Origin: Nitrosovibrio sp. Nv4
GTDB lineage: Bacteria; Pseudomonadota; Gammaproteobacteria; Burkholderiales; Nitrosomonadaceae
Direction: 5' to 3'
Length of the DNA: 64,000 nucleotides
Assembly: GCF_900215485.1 (NCBI RefSeq)
Contig: NZ_OCMZ01000001.1
Span: 744,001 to 808,000 of the forward strand
A program made the position numbers and the translations under genes. The notes beneath the pieces were generated by a model. That model saw nothing but the letters and a program-made list of their open reading frames with translations. It had not been told where the DNA came from and searched no databases. Position 1 is the stretch's first letter, and each line of letters begins with the position of its first letter. Below are positions 1-64,000 of the stretch, in pieces.

Positions 1-168
1 CTCACCGGCATCATCTCCCGGCGTAAAAGCGGCTTGTATTGTGCCGGAGGCAGGAAGAACAAGAGGAGCTTTACGATCGTTATCGGAGGATGGTTCAAAG
101 GCCGCCGAAGATGCTGCAAACAGTATTGCCAGACAACCCGTTATGAAAGCGCAACGATTTGACGGCAT
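1..168 (-). CDS. Secreted protein, N-terminal fragment (runs off window)
   Basis: This is the start of a minus-strand gene whose ATG (complement of 166-168) overlaps the rsmB stop codon in a TGATG arrangement, so it is translationally coupled to rsmB. The 56 visible codons encode a signal peptide (hydrophobic stretch ending in an alanine-rich region near residue 23), a short charged linker, and then a segment reading SGTIQAAFTPGDDAGE. That pattern resembles the beginning of phospholipase-D-type nuclease domains, where a beta strand ends in FTP followed by acidic residues. The HKD motifs that would prove this lie outside the window, so the function is a weak inference. The reading frame has no stop up to base 1. 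Confidence 0.6.
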   Translation of the reverse strand, partial: MPSNRCAFITGCLAILFAASSAAFEPSSDNDRKAPLVLPASGTIQAAFTPGDDAGE

Positions 169-1433
169 CACGATTCGTTCTTCAGCAGCTCCAAGACTGC
201 TGCAAAAAATCCATCCGTATTGTGCAAACGGGGTGACAGCTGCAGGAATACGCCCGTGTCGAGCGGAATTTTCTGTTGCACCATCAGTTCGGCGCAATTC
301 AGCAGCATGAATCGGGGATGACTGGTGAGAAAGTTCTCTACGATCTCCTGGTTCTCTTCCGGCAAAAAGCTGCAGGTAGCATAGATCAGCCTGCCGCCGG
401 GCTTAAGCAGGTTTGCCGCAGATGAGAGAATCGCCGCTTGCTTGCGCTTGAGTTCTTCTATGCTCTGCGGTGACTGCCGCCATTTCAGATCCGGATTGCG
501 GCGCAAAGTCCCGAGACCGCTGCATGGTGCATCCACCAGTACCCGGTCTATCTTTCCCGTGAGCCGCTTTACCTTGATGTCATTTTCGTTCATGATCAGT
601 TGCGGGTACAGGTTGGATAAACCGGAACGCTTGAGGCGAGGCTTGAGGTTGTTCAGACGTTTTTCGGAATTATCGAAAGCATAGAGGCGTCCTTGCGAAT
701 GCATCAGCGCACCGAGCATCAGCGACTTGCCACCCGCTCCCGCACAAAAATCCACCACCATATCCCGCCGTTTTGGCGCCAGCAAGTAGCCCAGCAATTG
801 GCTGCCTTCATCCTGAACTTCCACTTTCCCGCTGAGAAATACTTCATGGCGGTTGATCGCCGGCTTGCCCGCGACGCGAATGCCGATCGGTGAATAGGGC
901 GTGGCGCTGCCTACAATTCCGTCTTTGCCCAGTGATGCAAGCACTTCGTCCCGAGTTGCCAGAATCGTATTGACACGCAAGTCGAGGGGTGCAGCGTGTT
1001 GCAGCGAACGGCCCAGATCAAGGATCTCGCTATCTTCCATAAAACCACGCAGCTTTTCCATCAGCCACTCCGGGAGTTCAGCCTGGATTGAAAGCGCCTG
1101 TGATTCCGGAGAGATTCCTTTAATACCTGCAAGCCATTTTGCTTCAGCCTCGCTGGCGAGCGGTATGAGCTCACGCAAATTCAAGCCTTGAAATTTAGCC
1201 AGGTATGCGAGCAGTAGCGAACGTGGTGTTGCGATCTCGACAGCACTTTCAAGAAAGAACCGGTGACGCAGGATGCCAAAGACGGTCTCCGCGATAAAGG
1301 CGCGGTCGTATGCTCCGAGCATCGGATTTTCACGAAAAAAATACCGCAGTATCGAATCCGCAGGGTGTTTCAGCGGAAGCACGGCGCGCAAGGCAGCGGT
1401 AGCCATGTCCAGATGGGCAGGGGTGAGACGCAT
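168..1433 (-). CDS. rsmB: 16S rRNA (cytosine-967-C5)-methyltransferase RsmB
   Basis: The 421-residue protein methylates C5 of a cytosine in 16S rRNA using S-adenosylmethionine. Residues 1-140 form an NusB-like RNA-binding domain. The Rossmann methyltransferase part starts near residue 225 with the SAM-binding segment DFCAGAGGKSLML. Both family cysteines are present: PCSGLGT near residue 304 (catalytic base motif) and ATCSFLPEEN near residue 354. The length matches the family. It is the fourth gene of a minus-strand run (purM, purN, DUF3108 gene, rsmB) and its stop overlaps the start of the next gene. It ends the well-conserved housekeeping part of that run. Confidence 0.95.
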   Translation of the reverse strand: MRLTPAHLDMATAALRAVLPLKHPADSILRYFFRENPMLGAYDRAFIAETVFGILRHRFFLESAVEIATPRSLLLAYLAKFQGLNLRELIPLASEAEAKWLAGIKGISPESQALSIQAELPEWLMEKLRGFMEDSEILDLGRSLQHAAPLDLRVNTILATRDEVLASLGKDGIVGSATPYSPIGIRVAGKPAINRHEVFLSGKVEVQDEGSQLLGYLLAPKRRDMVVDFCAGAGGKSLMLGALMHSQGRLYAFDNSEKRLNNLKPRLKRSGLSNLYPQLIMNENDIKVKRLTGKIDRVLVDAPCSGLGTLRRNPDLKWRQSPQSIEELKRKQAAILSSAANLLKPGGRLIYATCSFLPEENQEIVENFLTSHPRFMLLNCAELMVQQKIPLDTGVFLQLSPRLHNTDGFFAAVLELLKNES

Positions 1434-1549
1434 CTAATATCGATTCGGCAAAAAGTAAGGTAGACCCGTATCGCAAACGCAATACGCATCGTTATATTAA
1501 AGAAGCGCGTGTGGAAAGACGATTACCAGGAGGACAGCCGCCTTCTTGA

Positions 1550-2305
1550 TCAGTGCAGGCGTCCTTGCTTGAAGCCGTCCGGCTGGTCTCCATAGCTTAT
1601 TTTCGTAACCATCTGATCGGTCACGATGCCGAGTTTTTCCATGGAAATGATACGTACCGGCAGCATATGGTGGTCGACGGCAAGCCAGATCTTTTTGTCG
1701 CGATCACCTTCCTTTTCCAATTGCTTGGTCAGCACGACGGTTTCGAGTTTGCCCATGGGTGTATCCAGCGTTTCCTTGCCAATGGCGTAGCGAGCCACTT
1801 CGAGGCGCCGGCCATCGGTTTCATGCAGATTTACCATTTTGCCGGGGGTGGGAGAAAACATGAAGCTGTAGAGCAGGCTCAGCCTATCCAGAGCATCGGC
1901 AGGCAACGGTTTTTGTTCCTCACCACGTTTATGCTGGAGGGTCAGTAATTTCTTATCCCAATCGAAAATTGCTACTTTCGGTATCTTCTCCCCATGCTGA
2001 TCCGAAAAACGTTCGGGCCGCAACGACCCCTGTGCGGTTATGATCCCTTTACTATCCCGAACCACGCTGTCTGGTTGTGTCAACGCCAACAAGCCTTTGG
2101 CACGGGCTTCGCTATTAATGGCATAGGTGCGCGCGCCGCTTTCCTTCCTGATTTCGAGCGTGTCATACACCTCTCCTTCGAGTCCGCCGGAGGTTATCGA
2201 ATAACTGATGTCGACGCGAGGCGGGACATCGGCTGCGCAGGCAGAGAAGGCGGAAAAAGCAGCAAGACCTAAACCCCCTGCCAAAGCTATAAGTGATTTT
2301 TTCAT
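1550..2305 (-). CDS. DUF3108 family exported protein
   Basis: The 251-residue protein has an N-terminal signal peptide (KK then a hydrophobic stretch ending SACAADVPP near residue 25). The rest is a predicted beta-rich periplasmic domain, with features such as ISYSITSGGLEGEVYDTLEI near the start and a conserved WLAVDHHMLPVRI stretch near residue 205. These are typical of DUF3108 proteins, which in betaproteobacteria commonly sit directly behind purN. Its start codon overlaps the purN stop (complement of 2302-2305), so the two are translationally coupled. Biochemical role is unknown; an outer-membrane or periplasmic role is inferred from the signal peptide only. Confidence 0.8.
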   Translation of the reverse strand: MKKSLIALAGGLGLAAFSAFSACAADVPPRVDISYSITSGGLEGEVYDTLEIRKESGARTYAINSEARAKGLLALTQPDSVVRDSKGIITAQGSLRPERFSDQHGEKIPKVAIFDWDKKLLTLQHKRGEEQKPLPADALDRLSLLYSFMFSPTPGKMVNLHETDGRRLEVARYAIGKETLDTPMGKLETVVLTKQLEKEGDRDKKIWLAVDHHMLPVRIISMEKLGIVTDQMVTKISYGDQPDGFKQGRLH

Positions 2306-2946
2306 CTATTTAATCCAGGTGAAGGTGAATACAAAACCGAGTCATCAAACCCGGCTTCGCTCACGTTTACATGATTTTCAGAGAGCGTGAGCCGGTCTTC
2401 AATAAACCAGCGCACGGCTTCGGGATAAATGCGGTGTTCCTGTTGCAGCACCCGTGCCGCAACCGTTTCTTCGGTGTCATACGGCATTATCTGCACTGCG
2501 GCCTGAATAATGATGGGGCCACAGTCCATTTGCGCGGTGACAAAATGTACCGTACAGCCATGTATTTTTACGCCATCCCTCAAAGCCTGCCGATGAGGGT
2601 TCAAACCCGGAAAGGCAGGCAGCAGAGACGGATGAACGTTCAGTATTTTCCCCTGGTAATGATTAACAAAATCATCTCCAAGAATGCGCATGAAGCCGGC
2701 AAGTGCAATCAGATCCGGGTTATATGCGTCGATTTTTTCCATCAACGCGGCATCGAACGCCGCGCGTTCGGGGTAAGACCGCTGATCCAGCACGATGGTT
2801 TCACAACCATGCATTTTTGCGATTTCCAATCCCGGCGCATTGGGCCTGTTGCTGATAACCGCCGCTATCCTGGCAGGCAGTTTTGCTTCGATCAGCGCTT
2901 GCATATTGCTGCCGCGACCGGAAATGAGGATGACGATGGATTTCAT
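2302..2946 (-). CDS. purN: Phosphoribosylglycinamide formyltransferase PurN
   Basis: PurN transfers the formyl group from 10-formyltetrahydrofolate to GAR, the third step of purine synthesis. The N-terminus MKSIVILISGRGSNMQ holds the phosphate-binding loop (SGRGSN). The catalytic set is visible: Asn and His in ILNVHPSLLPAF and Asp in MDCGPIII. The open frame extends upstream to 2979, but the ATG at 2944-2946 gives the canonical N-terminus and a 214-residue product, the usual length. It follows purM on the same strand with 55 bases between them, so both steps of the pathway are probably co-transcribed. Confidence 0.95.
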   Translation of the reverse strand: MKSIVILISGRGSNMQALIEAKLPARIAAVISNRPNAPGLEIAKMHGCETIVLDQRSYPERAAFDAALMEKIDAYNPDLIALAGFMRILGDDFVNHYQGKILNVHPSLLPAFPGLNPHRQALRDGVKIHGCTVHFVTAQMDCGPIIIQAAVQIMPYDTEETVAARVLQQEHRIYPEAVRWFIEDRLTLSENHVNVSEAGFDDSVLYSPSPGLNR

Positions 2947-3001
2947 GACACCAGCAGCGGGAGGGTTACGTGGACGCAACTTATTTTACCTGCTCCGCCA
3001 A

Positions 3002-4060
3002 TCATTCAATGATTGTTTGAGCTTCGTCTGCGTTGCGCTGCCGAATCGCGCCTATGCGCCGCACAGTTTCCCCCGAAGACCGCAAAAACCGCATCGCGCT
3101 GTCGGCATTTTCCGGTGCTACGATCAGCACCATGCCGATGCCGCAATTAAACACGCGATGCATTTCACTGTCAGCTACGTTGCCTTGCTGTCGTAGCCAG
3201 CGAAAAAGATGCGGCTCCTCCCATGTCTCTTTTTTCAGTACCGCGGTGACACCATCGGGCAGGACACGCGGGACATTTTCCACTAAACCGCCGCCGGTGA
3301 TATGCGCCATGCCTTTGACTGGCAGACGCTTCATGAGCTCGAGCAACGGCTTTACGTAAATCCGGGTAGGCGTCATGATTACGTCGATTAACGCTTCACC
3401 ATGGAAATTGGTGGACAAGTCCATGTTATTTTTTTCGATGATCTTGCGAATCAGGGAGTAGCCGTTGGAATGCGCCCCGCTGGAAGCAAGCCCTAACACC
3501 ACATCACCTTCCTGAATGGTCAAGCCAGTGATGAGATTGTCTTTCTCGACCACGCCTACCGCGAAACCTGCAAGGTCGTACTCCCCTTCCGGGTACATGC
3601 CCGGCATCTCGGCGGTTTCGCCACCGATCAAGGCGCAACCCGCCTGTTCGCAACCCGCCGCGATACCCTTCACTACCCGGGTTGCCGTATCCACGTCCAG
3701 TTTCCCGCATGCGAAATAGTCCAGAAAGAATAGCGGTTCCGCGCCCTGTACCAGGATGTCGTTGACGCTCATCGCCACCAGGTCTATACCGACGCCATCA
3801 TGCTTGCCAGACTGGAATGCAAGCTTCAACTTGGTACCCACGCCGTCGGTACCTGACACCAGCACCGGATTGCGGTATTTTTTGGAGATTTCGAAAAGCG
3901 CCCCGAAGCCACCTATGCCCGCGAGTACCTCCGGACGCATGGTAAACTTGGCATAGGTTTTGATGTTCTCTACCAGGCGGTCGCCCGCTTCAATGTCCAC
4001 ACCCGCGGCGCGATAAGAGAGAGGGATGGAGTTTGGATTTTCCTTTCTGGATGAAGTCAA
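3002..4060 (-). CDS. purM: Phosphoribosylformylglycinamidine cyclo-ligase PurM
   Basis: PurM is the AIR synthetase, which closes the imidazole ring in an ATP-dependent reaction. Family features are the N-terminal [17 protein letters not shown], the ATP-site segment [14 protein letters not shown], the [20 protein letters not shown] stretch and [13 protein letters not shown]. The open frame runs upstream to 4210, which would overlap hda on the other strand by 37 bases. No ATG or GTG lies at the expected N-terminus, so I choose the TTG at 4058-4060. It gives 352 residues, the usual size. The start is therefore less certain than the identity. Downstream it leads into purN. Confidence 0.9.
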
Positions 4061-4173
4061 GTTGAGTTCTCGCCTGGTTGCGGTTAGAGTGCGATTTTCA
4101 AAAATGGCAATTTTACCGTAAATGTATGGCTGCGCATGAACGCAAGCGATACCTGGGCAATAATCATTCATAA

Positions 4174-4851
4174 ATGAAGCAACTCTTGCTGGACATCGCC
4201 CCCCCGGCACAACCCACTCTCGCTAATTTCGTGCCGGGACGCAATACCGAACTGTTGCAGACCGTCAGTAACATTCTTGTCGGACGGGAAGACGAACGCT
4301 TTGTTTATCTATGGGGAGGGTTGGGATGCGGCAGAAGCCACTTGCTTCGCGGCGTAGCGGGAGCATGCGCGCGCAACAAATTGAACACAGCGTTTTTTGC
4401 CTGTGATGAAAATACCCATTTTGTTGACGGCAGCGAAGCGGATTGCGTGATAGTGGATGATGTGGATCGTCTCGATGCCGAAGCCCAGATCGGTATGTTT
4501 AATCTCTATAATCATATTCGCGACGAGGGTCGTGCGTTTCTGCTGGTGAGCGGTCCGGCCGCTCCCGTGCAATTGAAGCTACGCGAAGACCTCGTCACTC
4601 GACTGGGATGGGGTTTGGTGTACCAGGTTCATGAACTGACTGATGAGGAAAAAATGGAAGCCATGAAAAGCCATGCAATAAGTCGCGGGCTCGATTTGTC
4701 GCAGGAGGTATGCGAATACTTGCTGCGGCATGAGCGACGCGACTTGCCCTCCTTGATAGGAACGCTTGATGCCCTTGACAGCTATTCGTTGGCCAATCAG
4801 CGTAAAGTCACCGTTCCCCTGGTACGCGAACTATTGCAGGCCGCTTCATGA
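4174..4851 (+). CDS. hda: DnaA regulatory inactivator Hda
   Basis: Hda is a DnaA-like AAA+ protein that works with the DNA-loaded beta clamp to stimulate ATP hydrolysis by DnaA and so prevents re-initiation of replication. The N-terminal KQLLLDI fits the clamp-binding motif (Q-L-x-L-x-x). The nucleotide-binding loop near residue 50 reads [10 protein letters not shown], with arginine in place of the usual P-loop lysine, as is common in Hda. The Walker B-like segment is [10 protein letters not shown] near residue 90. Its length of 225 residues is typical. It diverges from purM, leaving about 113 bases for both promoters, and overlaps the next gene by four bases (ATGA). Confidence 0.93.
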
Positions 4852-5510
4852 ATCTCGCGCTGTTCGATCTCGATAATACGGTTTTGGCCGGCGACAGCGA
4901 CTTTCAGTGGGCGCAATTCCTGATAGAGCAGCGCGTGCTCGACCGTGAAGTTTACGAAGCCCGAAATGTGGAATTTTACGAGCAGTACAAAGCCGGCACC
5001 CTCGATATACACGAGTTTCTGGATTTTCAGTTAAAGCCACTTTCCCGTCATCCCCGGACACAGCTGGATGCCTGGCACCGCGAATTCATGGAAAAAAGGA
5101 TTCTGCCGTTGATTACGCCAAGCGCGCGGGAATTGATTAACAGCCATATGCTCAGCCGTGACCTTTGCGTCATCATTACCGCGACCAACAGCTTTGTGAC
5201 CGCGCCGATCGCCAGGGCGCTCGGAATAAACCATCTCATTGCCACCGAACCGGAGCAAAAGGACGGCGAATTCACGGGCCAGGTGTCCGGCCTGCCATGT
5301 TTTCGAGAGGGCAAGATAGCACGGTTAGAAAGCTGGCTGGACAAGCACAATCTAACCTGGCTGTCGTTCCTGGAAAGCTGGTTCTACAGCGATTCATTGA
5401 ACGATCTGCCGCTGCTCAATAAGGTCACCCGTCCGGTGGCGGTAGATCCTGATCCAACACTTAAGGCGCATGCGGAAAAAAACAAATGGCCGATCATCAG
5501 CTTGCGCTAG
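4848..5510 (+). CDS. HAD-IB family phosphatase (SerB-like)
   Basis: This 220-residue HAD superfamily hydrolase belongs to the phosphoserine-phosphatase-like IB subfamily. Motif I is FDLDNTVLAGDSD with the nucleophilic Asp at residue 7. Motif II is ITATNSF near residue 109, a lysine-containing GKIARLE region lies near 154, and the motif IV acidic pair is in YSDSLNDLPLL near 180. The helical cap between motifs I and II is of the IB type. The start overlaps the hda stop (ATGA), and this hda-HAD pairing is common in betaproteobacteria. The physiological substrate is not known; a small phosphoester is expected from the family. Confidence 0.88.
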   Translation: MNLALFDLDNTVLAGDSDFQWAQFLIEQRVLDREVYEARNVEFYEQYKAGTLDIHEFLDFQLKPLSRHPRTQLDAWHREFMEKRILPLITPSARELINSHMLSRDLCVIITATNSFVTAPIARALGINHLIATEPEQKDGEFTGQVSGLPCFREGKIARLESWLDKHNLTWLSFLESWFYSDSLNDLPLLNKVTRPVAVDPDPTLKAHAEKNKWPIISLR

Positions 5511-5632
5511 TGTTGGCGGCTGTTCTGCCCAATCTGACGCAGATTGACAAGAGTTGGCGAAAACGGCAAGTGCGATAACAGGCTATCGCGTGTCGACCTG
5601 CGGCCCGGGAATATGAATGTTTGCCCATTGGC

Positions 5633-6619
5633 GTGACTTCCGCCAGATATCCCTTATTATTGCTGATTCTCTTCAGTCTGCTGGCTCTTGGCAGTCTGTT
5701 TACCGGATTGCTTTTCGGCAGCGTTGACATTCCTGTTTCCGGCATTGTCCAGGCACTGCTGTCGCCCGTGGACAGGAACGATAGTATTGTGCATCAAATT
5801 ATCTGGCAGCTTCGCTTGCCGCGTGTGCTGGCTGCGTTTGCCTGCGGCGGTCTGCTGGCCCTTGCGGGGTCGCTGCTACAGGTATTATTACGTAACCCGC
5901 TGGCTGATCCTTATATCCTGGGTGTATCCGGCGGGGCCGCGGTTGGTGCGCTCCTCGCGATGCTGTTGGGATGGGGGCTCATGCTGACCAACGTCGCTTC
6001 CCTGGCTGGCGCATTGACGGCAATTGCCATTGTATTTGGCTTGAGTTATCGCGCTGGCGACTGGAATCTTTATCGATTGCTCCTGACAGGCGTAGTGTTG
6101 TCCGCTGGTTGTACCGCGTTGACCACGCTTATCCTGACCCTGGCGCCAGCCAGCGATGTAAAAGGCATGCTGTTCTGGTTGATGGGCGATATTTCCCGTG
6201 CAGAAGAGTCGCTGCCTGCCTGGATAACGCTGATTCTCGTAGCGAGCGTGAGCTTGCTCTTTTCCGGTAGTCTCAATGTTTTGAGCCTCGGCCAGATGAA
6301 GGCAAAAACGTTGGGCGTTGCAGTACTGCCGTTGCAGGTCGGGATCTATTTTTGTGCATCACTGGCGACCGTCGCGGCGCTGATGCTGGCAGGCGCAATC
6401 GGTTTCGTCGGTCTGATTGTGCCGCACGCTGTCCGCCTGCTGGGCATCAATAATTTTCGCTGGCTACTACCCTTGTCAATACTTTTGGGAGGCAGCTTTC
6501 TTACACTGGCTGATACTTTGGCCCGTACATTGTGGGCGCCTCAGCAATTGCCAGTGGGCGTATTGACAGCCTTGCTAGGTGTACCGACGCTGTTGCTGCT
6601 GCTATCGAGAAAACGTTGA
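5633..6619 (+). CDS. FecCD-family ABC transporter permease (iron-siderophore or cobalamin type)
   Basis: The protein is an inner-membrane permease with about nine to ten hydrophobic segments. It carries family signatures such as LRLPRVLAAFACGGLLALAG near residue 60, NPLADPYILGVSGGAA near 95 and GAIGFVGLIVPHAVRLL near 255. The GTG at 5633 is my preferred start; a TTG at 5621 is also in frame. Such permeases need an ATPase and a periplasmic binding protein, usually encoded next to them. None is present: downstream is a decayed IS3 element, and upstream is the HAD gene. The gene is intact but orphaned in this window, so the substrate (vitamin B12 versus ferric siderophore) cannot be decided. Confidence 0.85.
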   Translation: MTSARYPLLLLILFSLLALGSLFTGLLFGSVDIPVSGIVQALLSPVDRNDSIVHQIIWQLRLPRVLAAFACGGLLALAGSLLQVLLRNPLADPYILGVSGGAAVGALLAMLLGWGLMLTNVASLAGALTAIAIVFGLSYRAGDWNLYRLLLTGVVLSAGCTALTTLILTLAPASDVKGMLFWLMGDISRAEESLPAWITLILVASVSLLFSGSLNVLSLGQMKAKTLGVAVLPLQVGIYFCASLATVAALMLAGAIGFVGLIVPHAVRLLGINNFRWLLPLSILLGGSFLTLADTLARTLWAPQQLPVGVLTALLGVPTLLLLLSRKR

Positions 6620-6754
6620 TGGATTCATCCTGGACCGGCGCCGATAGCGGGTCCCGTGTTAACCGCGACATACGTCCATCGTAACCTGCTATCGTTTTTA
6701 TCGCCAGTTCGAAAATGAGCGTTTGGGTTATTGATCGACCCAACGCCCGATCTT

Positions 6755-7160
6755 GCGATAGCCATACCGCATCCGCGCCATTGCCAACTCTTGTAGCTGT
6801 AGACCCGCCGGGCTATCCCGGCCAAACCGCACACATGCTATTCAGATGTAGTGCAGCGATTCTTGAGTAGTCCAACTGGGCGTCGGGGACCAGCCCTCAC
6901 CACTTTTTAATGACGTCAACAAGCATCGCCTTGTCCGGGCTCAGTTTCGCGACAATCTTCTTCAGCCGTTCGTTCTCCTCCTGGAGTTGCTTGAGCTGCC
7001 TTGCCTGATCGCTGTCCAAGCCCGCACTGCTTCTTCCGCCGGTAAATGTCTGCTCGGTGATGACGATGCGGCGAATCAGCTTGGCAACCGGCATGCCAGC
7101 TTCCGCTTCCTTCAGTACCGCAACAATCTGCTCCTCACTGAGCCATTTCGTCTTCATACA
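6755..7160 (-). pseudogene. IS3-family (IS407-like) insertion sequence relic: orfA and orfB remnants
   Basis: The orfA part (6897-7157) still reads as 86 codons with the transposase HTH start MKTKWLSEEQIVAVLKEAE and a C-terminal leucine-zipper-like QLQEENERLKKIV. The middle is out of frame for a few codons: small compensating deletions turn the expected TFYRWK-type segment into TFTGGRSS. The orfB part begins at a GTG overlapping the orfA stop. It then meets an in-frame TAG (complement of 6837-6839) and continues as CGLAGIARRVYSYK. After a deletion it resumes in another frame as LQELAMARMRYGYRKI. The rest of orfB is gone. The element is dead and it sits where a transporter operon would be expected to continue. 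Confidence 0.85.
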
Positions 7161-7270
7161 AAATTCCTTTCTTCAAAAGTAAATTTCGCCGAAAACCGAC
7201 ATCGTAGCTGGCTACATTTTTGCAGAGCCGGTCACCCTTCAGATTTGTACACCAAGGCCGTAAAACATAT

Positions 7271-7292
7271 AAGGATCCTGTAAGGATCCTGG
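7271..7292 (+). repeat. Two direct copies of an 11-base unit
   Basis: AAGGATCCTGT is followed immediately by AAGGATCCTGG, between the IS3 relic and the bactofilin gene. No function is evident; it may mark a decayed insertion boundary. Confidence 0.5.
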
Positions 7293-7491
7293 TTTTCCGA
7301 CTTAACAATCTCGCAACAGCTTGCCCCGTGCACTGCATGGCTTTACACCCAGGGAGCGCATTTTGAATTAATTAACAAAAAAACCGTTTTCAATCATTAT
7401 TGCTGTGGCATTCGTTGCAGGCTGCGCCGATAGAGGGCAAATCCTGTATCTGTTAATACTTATGAAAACCTCTTGTGAAAGGATAGACAAA

Positions 7492-7950
7492 GTGTTCAGA
7501 AAAAAAAAGATCAGTGAACCGCAAAACCAGATAACCGGACTCGTCGGTGTAGATACCCAAATCCACGGCGATATCAACTTTCAGGGAGGGTTGCGAATAG
7601 ATGGCCGTGTAATCGGAAACGTTACTGCGTTAGGCGACAAGCCCAGCACCCTGGTAATGAGTGAGGGAGGGTTTGTTCAAGGTGCGATCCAGGTTTCGCA
7701 CGCGATTATCAACGGTACTGTGATAGGTCCTATCCATTCAGATGAGTATCTTGAACTGCAAGCCCAGGCCAAGGTCTCGGGAGTAGTGTCTTACAAAAAC
7801 ATGGAAACTCAGATGGGAGCAACGGTCAACGGCATGTGCCATCATCTGGATAACCCAAAACCCGGCAGTAACGTAGTGACTTTAATTCCGCCCAGCGAAG
7901 GCGATTCACCTTCGCTCTTGCGCTTTACGCTTGAGTTGGACGACCAATAA
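7492..7950 (+). CDS. Bactofilin family cytoskeletal protein
   Basis: Bactofilins polymerise into membrane-associated filaments that organise cell shape, stalk or pilus machinery. The protein has a basic N-terminus (VFRKKK), then a right-handed beta-helix region with regularly spaced glycine and valine: [40 protein letters not shown] and [21 protein letters not shown]. The longer frame begins at 7405 and has an ATG at 7462. I prefer the GTG at 7492 because it is preceded by AAAGGA at proper spacing and gives the usual short charged tail before the helix (152 residues). No partner gene such as a LytM peptidase is adjacent. Confidence 0.85.
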
Positions 7951-8101
7951 ACGAGGTCCTTCCGGCACAGTGCATGAGCGTGCAGCGCGCACCGGCCGCA
8001 ATCCTCGGACAGGTGAAGAACTTAAAATTGCCGCCTCAAGGGTTCCGGCATTCAAGCCAAGTGGTCCACTCAAGGCCATGGTCAACGGCGGATAAGGGGG
8101 G

Positions 8102-8134
8102 AGAGGGTATTTAGTATCTGCGAAAATACCCTCT
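8102..8134 (+). terminator. 11-base inverted repeat, possible terminator
   Basis: AGAGGGTATTT at 8102-8112 pairs perfectly with AAATACCCTCT at 8124-8134 across an 11-base loop. There is no T tract, so an intrinsic terminator is only one possibility. It lies about 150 bases after the bactofilin stop. Confidence 0.35.
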
Positions 8135-8412
8135 AGCCACCTCAGCAGTCCCTTCCATTCGATTCACGCCACCTTCTGCTCGCCTCTTTCCCTCACCATA
8201 TCCAGGAGTAGGCGGTGCGTCTTGCCGACTTGCTGGCGGCGTGAAGATGCCGCGTTTGCCGTTCTTGAGTACTTTCCGCATACCTTGATGTATCCGGCAT
8301 GGCTGGGGATGTGGCTGCTGAGAAGGGCCGGTTCCGCATTGAGATTAATGCTGTGAAGCGAACCGTCCTGGAAGGCTGGCGTGGAGTGTGACAATGATAA
8401 GCGGGAAATGGG

Positions 8413-8443
8413 AGGATTTTCGCATATCAGGCTGTGAAAAAAC
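8413..8443 (+). repeat. Interspersed IS-end-like repeat, copy A
   Basis: This is one of three related 30-31 base sequences starting AGGATTTTCGC and ending GGCTGTGAAAAAAC. Copy B is at 10832-10861 in the same orientation and copy C at 11491-11520 in inverted orientation. Copy A differs from copy C by one indel and two substitutions. Copy B lies directly upstream of a decayed IS1182-like transposase, so the set probably represents terminal repeats. No transposase remains next to copy A. Confidence 0.65.
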
Positions 8444-8615
8444 TACGTTAGTCACCTCAGGTCGATCCAGTTCCTGCACCAGAAGGCTATCTTTTATTCT
8501 CTTAGCATGAGCTTGCAGCGGTAATTACCCGGGCCTATAAAGAATTCAGGATCACCTCAATAGGCTACGCGAAAGCGCATTTGAACATCCTGGCTTTAGG
8601 GTAACCAGGGAGCCG

Positions 8616-8852
8616 ATGATGAAAGAAGATTTCACAGCAACCACTGACCGCATCCAGTTAGAACCTCAGGATCTTTACGCGATTGACCAACTTGCGCAGA
8701 AAACAAGGCAGCCTACGGAAAAAGTAAAAAGAATTTATGCTGATGTGATCTTGCGCCTGCGTTCAGGGGCTCGAATCCAGAGCTTCCTGACCTTACTAAC
8801 GAGCAAGAAAGTGAGTGAGATACTGCGCAAAACAGGGAAACCTGGGGCATGA
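8616..8852 (+). CDS. DUF3562-like small protein
   Basis: The 78-residue protein matches the pattern of DUF3562 proteins. These are short, helical and charged, with a central segment like DQLAQKTRQPTEKVKRIYAD followed by LRSGARIQSFLTLLTSKKV. Two Met codons occur at the start (8616 and 8619), and AGGGAG lies a few bases upstream. The fold is likely a small helical bundle; the function of the family is unknown. It is flanked by mobile-element relics and stands alone. Confidence 0.7.
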   Translation: MMKEDFTATTDRIQLEPQDLYAIDQLAQKTRQPTEKVKRIYADVILRLRSGARIQSFLTLLTSKKVSEILRKTGKPGA

Positions 8853-8952
8853 GCGCTTTCTGCAGCCACTTGTTTTTTGTAGCGCAGTCAAGGCTGGAAT
8901 GATGGATACGAACAGGGCCAAGGCGCCTGTGGCGCCCTGGCCCTTGAAGGGG

Positions 8953-9564
8953 TTAAACCGGCTCTTTGTTGTTCGCGGGGGGAACATATTTTGGTGGCCG
9001 GGTACGATCCGGCGGAGGAGTATATTCTCCAGGTGGGACGCGATCCTCAGGCGGTGTGCGGTTGTCCGTATGGTATGACCTCGGCAATGCCGCGCCTGCC
9101 ACGTCCTTTATGCCCTCCACGACGCTGACAAGAATGTCACGCACGCTCGTAATAGCGGTCGTGCCAATGTCGCCTATCCCTTGAGCTGCCGCGTTTACCG
9201 TTGTCCTCGTGACATCGACTGCTTCCGTACCGACCGCCCCTGTTGCTCGGAGCGTATTTGATACCGTATTGCGCACCAGGCTGACGATGTCAGATTCCAT
9301 TTCATCGATGTTTCTTAAGCTGCCGGCAATGCCTGTCTTTACGGTATCGCCTGCGTCCCCCAGCGCACGGTCAGCGTCCGAGCGATAAGGAGCCGTCGTG
9401 TCAACGTACCTTTCATCCCGGCGTGTTTCCCTGCGAGCATACTTTTCCTCCTCCGCAGTGCTGCGCGGCAGCTCTTCATCTATCGGCGTTTCTATTTCTG
9501 TCCGCTTTTTTTCATGGGGGTGCGGTTTTTCCCCAAGGTGCTTGTCTGATTTTGGCGTATTCAT
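8953..9564 (-). CDS. Hypothetical protein, charged/disordered with a central helical region
   Basis: The 203-residue protein starts behind a strong ribosome-binding site (AGGAGG, seven bases before ATG on the minus strand), so it is probably translated. Residues 1-70 are very hydrophilic and rich in Glu, Lys and Arg. Residues 75-155 form a Val/Thr/Ala-rich amphipathic helical region without transmembrane segments. The C-terminus (from residue 165) is proline-rich, with PPEDR, PPGEY and PPDRTRPP repeats. No catalytic motif is visible. It resembles stress-associated or phasin-like low-complexity proteins in composition only. I do not recognise a family. Confidence 0.65.
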   Translation of the reverse strand: MNTPKSDKHLGEKPHPHEKKRTEIETPIDEELPRSTAEEEKYARRETRRDERYVDTTAPYRSDADRALGDAGDTVKTGIAGSLRNIDEMESDIVSLVRNTVSNTLRATGAVGTEAVDVTRTTVNAAAQGIGDIGTTAITSVRDILVSVVEGIKDVAGAALPRSYHTDNRTPPEDRVPPGEYTPPPDRTRPPKYVPPANNKEPV

Positions 9565-9925
9565 TTCAAATTCCTCCTAGGCATGGTTACAAATTGCACG
9601 TTGTGGCAAAAATGCTTCTCCCGTTCTGCTGCTTTCTACTGCTTCCATGCGGAGCCCCTTGATCGGGACTCTCGCAACCTCTTGGCTCGCTGTTTTTTGC
9701 AACAGGTTTTTGTTTGCGAGAACTCCGGAAATGCTATTCCATCATTTCCGAATCTAGGATTTCCCGGGGATCAGGATCCCGTTTTGAGAAGGGTGTTCCG
9801 GATTAACAATGTTCGCCCCCGGCAAAATGCTGAATGCGTACCTAGAACGCCCCTATCGCAGGGGTGGCTATGTGGCCCTCTATGGTCTGGACAACGCCCA
9901 TACCCATCATTCCCAGGAATATCAA
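9565..9925. other. Non-coding stretch
   Basis: It lies between the divergent upstream end of the charged-protein gene and the end of the broken HMA-like gene. Apart from the promoter region expected for the former, I see no gene, and the open frames on the plus strand have no recognisable content. Confidence 0.5.
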
Positions 9926-10245
9926 CTACCGGATATCTGATCTCCTTCCGGATTTCGTGTGTGACTTATGTTCGGCGGCCTTGGTTCCACGAGTGATTGC
10001 AGGGCGCGGTGGGGTTCGCGCTGCGGTTTCATTCTCTCCGAGGTGGAACAGCTCGTGCTCGATAGCATAATCCCAAAGACTTGTATCCTCCTCGTATGGC
10101 TGATCAGCGCCGCGCCTGTCAACGGATTTGTCTCCACCGCTACAACGCCTTGACATCCCGCCAATTCTTTTTCCAGCGTTGCAAAGTACGCGGCGTCACC
10201 GCGTTTTTCGTCGATCTTTATCCGCTTCCGCCCAAGCGGTGCCAT
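9926..10245 (-). pseudogene. HMA-like (HMA_2) domain protein, frameshifted
   Basis: Reading from the ATG at 10243-10245, the protein has a basic N-terminus followed by FATLEKELAGCQGVVAVETN and PLTGAALI. This is the beta-alpha-beta pattern of heavy-metal-associated-like domains without the CxxC metal site. Near 10100 the frame is lost. The continuation EEDTSLWDYAIEHELFHLGENE is found in the -1 frame, so one base (probably a T in CATTACGAG, now CATACGAG) is missing. The second frame then runs to 9926. The start overlaps the stop of the DUF5132 gene, and such pairs recur in proteobacteria. Sequencing error is the alternative explanation. Confidence 0.7.
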
Positions 10246-10712
10246 TATTCCCCCTGAGTTGGTGGTTGGCCTTGTGCTCCTTCGCTGCGCTGGCTACCCT
10301 GACTCGCCTCTGCGGCGGGTGGCGCAGGAGGTCTGGACACCTTGTCGGCTTCGCTTGGCTGGGTTGCGGACGTGGTGCCCGGACTTTGACTGGTATCAGG
10401 GCTTGGTTTGGGCTGGGCAGACGGGGGCGCGGCCCGTCTTTGCGCAGCCGCCGTGGTGATTGCCGCCCCTCCCTGCGCACCGGTCTCCATCTCTGACTTG
10501 ACCTCGGCCACCAGGTCATCCACCGTTTCGCCCAACTCCGCAAATGATTCGCGCCCCTTCTCGTAAAGATGGATGCCGCCCTTGATTGTCGCTTTGGTAA
10601 GCGACCGGGAGACATTGGCAAGGAACGGACGCAGCACTGGCGCGAGCAGCGATGCGCCAACGCCAGTTACCAGGCCTATGATTAGGTTGCTCTTGAAGTT
10701 TTCGGAGGCCAT
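10245..10712 (-). CDS. DUF5132 family protein
   Basis: The 155-residue protein has a hydrophobic N-terminal region (LIIGLVTGVGASLLAPVLRP, residues 9-28) followed by SLTKATIKGGIHLYEKGRES and a helical FAELGETVDDLVAEVKSEM segment. This is the DUF5132 signature. From residue 85 it becomes a long Pro/Ala/Ser/Gln-rich disordered tail. A membrane-associated role is inferred from the glycine-rich hydrophobic helix. It is coupled to the HMA-like gene downstream by a TGATG-type overlap. Function is unknown. Confidence 0.75.
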   Translation of the reverse strand: MASENFKSNLIIGLVTGVGASLLAPVLRPFLANVSRSLTKATIKGGIHLYEKGRESFAELGETVDDLVAEVKSEMETGAQGGAAITTAAAQRRAAPPSAQPKPSPDTSQSPGTTSATQPSEADKVSRPPAPPAAEASQGSQRSEGAQGQPPTQGE

Positions 10713-10831
10713 GATCTCTCCTGTTTCAGTGGCTATAGTTATTTCTAGACGGAGTTTGTCTTTTTACAAGCCCTGCCATAAAACTTAATATCAGAGATAT
10801 TTTAAAGAGTTGCTTTTGTGGGGAAAATGAA

Positions 10832-10861
10832 AGGATTTTCGCGCATCATGCTGTGAAAAAC
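10832..10861 (+). repeat. IS-end-like repeat, copy B
   Basis: AGGATTTTCGC followed by GCATCATGCTGTGAAAAAC. It faces the transposase relic and pairs with inverted copy C at 11491-11520. Similarity to copy A also extends about ten bases upstream (GGGAAAATGA versus GGGAAATGGG). Confidence 0.65.
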
Positions 10862-11280
10862 TCTTGGGGTTTACACTAACGAGACATCAATAAGCCAAAG
10901 GAATATCGTGACTCATATAACCGGCCCCTCGCGCCATCAGACAACGCTGTTTCCCGAATCACTGGATGAATTTAATTGCGCAAGATCATCCACTGCGATT
11001 AATCGATGCATTGTGGACAGTCTTGATTTAGGGCAATTTGGGGTTCAGGAAGGTCATTTCAGAAGCTACTGGACGGCCGCCGTACGCACCGGGGGATTTG
11101 TTAAAGCTGTACGTGTACGGTTACCTGAACCGGGTGCGTTCAAGCCGCATGATCGAGCGGGAAACGAGGCGCAAACATCGAAGTGATGTGGCTGGTATAC
11201 CGTGTTTAGCCAACCTGCAAGACCATAGCCAACTTTCGCCGGGAGCATGCACAAGCCATTGTTGGGATTTGCTACGTGCT
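10832..11280 (+). pseudogene. IS1182-like transposase relic
   Basis: The relic begins with repeat copy B (10832-10861). A start at 10908 gives THITGPSRHQTTLFPESLDE and later IVDSLDLGQFG. The next conserved block, GFRKVISEATGRPPYAPGDL with LLKLYVYGYLNRVRSSRM, is in another frame. A third frame supplies NIEVMWLVYRV, which ends at a TAG. A further piece reads KTIANFRREHAQAIVG. Together these are the ordered N-terminal blocks of IS1182-family transposases with at least two frameshifts and a stop. The catalytic DDE part is missing. The relic ends around 11280, where an unrelated PEP-CTERM fragment begins. Confidence 0.8.
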
Positions 11281-11289
11281 GGCTACTAC

Positions 11290-11445
11290 TACAAGCGGAT
11301 CCTATCCGACGTGTATTTGGACAACCTCGTGATATCCACTGTTCCAGAACCAGAAACCTATGCCCTGATGCTCGCCGGATTGGCCCTGATCGGGTTCATT
11401 GCGCAGCGCGCAAGAAGGCGGAAGGCGGGGTTTAGCATCAATTAA
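11290..11445 (+). pseudogene. C-terminal fragment of a PEP-CTERM protein
   Basis: The fragment reads DVYLDNLVIST and then VPEPETYALMLAGLALIGF followed by a basic cluster (QRARRRK). This is a complete PEP-CTERM sorting tail: the PEP motif, a transmembrane helix and an Arg-rich end. The rest of the protein is missing, and the frame is joined to the transposase relic upstream. It lies between repeat copies B and C. I infer a PEP-CTERM gene destroyed by insertion and deletion. Confidence 0.7.
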
Positions 11446-11490
11446 AATTTTTCAAGCGACCGCTAACATTTTCGAATCATGGTGCTTCCT

Positions 11491-11520
11491 GTTTTTTCAC
11501 AGCCTGGGATGCGAAAATCT
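11491..11520 (-). repeat. IS-end-like repeat, copy C (inverted)
   Basis: The reverse complement reads AGATTTTCGCATCCC then AGGCTGTGAAAAAAC, nearly identical to copy A. With copy B it brackets about 690 bases that hold the IS1182-like relic and the PEP-CTERM fragment. Confidence 0.65.
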
Positions 11521-11671
11521 TTATGAGGATGTTTGCAAAAGGGATCGTAACCGGATGGCCGGGACTAACGGCCCGGTGTGCGAAGCACAGAGAGCCCGCC
11601 CCTGCAAGCATGGAAGGGGGTTTGCTGAAAGCTAAAGGGAGGGAATCAGATCCATACTGCCCCACGTTTTA

Positions 11672-12301
11672 TTAGAAAGCGGCCCTGCTCATGAGGCCAA
11701 TCTTCCGCCGGCGGTTGAGCATGATTCCGATAAAACCGATGGCAAGCAGCGCCATTGTCGCCGGTTCCGGAACCTCGGCAATGATTTGCGGTTGCGGGGG
11801 TAGCGGCATTGCTACGGTTTTTTGAATCTGATAGGAACCTTCAATGCCTTTTTTCAGGTAATTCCCCATTTCCCCCATATAGTTATTGGCATAGTGAGTT
11901 ACCCCGAGAAAATAGTTGCCAGGGTCGAGTTCCATCGAAAGCAGGGAATGGCTATACCATACGCCACTATTATCGTTAAAGTCATCGTTAAATAAAAGTA
12001 AGCCGCCTGATTCATTAAAAAGCGACAGCATGGTGTCGAAATCGGAACCTATCGTATCTGCCTGGAAGAAGCCGCCTGCCCAATCGAAGCCGTAGACATC
12101 CGCTCCATCGTTCCTGTGAATAGCACCGATTATGGTTGCCGTATCCCAGGAAATATAGTTAGCGGTTTCGGCTGTAGTCCCCGCGTCGTCCACTTCGAAG
12201 TACAGGCTTGCGTAAGCAGGATAAGCGCCTGCCAAAATAACTAGCGAGGCAAATACCGCGCCGAGTTTTCCAAATACTGAAACGAAATTCATCATATTCA
12301 T
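11672..12301 (-). CDS. PEP-CTERM sorting domain protein
   Basis: The 209-residue secreted protein has a signal peptide (hydrophobic run ending AYPAYAS), an extracellular beta-rich domain and a PEP-CTERM tail. The domain resembles bacterial pre-peptidase C-terminal-type folds, with DVYGFDWAGG, DFDTMLSLFN and MELDPGNYFLGV segments. The tail is VPEPATMALLAIGFIGIML followed by NRRRK. Exosortase is expected to cleave it and fix the product in the outer envelope or matrix. The frame is open to 12361, but the ATG at 12299-12301 gives the proper signal peptide. The ribosome-binding site is weak (GATCGAAAAAAAATG). It is isolated beside the IS relic. Confidence 0.85.
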   Translation of the reverse strand: MNMMNFVSVFGKLGAVFASLVILAGAYPAYASLYFEVDDAGTTAETANYISWDTATIIGAIHRNDGADVYGFDWAGGFFQADTIGSDFDTMLSLFNESGGLLLFNDDFNDNSGVWYSHSLLSMELDPGNYFLGVTHYANNYMGEMGNYLKKGIEGSYQIQKTVAMPLPPQPQIIAEVPEPATMALLAIGFIGIMLNRRRKIGLMSRAAF

Positions 12302-12887
12302 TTTTTTTCGATCCTGTTTTACGACTCGGAAACCATGGTTATTAACGGTCGATCGCTTCAATAGAAACTAACGAAGCGTCCATCATACGGATTTGAAGAC
12401 GCATGCCAATTGGACCAAAGTACAAGTCAGCGACTGAGTAGGCATTAACGGATGATTGGCGGAGTTGTTGAGGGACGCGAGAATAGAAATTCCCGCTGGA
12501 GCATGGAAAGGCGGTCTTTCCAGCTTTCAGTTGTCCTCTTGATGAATTAGTAGACTTTCAAAGGTTTCATGTACGGGATTTTGGAGACACGACGGTATTT
12601 CCCGGCAGCCGGAGCTTTTTCCGTGAGCCTTACATTACTCCTTAACGTCGTCACAGGAATTGAGGAATATTTGAGAGTATCGAACACTCCGGATAATTCA
12701 TTAACCCTTTTAGCCGAGATACCGTTACCCTTCCTCAATTACCCGTTGGGATAAGCCAGGCGTTTGTCCGCCGGATAGGCAACAAACCCTAAGGAGCGCG
12801 AAACGTTCTCGAACGGATGTTCTTCGGGGATAAGGTTTAGCCACGTCGGATTATGCGGCATAATTCACCCTTTTCAGTTTCGCTGTA
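12302..12887. other. Intergenic region between PEP-CTERM gene and ubiC
   Basis: It presumably contains the divergent promoters of the PEP-CTERM gene (minus) and ubiC (plus). No gene is supported; the 60-codon open frames here lack ribosome-binding sites or recognisable content. Confidence 0.5.
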
Positions 12888-13430
12888 ATGAACGCTGTCC
12901 AGTTATCGTCATGGCATCCCGTGCCGTCGTCCGTTTCAACCCGAGCTCGCGGCTGGTTGCAGAACCGCGGTTCGCTTACTCAGCTGATCCAGCAGCGCTG
13001 CTGTAGAGAGTTTAGCGTTAAACCGGTATTCCAGTCGCTGGCCAAGGCATGCGGAGACGAACTTGCCGTGATGAACCTGCGCCGGAATGAACTGGCCCTG
13101 GTACGGGAAGTGTATTTGTATTGTGGCAGCACGCCGGTGGTATTTGCACATTCGGTAGTAGCGAGGAAAGATCTGCGGGGCGCGTGGCGCGGGTTGAGCG
13201 GTCTTGGTAACAAGTCACTGGGTACCGTATTGTTTACCAATCCCGTGATAAAACGCACGGCCCTCCGGTTCAAAAGATTGAATTCAGCGCATCCGCTTTT
13301 CAGCCGTGCCTGCCGGGGTTTGCAGGCAAAGCCACCCGGCCTGTGGGCGCGGCGCTCCTTATTCAGCCTGCATGGGCAATCCATACTGGTTACCGAAGTA
13401 TTTCTTCCTTCCATTCTGGAGTTGGCATAG
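12888..13430 (+). CDS. ubiC: Chorismate lyase UbiC
   Basis: UbiC converts chorismate to 4-hydroxybenzoate and pyruvate, the first committed step of ubiquinone synthesis. The 180-residue sequence has the family arginine in [10 protein letters not shown] near residue 75, the [12 protein letters not shown] loop near 105, and the C-terminal [20 protein letters not shown] segment. Its glutamate (TEVFLP) is the catalytic acid. The stop codon (13428-13430) shares one base with the GTG start of ubiA, so the two are coupled. The product feeds directly into the UbiA reaction. Confidence 0.92.
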
Positions 13431-14302
13431 TGACGTTAACACAGCGTCTGGGTCATTATGAAAAGCTGATGCGGCTGGATAAGCCCATCGGCATATTGCT
13501 GCTGCTGTGGCCGACTTTATGGGGCCTGTGGCTGGCCGCAGGTGGTGCGCCCAGCACGGATATTCTGGTGATATTCGTGCTGGGCACGGTGCTGATGCGC
13601 TCCGCCGGCTGCGTCGTCAACGACTATGCCGATCGCAATTTCGATGCGCATGTTGAGCGCACCAAAAATCGTCCGTTGGCCACCGGCAAGCTGAGTTCCA
13701 AAGAAGCCTTGCTGCTGGCGGCCGGATTAAGTCTGTGCGCGTTTCTGCTGATATTGCCGCTCAACCGGCTTACGCTTGAGCTGTCGGTGCTCGCACTTTT
13801 TCTCGCCGCGAGCTATCCATTCACCAAGCGCTTCTTCGCCATGCCACAAGCTTACCTAGGCATTGCCTTCAGCTTCGGCATCCCAATGGCTTTTGCCGCA
13901 CAGACCGGGGAAGTACCCTACATGGCCTGGCTATTGATGGCGGCGAACCTCCTTTGGGTAATCGCTTACGACACAGAGTACGCAATGGTGGACAAGGTTG
14001 ACGATCTCAAGATTGGCATCAAGACTTCCGCCATAACTTTCGGCCGTTTCGATGTAGCGGGCGTGATGCTGTGCCATATTATTTTTCTTGGCATGATGAC
14101 CGCGATAGGAGTTATCCATCAACTGGGCGTTATTTACTATGCGGGTCTAGCGGTTGCGCTGGGACTGATATTTTATCAGTACCGCCTGATTCACGACCGC
14201 GACCGGGCGCACTGCTTCAAGGCTTTTCTTCACAACAACTGGGTGGGCGCAACGATATTTGCCGGCATTGCGCTTGATTACCTTCTAACGGCAACCTCAT
14301 AA
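13430..14302 (+). CDS. ubiA: 4-hydroxybenzoate polyprenyltransferase UbiA
   Basis: UbiA is the integral membrane enzyme that prenylates 4-hydroxybenzoate. Both aspartate-rich Mg-diphosphate motifs are present: [20 protein letters not shown] near residue 63 and [13 protein letters not shown] near 181. They are separated by the expected transmembrane helices. A longer frame is open from 13343, but the GTG at 13430 gives [19 protein letters not shown] and 290 residues, the standard N-terminus and length. It lies between ubiC (coupled) and ubiD (nine bases downstream). Confidence 0.94.
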
Positions 14303-14311
14303 GCGGTCCAC

Positions 14312-15775
14312 ATGAAATACAAGGATCTGCGCGATTTTATCGCCCAACTGGAAAATCAGGGCGAACTGAAATGCATAAGCGCCGAAATCGATCCCCATCT
14401 GGAAATGACCGAAATCTGCGACCGGGTATTGAAAGCAGGCGGTCCGGCCATTCTGTTCGAAAAGCCCAAGGGGCATACCATCTTGGTGCTGGGAAATCTG
14501 TTCGGCACCCCCCGGCGCGTGGCAATGGGCATGGGGCAGGATTCGGTTGGAGCGCTGCGGGAAGTCGGAAAACTCCTTGCTTATCTTAAAGAACCCGACC
14601 CGCCCAAAGGCTTGAAAGATGCATGGGATAAATTCCCCGTGCTGAAGCAGGTACTCAATATGGCGCCGAAAGAGCTTTCACGAGCCCCCTGCCAGGAAAT
14701 CGTATGGGAAGGCAAAGACGTCGACCTTGGTCGGCTGCCAATCCAGACCTGCTGGCCGGGAGATGTGGGCCCGCTGATCACCTGGGGATTGACCGTTACC
14801 AGAGGTCCGCACAAGACGCGGCAGAATCTCGGTATCTACCGGCAACAGGTGATCGGGCCCAATAAGCTGATCATGCGCTGGCTGGCCCATCGCGGCGGGG
14901 CGTTGGATTTCCGCGATTTTTGTCTCGCTAATCCCGGACAGCCTTATCCCATCGCGGTGGCGCTGGGGGCGGACCCGGCAACCATACTCGGCGCGGTGAC
15001 GCCGGTGCCGGATAGCCTGAGCGAATATCAATTCGCTGGATTGCTGCGCGGCGCGAAGACTGAAATCGTCAAATGCCTGAGTCATGATCTACAGGTTCCG
15101 GCAAGCGCAGAAATCGTGTTGGAAGGTTATATTTATCCTGACGAAACAGCTGTGGAAGGCCCGTTCGGCGACCACACCGGTTACTACAACGAGCAGGAAA
15201 CGTTTCCTGTATTCACGGTCGAGCGCATCACCATGCGACGCGACCCCATCTACCATTCCACCTATACCGGCAAGCCGCCGGACGAGCCTGCCATACTCGG
15301 CGTCGCGCTCAATGAAGTGTTCGTACCCTTGCTGCAAAAGCAGTTTACGGAAATCGTTGATTTCTATCTGCCGCCGGAAGGCTGCTCCTACCGCATGGCG
15401 GTAGTGAGCATGAAAAAGCAGTACGCAGGCCACGCCAAGCGCGTTATGTTCGGCGTGTGGAGCTACCTCAGGCAATTCATGTACACCAAATTCATTATTG
15501 TCACCGATGATGACGTTAATATCCGTGACTGGAAGGAAGTCATTTGGGCCATTACGACTCGGGTCGATCCCGCGCGTGACACCCTGATTGTGGAAAATAC
15601 GCCGATCGACTATCTGGACTTTGCCAGTCCGGTATCCGGCTTGGGCGGGAAAATGGGCTTGGATGCTACCAATAAATGGCCGGGGGAGACCAGCCGCGAG
15701 TGGGGCACACCGATTGTGATGGATGCGAATGTGAAGGCGAGGGTGGATAATATGTGGGATGACTTGGGGTTGTGA
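14312..15775 (+). CDS. ubiD: UbiD family decarboxylase (3-octaprenyl-4-hydroxybenzoate carboxy-lyase)
   Basis: UbiD removes the carboxyl group from polyprenyl-hydroxybenzoate using prenylated FMN made by UbiX (not in this window). The 487-residue length matches E. coli UbiD. Visible family regions are [20 protein letters not shown] at the N-terminus, [19 protein letters not shown] near residue 176 (cofactor and metal site) and [15 protein letters not shown] near 284, which holds the catalytic Glu region. It is the third gene of a ubiC-ubiA-ubiD operon, so three consecutive parts of ubiquinone head-group processing are together. Confidence 0.94.
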
Positions 15776-16121
15776 CTTGCCGGTTATACGGCATCAAACC
15801 GTTGGACTAGAGAATCATAGAGCTTATCGTTAAGTTATGGACTCTGCGCAATCAGATGGCGCATGAAGGAGCGCTGAGTAGTCCTCTGAATCAAGGCGAT
15901 GCTGCCCAATTGCTCGCGGCGGCCATGTTTTGTGTGAACTACCTTTTGTTTTTCAAAAATGCTGTTAGCGCAAAGGTCGAAAAATAGGTGCCCTAAATCA
16001 GGTAACCTACTCCCTGAGCAATAAAAATGGGGTCAGACACCATTTTCTTGCAAAAAAGGCCGCCTGGGCAAAGGAGCACGCTCGCGCCACAGCCCGCAGA
16101 ATACCGCTCGCGGCGCGAGCT
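15776..16121. other. Intergenic stretch after ubiD with a REP-like palindrome
   Basis: No gene is seen in the first 250 bases. An imperfect palindrome built on GGGGTCAGACACC occurs at 16024-16046 (listed separately). From about 16050 the sequence is probably decayed transposase DNA belonging to the IS4 relic. Confidence 0.5.
16024..16046. repeat. REP-like palindrome (GGGGTCAGAC type)
   Basis: The 23-base palindrome starts AAAATGGGGTCAGAC and ends ACCATTTT, with one mismatch in the arms. A related core (GGGGTCTGACCC) occurs in the hairpin at 17047-17082. Such GGGGTC-type palindromes are often scattered in proteobacterial genomes near transposase genes. Confidence 0.55.
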
Positions 16122-16376
16122 ATGACTGTTGGCCGTATACCCCGAACTGGCTCACCTGAGTGCCGGCGCGGTTATCGCCGTCTATGCGCCACGAAGCAGA
16201 TTGAGGAGGCCTGCCGCGATCTGAAGAGTGAGTTTTTCGGCCTGGGATTCAATTCCAACCGATCCACTGGGAAAGACCGCCTGACCGTGCTGCTGCTGAT
16301 TGCCTGTCTTGCCTCGTTCGTATTATGCGTAATCGGCGAGGCGGGCAAAGCACGGAAACTGCACCTTCAATTCTAA
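16060..16376 (+). pseudogene. IS4-family transposase C-terminal relic
   Basis: The open part from 16122 ends KQIEEACRDLKSEFFGLGF then DRLTVLLLIACLASFVLCVI. This matches the C-terminal QIEE-x-FRDLKS block (with the last catalytic Glu) and the hydrophobic helix of IS4-type transposases. Immediately upstream the expected residues are found in another frame (SAGAVIAVYA for the usual ALYA-like block), so there is a frameshift near 16180. The N-terminal two thirds of the gene are absent. Confidence 0.75.
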
Positions 16377-16705
16377 AGCAATATCCCGGGAGCTTAACAC
16401 TGTGCTTTCGCGCCTGCATTATGATCACCTAGTCCTACAGCGTTCAGGGGAAACCTCAATCTCCGACCCTATTTTCACTTTATAGCTCTAATGCCTAAAT
16501 TTGGCTGTCTGCTGCAATGCAACCCTATGGTGCGTTAGCGCACCGATGTTATCGAAGAGTATACGTATTGTCTCTACAAGTACGTTGATGGGAAATTAGC
16601 GAAAGTCCGTCGGCCTGTTGGCGGCCCTATGTCTGAAAACAGCACCAATATAAGTCACCGAAACCATATTTTTATCTACCTCGCAATTCACCATAGGAGC
16701 TTGAA
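16377..16705. other. Intergenic stretch upstream of a small exported protein gene
   Basis: No gene is supported. It should hold the promoter of the gene at 16706; I cannot point to a clear -35/-10 pair. Confidence 0.45.
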
Positions 16706-16984
16706 ATGAATAAACTCATAGTGACTGTTATTCTGGCTGCCTTCACGGCTGTTTGCAGCTTCGGCGCGGCCGCTGGATCGGATGATTCCGACAAGAACAA
16801 GGAAACAACCGCTAAACCCACCCCTCCTCAAGATACAAGCAAGCGGGACGGAGGCAAGAAGGGGGATCAGCCGAGTTCAACCTCTGAAATCATGCGCGAA
16901 AAGATGCCCAAGGATTTACCGCCGGGAGTGAAACACGAATACAGAGATCAGGAAGTAATGGATAAAAAACCGTATAAGCAGTAA
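16706..16984 (+). CDS. Small exported hydrophilic protein
   Basis: The 92-residue protein starts behind AGGAGC, eight bases before ATG. It has a clear signal peptide (hydrophobic core, then CSFGAAAG near residue 24). The mature part is highly charged and rich in Lys, Asp, Ser and Pro, ending with MPKDLPPGVKHEYRDQEVM. It has no cysteines after the signal and no known domain. A terminator-like hairpin follows 60 bases after the stop, so it is probably a single-gene unit. Function unknown. Confidence 0.65.
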   Translation: MNKLIVTVILAAFTAVCSFGAAAGSDDSDKNKETTAKPTPPQDTSKRDGGKKGDQPSSTSEIMREKMPKDLPPGVKHEYRDQEVMDKKPYKQ

Positions 16985-17046
16985 TAGTATCCTCCGTTTT
17001 TTAGTAGACCTAGAAAAACCGGACTTGTGGGCCGGGTCAAATGGAT

Positions 17047-17082
17047 AAAAAAGGGGTCTGACCCAGATCAGATCCCTTTTTT
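17047..17082 (+). terminator. Likely rho-independent terminator
   Basis: AAAAAAGGGGTCTGA (17047-17061) and TCAGATCCCTTTTTT (17068-17082) form a stem with one mismatch and a six-base loop, ending in a run of six T. The A and T runs make it potentially bidirectional. It follows the small exported protein gene. Confidence 0.7.
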
Positions 17083-17099
17083 GCTGTGTTGCAATTCAC

Positions 17100-17418
17100 G
17101 AGCCAGTCAACAGGTCATTTCAGCTCGAGGCAAAGACGGCTGAGACTTTTTTTAATAGATCGTTATCCATTCGTAGTTGCCGATTCTCAAATTCAGTCGC
17201 CGGATGCGCTACTGCTCGACCGTGAGCGGTTGGCCAATGCCCGGCTGCCCGTTCAGTTCAGACTGAAATTGCTTCACCCAGCGCCGAACTACCATCTCGG
17301 CCAGATCCACGCTGCTGCAAGCGTCATTGACGGGCAATCCCTAGTCCTTCACGGCGGCACGAATTCCATTTTGAAGCCGGGGTCAAATTTCGCTGCGCGC
17401 CCTGCGTTTCGTCATCAT
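17100..17418 (-). pseudogene. IS3-family orfA relic
   Basis: From the ATG at 17416-17418, behind GGAGGAG-like bases, the minus strand reads MMTKRRARSE then a stop. Another frame gives FDPGFKMEFV, and a third gives GLPVNDACSSVDLAEMVVRR and WVKQFQSELNGQPGIGQPLT. In-frame stops follow KD and VEQ. This is an IS3-group OrfA (helix-turn-helix with the W-V-K-Q-F motif) broken by frameshifts and at least two nonsense codons. No orfB is visible downstream, where the terminator hairpin and the small exported gene lie. Confidence 0.75.
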
Positions 17419-17490
17419 AAACTCCTCCATAAATGAATAATCCATTTATCAAAGTGTCTGTGCAAATTAGACCACTACAATCTGCCTGTC

Positions 17491-20181
17491 TTATCCCGCC
17501 CGCCGTTGATTACCCTCCTTGCGGCTTAATATCAGTTTACTCAGGGCCGGAAGAATAATAAATGTGCAAACCATGATCCAGAATATGCCTATGGTAATGA
17601 TCAAGCCCATGCTGGAGATACCGGCATGCGGGGAGAAAGCCAATCCTCCGAAGCTGGTGGAAGTGGTCAAGGCCCCAAAAAATATGGCTCTGGCGGTGCT
17701 GGACTGGTAAATATCGTAGTCTTCGGAGCCGGAAAGTGACTCGCGCAGCTTGACGAGCATGTGGATGCCATTGTCGACTCCCAGTCCCAATAACAGCGGC
17801 AGGGCGATGATGTTCGCAAAATTGACGGGAGTATTGGTGAGAGCCGCACAAGCCATGGTAAAGAGCCCCGCCAGTATGAGTGTTGCCATGACCAGCGTTG
17901 TATCCAGAACGCTGCGCCGGATAGCGATCAAAACCAGTGCGATGGCAACCAGGGCGACCACAATGGCCTGCTGAAAGGCTTCGATGACTTCCTTCATCGA
18001 TTCCCAATAAATGATCGGCAGACCGGTTATTTCAGGTGCAACCGATTGCACTTCGATAATAAATTCCTTAAGATTGGTCAGATCATTCAGGTCTTTTTTT
18101 GGAAAAATCTGGATGCGGTACCAACCGTCCTTGCTAAGCCATCGATCCTTGATATGGGGCGGCAGATGGTCCAGCCTGATAGGCTTGGCTTCCAGGCTGA
18201 TTGATAATTCACCCATGACGTGCGGCAACGTGCCAAGCAGCGCAGTATGTATTTTTTCAATGAAAATCTTCTGGCTGGATTGCGGCCGTGCATCGAGTTC
18301 GATCAAAATTTCCTGCAATTCCGTTTTTAACTTTGTCAATGACGCGCGATCACGGGCATTGGCTTTTTGTGGCAGGACGGTATCAATGGCTTTTATCACG
18401 CCGGTGATGCTGGGGGCCGGATCGACATTGGTTTCCAATTGGGGGAAATGCTGCACCTGCGGCCCAAGTATCAGCCCCAGTTCTTCAACCATGGCCAGTT
18501 TTTCGTCCTGGTCCGTGGGCTGAAGGTCAAAAAGACTGATGGTCTTGCCAACCGAAGCCAATGCCGACAGCTCTTTTTGCAGGATTTTGGTGCTGTTCTC
18601 ATCCCTGGTCAGGACGTTCAACATCATCGGTGAGGTGTCTTCGTCTTCCATCAATCTCTTGAACGCAACAACCGATTCGGTATGAGGGTCGCGAAGGTTG
18701 ACCGGGCTAAAATCCGTCTTCACGTCAAATGCCAATACGATGGAGATGAGCGCGAGAACAAGGGTAGTAAAGGAAACCGGTTTGGCATATCGGATCGGTA
18801 AGGCCGCCAGCTTCCTTGACAGGTTCGAGAGGGGATGCTGACCTTCTTTCAGCCCGGGCCTTCTCAGTGCCGGCAGGATTTTTAGCAGGGCTGGCAGGGA
18901 AACCAGTGTGATTAACAGGCAAATAAACAGACTTGTCCCTGCTAGCAGGCCAAGCTCTGCAACGCCCTTGTAATCAGTCGGTATGAAAGCGTACAGTCCG
19001 ATGGATGTGGTTCCTGCAGCCAGTAACAGCGAGGGGCCCACGGTCATGAAGGCATCGCGCAGTGCCAGCTCTTTATTGTCGTGCTCCTTTAATTTGTCCT
19101 GATAGCGTAAGCAAAAATGAATGGCATATTCCACACCCAGGCCGATATTGGATACCGCAAAAGCGAGTGAAATCAAGTTTAATTCCTTCACGGCAATAGC
19201 CGCGAATGCGCCGCAGAAAAGCATGCCCACGGCCAGGGTCAGCAGCGTGGCTACCGTAAGTAAAATAGACCGGTAGGCAACCAGCAAAATAAATAACACC
19301 AGGACAATGGAGAAAACACTGGCGGTAAAGGTGCCTGTGCTGATGCCGGCAAGCTCGTCATCTTCAAGGCCGATCTCGCCAGTCACCCAAACCTTGACGG
19401 CCGGCAGACCGGGCTCCTGAATATCGGCGGCAGCTTTGCGGATGGCCTCGATCGCGCCTCGGGCGGGACGGATTTCCGAGTGATCGAGCTTGGGCGAAGC
19501 AATGATGAACTCCTTGCTGGAACGTTTTCTCTCTTCAGCAATCAGCGACTCCCAGGAGAGCAAGGCATTTTTGCCATTGGCCGTTTTGTGCAAAACCAGC
19601 GCGATCTTGTCAGTCAGCGCGGCTAGATCGATGGGGATAGCCGGGGCTGTGTCGGTTGCCTCCTTATCCGTAGCCTTGGGGGCTGTGGCCTTCAGGGCAT
19701 CCTCAAAAATAGAAAAAAACCCTTTCAGATTGGGTTCCTGGCCAATTCTGCCGAGAAACGGCTGGGCGGCCGACAGGTTATTTGATAACGCCTGTAACTC
19801 GTCAGTATCCAGATAAAGCAGGCCGTTTTGACGGAAGAATTCATTGTCATTGGGAATGTAGGCCGAATTGAAGTGCTCAGCATCTTTGCTGAGCAGGTCC
19901 AGCAGTCTTCTACTGAAGGACTTGGTCAGTTCAGGCGTATCCGACTCAACCACCAGTACCAGCGTGCTCAAATCCTGTGAAAAAGCCTGTTCATAAAGGC
20001 GACGGTATTGCTGAAAAGGCGCATCGGGAGCAATGAGCTTGCCGGTATTGGTATCGATGGTCAAATGACCGACTGTGTATTGGGCGGCGAGAACCCCGAG
20101 CGCAACCAATATGGACAGCGCCGTAAAAGGATGGGCAAGCGTCCAGTTTCCCCAAGTTGCGTAACTGCGGCTAATTGCCAT
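17491..20181 (-). CDS. hpnN: MMPL/RND-superfamily exporter, probably hopanoid transporter HpnN
   Basis: The 896-residue inner-membrane protein has the RND/MMPL duplicated plan. One TM helix is at the N-terminus (residues 20-40), then a large periplasmic loop and a block of TM helices with GLGVEYAIHFCLRYQ. A second loop and a second TM block with LGLGVDNGIHMLVKL follow. The FIPTDYKGVAELGLLAGTSL segment fits the hopanoid-associated HpnN subgroup, which moves hopanoids to the outer membrane. The subgroup assignment is less sure than the superfamily, and no hopanoid synthesis gene is nearby. The frame is open to 20256; the ATG at 20179-20181 (MAISRSYATWGNW) gives the normal N-terminus. Confidence 0.8.
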   Translation of the reverse strand: MAISRSYATWGNWTLAHPFTALSILVALGVLAAQYTVGHLTIDTNTGKLIAPDAPFQQYRRLYEQAFSQDLSTLVLVVESDTPELTKSFSRRLLDLLSKDAEHFNSAYIPNDNEFFRQNGLLYLDTDELQALSNNLSAAQPFLGRIGQEPNLKGFFSIFEDALKATAPKATDKEATDTAPAIPIDLAALTDKIALVLHKTANGKNALLSWESLIAEERKRSSKEFIIASPKLDHSEIRPARGAIEAIRKAAADIQEPGLPAVKVWVTGEIGLEDDELAGISTGTFTASVFSIVLVLFILLVAYRSILLTVATLLTLAVGMLFCGAFAAIAVKELNLISLAFAVSNIGLGVEYAIHFCLRYQDKLKEHDNKELALRDAFMTVGPSLLLAAGTTSIGLYAFIPTDYKGVAELGLLAGTSLFICLLITLVSLPALLKILPALRRPGLKEGQHPLSNLSRKLAALPIRYAKPVSFTTLVLALISIVLAFDVKTDFSPVNLRDPHTESVVAFKRLMEDEDTSPMMLNVLTRDENSTKILQKELSALASVGKTISLFDLQPTDQDEKLAMVEELGLILGPQVQHFPQLETNVDPAPSITGVIKAIDTVLPQKANARDRASLTKLKTELQEILIELDARPQSSQKIFIEKIHTALLGTLPHVMGELSISLEAKPIRLDHLPPHIKDRWLSKDGWYRIQIFPKKDLNDLTNLKEFIIEVQSVAPEITGLPIIYWESMKEVIEAFQQAIVVALVAIALVLIAIRRSVLDTTLVMATLILAGLFTMACAALTNTPVNFANIIALPLLLGLGVDNGIHMLVKLRESLSGSEDYDIYQSSTARAIFFGALTTSTSFGGLAFSPHAGISSMGLIITIGIFWIMVCTFIILPALSKLILSRKEGNQRRAG

Positions 20182-20400
20182 AGTTGATTGGGCCGAGCTC
20201 AATAATTTGTAGCGAGATTCGCTTGATCCGACAATAGCTTTGCAGCAGACGGGCAATACGATTCAAAATCGGTTGCGAATTTTTATCAAATTGCGACACA
20301 TTTGCGCAAAGAGATAACCTCTATTAGTAGTGTAGTGTTCAGCAGAAGGTTATCAAGCACAGGCGAATTGCCTCAATAAAAAGTAACCGAAGGAGTGCAT

Positions 20401-20676
20401 ATGAGGCGCGCCTTGGTAATGGATAAATCAGCCCGAAGCTCAGGGGCATTTCATGGCAGTGTACCGATGGGCAGGCGTTCAAGCTTCATCAGCCTGCGAA
20501 AGGGAGCTGGCTCCATTTCCTCGGGGCGTTTATTAAAGGGTAAAAAGGTTGGGATGAAATTCATCCCGCAGCAATTGTCCCGCGCTCAAATAAAAGCTCA
20601 ATCCAGGCCACAGCCTGTTCCATTGGTGCCCGTCCTGGTCCAGCCCGCTGTACCAGGAAAGCGCGTCCGCCAATAA
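20401..20676 (+). CDS. Possible small basic protein
   Basis: The frame of 91 codons follows AAGGAG by a suitable distance and could be translated from ATG 20401 or GTG 20395. The product is very basic and rich in Ser, Gly, Arg and Pro, with no hydrophobic segment or recognisable domain. Its last 79 bases lie antisense to the end of the broken HExxH gene. Low-complexity composition makes a chance frame quite possible. Confidence 0.3.
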   Translation: MRRALVMDKSARSSGAFHGSVPMGRRSSFISLRKGAGSISSGRLLKGKKVGMKFIPQQLSRAQIKAQSRPQPVPLVPVLVQPAVPGKRVRQ

Positions 20677-21400
20677 GTAAAAGCGGCTGCCTCACGAGCT
20701 TCGGCGCGGGGCTTTTCAAAGACGCGATCGCAGGAATGCGAAAATTCATGCATCAGCAGAGCCGCGTAGCAGGCACGGCGGTCGGGTGCCGGGGCGTCGG
20801 CAATATTGTTAAAGAAAGTGCCGAAAATGCGGGTGGTCCGGTTAAGAGGTGAAGACCGTCCCAAAACGCAGCGCCTCTATTGTTGCAGTTTGTCTGCTGC
20901 TCGCAGATCACGCGGGCGTTATCCCTGAATCGGCTGCGAATGCAATTACCGAGGCTGGAACCGGTAGTCGACTCTACCGTGCGTTCGAAGTTGGCCCAAT
21001 CATCCACCAGGTTCCAGGCCACGGCGAGGATGTTCACAGACTGGGTGCTGGTGCAATCGACGGTTTCGAGGGAAACCGCCGGAGTGGTTGCGGGATCAGC
21101 TCCCGCGCCAAGCGGCAGATCTTTGGGACAATCCGGGTCTTGTGCCGCGCTGCACACAGCGAGGTTACAAACGCCATCTGCGGCGCAACGTGGTTCATCC
21201 TGCGTGTCTACCGCAGCCAGGCGGATAGAATCCCCAGGTAGGTTCTGCAACCTGGTCGCTTTATCCTTATCTATTTCGCAACTTGTGGCCGGAACACTGT
21301 CGGGACAAACTTGACCAGCCTCGCTGTTTACCCCTTGAGGATCTGCAAAAGCATTGCTTGCAATTATTATGCCGAGCGCAAGTATGGCAGTGTGTAACAT
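20598..21400 (-). pseudogene. Secreted Cys-rich protein with HExxH motif, frameshifted
   Basis: Translation from ATG 21400 (AAGGAG six bases upstream) gives a signal peptide ending NAFADP. A Cys-rich segment follows (CAADGVCNLAVCSAAQDPDC), then AVAWNLVDDWANFERTVEST and GAAFWDGLHLL. At 20841-20848 (GTTAAGAG on the plus strand) the sensible reading jumps to the -1 frame. That frame continues NRTTRIFGTFFNNIADAPAP and ALLMHEFSHSCDRVF, ending at 20598. HEFSH is a zinc-peptidase-type motif, so the intact gene would encode a secreted metallopeptidase of about 265 residues. One lost base or a sequencing error explains the break; no standard slippery heptamer is present. The specific peptidase family is not recognised. 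Confidence 0.6.
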
Positions 21401-21528
21401 GGCAGACTCCTTTTTGGTGACGGAGCCAGGGCATTTCGCAATTACAAGGACGACTCCCAGCGCTGATGCACATGAGGCTGGTCGATTTATTCCCTGGTTT
21501 TAATCTGCAATGCAGTACCCCTTCATTC

Positions 21529-21549
21529 ACAGCCTGCTGTGCAGGCTGT
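21529..21549 (-). terminator. Hairpin at the end of the Cys-rich gene
   Basis: ACAGCCTGC and GCAGGCTGT form a perfect nine-base stem with a three-base loop, directly after the stop codon of the gene at 21549-22016. No T tract follows on the minus strand, so it may protect the 3' end or terminate weakly. Confidence 0.5.
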
Positions 21550-22016
21550 CAGCACTCCGACACGCCGCAGAGCAACTGATCGCAGCCCGACCAATGGCAA
21601 CAAGTCCGCTCGCAACTACCCCAGCAGATAGAGTCGAACGGCCAAGGGAGGCAGGTACGATTATCCTGGACAGTGCATCCCTCTCCCGGCGGCGTACAAG
21701 GCCGCTCAGAACAATTCGTTCCGTCAGGGCGGCAGCATCGCTGCGACCAACCCGTTTGTGCCTCGCATCGACACGGGCCACATACCGGTGGCTGTGAAAT
21801 GCAGCCACATTCTATCCTGCAAAACCTTATGCATTGAGCATGCTCCCTGCCAGTGAGGCCAACACAGCCCTCCCTGCATTCGCCCAGGCAGGCGAGATCA
21901 CATGCTTGTGGCTGTACAACGCTACCATCCGCATTAAAACCCGGCGTCGCCTGGTAATGTCCTCTCGTTCTGTAGACCGAGGACTCGGCGGTAAAACCTG
22001 GCATCTTCATGTTCAT
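21549..22016 (-). CDS. Cysteine-rich protein with MPGFTAE-type leader
   Basis: The 155-residue protein has 24 cysteines, nearly all after residue 38, in patterns such as CDLACLGECREGC, CRIECGC and CGPCRC. There is no classical signal peptide. Instead the N-terminus reads MNMKMPGFTAESSVYRTRGH followed by a neutral linker, like a conserved leader that I have seen on short Cys-rich proteins in environmental proteobacteria (recollection, not a search). A good ribosome-binding site (GAGGAG, seven bases upstream) supports expression. It is transcribed toward the broken secreted HExxH gene 148 bases downstream. Possible roles are metal binding or a disulfide-rich secreted or modified peptide; none is demonstrated. 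Confidence 0.7.
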   Translation of the reverse strand: MNMKMPGFTAESSVYRTRGHYQATPGFNADGSVVQPQACDLACLGECREGCVGLTGREHAQCIRFCRIECGCISQPPVCGPCRCEAQTGWSQRCCRPDGTNCSERPCTPPGEGCTVQDNRTCLPWPFDSICWGSCERTCCHWSGCDQLLCGVSEC

Positions 22017-22321
22017 TTCGCATCTCCTCTTAGCGGTTAGCCCTTAAATGGGTTGCGGCTTTATCACGCAGCCCAACATTGATGCATCGCTTTGTTTGGT
22101 TACGGCTTCGCTTATCTCAATGAATTACAAACTCGTATCATTTGGAAGCCGGGTAAGAGTCAGTTTGGTTATTTGCACTCGAACCGCAGTCGCAGCAGGC
22201 ATTTCATTTATAGATGGCAATACAGGAAAAACAAGTGCTTCGTATAGCTTCATATCGCGCAATGCGCGCCGCTTATTGTTCCCTTACATCTGCTTCTCCG
22301 GTTGCAGGGGGTCATTCGGGA
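22017..22321. other. Intergenic stretch between dnaE2 end and Cys-rich gene start
   Basis: It should contain the promoter of the Cys-rich gene on the minus strand. No gene or clear structured element is seen. Confidence 0.45.
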
Positions 22322-25300
22322 CTAATGAAAATCCCGGCTTCCCACGATGAGATTACCTAGCAAATGACTATGATCAACCAGCCGCTTGGCGATCACATGT
22401 TTGACATCGCTTTCACATTGCCATACGCCATACACCGTTAAAAGCCTTGAGTTCAATGCCTCACGGCGGTGCTTATGGACAAGCTGGCTCCATACCACGA
22501 CATTCGTTATCCCGGTCTCATCTTCAAGCGTTACGAACATGACGCCATTGGCGCTTCCTGGGCGCTGCCGGCAGGTTACGATACCGGTTGTTCTGACCAG
22601 CCGCCCGGTTGGATAATTATCCAGCTCCATTGCAGAACGCAAATTCATTCTGGCTAGTTTGGGACGCAACAGTGCAAGTGGATGCCGGCGCAGGGTAAGT
22701 CCCGTGCTGGCGTAATCAGCGGTAATTTCTTCCCCTTCAGGCGCGGCCGCGATAACTGGTAATGTCTCTCTTACTGGCGCATTTCGCATCAGGTCTCGTT
22801 GTTTTATGTGGGATGCTACGGCCCAGAGCGTTTGTCGCCGATGGCCTGACAAGGTGCATAACGCGTCGGAACTGGCGAGAGCCCGCATTTCAGCGGTATT
22901 CAGCGATGCGCGGTTTGCCAGATCGGTCGTGTTTTCAAAAGATGAGCTTGTCCTTGCTTCGACAATGCGCTTGGCTGCTTCCAGACCCATCCCTTTCACC
23001 CTGTTCAAGCCTAGCCGGACGGCGGGTTGTATAGGTTGAGAAGAATTGTCGGCCTGTTCTTCAAGTGTGCAATCCCAATCGCTGAGAGTCACGTCCCCCG
23101 GCCTGATGTGAACACCATGCCGCCTGGCATCCTGAATCAGTTGCGAGGCGCTGTAAAAACCCATGGGCAGACTGTTCAGCATTGCGCACAGGAAGGCGGC
23201 AGGTTCGTGGCATTTAAGCCAGGCCGACACATAAACCAGCAGTGCAAAGCTTGCAGAATGCGATTCCGGAAATCCATATTCGCCGAAACCCTCGATTTGG
23301 CGGAAGAGCCGTTCAGCAAATTCGAGGGTATAACCTCGGCTGGTCATTCCATCGATTAACTTCTTATGGAAGGGGCCTAGCCCTCCTTTTCTCTTCCAGG
23401 CAGCCATGGATCGGCGCAACTGGTCGGCTTCACCCGAGGTGAAGTTGGCGGCAAACATGGCCAGTTGCATCACTTGTTCCTGGAAAATCGGTACACCCAA
23501 GGTGCGTTCCAAGGCGGCTTTCACTCCTTCGCCTGGATAATCAACGTCTTCCAATCCCTGTCTGCGGCGCAGATAAGGGTGCACCATGTCTCCCTGAATC
23601 GGTCCTGGACGGACGATGGCGACTTCTATCACCAGATCGTAGAAAGTCCGTGGCTTCAAACGCGGCAGCATGGACATCTGCGCGCGGGATTCGATCTGGA
23701 AGACGCCAATAGTGTCGGCCTTGCAGATCATGTCGAATGTTGCTTCATCTTTTGTCGGAATATCCTGCACCTGAAAGGGCGCGCCACGCAGGGCGGAAAT
23801 CAGATCGAGCGTGCGGCGGATGGCCGATAGCATGCCTAGCGCCAGCACGTCAATTTTCATCAACCCTATTGCTGCGAGATCATCCTTATCCCATTGAATA
23901 ATTCGGCGATCCGCCATGGCGGCGTTTTCGATGGGTACGATACGGCACAGCTTGTCACGCGCAATGACAAAGCCGCCTACATGTTGTGATAAATGTCGCG
24001 GAAATCCATATAAGACTGGAATCAATTGGATCAGCTTCCGGATGACCGAACTGTCGGGATCGAAGCCGTTCTCAGTCAGGCGTTGACGCATATCCGAAGT
24101 TTTATCCCACCAGGCAAAAGAAGCAGATAGGCGCTTGATCCTTTCGATATCGAGCCCCAGCGCCTTGCCGATATCTTGAACCGCCGAACGCGTACGGTAG
24201 GTAATGACCGTGGCGGCAATGGCGGCACGGTCCCGGCCATATTTCTGATAGATATACTGAATAACTTCCTCACGGCGATGGTGCTCGAAATCGACATCAA
24301 TATCGGGAGGCTCGTTACGTTCTTTCGAAATAAACCGCTCAAACAACAGACTGCTGTGCTCCGGATCAATCTCGGTGATACCCAGGCAATAGCAGACCGC
24401 GGAATTGGCTGCCGATCCGCGCCCTTGGCAGAGAATGCCGCGCGAGCGCGCAAACTTTACGATATCGAATACAGTCAGGAAATAGGGTTCATAGTCAAGA
24501 TCGGCGATCAGCTGCAACTCATGCTCAATCTGTTTCCTGACCTTGGCTGAGGCGCCTTCCGGAAACCTTCTTGCCATGCCCTCTTCAACCATGCGCCGCA
24601 GATAGGCTGCATGTGTTTCATTAGTCTCGACCAGTTCTTCAGGATATTCATAACGCAACTCATCCAGCGAAAAAGTACAACGAACCGCAACTGAAGCCGT
24701 CTCCTGCAAGAGTTCCGGCGGATAAAGTTGCTCCAGCTGCAATCTTGTGCGCAGATGCTGTTCCGCATTGGGCTGCAATCCATAACCGCATTCGCTCAGC
24801 GGTTTACCGAGACGGATGGCCGTCATGGTATCTTGCAGAGGTTTGCGGGAACTGTCATGCATATGCACGTCCCCCGCGGCGACAAGCGGCATGCCCGTGA
24901 TATCCGATGCCTGCCGTATTCTCTCGAACAGCAGATCTTCGCCGGCATGAAGCAATAGCTCGACAGCGGCCCAGCAGCGTTTCGGGAATAGCGACATTGC
25001 CCAGTTCATGTCTTCTATTAAAGAACTGTCCGCCTGATTGAAACGAGGGATCAATAAGACCAGGCAATCCTGCAGTAGAGCAAGATGAGGCGCATCGGGG
25101 CAGCTTTCGAAATCTGCGCGGCTTATACGGTAAGTCCCTTTCACGGCACGTTGCCTTGCCAGTGTTATCAGCTCGCATAGATTGCCGTAGCCCTCCCGGT
25201 TCATGGCCAGGCAGACCAGACGTAATCCATCCTCCAGAATGAACTGACTGCCGATCAGAAGATGCAGACCGGCTTTTTTGGCTTCCGAATGGGCTCTCAC

Positions 25301-25465
25301 CACTCCCGCCATGGAGCATTCATCCGTGATGGCCAGTGCGGTATAGCCCAAGGTTACAGCATGCTCCACCAGTTCTTCAGGCAGGGAGGCTCCCTTCAGG
25401 AAGCTGAAGCTGGAACAGCAATGAAGCTCAGCGTAAGAGGGATAAGAGGGAACAGGGGAAGACAT
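22322..25465 (-). CDS. dnaE2: Error-prone DNA polymerase DnaE2 (ImuC)
   Basis: This is a C-family polymerase alpha-like subunit that carries out SOS-induced translesion synthesis together with ImuA and ImuB. The 1,047-residue length is typical of DnaE2, shorter than replicative DnaE. The N-terminal PHP domain contains LAITDECSMAGVVRAHSEAK (residues 41-60). The catalytic palm motif PDIDVDFEHHRREEVIQYIY begins near residue 387 and supplies the acidic residues. The C-terminal OB-fold region includes VVWSQLVHKHR. Its ATG overlaps the imuB stop (ATGA). It is the last gene of the lexA-imuA-imuB-dnaE2 unit, so the lexA promoter with its operators should control it. Confidence 0.95.
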   Translation of the reverse strand: MSSPVPSYPSYAELHCCSSFSFLKGASLPEELVEHAVTLGYTALAITDECSMAGVVRAHSEAKKAGLHLLIGSQFILEDGLRLVCLAMNREGYGNLCELITLARQRAVKGTYRISRADFESCPDAPHLALLQDCLVLLIPRFNQADSSLIEDMNWAMSLFPKRCWAAVELLLHAGEDLLFERIRQASDITGMPLVAAGDVHMHDSSRKPLQDTMTAIRLGKPLSECGYGLQPNAEQHLRTRLQLEQLYPPELLQETASVAVRCTFSLDELRYEYPEELVETNETHAAYLRRMVEEGMARRFPEGASAKVRKQIEHELQLIADLDYEPYFLTVFDIVKFARSRGILCQGRGSAANSAVCYCLGITEIDPEHSSLLFERFISKERNEPPDIDVDFEHHRREEVIQYIYQKYGRDRAAIAATVITYRTRSAVQDIGKALGLDIERIKRLSASFAWWDKTSDMRQRLTENGFDPDSSVIRKLIQLIPVLYGFPRHLSQHVGGFVIARDKLCRIVPIENAAMADRRIIQWDKDDLAAIGLMKIDVLALGMLSAIRRTLDLISALRGAPFQVQDIPTKDEATFDMICKADTIGVFQIESRAQMSMLPRLKPRTFYDLVIEVAIVRPGPIQGDMVHPYLRRRQGLEDVDYPGEGVKAALERTLGVPIFQEQVMQLAMFAANFTSGEADQLRRSMAAWKRKGGLGPFHKKLIDGMTSRGYTLEFAERLFRQIEGFGEYGFPESHSASFALLVYVSAWLKCHEPAAFLCAMLNSLPMGFYSASQLIQDARRHGVHIRPGDVTLSDWDCTLEEQADNSSQPIQPAVRLGLNRVKGMGLEAAKRIVEARTSSSFENTTDLANRASLNTAEMRALASSDALCTLSGHRRQTLWAVASHIKQRDLMRNAPVRETLPVIAAAPEGEEITADYASTGLTLRRHPLALLRPKLARMNLRSAMELDNYPTGRLVRTTGIVTCRQRPGSANGVMFVTLEDETGITNVVVWSQLVHKHRREALNSRLLTVYGVWQCESDVKHVIAKRLVDHSHLLGNLIVGSRDFH

Positions 25466-25467
25466 GA

Positions 25468-26979
25468 TTATCCAAATAGTCCCTGCAAATACCAGCTATC
25501 TGCCTCACCTTTTTTATCTTCTGCCGGATCATGCTCGCGGTAGATCCATAACAATTGGCCAAGCTCATTTTCCGCTATGAAATAATCGCGTGCGATCAGC
25601 GCATCATCCCACCAGCCCGCCTCGATCCGTTCAGGCCCTTCAATCAGCTTCAACGACGAGCCATAGACCGGTTGGCGGCGCTGCAGCTTCAGTTCCAGTG
25701 GAGTTTCCATCAGCCAGGCGGGGCGGGGCCATTCCGTTGGGATTATTTCCCGATATGTTTCCCTCAATCCATTCATTCCACTCGTTTCCAGTAGCTCAAA
25801 TCTCTGGCTGCATTCCGGACGGTGGTCGGAGACAATCTTTAAGCCCGTGATGGCTTGCGGCCCCAGGCGGGAGGAAAGTTTCTCGATAAACCGGTTCAGT
25901 GAAGTCGATTCCGATTGCACGGTGGGAAACAGTTCCAGATTGGCATTCGCCCCCGCTGTGATTTGGTCGGCTGCCAATTCCAGTTCACAAACCGGAGCGG
26001 GTATTTTTGTACGCTCCATGCGTTCACGGAGCAAAATTATTAAATGCCTGGAGTCGCTGCTTTGTTCAGAAAGTCTTATGTTTATGGGAGTGGATTTGTG
26101 CGGCTGGCGGAGGGAATATTCGTGGTGCAAAACAAATGAAAATGCTGAAACCGCCGCGTGTCGGGCAGACAGCCAGCCGCACATCTGCTCGATCATGCGC
26201 TGCACGGGCACCAGCAATAATTCGACACTTTCAACTTGCGCCATCAATCTCATTTTTTGCTGAAAATATTCCGGTACTTCCAGCCACTTTTGCGGATCGG
26301 GAGAGTCGCCGTAGGCACGATCCAGCTCTGCCGGCAAATCCGGACCAAATCGGCGTGCTATTCCACTGCGCGGCAACTGCTGTAACTCCGCCAGCGTTTT
26401 GCAGCCTATGCCGTGAATGACTTCAAGATGAGGCTGGGCCGATTCCAGCAAACTGACGGGCAGGGAATCGAGCATTGAACGAAACTTGGCACCTGCCCCG
26501 TTGATGGCGGTTTGCGGCGATGCGGATCGCGCCAGCAGCCATGCTCCCCCGGCGGTAGGAGCAACACCTGCGCAGAGTTGCAAACCTTGCGCAGCCACTG
26601 CCCGGTTGAGTAATTGGCATAACTTTTTCAGACCGCCAAACAATTTCAGGCTGGCAGAAACTTCGGCAATGAGGCCGCTGCCTTGCATCACGACATTTGG
26701 CGTGAAACGCAAGGCGGCATATGCCGCTTCTTGCAGCGCTTTCATTTCTTCGTTCGGATCATGCTCCACCACTATCAGATCAGGAAAAAGAGACAAAGCA
26801 CTGGCCAAGGATTGATGAGCCGTCACGCCCTGCTGTTGCGCCGGCTTATTGGCCTGCTGGATATATACCTGGTTACCCTTGCGAACAGTCACCGCCATTG
26901 CAGGAATCAACACGGCGGGAAACCGGCGCTCAATCCAGTCAAGCGATAATGTCGGGCAATGAAGAGCGATCCACAGCAT
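25468..26979 (-). CDS. imuB: ImuB, Y-family polymerase-like mutasome subunit
   Basis: ImuB is a catalytically inactive relative of Y-family polymerases that links DnaE2 to the beta clamp. The ATG at 26977-26979 starts MLWIALHCPTLSLDWIERRF, the usual beginning. The 503 residues include the palm-like segment ALRFTPNVVMQGSGLIAEVS and the helix-hairpin-helix-like region EVIHGIGCKTLAELQQLPRS followed by GIARRFGPDL. The acidic residues that coordinate metal in active Y polymerases are not in their expected positions, which fits ImuB. A longer frame to 27063 exists but would overlap imuA by 125 bases; the chosen start overlaps it by 41. Confidence 0.9.
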   Translation of the reverse strand: MLWIALHCPTLSLDWIERRFPAVLIPAMAVTVRKGNQVYIQQANKPAQQQGVTAHQSLASALSLFPDLIVVEHDPNEEMKALQEAAYAALRFTPNVVMQGSGLIAEVSASLKLFGGLKKLCQLLNRAVAAQGLQLCAGVAPTAGGAWLLARSASPQTAINGAGAKFRSMLDSLPVSLLESAQPHLEVIHGIGCKTLAELQQLPRSGIARRFGPDLPAELDRAYGDSPDPQKWLEVPEYFQQKMRLMAQVESVELLLVPVQRMIEQMCGWLSARHAAVSAFSFVLHHEYSLRQPHKSTPINIRLSEQSSDSRHLIILLRERMERTKIPAPVCELELAADQITAGANANLELFPTVQSESTSLNRFIEKLSSRLGPQAITGLKIVSDHRPECSQRFELLETSGMNGLRETYREIIPTEWPRPAWLMETPLELKLQRRQPVYGSSLKLIEGPERIEAGWWDDALIARDYFIAENELGQLLWIYREHDPAEDKKGEADSWYLQGLFG

Positions 26980-27703
26980 GGTGTCGGGCTGAAGCGGGCA
27001 AGGACGCAACGGAGCTGGAGAAGCTTCTGGTCCAGGGGAGAGAGATGCGAATCGGCAAGGCAAGCGGAACCCCCCGGCGCTTCAGCAAGTACAAGGAAAG
27101 AGTATGTCTTTGCCCTGAACCGAGCAGTATTCTTAACGGGGCTGCGGAGGGTTCAAATTGCGCGCTTAACGGCCTGAACAGGAAAACGAGGCTGGCGGCG
27201 GTTCGCGCAATGATTTGCAGCCTGCGTGTCGTTTGCTGGCTTACCTCGGGTAGCCAGCCGATAATAGTCCCGAAGGCGGTGCTTTTGATGCCTTGTTCAA
27301 GCACCCATAATCGCTCGGCAGGTTTGTAAACCCTGGCAATCACAATACGCCGGCTATCGATGTCCAGGTGTTCCCATGCATGCATATAAGGAATATAAGG
27401 CGGACTCACCAATAGAATATTCCTCCCGCTCCGGGTGGTCTGCTCAAGCGATGGACTCAATAATCTTATTTCCCCCAGCCCTTCTGCCGGCAGCAATAAC
27501 TCGATGAGATTGCGAGTAGGCCATCCCCCTCCGGGCAATTCCTTGTCCAGTTTATCGAAGCCGCTGGAAATAATCGGATCAGTTGAAGATCCCAATGCAT
27601 CTCCGCGCCAGATCCTGTTTTTGAATCGTGCTTCGATCTGTAAAAGCGATGGCGGAGCCGAGGATGCCGAGGGCGCCGAGGTTGAGGGGGCGAGCATTGA
27701 CAT
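26939..27703 (-). CDS. imuA: ImuA, RecA/SulA-like mutasome accessory protein
   Basis: ImuA is required for ImuB-DnaE2 mutagenesis and interacts with RecA in systems studied. The 254-residue protein begins with a Ser/Ala/Pro-rich stretch. The RecA-like core follows: GFDKLDKELPGGGWPTRNLI, ELLLPAEGLGEIRLL, and ILLVSPPYIPYMHAWEHLDI, ending in a strand-rich region. No true Walker A lysine is seen, as is usual for ImuA. The C-terminal part overlaps imuB. It starts 17 bases after the lexA stop, so the four genes form one transcription unit. Confidence 0.85.
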   Translation of the reverse strand: MSMLAPSTSAPSASSAPPSLLQIEARFKNRIWRGDALGSSTDPIISSGFDKLDKELPGGGWPTRNLIELLLPAEGLGEIRLLSPSLEQTTRSGRNILLVSPPYIPYMHAWEHLDIDSRRIVIARVYKPAERLWVLEQGIKSTAFGTIIGWLPEVSQQTTRRLQIIARTAASLVFLFRPLSAQFEPSAAPLRILLGSGQRHTLSLYLLKRRGVPLALPIRISLPWTRSFSSSVASLPASARHHAVDRSSLPDIIA

Positions 27704-27720
27704 GGCGAAACCTTCATCGA

Positions 27721-28344
27721 TTACCGGCTGGAACCGGGGCGGTGTCCCGCAACCCGGGTTTTTCGAAACAGGCCGACGTAAAACCCGTAGATTTCCAGTT
27801 CCTGCTTGGGCCGGATAGGCGGATAGTCCTTGCTTCGCCTCTCGTTTCGCGCTTCGAGGTAATAACCTTCCTGATCTTTGGACAGGACTTTGAGCGTGAA
27901 CTCGTTATCCACGATTGCCAATACAATCTGACCGGAAGAAGCCGAATGGCTGCGCTCAATAATCACCATATCGCCATCGAGTATTCCCAGATCAGTCATC
28001 GAATCGCCTTTGACGGGAAACAGAATGGTTTGAGAGGGATTTTCGATAAGATAATCATCTATGCGCAGCAATTCAGGCTGAACATCCGAAGCCTGCTGGG
28101 GTAATCCCGCCCGGACCGTATGCCCGACCGTCCGCTCGAAAAAACGGGGTCCCGGACGTAGTCGGCCACCCGGCGCATTTTCCAGAAAGTCCTCTTCCTT
28201 TAAACGCTGAACGATCTGATGTGTCCAGGAACGCGCCTTTCCGTTCCACAGCACAGACAATTGCGTTGTCGAGGGAATGATTTTTTCCCGGGCATAGTAA
28301 TCCTGAAGCTTGCCGAGGTAGGAAAAGATATCCAGTTGCTGCAT
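27721..28344 (-). CDS. lexA: LexA-type SOS repressor of the imu operon
   Basis: The 207-residue protein has an N-terminal winged-HTH region (FSYLGKLQDYYAREKIIPST through WTHQIVQRLKEEDFL) and a C-terminal S24 self-cleavage domain. The cleavage site Ala-Gly is in HTVRAGLPQQ near residue 78. The catalytic Ser is in VKGDSMTDLGILDGDMVII near 115 and the Lys in NEFTLKVL near 152. The spacing matches E. coli LexA. The recognition helix differs from E. coli LexA, in line with LexA2-like repressors encoded in front of imuA-imuB-dnaE2. The start is ATG 28344 rather than the longer open frame to 28389, because the promoter and operators lie there. Confidence 0.88.
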   Translation of the reverse strand: MQQLDIFSYLGKLQDYYAREKIIPSTTQLSVLWNGKARSWTHQIVQRLKEEDFLENAPGGRLRPGPRFFERTVGHTVRAGLPQQASDVQPELLRIDDYLIENPSQTILFPVKGDSMTDLGILDGDMVIIERSHSASSGQIVLAIVDNEFTLKVLSKDQEGYYLEARNERRSKDYPPIRPKQELEIYGFYVGLFRKTRVAGHRPGSSR

Positions 28345-28359
28345 GATAAAAAATGAATT

Positions 28360-28373
28360 GAGAACAATTGTCC
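28360..28373. promoter_or_regulatory. LexA operator 1 (imperfect copy)
   Basis: GAGAACAATTGTCC repeats the left half and spacer of operator 2 with one changed base in the right half (GTCC for GTTC). Its centre is 22 bases (two helical turns) from that of operator 2 and it overlaps the expected transcription start. Confidence 0.7.
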
Positions 28374-28375
28374 TT

Positions 28376-28404
28376 ATTATAGAGAACAATTGTTCTCAAT
28401 TCAA
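28376..28404 (-). promoter_or_regulatory. Sigma-70 promoter of lexA-imuA-imuB-dnaE2
   Basis: On the minus strand TTGAAT (28399-28404) and TATAAT (28376-28381) are separated by exactly 17 bases. This is a near-consensus promoter, about 32 bases upstream of the lexA start codon. Operator 2 fills the spacer. Confidence 0.85.
28382..28397. promoter_or_regulatory. LexA operator 2 (perfect palindrome)
   Basis: GAGAACAATTGTTCTC is a perfect 16-base palindrome with a GAAC-N4-GTTC core. It lies precisely between the -35 and -10 elements, where bound repressor would block RNA polymerase. Confidence 0.8.
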
Positions 28405-28705
28405 TTCAATTGAAGCACGCTGCTTATCTTGCTCGCCCGAAGTGCAAACACGAACCAAATGGGAGCCAGCCTGCCTGGAAGCAAACACGTGGACTTGTTC
28501 GCGGGCGTCCTATCCAAATGAAATATTTCCACAAGTGTTTGACGTGATCCATTTTACCTATCTCATTGTTCATGAATTTGACACGTTATCTTAATGAATT
28601 TGTCATACACCGCCGTGAAAATAGGCAATCTTCTGAATTGAACAATAGCACTGTGCCGATGGCCATGGCCCACATACGATACGAATAATCAGGGCGTAGG
28701 AGAAT
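28405..28705. other. Intergenic region between lexA and the epsA-like gene
   Basis: The genes are divergent. The left edge holds TTGAATTGAAT repeats next to the lexA promoter. The right part must contain the promoter of the regulator gene; no clear match is seen. Confidence 0.45.
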
Positions 28706-29476
28706 ATGGAGAGAGTTTTTACTCTGACGGAACGAGAGCTGGAATATCTATTCCGAATTATCGATTCATCGATCACTGTTTTACAGCGTCACCAGTTTTT
28801 TTTATGGGCACAAGGCGAGGTACAAAGCCTGCTGCCGCATGGCATGCTCATATGCATATTCGATGAAGGGTCCGGTCAGGCTGTCAATATCGAAAAGTTC
28901 AGCCGGACAAATATCAACGAACTGAAAATTTCCGAGCTTTGCCGGCCGGATGGCGGAATAATATTCCGCGCCATGTCCGCGTGGAGTCTGGGGAGAAATC
29001 AGCCACTGCTGCTTTGCCCACATAATCCCGGCGCGAATGCGTATAAGCATTTTGCGGCCGACCTCAAGGGTGACGATCTGGAGCGCATTGCAGCGCACGG
29101 CATGTTTGATGCCAATGGCCGCACAAGAAGTTTCTTCACCTTTACGCAAATTTCAGGTGCATTAACCGAGCGTCATGCGTATTTCCTTGAGCTGCTGATG
29201 CCCCATATGCATATGGCGCTGGTGCGCATACTGTTCCATGAACGCCATCAGAAGCACGGTATTGTGGCGGGAAAAACCAGGAAACTTGTCACCGACCGGG
29301 AAACGGAAATTCTACGTCACGTGCAGACGGGCAAGAATAATCAGGAAATCGCAAGTTTGCTGAATATCAGTCCGCTTACTGTTAAAAACCATATCCAAAA
29401 AATCCTGCGCAAGCTAAATGTTAACAACCGGGCCCATGCGGTGGCCAAAGCCATGGCATTGAAGATTACGCTTTAA
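28706..29476 (+). CDS. epsA: LuxR-type regulator, EpsA-like (XrtB/PEP-CTERM associated)
   Basis: The 256-residue protein ends in a LuxR/GerE helix-turn-helix (residues 195-250): TDRETEILRHVQTGKNNQEI, ASLLNISPLTVKNHIQKILR and KLNVNNRAHAV. Residues 1-190 are an alpha/beta sensor-like domain with no phospho-acceptor receiver motif. Size, domain plan and the neighbouring PEP-CTERM gene fit EpsA, a regulator found with exosortase/exopolysaccharide loci. No exosortase gene is in the window, so the subgroup name is an inference. AGGAGA lies just before the ATG. It is transcribed toward the riboswitch-led gene group and may regulate it. Confidence 0.75.
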   Translation: MERVFTLTERELEYLFRIIDSSITVLQRHQFFLWAQGEVQSLLPHGMLICIFDEGSGQAVNIEKFSRTNINELKISELCRPDGGIIFRAMSAWSLGRNQPLLLCPHNPGANAYKHFAADLKGDDLERIAAHGMFDANGRTRSFFTFTQISGALTERHAYFLELLMPHMHMALVRILFHERHQKHGIVAGKTRKLVTDRETEILRHVQTGKNNQEIASLLNISPLTVKNHIQKILRKLNVNNRAHAVAKAMALKITL

Positions 29477-29771
29477 AGGAAGCCTGGTTTCGTTCCGCTG
29501 CGATCGCGTCAGATGTAATTCTTCCACCCGCTCCCCCATCCCGCAATTCATCGGGACCATCGGTATACCGCCTCATTGCCGCATAGTCCGAACGTCTCAT
29601 GAAAAGCTCGTCCGCTTATCGATTTGCCGTCACATAAAGTTCTTAGCATGTCGGAGCGCATGAAGCAGAGTTTGAGATTGATCAGGCGCAGTAGCGATAC
29701 AAAAAATAGTTAAGAAGTACTACGAAAACCACGGTCGCGCTTCACGAGCACTTAACGATTCCTGCATATAG

Positions 29772-29788
29772 TGGCAAACGTCCGGCAA
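29772..29788 (+). promoter_or_regulatory. Candidate sigma-54 promoter
   Basis: TGGCAAACGTCCGGCAA has the required GG-N10-GC geometry of -24/-12 promoters; the -24 box is good (TGGCA) and the -12 box weak (CGGCA for TTGCA). A transcript would start near 29798, right where the riboswitch aptamer begins. PEP-CTERM genes are known to depend on RpoN with PrsK/PrsR in Zoogloea, which makes this plausible. Confidence 0.45.
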
Positions 29789-29799
29789 CAGGTACAAGC

Positions 29800-29904
29800 G
29801 CTCGAGCCGGTCAGGAACAAAGCCAAACCCGTTGCGAGGCGGGGACGGAAAGCTGCGGGTCTCCACTGCAAGCGGAGGTAGCCGGGTTGCTCCAAGACGG
29901 TTGA
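29800..29904 (+). ncRNA. Cyclic-di-GMP-I (GEMM) riboswitch
   Basis: The aptamer core reads GCCAAACC, a P2 stem CCCGTT/GGCGGG closed by a GCGA (GNRA) tetraloop, then GGGACGGAAAGC, GCGGGTCTCC, a variable loop, GGAGGTAGCCGGGTTGC. This order of conserved blocks is that of the GEMM-I class. The G equivalent to Vc2 position 20 is retained, favouring c-di-GMP over cAMP-GMP. The usual GGC...ACGCAAAG is changed to GCC...ACGGAAAG, which looks like a swapped base pair and supports a folded RNA. It ends about 85 bases before the PEP-CTERM gene start. The expression platform is unclear; a hairpin with stem ATGAGAC/GTTTCAT follows. Confidence 0.85.
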
Positions 29905-29987
29905 TCAGATGAGACGGTGTTTCATGGATCAGTCAGCCGGATTTTGATTTATTTGGTGCAACACTAACTACCTATGGAGTATCCGCA

Positions 29988-30872
29988 ATGAAGATGAATT
30001 TTAAAATCAAGGCACTCGCTCTCGCTGCCATCATGGCAGCCTCGGCCCCGGCCATTGCCGCTATCGATGGCGGCGCCACCGGTAATGGCGAACTGCTGCT
30101 CAACGTACGTTATTACGGTGGTACTTCTGCAACCACCGGTGGTGATGACATTTCGGGTCTGTTCGATCTCGGCATGGCAATGAACGATATGCTCGCTACG
30201 AACGGACAGGCTGGCTTTAGCCAAACCTGGGACCTTACTGGCGGTGCTTACGGAGCCTCATGGAATCAACTGATGAGCTTCGTCACCCCTGCCAATGCGC
30301 ACCTCGTCGAATTTAATGTCGTCGCCCTGGATAACACCGATCTCAGCGCCGCCGGAGGCGCACGTTATCTGACCACGGGGAATAAGGACGCCTGGCCGAG
30401 TCAAGGGAATACCAACGTGAAATTATTTTCCATGATGGAGCCGTATATCAATGCCAACAACGGTCGGGGTACGCATGCCACCGACGCTAATGGCGCCAGC
30501 GTTGCTACGCCGACTGACCCCAGCAATACCTTTTTCGGCGCCATCAATGGCTTTGGGCAGGGCGATACCTGGTTGACGAAGACGACTGTCGATACTACCC
30601 AGCCGTTGGGGACGGAGCAGAATTTCTGGTTTCTGACTACGTCTTCCACTTCCAACCTCGCACAAGCCACAAAGACCCCGTTTGGGTTTGACCTGAATCA
30701 AGACGGCAGCATCAGTGGAGACGAATTTAGCAAATTCAAGTTATCCGAGAACGGGATCCTCACCTTTACGAATCCATCAGTGTCGCCCATCCCTGAAGCG
30801 GATACCTGGGCCATGCTGCTGGCCGGGCTGGGCATGCTCGGCATGATGGTTCGCCGACGCGCAGGCGTCTGA
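29988..30872 (+). CDS. PEP-CTERM protein with EF-hand-type loop, riboswitch-controlled
   Basis: The 294-residue exported protein has a signal peptide (KIKALALAAIMAASAPAIA, cleavage near residue 25) and a long extracellular part rich in Gly, Ala, Thr and Asn. An EF-hand/dockerin-like calcium loop DLNQDGSISGDEF lies near residue 237, followed by a variant PEP-CTERM tail (PEADTWAMLLAGLGMLGMM then VRRR). Exosortase should cleave and release or anchor it in the matrix. It is the first gene after a c-di-GMP riboswitch, so its synthesis is expected to track sessile/motile state. The following genes on the same strand could be co-transcribed, with a 92-base gap to the next. Confidence 0.85.
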   Translation: MKMNFKIKALALAAIMAASAPAIAAIDGGATGNGELLLNVRYYGGTSATTGGDDISGLFDLGMAMNDMLATNGQAGFSQTWDLTGGAYGASWNQLMSFVTPANAHLVEFNVVALDNTDLSAAGGARYLTTGNKDAWPSQGNTNVKLFSMMEPYINANNGRGTHATDANGASVATPTDPSNTFFGAINGFGQGDTWLTKTTVDTTQPLGTEQNFWFLTTSSTSNLAQATKTPFGFDLNQDGSISGDEFSKFKLSENGILTFTNPSVSPIPEADTWAMLLAGLGMLGMMVRRRAGV

Positions 30873-30964
30873 GACTGCTATCGCCCTGCGCTGCCCCCTT
30901 CAGGGAGTCGGGAACAGAAGCAGGTATTAATTCGCAATATCAACCAGTTTAAAAGGATACCAAG

Positions 30965-32461
30965 ATGAAAATGAAACTGAGTAAAATTGCTCTGGCCGTA
31001 GCCGCGCTTGGCACGACCCCAATGGCTTTCGCGCTGACCCCCGCTCAAGTCGCTGCCGGTCCCACCACTTACATATGGTTGTCGGGTGCATCCGCCCCGA
31101 CCAATGCCGTGTTCCGCAGCGTGATGTCGCTTTGCAACGGCTTGGCTGGCAATGGCGGCGCCAATGATGCGCACATGTACCTGGAAAGCAGCGGCACCGA
31201 GCCTGGCAGGAGCAGCGGCGACAGAGTCGCGTACGCTTGCACCATGAGTTCCGCCGCCGGTTCGCTGGCGGGCAAGAAGGTGGTGGTTTATCACACGGTC
31301 GAGGGCGGTTCTTTCAATGCCTACGCCCCGCATCTGAGCATGGCGGGCGAGCCTAATCCCAACGGTTATCTGCCGGGCAATATCAAGCGCATCAACAACC
31401 TGGCATTGCTAGGCGGTGGCGGCAAATGCGCCGCAGGGGGTGCTGCTACCACCAGCGTCACGCTTAACGGCGTGGCCTATCCTATCGGACGCTACAATAA
31501 CTGTAGCGACACAGTTACCAAAACCTTCACTGCCTCGCTCAAAGGTGATGCCTCGGGTCTTCCCGGCCAGAGCTATCCCGACGGCGGCTTTTCTGATACC
31601 GAGTACGCGATTAACCAGCAGAATCTGGAGATCGCGCTGAGTTTGAGCTCGATAGGCGAAGAAGTGGCGACCAACATCGGCCAAGCCTTTGGCGTGGTGG
31701 CGAGCTACCCGCTTTATCTTCAGTTGCAGAAGAATGACGTTGCCGCCGGTGTGCTGGCTGCGACTTGCGATGACGGTTCTCCAACTGCCCCCAATCTCAC
31801 GCCCGCCTGTCAGCCCAGCCTGCCGGCCCAGCGCTATGCCGCTATTGCGGGCTTAGGTACGATTGGTAGCGTGGACGGTAGTCTATTCGGCGGACCTGCC
31901 GGTTCCGTAGTCAATCTGGTGCGTCGCGTTCCGACTTCGGGTACCCAGTCTGCTTCCAATCTGCGCTTCCTGAACAAGCCTTGTGCCACGGGCCTATCCC
32001 AGGGGGCGTTGGACCCCGCACGTGCAACCGACAGCACAGCCACAGCGATAGTGACCGAACAGTCCGGCACCAGCGGTGTGAAGAGCGCATTGAATACAGC
32101 AACTGGGGCGGGTCAGTTTGCTCTGGGTGTAGTGTCCATGGAAAACACCCCGGCACCGACCGCCACGACCGACCGCTGGGCTTTTGTCAAACTGGATCGT
32201 GTGTCTCCCAACTCCGACGCCCAGCAGCGTGCTGAAGCGATGGACGGCTCCTATACCTTCTGGTATGAGCTGGCGGCATTCACTGCCGGCGGTTCGGTCA
32301 GTCCTGCCAGCCCGAGTGCTGCTGCCTTGATTACGGCAGTCTCCGCCACTTTGGGTGAAAGCGATCTGAAGGGTATCTTTGCCACGCCGGTGGCCGGCGC
32401 GGGCGGTCCCACCTCCAAAGGCGCGCGCCTCGGCAACTCCTGCCAGCCTGCGGTCCAGTAG
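30965..32461 (+). CDS. Exported periplasmic-binding-protein-like protein, paralogue 1
   Basis: The 498-residue protein has a signal peptide (KIALAVAALGTTPMAFA, cleavage near 23). The mature start TPAQVAAGPTTYIWLSGASA resembles phosphate-binding PstS-like proteins, where a strand leads into an S-G-A-S/T ligand loop. Other conserved pieces are KKVVVYHTVEGGSFNAYAPH and LPGQSYPDGGFSDTEYAINQ. Several cysteines (near 57, 91, 157, 179) could form disulfides. It is a close paralogue of the gene at 34300-35820, and the two flank the tpsB gene. Ligand is unknown; phosphate or a phosphorylated compound is a guess from the fold resemblance and the neighbouring phosphatases. Confidence 0.7.
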   Translation: MKMKLSKIALAVAALGTTPMAFALTPAQVAAGPTTYIWLSGASAPTNAVFRSVMSLCNGLAGNGGANDAHMYLESSGTEPGRSSGDRVAYACTMSSAAGSLAGKKVVVYHTVEGGSFNAYAPHLSMAGEPNPNGYLPGNIKRINNLALLGGGGKCAAGGAATTSVTLNGVAYPIGRYNNCSDTVTKTFTASLKGDASGLPGQSYPDGGFSDTEYAINQQNLEIALSLSSIGEEVATNIGQAFGVVASYPLYLQLQKNDVAAGVLAATCDDGSPTAPNLTPACQPSLPAQRYAAIAGLGTIGSVDGSLFGGPAGSVVNLVRRVPTSGTQSASNLRFLNKPCATGLSQGALDPARATDSTATAIVTEQSGTSGVKSALNTATGAGQFALGVVSMENTPAPTATTDRWAFVKLDRVSPNSDAQQRAEAMDGSYTFWYELAAFTAGGSVSPASPSAAALITAVSATLGESDLKGIFATPVAGAGGPTSKGARLGNSCQPAVQ

Positions 32462-32505
32462 GCACTGCGCGAATGGACGGTGCAACGCCGTCCCAAATGT
32501 TACTC

Positions 32506-32531
32506 GGGACAGCTCTTTTCGGGGCTGTCCC
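32506..32531 (+). terminator. Hairpin after paralogue 1
   Basis: GGGACAGC (32506-32513) pairs perfectly with GCTGTCCC (32524-32531) over a ten-base loop. No long T run follows (ATTTGTGTTT). A degenerate copy follows paralogue 2 at 35868-35891. It may attenuate transcription into tpsB or stabilise the upstream mRNA. Confidence 0.5.
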
Positions 32532-32576
32532 ATTTGTGTTTACAGGAAATGGTTCAGCTGGGTTTTGACGTTGCGA

Positions 32577-34136
32577 ATGATGAATAAAGTGCTGTGGGCA
32601 GGATGCTTGCTTTGCCTCATAGGTTGGATGCGTTTGTCCCATGCGCAGGAAGCCCGGTTCGATGTATTCGAATACCGGGTGGAAGGTGCGACATTGCTTC
32701 CTGTCACGGTGGTAGAGCAGGCTGTTTATTCCCATCTGGGCGAAAACAAAACCTTGGAAGATGTGGAACGCGCGCGCGATGCACTGGAACGCGCTTATCA
32801 CGATGCGGGCTATCTGACGGTGCTGGTAAGCATCCCCCAGCAAAAGGTCGATAGCGCGATAGTCAGGCTGGCAGTGACCGAAGCGCCGGTGAAACGCCTG
32901 CGCGTGGTTGAATCCCGTTATTTCAGTCCGGCTGATATCAAGGCGGCGATACCGGAACTGGCTGAGGGTAAAGTGCCGCATTTCCCAGAAATGCAAAAAC
33001 AGCTGGGAAACCTGAATCGCTCGGCTGATCGCAAAATTACACCTGTTTTAAGGGCTGGTAAGACGCCGGGCACGGTTGAAGTGGATCTGAAAGTGAAGGA
33101 TCAACTGCCGCTCCATGGCAGCGTGGAGCTGAACAGCCGCCAGATTCCAAATACGACATTAACGCGGCTCAGTGCGAATCTGAGTTGGGACAACCTGTGG
33201 CACAAACAGCACAGCCTTGGCCTGACGGGGCTCATCGCGCCGGAGAATCCGGACGAAAGCAAGGTATTTTCCGCCAATTACACGCTGCCAGTACCGATCG
33301 GCGGTTTTCTCGCCTTATATAGCGTCTATTCCGCATCGGACGTGGCTTCACTGGGTACGCTCAATGTACTGGGCAACGGCCTGTTGGTGGGGGTCCGTTA
33401 CATCCTGCCACTGCCGGGGAGTGACAAATTCTTCCATACCGCAACGCTGGGAGTGGATTACAAAGATTTCAGGCAGACGGTGAACCTCCTTGATGGGGGC
33501 AATTTCAACACGCCGATCAGCTACCTTCCTTTCACCGTAGGCTGGGATGGCACTTGGCTGGGAGAAGGACGAACCACCAAGTTCGGCGTATCCGCAAATT
33601 TCCACGTACGCGGACTGGTTGGAGATGAGGAGGAATTCGCCAACAAGCGCTTCAAGGGCCAGGCCAATTACGCATATCTGCGTGGCAATTTTTCGCACAC
33701 CGAAACTTGGCGTCAAGGCTGGGGGCTGGCCGGCCGGGGGAGCTGGCAGATCGCGGCGCAACCCCTCATCGCCAACGAGCAATCAATCATCGGCGGGGTA
33801 AATACGGTGCGCGGCTATCTTGAAGTCGCTGCATTGGGTGACGACAGCGTTACAGGGGGACTGGAAGCCTTTACGCCCAACTATGCCAACTATCTGCTCA
33901 ACGGGCTTGATGAATTCCGGCTGCTGGCTTTTATTGACGGAGGAATCGTGCGTGTGCAACAGCCGCTGCCGGGGCAGACGGACCGGTTCGATCTGGCGGG
34001 TACCGGGATGGGCTTCCGTCTCAAGGGCTGGAAGGGTGTGTCGGCGGACGTGAGCTGGGCTGTCGCGCTTGAAGAGGCCGGCAGGACGAAAGCGGGAGAC
34101 AAGCGGGTGCATTTTCTGTTTCGGCATGCGTGGTAA
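32577..34136 (+). CDS. TpsB outer-membrane transporter (ShlB/FhaC/HecB family)
   Basis: The 519-residue protein is the Omp85-type pore that exports the TpsA protein across the outer membrane. A signal peptide ends in RLSHAQEA near residue 24. POTRA-like domains follow (RFDVFEYRVEGATLLP, then LRVVESRYFSPADIKAAIPE). The C-terminal 16-strand barrel includes the diagnostic VRGY motif near residue 410 and ends VHFLFRHAW with a terminal aromatic residue. The frame is open from 32379; the ATG at 32577 (or 32580) gives the signal peptide. Its partner is almost certainly the giant gene at 36148. One binding-protein-like gene intervenes. Confidence 0.9.
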   Translation: MMNKVLWAGCLLCLIGWMRLSHAQEARFDVFEYRVEGATLLPVTVVEQAVYSHLGENKTLEDVERARDALERAYHDAGYLTVLVSIPQQKVDSAIVRLAVTEAPVKRLRVVESRYFSPADIKAAIPELAEGKVPHFPEMQKQLGNLNRSADRKITPVLRAGKTPGTVEVDLKVKDQLPLHGSVELNSRQIPNTTLTRLSANLSWDNLWHKQHSLGLTGLIAPENPDESKVFSANYTLPVPIGGFLALYSVYSASDVASLGTLNVLGNGLLVGVRYILPLPGSDKFFHTATLGVDYKDFRQTVNLLDGGNFNTPISYLPFTVGWDGTWLGEGRTTKFGVSANFHVRGLVGDEEEFANKRFKGQANYAYLRGNFSHTETWRQGWGLAGRGSWQIAAQPLIANEQSIIGGVNTVRGYLEVAALGDDSVTGGLEAFTPNYANYLLNGLDEFRLLAFIDGGIVRVQQPLPGQTDRFDLAGTGMGFRLKGWKGVSADVSWAVALEEAGRTKAGDKRVHFLFRHAW

Positions 34137-34299
34137 CGGAGGAATGATTGATGTGAGGGAGGCTTGGGTACCGTGCCATATGGTCCAGGATGAATATCGT
34201 CATGTTGAAAATCTGGAAGATTAAGGTAGTCGTACAAGACGGAAACTAGGTAGAACTTCGGGATGCCCGGATCAGATAAAACTTATAAGGATACATAAA

Positions 34300-35820
34300 A
34301 TGAAAATGACTTTGAAACTGAGTAGAATAGCGCTGGCCATGGCAACACTTGGCACGACCCCTGCTGCACTCGCCCTGACCCCCACCCAGATTGCCGCTGG
34401 CCCCACCACCTACGTGTGGTTGTCCGGCTCATCTTCCACCACCAATGCTGTATTTCGCAGCGTAATGTCGCTTTGCAACGGCTTGGCCGGCAACCTGGGT
34501 ATCAATGATGCCCACATGTACCTGGAGGGCGGTGGCATCGAACCTGGTCATGTCTATGGCTTGCCTAACAAGGTCGGTTCCAGGTTCGCTTATGCCTGCA
34601 CCATGAGTTCCGCCGCAGGTTCGCTGAACGGCAAAAAAGTGGTGATGTACCATACGGTTGAAGGTGGTTCCTTCAATGCCCACGCGCCGCATTTGAGCAT
34701 GGCGGGAGAGCCGGATCCTCAGGGGTATTTGCCTGGTAATCTGAAGCGTCTCAATAATCTAGCGTTGCTGGGCGGTACCGGAAAATGTGCCGCTGGTCCC
34801 GCCGGTAGCACGCTCGTCACCCTTAACGGGGTGCCGTGGTCCATTGGACGCTACACTGGCTGCGACGATGTTGTAACTAAAACCTTCACGACCACGCTCA
34901 AAGGCGATGTCGCTGGTCTGCCCGGCCAGAGCTATCCCGATGGCGGCTTTTCCGATACCGAGTACCTGATCAACAAGCAGAATCTGGATATCGCGCTGAA
35001 TCTGAGCTCGATAGGCGATGAAGTCGCGATCAACATCGGCCAAGCCTTTGGCGTGGCAGTGAGCTACCCGCTGTACCTTCAATTGCAGAAGAACGACGTT
35101 GCCGCCGGTGTACTGGCTGCGACTTGCGATGACGGTTCTGCAACCGTCCCCAACCTCACGCCAGCGTGTCAGCCCAGCCTGCCGGCTCAACGCTATACCA
35201 CAATTGCTAATAGGGATTCGATCGGTGGGGTGGACGGCGGCCTGTTCGGCGGTCCGGCAGGTTCCATTGTCAATCTGGTACGCCGCGTCCCGACTTCTGG
35301 CACGCAGTCTGCTTCCAACTTGCGCTTCTCGAATAAACCTTGTGCCACGGGATTGTCGCAAGGCGCGCTGGAACCGGCACGTGCCACCGACAGCACACCT
35401 ACAGCGATAGTGACCGAGCAGTCCACCGCTGGGCACGTGAAAGACACCCTGAACACGGCGACCGGCGCGGGACAATTCGCTCTGGGCGTGGTGTCCATGG
35501 AAAATATCCCGACACCCACCGCCACGAATAACCGTTGGGCCTTCGTCAAGCTGGATGATGTATCCCCAAATTTTGACACCCAGCAGCGTGCTAAAGCGAT
35601 GGATGGAGCTTACACCTTCTGGTATGAACTGGCGGTATTCACTGCCGGTGGTTCGATAAGTCCCGCCAGCCCAAGCGCTGCTGCATTGATCACCGCAGTC
35701 GCCGCCACCTTGGGGGAAAGCGATCTGAAGGGTATTTTTGCTACGCCACTGTTCGGGGGCAGCGGCTCCGCCTCCAAAGGCGCACGCTTCGGCAATTCCT
35801 GCCTCCCTGCGGGCCAGTAG
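34300..35820 (+). CDS. Exported periplasmic-binding-protein-like protein, paralogue 2
   Basis: The 506-residue protein aligns along its whole length with the gene at 30965-32461, by eye more than three quarters identical. It shares the signal peptide, TPTQIAAGPTTYVWLSGSSS, KKVVMYHTVEGGSFNAHAPH and LPGQSYPDGGFSDTEYLINK. Paralogue 2 has an insertion of about six residues near 80 (GLPNKVG). AAGGATAC precedes the ATG in both genes, and both are followed by the same GGGACAGC hairpin, so the duplicated unit includes flanking regulatory DNA. It lies between tpsB and tpsA. Likely periplasmic or co-secreted; ligand unknown. Confidence 0.7.
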   Translation: MKMTLKLSRIALAMATLGTTPAALALTPTQIAAGPTTYVWLSGSSSTTNAVFRSVMSLCNGLAGNLGINDAHMYLEGGGIEPGHVYGLPNKVGSRFAYACTMSSAAGSLNGKKVVMYHTVEGGSFNAHAPHLSMAGEPDPQGYLPGNLKRLNNLALLGGTGKCAAGPAGSTLVTLNGVPWSIGRYTGCDDVVTKTFTTTLKGDVAGLPGQSYPDGGFSDTEYLINKQNLDIALNLSSIGDEVAINIGQAFGVAVSYPLYLQLQKNDVAAGVLAATCDDGSATVPNLTPACQPSLPAQRYTTIANRDSIGGVDGGLFGGPAGSIVNLVRRVPTSGTQSASNLRFSNKPCATGLSQGALEPARATDSTPTAIVTEQSTAGHVKDTLNTATGAGQFALGVVSMENIPTPTATNNRWAFVKLDDVSPNFDTQQRAKAMDGAYTFWYELAVFTAGGSISPASPSAAALITAVAATLGESDLKGIFATPLFGGSGSASKGARFGNSCLPAGQ

Positions 35821-36147
35821 GCCTCTTCTTTAATAGGCGATGCAATGCCTGCCCAGTAAGGTTGTACGGGACAGCTCTTTCGGGTTGTTCCATTTTCGGG
35901 ATTGTTCCATTTGGCTTATAGGTACGGTGGTGGGGGCGAGCTTTAAAGGCGGATTGGGTTTCGGATTGATGTGGTAGGTGCATTTTCCGTTTCGGCATGC
36001 CTGCTGGCGGACGGATGGTCAGTGCAATCTGGATCACGAGTCCATACGATACAACAAGTAATTATCCTGAAAAAAAAGATTAATGTACGTGATATGGGCC
36101 GTCCGATCGATCGGCAGCCGGAGACCGCCCTTAAAGGAATTGAGAAG
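35821..36147. other. Intergenic region upstream of tpsA
   Basis: It contains the degenerate hairpin and the tpsA ribosome-binding site (AAAGGA, nine bases before the ATG). The frame is open through it in phase with tpsA, but the sequence before 36148 does not look like protein. No promoter is evident. Confidence 0.5.
35868..35891 (+). repeat. Degenerate copy of the paralogue-end hairpin
   Basis: GGGACAGC (35868-35875) faces GTTGTTCC (35884-35891); it pairs only with G-U wobbles in RNA. It matches the position of the hairpin at 32506-32531 and shows that the duplication covered the 3' flank. Confidence 0.55.
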
Positions 36148-39100
36148 ATGAATCACAATATCTATCGCCTTATTTTCAACGCGACCTTGGGCATGCTGAT
36201 TCCCGTTGCGGAAACCGCACGCGGCCGTGGCAAGGCGGAAAGCGGTACGGTCCTGCTGCTGACGGGGCTGCTGCTGGCTGCATCCGTACAGGCCGAGTTG
36301 CCGGTCCCCTGCGGTGGAGGTAGTTGCGGTGGAGTTGTTCCTGATTTCGTCACCGCAGGTCAGGCGGACTATCACGTCCAGGGCCATCAAGCCGTGGTCA
36401 ACCAGGTAGGCGACAAAGCCATTCTCAATTGGGAAAGCTTCAACGTCAGCCCCGGCCACTCAGTGCAGTTCCAGCAGGTGGAAAGTCTGGCCGCGCAGAA
36501 TCTGGTGCAGGGCGCGAATTTCACTACGTTAAACCGCGTCTGGGATAATGACCCCAGCGTGATTGCAGGCATCATCAGCCAGGCTATGGGTCAGAATGCC
36601 AATATCATTCTGGTCAATACCAACGGCATCGCCTTCATGGGTTCCTCGCAAGTCAACCTCAACAGCTTCACCGCGAGCAGTCTGGATATCCACGACAACT
36701 TCATCCTCAATGCCTTCCTGACCACCGACAAGACGACTCCGCAATTCGAAGGCTTTGGCGGCTTCATCAAGGTCTTCGAAGGTGCGCGTATTACGGCGGG
36801 CAGCCAGGGCCGGGTAATGCTGATTGCGCCGACCGTGATCAATAAAGGCACGGTGGAAGCGCCGGATGGGCAGGTGATTGCAGCAGCCGGCACCAAGGTG
36901 TTTTTGCGTTCGGCCTCGGCTGAGCCGGTAGACGCCAATGTGCGCGGGCTGCTGGTTGAAGTGGACAGTCCGACCGGTCTGAGCGATTTCGAGACCCCTA
37001 ACGCCGGCGTCAAGGACGGCAGGCTGGATGGAAAGACCGTCGCGCTAAAGGATGCCACGCTGGACAAGCTCGGCCATGTTACCAATCTCGGTGAACTGAC
37101 TACTCCGCGGGGCAACGTCACCATGGTGGGTTACGCCGTTAACCAGCATGGCATCGCTCGGGCGACGACCTCGGTGATCGCCAACGGTTCGGTGTATCTG
37201 CTGGCTAAGGATGCGGCGACTGCCCAGGACAATTCCACACGTGGCGGGCGTGTGATTCTGGCCGATGGCAGCCTGACAGAGGTGCTGCCGGATGTGTCCG
37301 ACAACACCGGTGTGCTGGATGGATTGACCGGCACGGGCCTGGTGCTTCCCTCTCAGGTGAGAGTGTTGGGGCAGGATGTGCGGATGGAAAACGGCGCTGT
37401 GATTAATGCGCCTGCCGGCGAAGTGAATTTTTTCGCTATCGATAATCCCACTGTGCTAGTAAATAATGATCCGTTTAAACAGTATAACGTACCGGCATCC
37501 AGCACGGCACGCGTTCACATTGCCAACGGTGCGCGCATCAGCGTAGCCGGACTGGAAAACGTGGCGGTTTCCACGGCGCGCAACGGGGTGGAAGTGGAGT
37601 TGCGGGGGGATGAGCTGAAAGACTCGCCGGTCAATCGCGAGGGTCCGCTGCGCAGCCAGAAGGTTTTTGTCGACATCAACCGCGCCCTGGCCAATGCCAA
37701 TGCCGGCAAGCCCACCCTGATCGCCAAGGACAGTCTGCAATCCTACCAGGCACGCTTGGAGCGCAACGTCGCCGAACGCTCCACCCAGGGGGGTACCGTG
37801 CGCGTAAGCTCGTTGGGGGAGGCCATTATCGCACCCGGCGCGATGATTGATCTGTCGGGCGGCAGCCTGAGCTACACCCCGGCCACCGTGAAAACCACGC
37901 TGCTCATGTCCCGCGGAGTATTGACCGATGTCGCCAATGCACGCGTCGATGTGCGTTATGACGGCATCGCCACTCGTTACGTGCAGGATTTCGGACGCTG
38001 GAACATGAAGGAAGTCATCGACTTAGGGCAGAGTTTCAATTACGACCCAGGCTACACCGAAGGCAAGAATGCAGGCGCGCTGGAAGTGATCGGTCTGCGC
38101 GCGAGCGTGATGCAGGGTGATATTCAGGGCCGCACAGCCATCGGCGCAATGCAGCGTGATATTGGCATCATGCCTGTCGGCGCGCGCCTGACCCTCGGTA
38201 CCGGCGTTGTGACAGAGGCTAGCAGCGGTCTCGAAAACGACTACAAGCTGAACCAGTTGGTCGAGCTGAACAGCGCTGGCGCTACGCTGCCGACGGGGTT
38301 CAAGTTCGGCGACGTATTGTCTTCCGACCTTGTTGATACTGTCACCCTCAATCCTGCATTGCTGGGCAAGGATAAGGTCGCCAATCTGGAAATTTTCAGT
38401 AACCAGGCGGCGGCAGTGCGCGAGGGTTTGCGTGCCCCGCAAGGCGGGAGCGTGCATATCACCGCCCAAGGGGTTATGGTCGGCGCCGATATCGAGGCTC
38501 CAGGCGGCTCGATTGTGCTTAATGCCTTAAGGAACGACATTAATATCGTATCAAATCCGCTGGATGTGGTGCTGGCCGGTGGGGCAATGCTGTCGGCGCG
38601 GGGAGCCTGGGTGAATGAATTACGCGGAGTGTCAGTGGGTTCGAGCGAGGTCGCGCTGGTGCATGGCGGCAAAATCACGCTTACCGCGGTTGACAATGTT
38701 GCGCTGGGGCAAAACACGTTGCTGGACGTCACCGGCGGCGGCAGGCTCAAGGTGGATGGTCGAGGCAGCTTCATTGCCGGCAATGGCGGCGAAATCAGCC
38801 TGTCCGGCAACGCGATGTCAGGTCTTGATGAGAATGTGCGTGGTCACGGCATCGGCAAAGGCGGCACGCTCACGGTGTCCAGCAATAAAATCCAGATTGG
38901 CGGCACACCTGATAACTCAGCCGGTACAGTCAATCTGGATGCAGGATTTTTCGAGCGCGGGGGATTTGGCAATATCAATCTTGCCGGGAATGAGAGCGTG
39001 GCCTTATCCGAGGGTGTGAGGATTAAACCCACCACACTCAGTCTGGAATTGCAGCCCGACTACACTCTGCGGCCAAGCGGCGCCAGGGTGGAAGATTTCA

Positions 39101-42100
39101 CTCGCCAGACAAAGCTGGATGATCTGGTGCGCCAACCAGTAAATCTGAGTCTTACGGCAAAAGACGCGGAGAATCGGGCGGGCGACCTGTTGATCGGGGC
39201 GGGTGCGCATATCGAGGCCGACCCCAAGGCAAGAATAAACCTTGCAGCAGGGCGGCTGCTGGACATCCAGGGAGGTATCACCGCACCCGGCGGTCACATT
39301 ACCGCAACGCTCGATCACGGGCACGCCTTTAATTTTGACGCGAGCAACAGTCTCTGGCTGGGCAAGCAGGCGGTGCTCGATGTGTCAGGCACGGCTCTCA
39401 CTTATCTCGACAACCAGCGGCTCACCCAGGGCGAAGTGCTGAATGGCGGCACAGTGACGTTGAATGCGCAGTTCGGTAATGTCGTGGCCGAGGCGGGGTC
39501 TCGCATCAATATTGCGGGTGTGGCGCCGCTGCGGCTGGATATTCTGAATGAGGCCGGGGGTCTTGGACAATGGGTGGGCAGTGATGCTGGATCGCTCAGC
39601 ATCATTGCGCGCGAAGGTGTCCTGCTTGAGGGTGACATCATGGCGCAGGCAGGCGGCGCATCAAATCGTGCTGGGATGCTTGATGTCGTACTGGGACTTC
39701 AAGATGTGGATGATGCACTAAATAAAGGCTTTCCACTTGGAGAGCGCGTGCTGAGCCTGGCGCAAACGGCGGCGCCGCAGGCGGAGGGTCTGACTCCTGG
39801 CTCCGCTATTCCCACCGAGCTGAACGGGCGAGCCCAGCTTGGCGCCCTTGCGCTTGAAGCCGCAGGTTTCGATCGCATCGCGCTTAAAAGCCGCGACGCG
39901 ATCCGGCTGGAAGGCGGCTTGAATCTGGGCGCCAACCGATCGTTGGCATTGAAAGAGGTGGTACTGGATGCGCCACGTATCGAAATGGCGGGAGGCGAGG
40001 CCGCACTGAAAGCAGAAACCTTGCGCCTGGGTAATTTCGACATAAACCGTCTCGATGTTATCAATACGCCGCTTGCCGGCAGCGGTGTACTCAAGGCTGA
40101 CGCACAGTTGCTGGAACTGGCGGGCAACCTGACCCTGAGCGGCATGGCGCGCGCTGAACTGACCGGGGCTCAGGAAGTCAGGCTGTCGGGTATAAGCAGC
40201 GGCGGATCGCCACGTCCGGCAAGTACGCTCTCAAGCGCGGCAGATCTGCTTTTTAGCGGCGCGGTAATAGCCCCGGCGACCTATAGCCAGGTCAGCATTC
40301 AGGCGCCGGGACGGACGGTTGCGTTCAGCCGCAATACCATGCAGCCATCACAGCCGCTGTCCGCCTTGGGCAGTCTCACCGTAACAGCCGCTAATATTTT
40401 GCAGAATGGCAATGTGTGGGCGCCATTCGGACAACTGGATTTCAACGCCACTGATAGCCTTATGTTCGGAGATGGCAGCCTGACCTCGGCCGCCGCCACG
40501 CCGGGCAGCCTGATTCCGTTTGGCACACTGGTGAATGGTCGTAGTTGGCTATACAAACCGGACTCGTTCGAGATCCCGCAGCTTGCGTTGACTGAAAAAT
40601 CAATTCGTACGAAGGCGGCTAATATCGACATGCAGGCGGGCGCAACAATTGATCTCGCCGGTGGCGGGGATCTGCAGGCCTACGAGTTCAGCGTAGGACC
40701 GGGAGGTTCGCGCGATATGCTCAACGATGCCGGCACCTATGCCATCCTGCCGGGCTATTCGAGTGGATTCGCCCCGGGCGACAGGCAGGAGAATACCGGT
40801 TTCGACCGCGTGGCGGGAGATATGGTGTATCTCACCGGCATACCGGGACTGTCCGCAGGCGTTTATACGCTGCTGCCCGCACACTATGCATTGCTGCCGG
40901 GAGCATATGCTGTAAGGCTGGCCACGGATGTGCATAATCTGCTGCCGGGGCAAGCTTACAGCAAGCAGGACGGTGTCCAGGTTGTGCCTGGCTATGTCAC
41001 CGACGGCAGGGCGGGCGGTCCGCGCGATGCACTGTGGAGCGGGTTTGAGGTGCTAACCCGCGAGCAGGTTTTGCAGCGTTCAGAAATCAATCTCACTCGC
41101 GCGTCGGATTTTTTTGAAACCAGCCAAGTTCGTCCACAGGATGGAGGCTTGCTCTCCATGGACACCACCGGGGCTCTCAAGCTGGATGCCATCTTCAAAT
41201 TAGGAGCAGCCGCAGGCGGCCGTGGAGCCGCTGTAGATATCAGCGCACCTAAAATCGCCATTACCAGCGATATCTCTTCCGGAACGTCCGGAATCGATCC
41301 GCTTGCCACGCGTATTGCGGCTACCGCACTCAATGCCATGGGTGCGGCAAGCCTGTTCCTGGGCGGCACTCGCAGCCTCGGCACAGGTACCGATAGCACT
41401 ACACTCGTGGTTGGCGCCGATGAAGTGACGTTGGCCAATGACGCCAATCACGGCTTGAAAGCTGGTGAAATCATTCTGGCGGCAAAGAATACTCTCACTC
41501 TGAAATCCGGCAGTGTCGTCGAGGCCCAGGATAATACGGGCAATGCGCCTAGCGCGGGCGGTAGCTACAGCACAGACGGTAATGGAGCGCTGGTGCGGAC
41601 AGCATCCACTTACGCGGCATTTTCCCGCACCGGAAGTCCGGACCGCAGTCAGGGCACTTTGACCGGCGAAGCAGGCAGCGTTATCCGTTCAGGAAATTCG
41701 ATCACGCTCGATGCCACCAGGCAGAATGCATTTGCGGGTACGCCGAGCTTTACCGACGACCAAGGTAATCCCGTCGCTGGAAACTTGACCATCGGCGCGA
41801 AACGGGTGAATTTTGGCAATGCGCCGACAGGTACCGAAGGGCTGATACTCAGTCAGAGCGAACTTGACGGACTGAACAGCCTGAGTTCGTTGACGCTGAC
41901 AAGTTATTCGACGTTTGACCTGCATGGCGACGTGAGCGTAGGCGGCGTGGATGCCGAGGGCAAGCCGACACTGCAAGCTTTGAATCTGCTGGGTGCGGGG
42001 CTGGCTGGCCTGAATAACAGCGGTAAAACCGCAAATCTGCGCGCCACCAATATATTGATCTCTAATCCATCGGCAGCGGCCTTCACGGCCGGTGCCGGCA

Positions 42101-45100
42101 GCACACCAGGCAACGGTACGCTGGCGATACGGGCGGATAAACTGGTATTTGGCGAAGGCGCCAAAGCCATCCACGGGTTTTCCCAGGTCGATGCCAGGGC
42201 GAATGAAATTACCGGACGCGGCGCTGGCAGCACCGATATCGAGGCAGTTGAGACAAACCTGAACGTTGCACGAATCAGCGGAGAGCAAGGGGCCAGCCAA
42301 AGCCTTGCCGCAGCCGGCAAACTCAATGCCTTCAACATAGCGGCTGATCGGATGCTCGCGGCGGTGGATACGCTAGGGGCGAAGTGGACGCTGTCGGGCG
42401 CCGACGTGATGTTCGATACCGAGGCAAATCTGCCGTCGGGGCAGTTCAGGCTCGCGGCAACTACGGGCAATCTCGAACTGGGCGCAAATGCGGTAGCGAA
42501 TGCGGCGGGGAGATCGGTGGCCTTCTTTGATGTGGCGCGCGCATCGCCTGGCGGCGCCGTCGAATTGGCTAGCGATAATGGAAACGTGGTGGTGCACGCC
42601 GGCGCTCAGGTGAATGTATCCGCTGCGCCGGGCGGCGATGCGGGCAAGGTGATTGTAAATGCAGCCAAAGGCACGGCCACTATCGCCGCTGGGAGTCTGC
42701 AGGGCTCGGCGCCGGTGAATACGAACGGCGCCACGGGCGACGGCGCACATTTCGAGCTGGATGTGGCAACGCTGACGGATTTCTCCACGCTTAACACGAC
42801 ACTCAACCAGGGCGTATTCGATGGCGCAAGAACGCTCAGGGTGCGCACCGGCGATGTCAGCCTTGCCGCATCCGATACGGTTAAGGCAAAAGATGTCCGT
42901 ATTGCAGTGGACGCCGGCAAACTCGATCTGGCAGGGCATATCGATGCATCGGGTAACGACGCGGGCAGTATCAGCCTTTATGCAAAGGAGGATGTCGCTG
43001 TACTGGCAAGCGCGAAGCTCGATGCCTACTCCACAGGCAACGGCAAACACGGCGGTGAAGTTGAAATTGGCACGACCGAAGGGAGCCTGAGCCTGAGTGG
43101 CGGGAGTATGGTCGACGTGCATGGCGGCACTGGCGGGGAGGGAGGCAAAATCGTGCTCCACGCACCTCGCACCGGTGTTGGCGCAGGCGATGACGTTGCC
43201 GTGGATAGCGTCAACAGCACCATCAGTGGAGCTGAATCGGTAGTCGTCGAAGCAGTCAAGATTTATGACAACATCGCTACACTTACCGATACGGATGCAA
43301 GCAGTGGTACGACGCTGAGTCTGGCTACGGTGAACGCCGACAATACAAGCTTTGCATCCCACGCGGGGGCGATTGCGTCACGTCTGGGCAAGACTGGCGA
43401 TGGCAATTTTCATCTTCGCGCTGGCGTGGAAGTACGTTCAGCCGGCGATCTCACGCTCAACAAGAACTGGAATCTTGGCACCAGCCGGCCCGCAGGGGAA
43501 CCCGGCGTGCTGACCTTGAGGGCCGCGGGCAATCTTGAGCTGAACAACAATCTGTCCGACGGATTCAATGTGGCGACACCATTCAGCAGCGGGATAACGC
43601 CCGCCACGCTGCTGGCGGGAGATTCCTGGGGTTATCGATTGGTAGCGGGCGCGGATATCGATGCAGCCGATCCCATGGCAGTCAAGGCAGGCGTTGGCGA
43701 TGTCGCCGTGGCTGCCGGCAAGCTCGTGCGTACGGGCACAGGCGATATCCGCATTACCGCGGGACACGACATCAAGCTCCTTGACGGTAAGTCAGCAATT
43801 TATACCGCCGGGCGCGTCGCCGATGTGGCTGATGGCTTTGCCATCCCGGCAAATGCCCAGTTTAGCCAAGGGGGCGGCAATATCAGTCTGGCGGCGCAGG
43901 GAGATATTGTTGGGTCGCCCTCCGCGCAGCTCTATTCCAACTGGTTGTTCCGCCAGGGCAGATTGAATGATTCAACAGGCGAGTACACGCTCCAACCGGC
44001 GTGGTGGGTGCGTTTCGACCAGTTCCAGCAAGGTATCGGCGCCCTGGGAGGCGGAGACGTTACGCTAACTGCCGGCGGCAATGTGGAGAACGTTTCAGCC
44101 AGCACGCCGACCCAGGCACGCATGGCTGCCACGATGCCGGATGCCGCCCAGTTAGTGAAAACCGGCGGCGGCGATGTGCGGGTGAAAACGGGCGGCGACC
44201 TGCTGGGCGGGCAATATTATGCCGACCGTGGCGATCTGTCGCTGAAGGTGGGCGGTAAGGTGGACAGTGGGCAGAATGCGAGTGGCAGCCCGCTCTACAC
44301 GATTCTGGCAGTGGGCGACGCGCAGGCGCGGGTGCAGGCGCAGGGAGATGTCAATATCCAGACGGTATTGAACCCTCACCTGGTGGTCCAGTCATCCGGC
44401 ACCACCACGGCGTTTAACATCAGAAATGTAACCAGCCCCACCTGGAGCCTGTTTTCCACTTACGGCCCGGATAGTGGCGCAGACCTTCAAAGTTTGAATG
44501 GCAACGTGGCGCTGTACAATGGAGGAGGGGAAAGCGCGAGCATACAGAACGCGTACAGAACGTCGCTCAACTTCAACATCAGTTCCATCAATTATAAATC
44601 GCCCATGCTTTCCCTCCTGCCGCCCAGCCTGTCCATTACGTCGTTTCGCAGCAATATCTCCCTGTACGGTGCGGATGACATTGTACTGAGTCCCGCTGCG
44701 CGCGCGCAACTTACATTGCTGGCGGCCGATTCGATCAATATACCGACAGTTGTGTCCATGAGTGATAGGGATCCCGCTCTGATCCCGAATGCGATCAGAC
44801 CCGGCAGAACATCCAGTCAGTTTCCGAATACCGCCGTGAGTTCCGCCGATCTCGATCTTGTTCATGCTGCCGTTCCTGTACATACGGGTGATCTCCAGCC
44901 GGCGCGAATTTATGCCGTGGCTGGGGATGTCAAGGGCAACCCCTTCGAACTCTCCCTGGACCTATCGAAGGCGCTTTGGGTGCGCGCCGGGCAGGACATA
45001 CGTGATGTGGGCATTCTGGCGCAGCACGCCAACCGTTCGGATTTCAGCCGCGTTGAGGCAGGCAGAGATGTCGCCTTTACCGCAGGAAATGACCGTGCGG

Positions 45101-46344
45101 GCCTTGCCAAAATGTGGATTGGGGGCTTGGGGCGGCTGGAAGTGGCAGCAGGCCGAAATGTTGATCTCGGTACGTCCGCCGGGATCGTCAGCCGGGGTGA
45201 CCTCGACAATGCTGAATTGCCGGCAGGAGGCGTCGATATTGATATTGCGGCAGGAGCGGGCGCGAAGGGAATCGATTACGCCGGCGCTATCGATCGGCTG
45301 ATCGCCGATCTGGAAAAAACGGATGGTAATCCGGATGATGCCCTGCTGTGGCAGGCGCGCTGGCTGGTGGGCAATGATGCCTTGAATGGCGCCAGTGCTT
45401 TGCAGGCAGTAAAGGAAGTGCATGAGCTGGATGCGGAGACCCAGCGGGGCATGGTGCGCGAGATGATCTATTCCGCTTTGCGCACAACCGGACGGGACTT
45501 CAACAATCCGGACAGCCCCTATGCTGGAGATTATGAACGCGGCTATGCGGCGCTGGAGCTGGTGTTCCCCGGATTGCGCGAGAAAAACGCGGATGGCAGT
45601 TTCAAAAATTATCAGGGAGAGATTAACCTGTTTGCCAGCCGCATCAAGACCGAACGCGGCGGGGATATCGAGTTCATGGTTCCAGGCGGGGATTTGATTG
45701 TCGGCCTCGGCAATACGCCGGAAGTATTGGTAAATACCGGCAATGATGTCCTTGGCATGCTGGCTGTGTCCGATGGCAATGTCCGTGGTTTCACCCGTGG
45801 CGATATACTCGTCAACCAGTCACGCATCCTGACAGTGGGTGGCGGCGATGTCCTGTTGTGGTCGAGCGAAGGGGATATCGACGCGGGTAAAGGCAAGAAG
45901 ACCGCAACCGCAGTGCCGCCGCCAATCGTTAAAGTGGATGCCCAGGGCAACGTGACTCAGGAATTACAGGGAGCCGCATCAGGCAGCGGAATTGGCGCAC
46001 TTTCGAGCGGTGGCGTGGCAGCAGGTGATATCGATCTGATTGCACCGACAGGCACGGTAAACGCGGGAGATGCCGGCATTCGCGCAGGCAATCTCAATAT
46101 CGCTGCTCAAGTCGTGCTGGGCGCGGACAATATCGCCGTGGCAGGGACATCCACAGGTACTCCGGTAGCAGATGCCAGTGCGGTGACCGCTACCACCTCC
46201 GGCGCTACTTCCCAGGGAGATGACGTATCCAAGGCCACGACTGCGTTATCGCAGAATCTGTCGGATGCCGCGCGAACATCCGATGAGATGAAAAAACTGA
46301 AACCCACCTTTATATCAGCTGAGGTGATCGGGCATGGCGAATAA
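36148..46344 (+). CDS. Giant two-partner-secretion exoprotein (filamentous haemagglutinin family, TpsA)
   Basis: The 3,398-residue protein begins with an extended signal peptide (MNHNIYRLIFNATLGMLIPV then ETARGRGK) and a hydrophobic core ending SVQAELPV near residue 51. The TPS secretion domain follows (residues 55-300), with WESFNVSPGHSVQF, ANIILVNTNGIAFMGSSQVN and SFTASSLDI. The rest is a long beta-helical shaft of repeated Gly/Asn/Asp-rich turns. A segment near residue 1570 has the GVYTLLPAHYALLPGAYAV motif seen in betaproteobacterial relatives. The C-terminal part matches DUF3739 (SSEGDIDAGKGKKTATAVPP, APTGTVNAGDAGIRAGNLNI). No toxin or peptidase domain is visible, so an adhesin or matrix role is favoured. 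Its exporter is the tpsB gene upstream. Confidence 0.92.
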   Translation: MNHNIYRLIFNATLGMLIPVAETARGRGKAESGTVLLLTGLLLAASVQAELPVPCGGGSCGGVVPDFVTAGQADYHVQGHQAVVNQVGDKAILNWESFNVSPGHSVQFQQVESLAAQNLVQGANFTTLNRVWDNDPSVIAGIISQAMGQNANIILVNTNGIAFMGSSQVNLNSFTASSLDIHDNFILNAFLTTDKTTPQFEGFGGFIKVFEGARITAGSQGRVMLIAPTVINKGTVEAPDGQVIAAAGTKVFLRSASAEPVDANVRGLLVEVDSPTGLSDFETPNAGVKDGRLDGKTVALKDATLDKLGHVTNLGELTTPRGNVTMVGYAVNQHGIARATTSVIANGSVYLLAKDAATAQDNSTRGGRVILADGSLTEVLPDVSDNTGVLDGLTGTGLVLPSQVRVLGQDVRMENGAVINAPAGEVNFFAIDNPTVLVNNDPFKQYNVPASSTARVHIANGARISVAGLENVAVSTARNGVEVELRGDELKDSPVNREGPLRSQKVFVDINRALANANAGKPTLIAKDSLQSYQARLERNVAERSTQGGTVRVSSLGEAIIAPGAMIDLSGGSLSYTPATVKTTLLMSRGVLTDVANARVDVRYDGIATRYVQDFGRWNMKEVIDLGQSFNYDPGYTEGKNAGALEVIGLRASVMQGDIQGRTAIGAMQRDIGIMPVGARLTLGTGVVTEASSGLENDYKLNQLVELNSAGATLPTGFKFGDVLSSDLVDTVTLNPALLGKDKVANLEIFSNQAAAVREGLRAPQGGSVHITAQGVMVGADIEAPGGSIVLNALRNDINIVSNPLDVVLAGGAMLSARGAWVNELRGVSVGSSEVALVHGGKITLTAVDNVALGQNTLLDVTGGGRLKVDGRGSFIAGNGGEISLSGNAMSGLDENVRGHGIGKGGTLTVSSNKIQIGGTPDNSAGTVNLDAGFFERGGFGNINLAGNESVALSEGVRIKPTTLSLELQPDYTLRPSGARVEDFTRQTKLDDLVRQPVNLSLTAKDAENRAGDLLIGAGAHIEADPKARINLAAGRLLDIQGGITAPGGHITATLDHGHAFNFDASNSLWLGKQAVLDVSGTALTYLDNQRLTQGEVLNGGTVTLNAQFGNVVAEAGSRINIAGVAPLRLDILNEAGGLGQWVGSDAGSLSIIAREGVLLEGDIMAQAGGASNRAGMLDVVLGLQDVDDALNKGFPLGERVLSLAQTAAPQAEGLTPGSAIPTELNGRAQLGALALEAAGFDRIALKSRDAIRLEGGLNLGANRSLALKEVVLDAPRIEMAGGEAALKAETLRLGNFDINRLDVINTPLAGSGVLKADAQLLELAGNLTLSGMARAELTGAQEVRLSGISSGGSPRPASTLSSAADLLFSGAVIAPATYSQVSIQAPGRTVAFSRNTMQPSQPLSALGSLTVTAANILQNGNVWAPFGQLDFNATDSLMFGDGSLTSAAATPGSLIPFGTLVNGRSWLYKPDSFEIPQLALTEKSIRTKAANIDMQAGATIDLAGGGDLQAYEFSVGPGGSRDMLNDAGTYAILPGYSSGFAPGDRQENTGFDRVAGDMVYLTGIPGLSAGVYTLLPAHYALLPGAYAVRLATDVHNLLPGQAYSKQDGVQVVPGYVTDGRAGGPRDALWSGFEVLTREQVLQRSEINLTRASDFFETSQVRPQDGGLLSMDTTGALKLDAIFKLGAAAGGRGAAVDISAPKIAITSDISSGTSGIDPLATRIAATALNAMGAASLFLGGTRSLGTGTDSTTLVVGADEVTLANDANHGLKAGEIILAAKNTLTLKSGSVVEAQDNTGNAPSAGGSYSTDGNGALVRTASTYAAFSRTGSPDRSQGTLTGEAGSVIRSGNSITLDATRQNAFAGTPSFTDDQGNPVAGNLTIGAKRVNFGNAPTGTEGLILSQSELDGLNSLSSLTLTSYSTFDLHGDVSVGGVDAEGKPTLQALNLLGAGLAGLNNSGKTANLRATNILISNPSAAAFTAGAGSTPGNGTLAIRADKLVFGEGAKAIHGFSQVDARANEITGRGAGSTDIEAVETNLNVARISGEQGASQSLAAAGKLNAFNIAADRMLAAVDTLGAKWTLSGADVMFDTEANLPSGQFRLAATTGNLELGANAVANAAGRSVAFFDVARASPGGAVELASDNGNVVVHAGAQVNVSAAPGGDAGKVIVNAAKGTATIAAGSLQGSAPVNTNGATGDGAHFELDVATLTDFSTLNTTLNQGVFDGARTLRVRTGDVSLAASDTVKAKDVRIAVDAGKLDLAGHIDASGNDAGSISLYAKEDVAVLASAKLDAYSTGNGKHGGEVEIGTTEGSLSLSGGSMVDVHGGTGGEGGKIVLHAPRTGVGAGDDVAVDSVNSTISGAESVVVEAVKIYDNIATLTDTDASSGTTLSLATVNADNTSFASHAGAIASRLGKTGDGNFHLRAGVEVRSAGDLTLNKNWNLGTSRPAGEPGVLTLRAAGNLELNNNLSDGFNVATPFSSGITPATLLAGDSWGYRLVAGADIDAADPMAVKAGVGDVAVAAGKLVRTGTGDIRITAGHDIKLLDGKSAIYTAGRVADVADGFAIPANAQFSQGGGNISLAAQGDIVGSPSAQLYSNWLFRQGRLNDSTGEYTLQPAWWVRFDQFQQGIGALGGGDVTLTAGGNVENVSASTPTQARMAATMPDAAQLVKTGGGDVRVKTGGDLLGGQYYADRGDLSLKVGGKVDSGQNASGSPLYTILAVGDAQARVQAQGDVNIQTVLNPHLVVQSSGTTTAFNIRNVTSPTWSLFSTYGPDSGADLQSLNGNVALYNGGGESASIQNAYRTSLNFNISSINYKSPMLSLLPPSLSITSFRSNISLYGADDIVLSPAARAQLTLLAADSINIPTVVSMSDRDPALIPNAIRPGRTSSQFPNTAVSSADLDLVHAAVPVHTGDLQPARIYAVAGDVKGNPFELSLDLSKALWVRAGQDIRDVGILAQHANRSDFSRVEAGRDVAFTAGNDRAGLAKMWIGGLGRLEVAAGRNVDLGTSAGIVSRGDLDNAELPAGGVDIDIAAGAGAKGIDYAGAIDRLIADLEKTDGNPDDALLWQARWLVGNDALNGASALQAVKEVHELDAETQRGMVREMIYSALRTTGRDFNNPDSPYAGDYERGYAALELVFPGLREKNADGSFKNYQGEINLFASRIKTERGGDIEFMVPGGDLIVGLGNTPEVLVNTGNDVLGMLAVSDGNVRGFTRGDILVNQSRILTVGGGDVLLWSSEGDIDAGKGKKTATAVPPPIVKVDAQGNVTQELQGAASGSGIGALSSGGVAAGDIDLIAPTGTVNAGDAGIRAGNLNIAAQVVLGADNIAVAGTSTGTPVADASAVTATTSGATSQGDDVSKATTALSQNLSDAARTSDEMKKLKPTFISAEVIGHGE

Positions 46345-46390
46345 GATTCAACGTAGAGCTGATTTCTGGAAGCCGAGGAACCTGGCAAGG

Positions 46391-46427
46391 GTGTCGAACT
46401 GCGTCGTCATTTGTGTCGAACTGCGTC
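46391..46427 (+). repeat. Two direct copies of a 15-base sequence, 22-base period
   Basis: GTGTCGAACTGCGTC occurs at 46391-46405 and again at 46413-46427, just after the tpsA end. This looks like a small tandem duplication. Confidence 0.6.
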
Positions 46428-46509
46428 ATTTACCGTTTAATGCCAGTGTCCTCAACTGCTTCAACGCTGACTGAAGCTGCCACGCTTCCAACTATCAAGC
46501 TCCAAGCTC

Positions 46510-47139
46510 CTAGGCAGCTGCCAGGTTTTTTCTGCGGCGGCGAGCCACAAGACCCATCAGGCCCAGTCCGGCTAGCATCATGGCATATGCCTCGGGCTCG
46601 GGGACAGGAGTGGTGAATGTCACGTTATCGGCTACCAGCCCCAGCCCGGTGAATGAGATGGAGCGAATGTCGGCGGTCGGGCGCATGATGCCAAAGAAGG
46701 TTCCCGCGTTCAGGCTGTCGTCCAGCGTGTCGACATTGATGATATGTGACTCGATTATTTGATGATTGTCGGCGAAGGCGCTGATGAACATGGGGTTGCC
46801 GTTATGGCTGTTAAGCAAGGCGCCGGCTGCGCTGGTCAGACCGTTAACAAAGGTAAAGTGGAGCGTGCCAATAACATCTGTGGCGGCAAAATGATTGCCA
46901 GCGCCCCAGAGGCCATTACTTCCCAGGTCTGCGATGAAAGCGCCCAGAACAGAACCGGACGTACCGGTGAAGCTCACGCCGGACGCAACCGTTTCGGGGC
47001 CAGTGGTGATGAAGCCGTCAAAATTCTCGAAATCAATGACGTGCGGATTGGAGATACCGTTGACATTTGAGGTAAGCGCGGCATGAGCCGGCAGGATCAG
47101 GCTCATGCCGCATGCGACGAACAGGGTTTTCAGTTTCAT
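46510..47139 (-). CDS. PEP-CTERM sorting domain protein
   Basis: The 209-residue exported protein has a signal peptide (KLKTLFVACGMSLILPAHA, cleavage near 20), a beta-sandwich-like domain and a canonical tail. The domain includes VIDFENFDGFITTGPETVAS and RSISFTGLGLVADNVTF, with jelly-roll-type DFE and NVTF strands. The tail is VPEPEAYAMMLAGLGLMGLV followed by ARRRRK. The ATG at 47139 follows AGGAAG at good spacing; the frame extends to 47181 without a better start. It is convergent with tpsA and lies downstream of the PhoX gene on the same strand, 79 bases apart. It may be co-transcribed with phoX. Confidence 0.88.
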   Translation of the reverse strand: MKLKTLFVACGMSLILPAHAALTSNVNGISNPHVIDFENFDGFITTGPETVASGVSFTGTSGSVLGAFIADLGSNGLWGAGNHFAATDVIGTLHFTFVNGLTSAAGALLNSHNGNPMFISAFADNHQIIESHIINVDTLDDSLNAGTFFGIMRPTADIRSISFTGLGLVADNVTFTTPVPEPEAYAMMLAGLGLMGLVARRRRKNLAAA

Positions 47140-47218
47140 AATGTTCTTCCTGTTTTTAGAGATGCGATGGTTTTTAACCACAGCGCGGATTTGAATTAAA
47201 CGGCTACTCGGAAACCAG

Positions 47219-49312
47219 TCAGGAACCGATCACACCGCCGTCATCTTTGGTAATGACCACTACCGCAGAGCGCGGCTTGTATGCGGATGCCGATCCGCTG
47301 ACCGTGGTCGGACCATTGATGCCGCTATCGGGCCAGGTCGAGTTTTGGGTGTAATGTGTTTCCCAGTCCTCTCCCGGGTGCTGGATGCCTATGAACATGG
47401 TCTTGCCGTCAGGCGTATTGGTCACTCCGGTTACTTCACAGTTCTTTGGCGCGGTGAGAAACCGACGGGTCTCGCCAGTGGAGGGGTCGGCGCATAACAT
47501 GACGTTTCCGCCGATGTTGGTCCAGTCGCCGGTGGCGTTTCCCACCTGGTCGGTCTGGATCCACAGGCGACCGTCCTGGTCGAACCAGAGGCCGTCCGGG
47601 GCGCCATAGTCATCGCCGTTTATGTTGCCCCGATGGTGAGGCTGTGGATCAAGCTTGTCGCCACATTCCGCAAAGATGTCCCATGCGAAATCCATGGCGT
47701 CGACCTTACCCATATTTTCACGCCAGCGGATGATGTGGCCGTAGCGGTTGTCCGGCCGCGGGTTCGCCGCATCCACGCCCGGGCGGGCGCTGCCGGCGGA
47801 GGTGGTGCCGTCGATATTGTTGCTGGAAGCGGGGATGCCGCCGCGGCGGTTGTTGTTGGTCAGGGTCATATAGGCTTCGAGTGTCACGGGATGCGCAGCA
47901 ATCCACTCGGGGCGGTCCATCATCGTGGCTCCCAGACGGTCGGCGGCCTGCCGGGTTTTGATCAGCACTTCTGCCTGATCGGCGAAGCCGTTTTCCCGCG
48001 TCAGGCCATTCTCGCCCCATATCAGGGACAGCCAGATACCGCGGCCGTCGGCTTCGAATCTGGCTACAAAAAGGGTGCCGGAATCCAGCAGGTCACGGTT
48101 GGCGGCGCGATTTACGGGGTTGTATTTATTGGCGCAGACAAACTTGTAGAGATACTCGTTGCGCTCATCGTCACCCATGTACACGGCCACAGTGTTGTCG
48201 GTTCCTACGACGCACCAGGCATTTTCGTGTTTGATGCGCCCCAGCGCAGTGCGTTTGACTGGAGTGCTTCTCGGATTCCAGGGATCGATTTCCACCACCC
48301 AGCCGAATCGATGCGGCTCGTTCGGGTGAAGGTCGGCACGGAAGCGCTGATCGACCTCGTGCCAGCGGTAGCCAAAGCCTCCCTTGACTATACCGTAACG
48401 TGCCTGGCCGTAAAGGATTTCCTGCTTCCGGTTCAGGTCGGGTACCCCCGACGCATCGCCGGTCTCGTTGGAGAAATAGCCATTCCAGTTTTCCTCGCAG
48501 GTGAGGTAGGTGCCCCACGGGGTGTAGCCGGACGCACAGTTGTTGAGTGTGCCGACAACATTCCGGCCGCTGGGGTCGGCGGCGGTCTTCAGCAGGTCGT
48601 GGCCGGCAGCCGGTCCGCTGAGTTCGCAGGCGGAGTTACCGGTGATGCGCCGGTTAAAGGCAGAGGGGCGTTTGACTTCCCAGACACCGCTCTTCTTCCA
48701 TATCTCGACCACACTGATGCCATGCGCAGCTTGCTGGGCGCGTACCATGTCCACGGTGATGGATGTGGTCGCATAGCCGGAAGCGGGCGAGATATTATTG
48801 ACCAGAGGAGGATCGACATACTCATGGTTAGTGACCAGAAGTCCGCGGGCATTGGCAATGCCCGCCGCTCCGGTGGCGGGAAAGGGGAACAGGTGCATAC
48901 CGTCGATATGGGCGCCGAACGCATGCAACTGCACCGCCTCGGTCATTGCGCTTGCCGGATCCCAATGCGGACCATTGGTGAGGGAATCACCCCATGCCAC
49001 GAGCACACGGGCGGTATAACCCGCGGGCACCGTGACGCTGTCATCTCCGGGCGAAAGATATAAGTTGGCAGGCACGGAATTGAAGTCGATGCCGACAAGG
49101 GGAGCGGGTGCCGCATAGGCACGCCTGACCAGGCTACCGAACAACGACCCCCCGAATGCGGCAGTGACGGTGATGCCCAGGGAGCCCTGAAGGAAGGCTC
49201 GGCGCGACAGCTTGTGCGCATCGATCAGGTCATTGAGGGCAGGATTGCGGGATTTGTTACTGCTGGCATGACTGGGGTTCGCCTTTCCGTCGGGATGCAG
49301 AGCGCTGCTCAT
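47219..49312 (-). CDS. phoX: PhoX family alkaline phosphatase (Tat-exported)
   Basis: PhoX enzymes are calcium- and iron-dependent phosphatases that release phosphate from organic esters outside the cytoplasm. The 697-residue protein has a twin-arginine signal (LSRRAFLQGSLGITVTAAFG, residues 35-54). The beta-propeller domain shows the TCEENWNGYFSNETG motif near residue 245 and NEPHRFGWVVEIDPWNP near 315. Further on are HENAWCVVGTDNTVAVYMGD and the C-terminal FDQDGRLWIQTDQVG. AAGGAG precedes two adjacent ATGs (49315, 49312); I take the second by spacing. It is next to a secreted glycerophosphodiesterase gene on the same strand, so both probably mine organic phosphorus. Confidence 0.9.
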   Translation of the reverse strand: MSSALHPDGKANPSHASSNKSRNPALNDLIDAHKLSRRAFLQGSLGITVTAAFGGSLFGSLVRRAYAAPAPLVGIDFNSVPANLYLSPGDDSVTVPAGYTARVLVAWGDSLTNGPHWDPASAMTEAVQLHAFGAHIDGMHLFPFPATGAAGIANARGLLVTNHEYVDPPLVNNISPASGYATTSITVDMVRAQQAAHGISVVEIWKKSGVWEVKRPSAFNRRITGNSACELSGPAAGHDLLKTAADPSGRNVVGTLNNCASGYTPWGTYLTCEENWNGYFSNETGDASGVPDLNRKQEILYGQARYGIVKGGFGYRWHEVDQRFRADLHPNEPHRFGWVVEIDPWNPRSTPVKRTALGRIKHENAWCVVGTDNTVAVYMGDDERNEYLYKFVCANKYNPVNRAANRDLLDSGTLFVARFEADGRGIWLSLIWGENGLTRENGFADQAEVLIKTRQAADRLGATMMDRPEWIAAHPVTLEAYMTLTNNNRRGGIPASSNNIDGTTSAGSARPGVDAANPRPDNRYGHIIRWRENMGKVDAMDFAWDIFAECGDKLDPQPHHRGNINGDDYGAPDGLWFDQDGRLWIQTDQVGNATGDWTNIGGNVMLCADPSTGETRRFLTAPKNCEVTGVTNTPDGKTMFIGIQHPGEDWETHYTQNSTWPDSGINGPTTVSGSASAYKPRSAVVVITKDDGGVIGS

Positions 49313-49751
49313 CATATCTCCTTGTCGAGTGTATGGTTTTTCAGGCGGGTGCGATAAAGTCGAATGTGCGTCTTTCACGCATGAGGTTGCGTGAGCGAGC
49401 CTATTTTCATGAGCTTGTGCTACAGGAGTTGTATTCGCGATCAGGCAAACCTTGATCCGAACAGACCAAACAGAGAGCCGGCATAACCGGAATATCTGCC
49501 CCGATAACCGGCATCAGGGCAGGTGGGCGTTGGGCTGATATCTGGCAAATGAAAACGTGAACCCGGCGTTATTCCGGCTGAGGTGATCGTGAGGTGATTG
49601 AGAGATGTTCGGATGGGAGTCAAGCCGATGTTCTGCAAGGCCTGGCGTCGGGTTGCGCAAAAAGTCCTGGTGCCTGATTTCGAGCCCGTGCGGGCGGAAG
49701 CCGGAAGAGGCGCTCCTGCAAGGCATTGACTCTGCCCGGCGTGCTCATGAT
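49313..49751. other. Intergenic region between the phosphodiesterase and phoX
   Basis: Both flanking genes are on the minus strand, so this is the phoX upstream region. I looked for a Pho box (two CTGTCAT-like halves at 11-base spacing) and did not find one. No gene is supported. Confidence 0.5.
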
Positions 49752-51071
49752 TTATTTCGGGGCCATACAGTTGGCATAGTAGGTTACGGTGGCGGGCCAG
49801 TCGGTGAAGACGCCCAGGACGCCAATATCCCTGTGCAGAACATTCAGGACCTTCATCACGTCGCCTTCGCGCCTGATAGCGGAATCGAAAGTCTGATAAT
49901 AAAATCCGTTGTTGCCGTCAGCCAGAATGCCGGAACGCTCTAGCGTCCAGGTGATAATGTCGAGTCCGGCAGACCGGGCTTCCCTGGCATACCTGGAGGC
50001 TACGATATTGCCGTTGCCATCGGTCTCCAGCAGTGCAAACAGAGGGGGACCGACGATATTGATGCCCTCGGTCCTGTAGGCAGCCAGTTGTGCAGCGTGA
50101 GGCAGATCGGCAGTGACATTGGCATTATCAAGATATACGGCCTGCTTGCCGAAATCGGGTTCGTTGGCAATCCAGTAGCGCACGTCGCGGATGTCGAACG
50201 ATTGCGGGTAGACATCCCTGGGGGAGACATCCGCAGCTTTGTATTCGTCGATCATCTGTTGGGCGTAGGCGTGCTGAGTGTAGTCGCCCACCCCGTCGCC
50301 GTCGCTGTCATAAGGCATTGTTACGTCGGCGCTCTTGAGCTCGGGCGTCATTTTTACGCCAAGCTCCTTGAACAGTTGAATGCTTTCCTTATGGGTGAGC
50401 AGTGTGCCGCTGGTGGGGCCGGCATAAAGGTCCGGGCGCCATGCCGGGATGCCACCCAAATATTCGGTAACGCTCCTTGCCGCGGGATTAGCGGCGTCCA
50501 TCCTGCCCCTCAGGCTTTTGAACTCCTGCACCGTGAGATCGCTGGTACAGCACTGCGCCGAAGCCTCCTGAATCAGCTTTCCGACATTATCAAAGTGAGC
50601 GGGCGCAAAAGGCCTGGTGCATTTTCCAGCTAATTCTGTAGCAAGAATATTGGTTGTCGTATGAAGATCGCATTGCGAATGTCGGCAAACGAGTTCCCTG
50701 TCGTTCGTGAACGTGACGTCGCACTCTACGATGCCCGCTCCCATGCGTGCGGCCGCCTGGTAGGATTCTTTCGTGTGCTCCGGGAACTGCAGTGCGGCGC
50801 CGCGGTGCCCGATGGAGAAATAAGTCTTGTTGAATGGACCGTTGTCGCAACTCTCTAGCTTGCTCTTGAGCTCGCCCGGTTCCATGTCGTTGACGAGGAA
50901 GAAAGGTCGAGGACCAAGTTCAATGTTATTGCGGCTTCCGGAATCGTTATGCCGGTTGTTTCTGCTAGGTTCGCCATCGTTTTCGCTGGCAGGACTGATG
51001 GCAATCAGGGAAAGTGCGGATACCAGAACGGAAGGTATCAGGGTGCGCAGCAAAGAAGTTCGTGGAAGCAT
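49752..51071 (-). CDS. Secreted glycerophosphodiester phosphodiesterase
   Basis: The 439-residue protein hydrolyses glycerophosphodiesters to glycerol-3-phosphate and an alcohol. It has a signal peptide (hydrophobic segment [15 protein letters not shown], residues 11-25) followed by an Asn/Ser/Arg-rich linker. The catalytic signatures are [20 protein letters not shown] near residue 87, where the family PENT is [24 protein letters not shown] near 115 (Glu and Asp for calcium, then His), and ITWTLE near 395. It also has a [10 protein letters not shown] calcium-loop-like insert near 253. It is longer than cytoplasmic homologues, like GlpQ-type extracellular enzymes. It lies upstream of phoX on the same strand. 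Confidence 0.88.
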
Positions 51072-51567
51072 GGGGACCTCTCATTTTGCAAATGGAAGGT
51101 TTCAAGCGGATCCAGAATCAAAGCACAAACCTTACCGGCTTTCTTTTTCATTTTGATGAGAGTTTTGTTAAACCTGAAAATCAGACGATGGATGGGAGGT
51201 AATGGAGGCTCTCGAATGTGGGTAGCGGGCTTTGCCGGCCTGATTTCCGCAGATTTCACCTTCAGATCGGCATGGCATCCTGCCAACGATACGTAAAATT
51301 GATAAGCCGTTTTCATCATCCGATATTACAGCCCCGCTTCGGATACATATATATCCTGCGCCAAACCGACCAGACCGGCATAGGCATTACCGATCAGGGC
51401 CGCTCATCCGATTACCCAGTCGCGATACCGCTGACGTTGGATCCCGGCACCTTCACCATTTCCTATCTTCCAGGCATCACGCGATGATCCATTCGGATCA
51501 TGCCCCCAGCTAATGGCTGTAATAAGAGGCATGGATAATCGCGTCTAATTTATTCAGATCGATAGCC
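51072..51567. other. Intergenic region between divergent phosphodiesterase and ExbB-type genes
   Basis: It must contain promoters for both directions. A single CTCTCAT half-site occurs upstream of the phosphodiesterase, but there is no second half, so I do not call a Pho box. A 90-codon frame at 51218-51487 has a degraded-looking start and no recognised domain. Confidence 0.45.
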
Positions 51568-53223
51568 ATGCGCCTCTTTGCATCTCTCCTTGCTTTGGTA
51601 ATGTGTACGTTTTCCCTTTCCAGCCATGCCTGGTGGAACGAAGAATGGACAGCCCGCAAGAAAATCACGTTGGCTGGTCCAGCCAGCCAAGTGGCGGATG
51701 CGCCGGTACTCATACGGCTGCATACAGGAAATTTCGATTTTTTCTCAGCGAATGATAACGGCAGCGACTTGCGCCTGGTCGCAGCGGATGACAAGACTGA
51801 GCTGAAATTCCATTTTGAAAAATGGGATGTCGTGAATGAGCTGGCGCTGATCTGGGTGAAAGTACCCTCGCTCTTACCCCAGACGGAAATCTTTCTTTAT
51901 TTCGGTAACGAGAATGCGTCAACCGCGGCGGACCCCAAGGCGACCTACGACGCCGCCAGTGCTGTATATCATCTTGCGGAACCGGAAGGAAATCCTCAGG
52001 ACAGTGGGCCAAATGGTTTGCATGCCCAATCTTCGGCGCAGCACGTTGCCGCTTCTTTCTCGAATGGGGGCGCACGATTCGATGGTTCCCAGAGCATGAC
52101 GCTCCCAGCCATGAATGCCAGCACCGGGTACAGCTTTGCAGTATGGATCAAGCCTTCTTCGCTGGGTGGCGTCCTGTTCCAGTCGGATGGCTTGAATATA
52201 TCGCTGGAAGGCGGCCTGGTCACGGTACAGTCAGGCAGTGCAAAGGTGGTTTCCAGTGCGGCGCTGAGCGCAGACCAGTGGCAGCATCTGGGATTCACGG
52301 TTTCGGATGTGCTCCGCGTATATGTAAACGGCAAGCCGGCAGGGGAAGCAGCGGCTGCGGCATTCCCAGCCGGCAGTATGACACTTGGCGCCGGGTTCAG
52401 GGGCGAGATGGACGAAGTGCAGGTATCCGGTTTGCTCCGCGGCGCGGAATGGATGGCAGTCCAGGCTGCGCAGGGGCCGGATGGCAAGCTGGTCACACTG
52501 GGCGAAGACGAGGCTACCGAAGGCATTGGGGAAGCCTCACACCTGGCCATTATCCTGAAGTCACTGACGCTGGATGGTTGGATTGCGATCGGCTTTTTGG
52601 CAGTCATGCTGCTGATCGCAATATGGGTGATGTACAGCAAGGCTGTCTATATCAACCAGGTGGATAAATCCAACAGCCGCTTCATGAATAAATTCCGCGA
52701 GCTGTCGACCGATCTGGCCATGATAGACAAAGCCAAGGGGCTGGGGGAAGACTTCAAGCATTCGTCGATATACCGCATATATCACATTGGCGCAGTCGAA
52801 TTGGCGCATCGTTTCGACGATACCGATGCAGCACATATCGATAAATCGCTGTCGCCGCAATCACTCGACGCGATTCGCGCCAGCCTGGACGCCGGACTGG
52901 TGGAAGAAGTTCAGCGCATGAACAGGTTCATGGTACTGCTGACCATCGCCATCTCAGGTGGTCCATTCATCGGGCTGCTGGGCACAGTGATGGGGGTAAT
53001 GATCACATTTGCGGCAATTGCAGCCGCCGGCGACGTCAACGTCAACGCTATCGCACCGGGCATTGCAGCGGCACTGGCAGCAACAGTGGCCGGAATGGGC
53101 GTAGCGATCCCCTCACTGTTTGGCTACAACTACCTGGCATCGCGCATCAAGTCCATCGTATCTAGAATGCATATTTTTGTCGATGAATTCATTACGAAGC
53201 TTGCCGAAAATTACAGCCGCTGA
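51568..53223 (+). CDS. DUF2341/LamG-like domain fused to MotA/TolQ/ExbB proton channel
   Basis: The 551-residue protein has an unusual plan. After a signal peptide (residues 1-22, ending SSHAWW) comes a DUF2341-type domain (WNEEWTARKKITLAGPA, LIWVKVPSLLPQTEIFLYFG). A concanavalin/LamG-like sandwich follows (residues 130-290: GYSFAVWIKPSSLGGVLFQS, LRVYVNGKPAGEA). Then a TM helix near 335-355 leads into a full ExbB domain with TM segments near 455-480 and 495-520 (GPFIGLLGTVMGVMITF, IAAALAATVAGMGVAIPSLF). The periplasmic part could contact cell-wall or surface glycans. It is followed 11 bases later by exbD, then a TonB-like gene and a porin gene, so the product is the motor of that set. Confidence 0.9.
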   Translation: MRLFASLLALVMCTFSLSSHAWWNEEWTARKKITLAGPASQVADAPVLIRLHTGNFDFFSANDNGSDLRLVAADDKTELKFHFEKWDVVNELALIWVKVPSLLPQTEIFLYFGNENASTAADPKATYDAASAVYHLAEPEGNPQDSGPNGLHAQSSAQHVAASFSNGGARFDGSQSMTLPAMNASTGYSFAVWIKPSSLGGVLFQSDGLNISLEGGLVTVQSGSAKVVSSAALSADQWQHLGFTVSDVLRVYVNGKPAGEAAAAAFPAGSMTLGAGFRGEMDEVQVSGLLRGAEWMAVQAAQGPDGKLVTLGEDEATEGIGEASHLAIILKSLTLDGWIAIGFLAVMLLIAIWVMYSKAVYINQVDKSNSRFMNKFRELSTDLAMIDKAKGLGEDFKHSSIYRIYHIGAVELAHRFDDTDAAHIDKSLSPQSLDAIRASLDAGLVEEVQRMNRFMVLLTIAISGGPFIGLLGTVMGVMITFAAIAAAGDVNVNAIAPGIAAALAATVAGMGVAIPSLFGYNYLASRIKSIVSRMHIFVDEFITKLAENYSR

Positions 53224-53234
53224 CAGATATCGAC

Positions 53235-53639
53235 ATGAAGGTTCAGGAAGAAAACGAGCTTTACGACGAAATCAACGTAGTGCCCATGCTGGATCTCGCC
53301 TACGTCCTGCTGGTAATTTTCATTATCATGACGACGGCATCAGTTCAGGGAATAAAGGTCAATCTGCCCAAGGCCAGCAATTCCCCCAGTCTCGCCAAAC
53401 CGCAGACCAAGGCGATCACCATCAACGAAAGCGGGCAGATTTTTCTGGATGCCTATCCGGTGACGCTGGATGAATTACGAGTCCGCCTGGGCCAGTTGAG
53501 AGCGGCTAATCCCGAACTGCCGGTCGTAGTCAAGGGCGATACGGTAGTGCAGTACGGCAAGGTGATGGACGTGCTCGAATTATTGGGACAACTGGAGATT
53601 ACGCAGTTGGGCCTGGTGACCCAGCGCCTGGTCAAGTAA
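53235..53639 (+). CDS. ExbD/TolR family biopolymer transport protein
   Basis: The 134-residue protein has a short cytoplasmic N-terminus, one TM helix (residues 17-37) and a periplasmic domain. The TM carries the essential proton-pathway aspartate at position 20 (VPMLDLAYVLLVIFIIMT). The rest is a TolR/ExbD periplasmic fold (ITINESGQIFLDAYPVTLDE, VVVKGDTVVQYGKVMDVLEL). It pairs with the ExbB-type protein encoded immediately upstream to form the energising motor. The next gene starts four bases after its stop. Confidence 0.92.
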   Translation: MKVQEENELYDEINVVPMLDLAYVLLVIFIIMTTASVQGIKVNLPKASNSPSLAKPQTKAITINESGQIFLDAYPVTLDELRVRLGQLRAANPELPVVVKGDTVVQYGKVMDVLELLGQLEITQLGLVTQRLVK

Positions 53640-53643
53640 TGAC

Positions 53644-54312
53644 GTGGAATATCCATTGGAAAAGCATAAGCCGGCATGGATACGTTGGTGCGGCGTTGTA
53701 CTTGGTTTGGCCGCCGCGATCATGATGGCATTGTGGCTGAAGGAATTTTTGGGAAGCGACAAGCCACCGCCCAAGCCTTCACTCCAGCAGATCACCTTGA
53801 TCAAGCCACCTCCACCACCTCCGCCTCCGGAGCAAAAACCACCGGAACCGATCGTCAAGGAAGAGATAAAGCTATCCGAGCCTGAGCCTGAACCGATGGA
53901 TCAAGCCGACGAGCCGCCGCCTGGTCCGGATCTCGGCATTGATGCCGAAGGAACAGGCAGTGGCGACGGATTCGGGCTTGTAGGAAAAAAAGGGGGGGCC
54001 GACCTGATCGGCGGCTCGAAAGGGAATCCCTGGGCCTGGTATGACGCTATCGTAAATGACGCAGTGAATTCCGCTTTTCAGGACGCGCTGGCGCGTGAGA
54101 AGGCGCTCAAGGACAAGACGTACAAGGTGGTAGTGAAAGTGTGGATTGATGCTGATGGGAAAGTCGCGCGAACTGCGCTGGTTGATCAGACGGGGGATGC
54201 AAGGGTTGACGAGTTGCTCAAAGGCGTGCTGCAGACCTTGCGAGCCTTGCGTGAAGGTCCGCCCGAAGATATGCCACAACCGCTGAAAATACGCGTGACT
54301 TCGCGCGCCTAA
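53644..54312 (+). CDS. TonB-like energy transducer
   Basis: The 222-residue protein starts at a GTG four bases after exbD. It has one N-terminal TM helix (residues 14-33), a Pro-rich rigid spacer (eight consecutive prolines near residue 56, then EPEPEP), a Gly-rich region and a C-terminal TonB-type domain. That domain contains YKVVVKVWIDADGKVARTAL, GDARVDELLKGVLQTLRALR and a final ITS-like strand. It would transmit proton-motive force from the ExbB/ExbD pair to an outer-membrane protein. No TonB-dependent receptor is in the window; the porin downstream is the nearest outer-membrane candidate. Confidence 0.88.
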   Translation: MEYPLEKHKPAWIRWCGVVLGLAAAIMMALWLKEFLGSDKPPPKPSLQQITLIKPPPPPPPPEQKPPEPIVKEEIKLSEPEPEPMDQADEPPPGPDLGIDAEGTGSGDGFGLVGKKGGADLIGGSKGNPWAWYDAIVNDAVNSAFQDALAREKALKDKTYKVVVKVWIDADGKVARTALVDQTGDARVDELLKGVLQTLRALREGPPEDMPQPLKIRVTSRA

Positions 54313-54334
54313 TCGTTCGGAGAAACGAAACCAA

Positions 54335-56038
54335 ATGAATGTCCGTTTAATGCTCGCCATCGTCATGTTGGCGGTATATGCCAGCGCGGCACATGCAAAT
54401 ACCAATACCAATGAGCGCGAGAAGATCGAAATCTTATACGAAACGACACTGAACCTGATCCATCTTTTGGTTGAGCAAGGCGTGATCAGGCAGGACGTAG
54501 CCGATGAAATGATCCGGAAGGCGGAACAGAAGGCGAAAGCTTCCCAGCAGCAAGCCCAGAAAAAAAATGGGCAGCCCGAAGCCGGCGAACTGAAAAAGGG
54601 CGAGGTGCGGGTTACTTATGTGCCCGAGCACATCAAGAAGGAGATCCGCGATCAGTTGCGCGCGGAAGTGGTGGGGCAAGCCAGACAGGAACGCTGGGGT
54701 GATGTAAACGCTGTTCCGGAATGGGCTAGCCGCTTCAAGCTGGAGGGGGATATGCGGCTGCGCGAACAGGCCGATTTCTTCGGCAATAGCAATGCTCCCG
54801 CAGCCAATTTTCAGGCAATCGGACAGCAAATCGGCAATACCACTGACGACAGTTATCATCGGGAGCGGGTCCGCATGCGCCTCGGCATCAACGCCAACGT
54901 TACCAAGGGGGTGGACCTTGGGCTCCGACTGACCACCGGTAATATCAATGATCCGATCACTACCGGGCAGTTGCTGGGGTCTCCGATATCTCTGGGATCC
55001 CCCACCTCCACCCTGCAGAATCTTGGGACCTTCAACAGTAAATTCAGCCTGGTGCTGGATCAGGCTTACCTCAAGCTTGCTCCCTGGGACTGGCTCACTG
55101 TCAGTGGCGGGCGTATTCCCAATCCCTTCTTCGTGGGTACAGTGGGAAATATCTACACAGGCACTCTCAGGAGCGGGCCGCATACCATACCCACGGCCGG
55201 GGTCGTACACACCGATTTGCTATGGGACGTTGACCTGAATTTTGAAGGTCTGGCAGTTAATCTCCACCCATGGCTGAAGGAAGATCGAATCCTTAAACCT
55301 TTCCTTAACGCCGGGATATTTCCTTTGCAGCAAATCAATCAGAGCGAAACCGTCAAAGCCAGGGATAAATGGTTTTACGGAGCGCAGGCGGGAGTGGAAT
55401 GGACACCGGAAAATACCGACACTACCGTCAGGGTGGGAGCGGGATTTTATGACTACCGCAATATCAGCGGCGTCCGCAATCCCGAATTTGGAGATACCTT
55501 GTTCAATCAGACCGCTACCTTGTTCCGGCAAAAGGGCAACAGTCTGTTCAACATCGATAACGATGGCGACCCCACCACCAATCTCTGGGCGCTGGCGGCG
55601 GATTATCGTATCGCCAATGTAACCATGGTGGCGGATTATTCAAAGTTCAAGCCCATCCATGTCATCGGCGCCCTGGACTTCGCCCGAAATGTGGGCTACG
55701 ACGAGGATAAAATACTTGCCCGCACCGGGCAGAATATCAAGCCGGAAGTCAACGCCTACCAGGCTCGCCTCACCATAGGTTACCCCGTGATTTCCGAGCG
55801 GCATCAGTGGCAGGTGATGGGTTTTTATCGCCGCTCGGAACGGGATTCGATGCTGGACGCCTTCACTGATTCGAATTACCTCCTGGGAGGCACCAATCAC
55901 AAGGGCTACACCATTCAAGGTCTATATGGGGTGGCGCACAACACCTGGCTGGGCCTGCGCTATATGTCCTACGATCACATCAGCGGTCTGCCCCTGGCCG
56001 TCGATACCATCAACCTGGATCTTAATGCGAGGTTCTGA
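54335..56038 (+). CDS. Putative outer-membrane porin (Porin_9-like)
   Basis: The 567-residue protein has a signal peptide (ending ASAAHANT near residue 22). A helical periplasmic region follows with LVEQGVIRQDVADEMIRKAE and a Lys/Gln-rich coiled segment (residues 40-90). The large beta barrel begins SRFKLEGDMRLREQADFF and ends LAVDTINLDLNARF with a terminal Phe. This is the plan of the putative-porin family (about 500-600 residues). It follows the TonB-like gene by 22 bases. A helical N-terminal extension and the ExbBD/TonB context suggest an energised or wall-linked porin. The substrate is unknown. Confidence 0.85.
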   Translation: MNVRLMLAIVMLAVYASAAHANTNTNEREKIEILYETTLNLIHLLVEQGVIRQDVADEMIRKAEQKAKASQQQAQKKNGQPEAGELKKGEVRVTYVPEHIKKEIRDQLRAEVVGQARQERWGDVNAVPEWASRFKLEGDMRLREQADFFGNSNAPAANFQAIGQQIGNTTDDSYHRERVRMRLGINANVTKGVDLGLRLTTGNINDPITTGQLLGSPISLGSPTSTLQNLGTFNSKFSLVLDQAYLKLAPWDWLTVSGGRIPNPFFVGTVGNIYTGTLRSGPHTIPTAGVVHTDLLWDVDLNFEGLAVNLHPWLKEDRILKPFLNAGIFPLQQINQSETVKARDKWFYGAQAGVEWTPENTDTTVRVGAGFYDYRNISGVRNPEFGDTLFNQTATLFRQKGNSLFNIDNDGDPTTNLWALAADYRIANVTMVADYSKFKPIHVIGALDFARNVGYDEDKILARTGQNIKPEVNAYQARLTIGYPVISERHQWQVMGFYRRSERDSMLDAFTDSNYLLGGTNHKGYTIQGLYGVAHNTWLGLRYMSYDHISGLPLAVDTINLDLNARF

Positions 56039-56170
56039 CCTGATGACATACCGATCCAGGCAGCGGAAGTTGCGGATGCCGCGGCGCTTTGTTGTTGACG
56101 AAACGGCAGAGGCCGCGGTTGGGAGTTTTGTAATACATATTGTTCACGATATCAGGTGCAAGGTTCCCGT

Positions 56171-56854
56171 ATGAGCAACAGAGAAAAATGGATTCTACGG
56201 TTGTTGTGCTCTGTGGCGACAGTAGCTTTTCTCGCGGGTTCCGGGCCGCTGGGTGCTTTAGCCGCCAGCGCCAGTGATAAGGACGCTAAAAAAGAACGCC
56301 AGGCATTGCGCCGTGTGCAGCAGCAATTGAACGAAATTCAGCAGCAGAAATCGGCCGTGGACCAGGAAAACACGGTGTTGGAAGAGGCATTGAAAAAAGT
56401 CCACGACGAAACGGAATCTCACAAACGATCTGCGGCAAGTGCTGCAGCTAAAGCCTTTCGGCTCGAGAAAGATATCGACGCGGCAAACAACGAAAAAACT
56501 GAATTACGCTTGCGTCTGGACGAGGCGGCTAAACAAAACGAAGAATTATCCGTTCGGCGCCAACAACTGGAACAAGATCTGAAGGATACGGCAAACAGGC
56601 TGGCAAAGCAGAACGAGCATAGAAAGCTTTGCGAAGCCAATAACGGCGAGCTTTACCGGATAGGCCGCGAACTGGTCGATTGGTATGCTGACAAGGGTCC
56701 ATTGAGTGCCATTCTGGAGGCTGAGCCGTTCACGCGTATGAAAAGTGTCGAAATGGAAAATCTGCTAGAAAGTTATCGCGAGAAACTTGAAGTTCAGCAC
56801 TTGGACCGCTCTATTAATCAAAGTATCCGGGAACACCAATCGCCACATTTGTAG
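56171..56854 (+). CDS. Periplasmic coiled-coil protein
   Basis: The 227-residue protein has a signal peptide (ILRLLCSVATVAFLAGS, cleavage near 32). Then come about 120 residues of heptad-rich coiled coil full of Gln, Glu, Lys and Arg (ALRRVQQQLNEIQQQKSAVD, ELSVRRQQLEQDLKDTANRL). A conserved-looking C-terminal part follows (CEANNGELYRIGRELVDWY, KSVEMENLLESYREKLEVQH). The ATG at 56171 is preferred to an upstream start at 56156. It is 132 bases after the porin and on the same strand. I do not recognise a family; similar genes follow ExbB/ExbD/TonB/porin sets, so a structural periplasmic role is inferred. Confidence 0.7.
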   Translation: MSNREKWILRLLCSVATVAFLAGSGPLGALAASASDKDAKKERQALRRVQQQLNEIQQQKSAVDQENTVLEEALKKVHDETESHKRSAASAAAKAFRLEKDIDAANNEKTELRLRLDEAAKQNEELSVRRQQLEQDLKDTANRLAKQNEHRKLCEANNGELYRIGRELVDWYADKGPLSAILEAEPFTRMKSVEMENLLESYREKLEVQHLDRSINQSIREHQSPHL

Positions 56855-56944
56855 GCCATTCCGCCATGGGAAAAGTTACCGAAGAGATGCCAATGGTTAA
56901 TGCATACGCCAAGGGATGGGTAATTCATCTTAGTGCATTGCGAT

Positions 56945-56996
56945 CCGATGTATCCAGAAACGTACCTTTCCGGTTCATGGCACGGACAATTGATCG
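56945..56996 (-). pseudogene. Short fragment resembling the lexA DNA-binding region
   Basis: On the minus strand, 52 bases from CAATTGTCCGTGCC to ACATCGGATCG match lexA (about 28211-28262, also minus) at 42 positions. In the lexA frame it reads QLSVP-stop-TGKVRFWIHRIA against QLSVLWNGKARSWTHQIV. It has an internal stop and no homologous flanks, so it is a fragment at most. Coincidence is not excluded. Confidence 0.35.
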
Positions 56997-57023
56997 GTTC
57001 CTCTGCGCAATTTGCACTGATTT

Positions 57024-57032
57024 TGCTATAAT
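57024..57032 (+). promoter_or_regulatory. Extended -10 promoter candidate
   Basis: TGCTATAAT provides an extended -10 (TGn-TATAAT) about 250 bases upstream of gspG; no good -35 is seen at 17 bases. It could drive the secretion operon. Confidence 0.4.
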
Positions 57033-57281
57033 GCCCACATTTTTTAAAGGGTGTTCTGCTTTTACTGCTTCTTCTATATCAGACCTCTGCAATGAGGTCG
57101 TCAGCGCTACCGCCGCAGTAGAGCTTGCAAGCACCGTGAATGCCGCCTTGCTGGTGTTGAGTCCAGTCGTTTCAGCCGCCTCGCCATTTTCTGTAATCAT
57201 TTTTGTCAATAAGACGCTTGCGCCCCGCGTTGTCTGCAAAGCTTGTTCCGCAAAACCTATGAGTAGATTAGGAGATACCAA

Positions 57282-57716
57282 ATGAGGCATTGGCGCATCC
57301 GGCAGCATGCACGGGTAGCGCGTGGCTTCACGCTGCTGGAATTGCTGGTGGTGATGGTCATTATCGGATTGCTGGCAGGCTATGTTGCGCCCCGGTATTT
57401 TTCTCAGGTAGGCAAATCCGAGGTGAAAGTAGCGCAGGCCCAGATTGATTCTCTTGAAAAGGCGCTGGATCAATACCGGCTGGACACCGGGCACTACCCG
57501 ACTGCCGAGCAAGGGTTGGCATCGTTGACGGCACGGCCGACAAATGAGCCCAAATGGCAGGGTCCGTACCTTAAAAAGACAGCGCCGCCTGATCCCTGGG
57601 GGAAGCCATACGTCTATAAATATCCCGGCGAGCACAGTGAATATGACTTATTTTCCTACGGCAAGGATGGCCAGCCTGGCGGTACGGGCGAAGCAGCGGA
57701 TATCACGAACTGGTAG
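57282..57716 (+). CDS. gspG: Type II secretion major pseudopilin GspG
   Basis: GspG forms the pseudopilus of type II secretion. The prepilin signal is basic (residues 1-15) and is cleaved between Gly15 and Phe16 in ARGFTLLELLVVMVIIGLLA; Glu20 is the +5 residue needed for methylation and assembly. The periplasmic domain contains the GspG-specific YRLDTGHYPTAEQGLASL and DPWGKPYVYKYPGEHSEYDL with the calcium-site DLFSYGKDG. Length (144) is typical. AGGAGA precedes the start. It opens an operon whose next gene, gspF, begins six bases after the stop. Confidence 0.95.
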   Translation: MRHWRIRQHARVARGFTLLELLVVMVIIGLLAGYVAPRYFSQVGKSEVKVAQAQIDSLEKALDQYRLDTGHYPTAEQGLASLTARPTNEPKWQGPYLKKTAPPDPWGKPYVYKYPGEHSEYDLFSYGKDGQPGGTGEAADITNW

Positions 57717-57722
57717 GTTGCG

Positions 57723-58907
57723 ATGCGCTATGAAATAAAAGCTGTGCTTGCCGGACAGGGCATGATACTTCTGGAACTCGACGCCGATAGCGAGGAGGAC
57801 GCCCGTCTCCAGGTTGCAGCGCGGGGCGGGATGGTATTGAATATCCGGCGCAGCTTTTCCGGCTGGATGCCTAAGCCGAGGCTGCGTTTTCCACTGGCGC
57901 ACTTCAGTCAGGAGTTGCTTTCCCTGCTGGTGGCGGGACTGAGCCTGGTGGAGAGCATCGAGACGCTGGCCGATAAAGAACAGGATGCCGGAGCGCGCAA
58001 GATCATCGATGGATTGCTTGCGCGACTCTACGAAGGCGTGACGTTTTCCCGTGCGCTGGAATATTTCCCTCAAGCGTTCCCGCCGCTCTACGTTGCGACT
58101 GCGCGGGCGAGTGAACGTACCGGCGATCTGCCTGAAGCCTTGACACGTTTCATCAGCTATCAGACACAGATGGATCTGGCGCGCAAGAAACTGATTGGTG
58201 CATCCATTTATCCGGTTCTGCTACTGGTAATCGGACTGCTGGTTGCAGTATTTCTCCTGGTTTTCGTGGTGCCGAAGTTCAGCGCCATCTATGAGGACGT
58301 CGGCACCGATCTACCCTGGCTTTCTCAGCTTCTGATTCAATGGGGTCATTTCGTGCACGAGCGGGGATGGCAATTGGCGGGGATCGTAGCGGCTATGCTG
58401 GGTCTCATGCTCTATGGCATAACGCGGCCATTGTTCAGGACGTGGGCGATGCAACAGCTATGGCGCATCCCGGCTGTCGGAGAACGTATGCGGGTTTATC
58501 AGCTTGCGCGTTTTTACCGGACATTAGGCATGTTACTGCGTGGGGGCATCCCCGTCGTCAAAGCGCTGGAAATGGTGAACGGCCTGCTGCAACCGCATTT
58601 CCGGCCGAGAGTGCAGGCTGCCGCTACTCTCATTCGCGAAGGGAAAACGATTTCGGGTGCAATGGAGACGGAAGGGCTGACTACCGCTGTGGGCAGCCGT
58701 ATGCTGCGGGTCGGCGAAAGAACCGGCCTCATGGGGGAAATGATGGAGCGCATCGGCAACTTTCACGATGAGGAAATCGCGCGCTGGGTGGAGTGGATAA
58801 CCAAGCTGATCGAGCCATTGCTGATGGCCCTGATCGGTGGCGTGATCGGCGGAATCATCATCCTCATGTATATGCCGATATTCCAGTTGGCGGGAAGCGT
58901 CGGGTGA
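57723..58907 (+). CDS. gspF: Type II secretion inner-membrane platform protein GspF
   Basis: The 394-residue protein has the duplicated GspF/PilC domain: FSQELLSLLVAGLSLVESIE near residue 60 and FYRTLGMLLRGGIPVVKALE near 262. Each domain is followed by a TM helix (IYPVLLLVIGLLVAVFLLVF near 160, PLLMALIGGVIGGIIILMYM near 365). It anchors the assembly ATPase and pseudopilus. The N-terminal 50 residues form the usual small beta domain. It follows gspG closely, whereas the gap to gspE is unusually large (344 bases). Confidence 0.93.
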   Translation: MRYEIKAVLAGQGMILLELDADSEEDARLQVAARGGMVLNIRRSFSGWMPKPRLRFPLAHFSQELLSLLVAGLSLVESIETLADKEQDAGARKIIDGLLARLYEGVTFSRALEYFPQAFPPLYVATARASERTGDLPEALTRFISYQTQMDLARKKLIGASIYPVLLLVIGLLVAVFLLVFVVPKFSAIYEDVGTDLPWLSQLLIQWGHFVHERGWQLAGIVAAMLGLMLYGITRPLFRTWAMQQLWRIPAVGERMRVYQLARFYRTLGMLLRGGIPVVKALEMVNGLLQPHFRPRVQAAATLIREGKTISGAMETEGLTTAVGSRMLRVGERTGLMGEMMERIGNFHDEEIARWVEWITKLIEPLLMALIGGVIGGIIILMYMPIFQLAGSVG

Positions 58908-59251
58908 GTCAGATGATCGAACCATTTTTTATTACACGCTCGCACTTCACACTATCGCCGACAAAGCTGCTACCAGGATGGATTCGCAAGTCCTGCAAGG
59001 CCAAGCTTCATTAATCGCGCTGTTAGCCGATATCCGTAGTCCCGCGCCGCCGGTTTCGAGCGGGTCGAGAGGGCAGAATGTGGCTTCTGCATTTCAAGCG
59101 GTGCTCCCGATATGGCGCGCTCCATGAGCCTCCGCCAGTAAAAGCAGAATTGCGGGCGGAATTTCACGTTCTTCTTCCGGTGGACTATTTCTGAATCGTT
59201 CAATAATAGTGAGCGAAGGATTCGATTATGAAGCATTTGCCAGGGTAAGCA
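58908..59251. other. Gap inside the secretion operon
   Basis: No gene is supported between gspF and gspE. The sequence has coding-like composition but no long frame, so a small lost gene is possible. Direct co-transcription across it is uncertain. Confidence 0.45.
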
Positions 59252-61012
59252 GTGAGCAAGGAAAGTGATCTGGGACAAATGAAATCTATGTCACCGTTGC
59301 AGCAGGAAAATTCCTGTGGAGACAGACTGGTGCCTCAACCCTCGTCCGCGGTGCCTTTGCTAGATGTTCGCCAGCTTGCCGAGGCGCGCAAAGAAGCATT
59401 CATCCGCGGTGTTTCGATGATCGGCGTTCTGGAAGAAAGATGGGAGCATGGGCCGGACGAGCTGATTGCGGAACTGGGCCGGCTGCTTCGGATGCCGGTC
59501 CTGACGATGGAGGAACTGCGATCCGCCGCACCCGCATTCGAGACATTGCCTTTCAATGAAGCGGTTGCGCGGGAATGCGCTGTGCTCCGGCGGGATGGGC
59601 GCCATATTTTCGCCGTAGGCAATCCGTTTTCGCCCCACCTGCGCGCCTGGGCCGAGGAATGCATTGACGTTGCAACTACCTGGCATCTGGTTCATCCGGC
59701 TGATCTGTCTGCTTTTTTTGCGCAGCAGGAGCAGACAATGCGTGCGATGGACAGCGTGCTGCCGGCGGGGGGACACGGCGTCAAACAAACGGGCCAAGAA
59801 GATCTTTCGCTCAAGACCATCAACGAGGGCACCAGTCCGGTAGTGCGGCTGGTGCATTCGACGCTGTACGACGCGCACAAGTCACAGGCAAGCGACATTC
59901 ACCTGGAAATGATAGCGGGCGCATTGTCCATCAAATACCGGATCGATGGCGTACTTACCACGATTGGCGTAATGCAGGGCGCGGACTTGGCGGAACAGGT
60001 GATTTCCCGCATCAAGGTGATGTCCGATCTGGATATTGCCGAGCGACGTGTACCGCAGGACGGCCGTTTCAAGATTTCCATCCAGGGGCGGGAGATCGAC
60101 TTTCGCGTATCGATCATGCCCAGCGCCTTCGGGGAGGACGCGGTGTTGCGTATTCTCGACCGGCAGGCGCTCGCCGACCACGTCGAGGGCTTGACACTGA
60201 ATCATCTCGGTTTCGACCCGGTCACCATGGCGAGTTTACGCCGCCTGAGTTCGGAGCCCTACGGCATGCTGCTGGTCACCGGTCCCACCGGTAGCGGCAA
60301 GACCACCACGCTTTATGCCGCGATTTCGGAAGTCAACAAAGGCCACGACAAGATCATCACCATCGAGGACCCGATCGAGTACCAGCTGCCGGGCGTGCTG
60401 CAGATACCCGTCAACGAAAAGAAAGGGCTCACCTTCGTCCGTGGCTTGCGCTCGATTCTGCGCCACGACCCGGACAAGATCATGGTGGGCGAAATCCGCG
60501 ACCCGGAAACGGCGCAGATCGCCATACAGGCGGCATTGACGGGACACCTTGTATTTACCACCGTGCACGCCAATAACGTATTCGATGTCATCGGCCGTTT
60601 CTCGCACATGGGAGTGGATCCCTACAGCTTTGTTTCGGCCTTGAACGGAATCGCTGCGCAAAGGCTGGTCCGTCTGCTTTGCACCCATTGCGCAGTGGAA
60701 GCGCGCCCGGACGCGCAATTGATTGCGGAGTCCGGAATTGATAGCGGGCAGGCCGACGCGTTTCGCTTTCGCACCGGCAAAGGCTGCGGCCAGTGCCGGG
60801 GAAGCGGTTATCGCGGGCGCAATGCGATCGCGGAGATGCTGGTATTGAACGATGAGATCCGCGAACTCATCGTCGCGCGCGAACCCATACGCCGGATAAA
60901 AGAGGCAGCCAGGCGAAGCGGAACCCGCTTCCTGCGCGAAGCGGCCCTGAACATGGTGCGGGATGGGCAAACGAGTTTACAGGAGGCCAATCGTGTCACT
61001 ATTGTGGCGTGA
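59252..61012 (+). CDS. gspE: Type II secretion/type IV pilus assembly ATPase GspE
   Basis: The 586-residue hexameric ATPase powers pseudopilus assembly. The N-terminal domain (residues 40-160) is of the GspE/PilB N1 type. The ATPase domain has Walker A GPTGSGKTTT near residue 345, the Asp box ITIEDPIEYQLPGVLQIPVN, Walker B-like IMVGEIRDPETAQIAIQAAL near 411 and the His box TGHLVFTTVHANN. A four-cysteine zinc finger follows: LCTHC near 476 and GCGQC near 511. The start is GTG 59252. The end overlaps the next gene by 20 bases. Confidence 0.94.
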   Translation: MSKESDLGQMKSMSPLQQENSCGDRLVPQPSSAVPLLDVRQLAEARKEAFIRGVSMIGVLEERWEHGPDELIAELGRLLRMPVLTMEELRSAAPAFETLPFNEAVARECAVLRRDGRHIFAVGNPFSPHLRAWAEECIDVATTWHLVHPADLSAFFAQQEQTMRAMDSVLPAGGHGVKQTGQEDLSLKTINEGTSPVVRLVHSTLYDAHKSQASDIHLEMIAGALSIKYRIDGVLTTIGVMQGADLAEQVISRIKVMSDLDIAERRVPQDGRFKISIQGREIDFRVSIMPSAFGEDAVLRILDRQALADHVEGLTLNHLGFDPVTMASLRRLSSEPYGMLLVTGPTGSGKTTTLYAAISEVNKGHDKIITIEDPIEYQLPGVLQIPVNEKKGLTFVRGLRSILRHDPDKIMVGEIRDPETAQIAIQAALTGHLVFTTVHANNVFDVIGRFSHMGVDPYSFVSALNGIAAQRLVRLLCTHCAVEARPDAQLIAESGIDSGQADAFRFRTGKGCGQCRGSGYRGRNAIAEMLVLNDEIRELIVAREPIRRIKEAARRSGTRFLREAALNMVRDGQTSLQEANRVTIVA

Positions 61013-61820
61013 CCGGATACAGATTTTTTTGGCGCCAGACAGGGTCGACCTGGTCCGTTCCTATCGCGGGATAAAGCCGAAGCAGACTGGCCGACATGTG
61101 GCGGTGTGCGAGCAGACACCCGGCATGCCGGCATGGGAGGCGGCGCTCGCCCAATTGAAACAGATGCTTGCCGATGAAACGGGCGCCGGGATCTCCGTCA
61201 TTATTTCCAATCATTTTGTGCGCTATGCGGTGATACCCCCGCAATCGAAGATCGAGACACCCGCGGAATTGTACGCCTACGCTGCCTTTCAAATGCGCGA
61301 GGTATACGGAGAGCGGGCCACTGCATGGTCGCTTGGCGTGGGTTCCTGGGACCCTGTCACGGGGGCGGTGTGCGCGGCGATCGAGCACAGCCTGGTCGAA
61401 CGATTGCAGGAGCTTGCCGCTCAGCGCGCGATGCGGTTGAAAGGAATAGAACCCTACCTCACCGGCGCATTCGATCACTGGCACAAGCGCTTCGACAAGT
61501 GCCGGGCCTGGTTTGCCTTGATCGAGACCGGCCGTCTTTGCCTGGCCTCACTGGAGGGTGGCGCCTGGCGGCGAATCAGCAACCAGAGAATATGGCATCA
61601 CGTGGAAGACGAACTGCTTGCGACACTCGAGCGGGAGGCACTGCTTTTTTCCGCGCGCGGGGAAGCGGAGGAACCGGTTTATCTTTTTGCTCCTGAGCAT
61701 CCGGAATTTACGCTGCCTCATGATTGCGGCTGGCGGGTTGTGCCGTTGCAGGATGATGGCCGGCCTGCGCCGCCGCATTATCCACAGTACCTGTCCGCCC
61801 CCATGAGCAAGACAGCGTGA
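60993..61820 (+). CDS. PilM/GspL-like cytoplasmic platform protein
   Basis: The 275-residue protein starts at a GTG preceded by AGGAGG at six bases, inside the end of gspE. It has a fragmentary actin-like fold seen in PilM and the cytoplasmic half of GspL: IQIFLAPDRVDLVRSYRG, then ISVIISNHFVRYAVIPPQSK and FALIETGRLCLASLEGGAWR. There is no TM helix, so it corresponds to a separate PilM-type subunit rather than a full GspL. The next genes supply short membrane partners, as PilN and PilO do for PilM. It probably links GspE to the inner-membrane ring. Confidence 0.75.
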   Translation: MSLLWRDRIQIFLAPDRVDLVRSYRGIKPKQTGRHVAVCEQTPGMPAWEAALAQLKQMLADETGAGISVIISNHFVRYAVIPPQSKIETPAELYAYAAFQMREVYGERATAWSLGVGSWDPVTGAVCAAIEHSLVERLQELAAQRAMRLKGIEPYLTGAFDHWHKRFDKCRAWFALIETGRLCLASLEGGAWRRISNQRIWHHVEDELLATLEREALLFSARGEAEEPVYLFAPEHPEFTLPHDCGWRVVPLQDDGRPAPPHYPQYLSAPMSKTA

Positions 61821-61824
61821 ATTG

Positions 61825-62361
61825 ATGCGTCGTCTCAAGCTGAAATTCCCCTCCGATGGAGGGATGGCAAGACAGGCGGGGTACATTTTGATGGTGCTGG
61901 GCATCGTTCTCTTTGCCGTCGTGCTGCATCAGCTCAAGGGTGCAATGGACGAGGCGGCTTATTGGGATTTGCGCATTGCCCGCATGGATCGGCGGGTGCA
62001 GCGCGAGGCGGCGCCGCAGGTATTGTCGGGGCCTCGCGGGCGTGAAATAAAACAGGAGATAAAAAGAGCCAATGCGGTGATGAGCGAGATCGACCTGCCG
62101 TGGCAAGCGCTGTTCGATTCGGTCGAATACGCTTCCAGTCACGACGTGGCTCTGCTGTCATTTCAGCCGGATGCGGCGGGCCGTACGATTCGTATTGGTG
62201 CTATAGCGAAGAATATTCCGGCGATGCTCGATTTTGTAAGCGCTTTAGAGCGTGAACCCGCCCTTCGGGACACCTTCCTGCTCAAGTACGAAATCAAACG
62301 GGAAGATCCCCAGCGGCCCGTGGTTTTTTCTCTTACGGCGTCATGGATCGAAACTTCCTGA
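61825..62361 (+). CDS. PilN-like inner-membrane platform protein
   Basis: The 178-residue protein has a short cytoplasmic N-terminus, one TM helix (residues 20-38, GYILMVLGIVLFAVVLHQL), a helical linker and a small periplasmic alpha/beta domain (SSHDVALLSFQPDAAGRTIR, NIPAMLDFVSALEREPALRD). This is the PilN or GspL C-terminal plan. The ATG at 61825 is better than the TTG at 61822. Its last codons lie in the first copy of a 22-base tandem duplication whose second copy holds the start of the next gene. Confidence 0.75.
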   Translation: MRRLKLKFPSDGGMARQAGYILMVLGIVLFAVVLHQLKGAMDEAAYWDLRIARMDRRVQREAAPQVLSGPRGREIKQEIKRANAVMSEIDLPWQALFDSVEYASSHDVALLSFQPDAAGRTIRIGAIAKNIPAMLDFVSALEREPALRDTFLLKYEIKREDPQRPVVFSLTASWIETS

Positions 62362-62386
62362 CAAATGGATCGAAACTTCCTGACAA
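62343..62386 (+). repeat. Tandem 22-base duplication at a gene junction
   Basis: Two perfect adjacent copies (62343-62364 and 62365-62386) each begin ATGGATCGAAAC and end TTCCTGACAA. The first contains the stop of the PilN-like gene and the second the start of the PilO-like gene. Confidence 0.95.
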
Positions 62387-62940
62387 ATACCTGGCTGCGG
62401 GTGCGTTGGCAAACCGAGCGGCTGGGCGCCGCCGGAAAAATCGGCCTCGGATTATTCGTGTTCTCGGCGGTTTTTTTTGTGGTGGCAGTATTACCGCAAC
62501 AGGCGGCGTCCAGAGTGCTGATGATGAGAGCTGAAGCAATCGAGCAGCGCCTGAAAGCGGAGCCGGTGCAGGGAAACCGCAGGGCCCCCAAAATACAAGG
62601 CGATCAGGGATTGCAGGCTTTCTACGCTTTTTTCCCAAAAATGGATTCTTCGCCGTTCTGGATCAAGGAATTGGTACAGGTTGCGGCGCAGCGCGATGTG
62701 GAGATTACTCGCATGGATTATCGCATGGTATATGAAAGGGATGTGAAGTTGGCGCGCTATGAAATGATACTGCCGGTGCGCGGCAAATATGCCCAGGTGC
62801 GCGGTTTTATCGCCGATGCGCTGCGAGTTGTGCCGGCAATGGCACTGGCCGATGTGACGCTCAAGCGTCAGGACGCGGCCTCCGAGTTGCTTGACGTGAA
62901 TCTGAAATTCAACCTCTATCTGGGCGGAGGCGGGACATGA
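62365..62940 (+). CDS. PilO/GspM-like inner-membrane platform protein
   Basis: The 191-residue protein has a cytoplasmic N-terminus, a TM helix (residues 26-46, KIGLGLFVFSAVFFVVAVLP), a short coiled linker (LMMRAEAIEQRLKAEP) and a ferredoxin-like periplasmic domain (VQVAAQRDVEITRMDYRMVY, ILPVRGKYAQVRGFIADALR). This matches PilO and GspM. It overlaps the next gene by four bases (ATGA). An additional ATG in the first duplication copy is in another frame and does not encode this protein. Confidence 0.75.
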   Translation: MDRNFLTNTWLRVRWQTERLGAAGKIGLGLFVFSAVFFVVAVLPQQAASRVLMMRAEAIEQRLKAEPVQGNRRAPKIQGDQGLQAFYAFFPKMDSSPFWIKELVQVAAQRDVEITRMDYRMVYERDVKLARYEMILPVRGKYAQVRGFIADALRVVPAMALADVTLKRQDAASELLDVNLKFNLYLGGGGT

Positions 62941-63482
62941 AACGGGCGGCAAGAGGGCGTACGTTATGGCTGGGCGGAGCATTGCTGGCCACACTTCTCG
63001 CTACCCAGTGGGTCAGCGGCGAAGAGGGCCCGCAACCGGAACAGGCTGTTGAAGACAGGGTTGTTCAAAAAGACGCTACCGGCACAGAGGGCGTAGAGGA
63101 AAAGAAGGCGGAACAGCTACAGCTTGAGCGTCTGGAACGCAGGCGCTTCAGCGCGCAGGCAGGCGACATTTTTAGTCGTCAATCGTGGGTGCCGCCCCCG
63201 CCTTCGGCTTCGATGAAGCCGTCGAAGCCAACTCCGCCGCCACTGCAGTTCAAATATCTCGGCAGGGTCAGGGACGGGAGCGAGACGCGGGTGTTTCTTG
63301 CCCTGGCCGAACGTAACTATATCGTCAAGCCGGGCGAGAGCATCAACAGCCAATACCGGATGGATGAGGTTACTGATGAACATATCACATTCACTTATCT
63401 TCCACTCAATGCAAAACAGATGCTTTCCACCGCGGGTGGAACGGCAGGGAATACTCGATCGGAATGGGAAAATACATTGTAG
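62937..63482 (+). CDS. PilP/GspC-like periplasmic connector
   Basis: The 181-residue protein has an N-terminal hydrophobic segment (LWLGGALLATLLATQW), an acidic linker (residues 30-65), a Pro-rich spacer (VPPPPSASMKPSKPTPPP) and a small beta domain. The beta domain (PLQFKYLGRVRDGSETRVFL, NYIVKPGESINSQYRMDEVT) is like the homology region of GspC and PilP that contacts the secretin. Position after PilM/N/O-like genes and before a secretin-type gene supports this. The next gene starts inside its end. Confidence 0.75.
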   Translation: MKRAARGRTLWLGGALLATLLATQWVSGEEGPQPEQAVEDRVVQKDATGTEGVEEKKAEQLQLERLERRRFSAQAGDIFSRQSWVPPPPSASMKPSKPTPPPLQFKYLGRVRDGSETRVFLALAERNYIVKPGESINSQYRMDEVTDEHITFTYLPLNAKQMLSTAGGTAGNTRSEWENTL

Positions 63483-64000
63483 TTGTCTTGATCCTGGCCA
63501 CGTTTGCCGGATGCGCGACAAATAACGCATTTGTCGAGGGCAAGCGGCTTATTGCCGAAGGTCAGATGGATACCGGTCTGGCCAGCCTGGAAGAGGCGGC
63601 GCGCAAGGAGCCGGATAACCTCGAGATTCGCGCGGTGCTTGTGCGCCAGCGCGAGGCGGTTGCAGGACGTTTGCTGCTGGACGCCGATAGGGCCAGGGTA
63701 TCCGGCGACCTGGCTGGCGCGGAGCAGGGGTACCGCCGCGTCCTGGAGCTGAATCAGCACAACGAACGCGCGCAGGCGGGCCTGGCCGCGCTCGACACGG
63801 AGCGCAGGCATACCGCCCTGACAAGACATGCGGAAGCATTATTGGAGCGCGGAGATTACGCGGCCGCGGAATCGGAAGTCCGGTCGGTTCTTCAGGAAAA
63901 TCCCCTGCAGCGGGATGCGCGCCGGCTGATGCAGCGGATATCAGACCTGGAGGTGCAGTCAGGGAAAATGGGTCCCGTCCTGAAGACCGCGTTCAAGCAG
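63464..64000 (+). CDS. Secretin-associated lipoprotein, N-terminal part (probable GspD/PilQ, runs off window)
   Basis: The ATG at 63464 lies inside the end of the preceding gene. The frame stays open to base 64000 (179 codons). It encodes a lipoprotein signal (VVVLILATFAGC, lipobox Cys17) and then TPR-like helical repeats: FVEGKRLIAEGQMDTGLASL, AEQGYRRVLELNQHNERAQA and ALLERGDYAAAESEVRSVLQ. Secretins with an N-terminal TPR module occur in compact GspE/F/G clusters. The secretin core is beyond the window, so a separate TPR lipoprotein is the alternative. Confidence 0.65.
   Translation, partial: MGKYIVVVLILATFAGCATNNAFVEGKRLIAEGQMDTGLASLEEAARKEPDNLEIRAVLVRQREAVAGRLLLDADRARVSGDLAGAEQGYRRVLELNQHNERAQAGLAALDTERRHTALTRHAEALLERGDYAAAESEVRSVLQENPLQRDARRLMQRISDLEVQSGKMGPVLKTAFKQ

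Follow-up and report, generated by a model that had tools for sequence, protein, structure and literature searches.

A conserved module, made up of TpsB, a DUF3739 TpsA, a DUF2341–LamG–ExbB fusion, ExbD, TonB, Porin_5 and a coiled-coil protein, lies at the heart of the region of Nitrosovibrio sp. Nv4 described here (Table 1), which occupies the right-hand part of the 64,000-nucleotide stretch of DNA analysed (the window). We consider it reasonably probable that the region is a single island built on this two-partner secretion (TPS)–TonB module and serves the c-di-GMP-gated export of surface proteins with a private TonB motor. Its parts, their conserved order, a riboswitch match and homology to the PUMA3 system of Pseudomonas aeruginosa were all observed. 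A giant-protein exporter with what appears to be its own proton-driven motor and an outer-membrane channel makes up a widespread yet barely studied gene set; in this ammonia oxidiser it sits behind a putative riboswitch for c-di-GMP, an attachment signal. As the TonB system is a steady partner of one TPS family in many bacterial families, whether TPS can be powered becomes directly testable.

Table 1 Features of the region in window coordinates, with profile E-values or bit scores
Feature	Position	Strand	Evidence
LuxR-type regulator, adjoining the riboswitch	28706..29476	+	GerE 1.1e-17; same position in relatives (synteny)
c-di-GMP-I-GGC riboswitch aptamer (putative)	29813..29895	+	RF03167 61.9 bits, gathering 59; PEP-CTERM gene starts 92 nt on
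PEPa, exported PEP-CTERM protein, first gene after riboswitch	29988..30872	+	PEP-CTERM 2.5e-6; synteny
PstS-like exported protein, copy a	30965..32461	+	Family profile against PDB phosphate-binding proteins 5.9e-6; PBP_like_2 in 7/26 members
TpsB transporter	32577..34136 (likely start; ORF from 32379)	+	POTRA_2 4.3e-13, ShlB 6.1e-12; CdiB 1.1e-6 (PDB match)
PstS-like exported protein, copy b	34300..35820	+	80% identity to copy a
TpsA giant exoprotein	35971..46344	+	ESPR 5.5e-13, TPS domain 8.1e-20, DUF3739 1e-37
PEPb, PEP-CTERM protein (variable insert)	46510..47181	-	PEP-CTERM 9.9e-9
PhoX phosphatase with Tat motif (variable insert)	47219..49378	-	PhoX 1.3e-170; distribution
Exported glycerophosphodiesterase, GDPD (variable insert)	49752..51071	-	GDPD 7.7e-19; distribution
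ExbB fusion: apparent signal peptide, DUF2341, LamG, ExbB channel	51568..53223	+	MotA_ExbB 2.8e-27, DUF2341 1.4e-14, Laminin_G_3 2.9e-12
ExbD	53235..53639	+	9.6e-27
TonB-like protein	53644..54312	+	TonB_2 1.7e-6
Porin_5, predicted 16-strand barrel with N-terminal helices	54335..56038	+	
Exported coiled-coil protein	56156..56854	+	Weak SMC-type coil matches; position conserved
GspG-type pseudopilin	57282..57716	+	TIGR01710 181.4 bits, cut-off 88.85
GspF/PilC-like protein	57723..58907	+	T2SSF 2.5e-51; under GspF cut-off
GspE/PilB-like ATPase	59252..61012	+	T2SSE 1.5e-127; under GspE and PilB cut-offs
Four small genes in PilM/N/O/P positions	60963..63482	+	Weak PilN 3.8e-4 and PilO 6.3e-4, both below Pfam cut-off; other two by position only
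Start of TPR-secretin, 748 residues in full (L002:3464-5710)	63464..64000, continues outside window	+	Secretin 1.1e-38, TPR, STN

Domain searches of the window ORFs and the adjoining DNA recovered all the gene classes named in the original prediction. TpsB combines POTRA and ShlB-barrel domains and TpsA carries a TPS domain, which places the pair in type Vb secretion, a pathway in which TpsB moves TpsA to the cell surface. The TpsA ORF spans 3457 codons; the protein is probably ~3,398 residues long with a start near residue 60, because the ESPR match begins there. Beyond the window the TPR-secretin is followed by pilin-like genes, and the operon extends past the window end.

The original prediction was to be abandoned if relatives showed no conserved clustering, which for the TPS and TonB genes is clearly not the case. 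Among the best 80 of 469 relatives, ranked from a PUMA3-type query and referred to below as the named loci, the ExbB fusion is accompanied by TpsB and ExbD at all 80 and by TonB, the porin and the coiled-coil protein at 79, the one exception being a 4.1-kb contig. In an even sample of the class, 23 of the 376 other genomes carry the fusion (28 match rows, 21 places read), with ExbD and TonB at 21/21, TPS genes nearby at 18/21 and the porin at 17/21. TPS genes were not seen at G166b, at G303 (a 21.7-kb contig) or at G151, where one flank was read, and G166a has only part of TpsA, ~20 kb off. Within the genus a close ExbB fusion occurs in 15 of 23 genomes, with one further broken copy, and some members of the genus lack the complete module. 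The module also resides on named plasmids of Aquabacterium, Klebsiella and Methylosinus, and on a Cupriavidus plasmid where TpsA is not among the genes listed for the stretch shown. DUF3739 and Porin_5 were found in none of 14 control genomes; the 13 controls known by name do not include P. aeruginosa, on which this result therefore has no bearing.

The region had been proposed to be a distant counterpart of PUMA3, and gene order, domain fusion and homology support this. P. aeruginosa PA7, itself one of the 80 named loci, encodes the same ExbB fusion along with Porin_5 (2.8e-219) and DUF3739 (1.4e-41) proteins, and the P. aeruginosa PUMA3/Pdt cluster (PdtA, PdtB, ExbB2, ExbD2, TonB4, PA0696, PA0697) shares with the window the DUF3739 TpsA, TpsB, the DUF2341–LamG–ExbB fusion, ExbD, TonB, Porin_5 and the coiled-coil protein. 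In the passage cited here, ExbB2–ExbD2–TonB4 is described as of 2020 as a putative and still uncharacterised TonB system (PMC7035377). The differences are nevertheless considerable. PUMA3 often includes sigma/anti-sigma genes, in whose place the window has the LuxR gene and the putative c-di-GMP riboswitch; TpsB precedes TpsA, and the cluster has PEP-CTERM and PstS-like genes in addition. No sigma/anti-sigma (VreA/I/R-like), YbjN or PpiC genes were found among the ORFs scanned between 28.7 and 64 kb, nor at five loci of the genus where reading spanned the cluster (G006, G011, G012, G021, G022). Two weak matches, Sigma70_r4_2 and FecR_C, fall on the helix–turn–helix of LuxR and on the secretin, respectively. 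In a midpoint-rooted tree of ExbB fusions, 21 sequences form a PUMA3 clade with support of 1.0 (the list of its members was drawn up after the tree was seen), and the window falls outside it. The window thus represents a second type, distinct from the PUMA3 clade and marked by LuxR, PEP-CTERM and PstS-like genes together with a type II/IV-pilus-like block.

A c-di-GMP element had been placed at the left end of the region, and the covariance-model score there exceeds the gathering threshold for RF03167, which assigns the element to the putative c-di-GMP-I-GGC riboswitches; searches of the whole genome with two models, RF03167 and RF01051, gave no other hit. The match lies ahead of the operon in 16 of 19 family genomes (host counted), ~1.1 kb before the PstS-like gene. 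At places of the window type in other families it occurs at 3 of 19, 82–164 nt before a PEP-CTERM-like gene, and is absent at the remaining 16. In the free fold an aptamer strand closes off the ribosome site in 9 of 15 rows, of which two are identical; when the aptamer is forced the site opens only to 0.11–0.89, a mixed outcome. A promoter and terminator scan ahead of the operon gave nothing above chance. Within the paper collection searched, no paper combines a c-di-GMP riboswitch with TPS. Among the closest known systems is CdrAB, a TPS adhesin under c-di-GMP in the passage cited (PMC5422565); there control is exerted via FleQ, in contrast to the riboswitch and TonB module of the window. The island, with its putative c-di-GMP riboswitch ahead of a TPS operon, is a candidate means by which ammonia oxidisers could settle on surfaces. 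The host genome contains three full amoA-type genes.

Taken together, these elements suggest the following course of events. A change in c-di-GMP, with a rise perhaps turning the operon on, would act through the riboswitch and the neighbouring LuxR to set expression of the operon, yielding the PEP-CTERM protein, the PstS-like proteins, TpsB and the giant TpsA, and TpsB would then carry TpsA to the surface as in type Vb secretion. The private ExbB–ExbD–TonB complex would reach a partner in the outer membrane, which would probably be the stalked porin or TpsB. Drawing on the proton-motive force, the complex may assist in mounting, holding, turning over or serving the exoprotein, and partner surface proteins would probably be exported by the type II/IV-pilus-like block. 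The outcome would most likely be surface attachment or ligand capture, with phosphate or organic phosphate as one possible ligand. TPS is regarded as needing no energy source in the passage cited (PMC5422565), and hence the motor has no known role in it. DUF2341 is named, in the excerpt cited, as an extra domain, its function unknown, that occurs on the transporter family of the ExbB fusion (PMC12505986), and the lectin-like part of the fusion should be located in the periplasm. More tentatively, and with rather less confidence than in a single island, we propose an energised class of TPS in which a dedicated ExbB–ExbD–TonB motor, sensing via this periplasmic domain and acting via the stalked porin, powers the export, anchoring or turnover of the giant DUF3739 exoprotein, riboswitch-gated by c-di-GMP in ammonia oxidisers. 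If true, this would be an exception to the rule by which type Vb secretion proceeds without an energy source.

The module could instead operate in import, in the manner of HxuCBA: a displayed TpsA would catch a large extracellular ligand, TonB and the porin would import the freed product and the PstS-like protein would receive it in the periplasm. TonB, a porin and a binding-protein family do stand in one cluster, and HxuA, HxuB and HxuC serve as a precedent for TPS acting together with a TonB-dependent transporter, going by the same passage (PMC5422565). We nevertheless regard this as unlikely, as the porin belongs to Porin_5 with a model resembling open porins, and the PstS-like gene was matched at 0 of the best 80 named loci of 469 relatives. 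The best structural matches of the porin model are other porins; a plugged 22-strand barrel served as the mark of a TonB-dependent receptor, and none was among the structural matches listed, an absence that proves nothing. A search of the PDB with the porin-family profile gave no match, and OmpM1, the attachment porin of Veillonella, shares 16–17% identity in an alignment that left the N-terminal helices uncovered.

The PstS-like proteins are at the same time the best remaining argument for a role in phosphate. Searched singly, the two copies have no Pfam, NCBIfam or significant PDB match, whereas the profile of their 26-member family finds PDB phosphate-binding proteins and seven members match PBP_like_2 (E up to 0.1, best 1.9e-9); the predicted label is therefore right at the family level. 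With PstS and PBP_like_2 the family shares the profile match and an R-x-x-x-S-G-T stretch with conserved site residues, which presumably correspond to the ligand contacts of PstS; it differs in the length of the window proteins (~500 residues with inserts) and in their want of a single Pfam match. AlphaFold gave a pLDDT of 29 for the two copies and the model was set aside. None of the relatives mapped has a second PstS-like copy between TpsB and TpsA.

An island dedicated to phosphorus acquisition, as originally predicted, would rely on TpsA, the PstS-like proteins, PhoX, GDPD and the porin for the capture and uptake of phosphate, and on the type II-like block for the secretion of phosphatases. 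We likewise judge this improbable. The lack of a Pho box already noted was confirmed, with 2 matches against 4.27 expected at up to three mismatches and 2 against 6.65 in a looser form (single consensus); no Pho box ahead of the operon places it in the Pho regulon, and the control element that is present is of the c-di-GMP type. PhoX and GDPD lie on the opposite strand to the operon, are variably present across the genus and had no match at any of the best 80 named loci of 469 relatives; outside the genus one PhoX (G041) and one alkaline phosphatase (G130) were found. PhoX has its own twin-arginine motif (SRRAFLQ) and hence need not rely on the TPS genes, and the host has three PBP_like_2 genes above the family cut-off elsewhere in its genome. 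The absent Pho box and the variable PhoX and GDPD leave the phosphorus reading weaker.

For the type II-like block an Hxc identity is not supported. GspG, GspF and GspE are present as predicted, and GspG alone exceeds its curated T2SS cut-off, with GspF at 261.5 against 424 bits, GspE at 486.8 against 630.25 and GspD at 156.6 against 351.35. No GspL, M or K was recognised among the ORFs scanned. Hxc and other T2SS, MSHA and type IV pili share with the block a GspG over cut-off and GspF/PilC, GspE/PilB and secretin homologues; they differ in that F, E and D of the block fall under the cut-offs of the models listed and its secretin has N-terminal TPRs. That the TPS operon, TonB cluster and pilus-like cluster adjoin by chance is very improbable: the block has indeed moved, lying ahead of LuxR in five relatives and downstream of the coiled-coil gene in the host, and outside the family it was found at just 5 of the 25 places, some of them partly read, so that for the block, as for PhoX and GDPD, chance may still apply; for the TPS–TonB core chance is refuted by a TPS–ExbB–ExbD–TonB–porin grouping that recurs in many families and on plasmids.

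The island described in the original prediction as a counterpart of the PUMA3/Hxc region dedicated to phosphorus acquisition is real, and it is more general than was supposed: it represents a conserved TPS–TonB module that exists in two types. The host genome (3.27 Mb) carries three full amoA-type genes and we therefore take the organism to be an ammonia oxidiser, probably a Nitrosospira. The left part of the island comprises genes for LuxR, a riboswitch, a PEP-CTERM protein (PEPa), PstS-like a, TpsB, PstS-like b and TpsA, followed on the minus strand by a second PEP-CTERM protein (PEPb), PhoX and GDPD. Then come a DUF2341-LamG-ExbB protein (the ExbB fusion), ExbD, TonB, Porin_5, a coiled-coil protein, GspG, GspF and GspE. 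Four genes resembling PilM-P come next, then a TPR-secretin, and pilins follow outside the window. The cassette adjoining the island resembles those of SOS mutagenesis, and its members are an S24/LexA-like repressor, a small ORF, an ImuB-like polymerase and a DnaE2-type Pol III alpha.

Positions of features in and around the island (window positions; window = C3:744001-808000; L002 is the stretch continuing past the right end)
Feature	Position	Strand	Remark
Further PEP-CTERM protein	11672-12361	minus	
MMPL-family transporter	17491-20256	minus	34-36% relative near island in other genomes
SOS mutagenesis-like cassette	22322-28389	minus	adjoins island on left
Island, left part	from 28.7 kb		
Riboswitch	29813-29895		RF03167 match
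PstS-like a	30965-32461		
PstS-like b	34300-35820		80% identical to PstS-like a
Pilus-like block	57282 to L002:7411		

Within an even class sample the ExbB fusion was found in 23 of 376 other genomes. At the 21 places read (out of 28 match rows; threshold 1e-5) ExbD and TonB were always present; 18 also had TPS genes, 17 a porin and 14 the PstS-like gene. The TPS count includes one place (G166a) where the evidence is part of TpsA alone, about 20 kb away. The position of the TPS genes relative to the ExbB genes is not constant: at some places, for example in G067, G256 and G306, they are on the opposite side or strand. From 469 relatives in named genomes, the 80 that scored highest with a Klebsiella ExbB fusion as query were kept; all carry TpsB and ExbD, and 79 carry TonB, porin and the coiled coil. 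YbjN is present in at least 71 of these 80, PpiC in at least 65, LysR in at least 40, a FecR-like gene in at least 27 and sigma in at least 23; these lower counts are minima because the loci end at 10 kb or at the contig end. Conserved clustering of the genes joined in the original prediction is thus borne out for the TPS–TonB genes, in the named loci and the class sample alike.

The distinction between the two types comes from 57 ExbB fusions placed in a midpoint-rooted tree: 21 of them, among these Pseudomonas aeruginosa PA7 and Klebsiella, group as a clade with a support of 1.0 (a list drawn up after the tree was seen), and the window falls outside. Genes for sigma, anti-sigma, YbjN and PpiC are frequent at loci of this clade. 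The PstS-like gene had no match at the best 80 of 469 named loci. PA7 shares with the window the three-part ExbB, Porin_5 and a DUF3739 TpsA, and its gene order is that published for PUMA3 (PMC2729926, PMC7035377). In the literature consulted, PUMA3/Pdt is the type studied (PMC2729926, PMC5422565, PMC7035377). A complete PUMA3-type cluster, with its order kept down to LysR, also resides on a Klebsiella quasipneumoniae plasmid typed as conjugative (L219), close to IS elements and arsenic-resistance genes. Loci of the second type, that of the window, have the PstS-like gene and frequently also LuxR and PEP-CTERM genes. Some lineages add the pilus-like block, which occurs in all seven family genomes of the survey and, judged by secretin or GspE, at five of 25 places outside the family (G041, G060, G077, G142, G281), some of them incompletely read. 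On an Aquabacterium plasmid the genes follow the window's order, running from a pilin, LuxR, an ankyrin protein, PEP-CTERM and a hypothetical through TpsB and TpsA to the ExbB fusion, two ExbD, TonB, porin and a further hypothetical.

Taken singly, the window's PstS-like proteins have no significant match in Pfam, NCBIfam or PDB. The label PstS-like nevertheless stands: a profile of 26 members matches phosphate-binding proteins of the PDB (5.9e-6) and places R-x-x-x-S-G-T on their loop, and S/T43, S116, D211, R321, S325, G326 and T/S327 are identical or conservatively exchanged in 25 or all 26 members. PstS uses a similar set of residues as ligands, and the alignment supports the correspondence at the R and SGT positions. 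The gene is duplicated on both sides of tpsB, and the relatives mapped carry one copy at this site.

A dedication to phosphorus is the less likely reading. Two PhoB-type patterns gave fewer matches than in shuffles, in agreement with the lack of a Pho box already noted in the original prediction, and PhoX and GDPD vary: over 18 other family genomes with fetched loci, several of which stop short of the place, PhoX is found in five with a remnant in a sixth, and GDPD in ten. At L062 (genome G001) all that remains of PhoX, between TpsA and GDPD, is a set of short fragments; the gene thus seems to have been lost in part of the genus. G011 and G016 have GDPD alone between TpsA and the ExbB fusion, with a PEPb fragment in G016. 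Outside the family we found one PhoX (G041) and one alkaline phosphatase (G130), and PhoX, GDPD and the G130-type phosphatase had no match at the best 80 of 469 named loci. Because PdtAB and PUMA3 of P. aeruginosa have been published as phosphate-controlled (PMC5422565, PMC7035377), the kind as a whole, PUMA3/Pdt and window together, may still be linked to phosphate.

Among possible controls of the island, a predicted c-di-GMP riboswitch is the one best supported by sequence; it is the only match in the genome when RF03167 (c-di-GMP-I-GGC) and RF01051 were both run genome-wide. It lies 1.06-1.20 kb upstream of the PstS-like gene in 16 of 19 family genomes, the window's included, and is absent at this locus in G004, G005 and G018. 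Outside the family, c-di-GMP-I-type matches were found at three of 19 places of the window's type: G186 (64.8 bits), G269 (RF01051, 51.5 bits) and G050 (57.5 bits, under the gathering score of 59). G050 and G060 were scanned at a laxer threshold and the other 17 at gathering score, and therefore weaker matches may have escaped. At each of the three places with a match, the next gene, 82-164 nt downstream, has a PEP-CTERM-like end (by eye), and the PstS-like gene comes after it. The three PUMA3-type loci scanned (L219, L220, L263) gave no riboswitch match. Elsewhere in the family the GGC class also lies upstream of further proteins that by eye look large and exported, as would be expected of a regulon for surface functions or attachment. 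One locus (L078, genome G033) has three such matches inside 2 kb, with mutually similar exported-looking proteins of 387 and 388 residues downstream, possibly repeated switch-gene units. In other families (L079, L082, L083) GGC-type riboswitches lie upstream of proteins of about 780-800 residues, maybe related by eye.

A search of 61 genomes found the PstS-like protein in 20, the window's counted, and the locus was mapped in 18 other family genomes and in G060 from another family. The row LuxR-PEPa-PstS-like-TpsB-TpsA is complete in 13 of these 18. As for the exceptions, the locus is truncated or interrupted in G002 and G015, only the PstS-like gene is present in G004, the genes of G018 have a different order and in G009 the operon has decayed. 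At the G009 locus (L074, contig C3) a 77-residue PstS-like fragment directly adjoins pieces of the TpsA C-terminus, and TpsB had no match. Of 23 genus genomes, 15 carry a close ExbB fusion and one more a broken copy. A second ExbB fusion, sharing 46-48% identity with that of the window, lies elsewhere in G012, G015, G018 and G021. In the five genomes where the whole cluster was read through (G006, G011, G012, G021, G022) the GspG-to-pilins block precedes LuxR, and the ExbB-to-coiled-coil genes lie between TpsA and trpG, whereas in the window's genome the block sits between the coiled-coil gene and trpG; the pilus-like block has therefore moved. In G060 the ExbB fusion directly follows TpsA.
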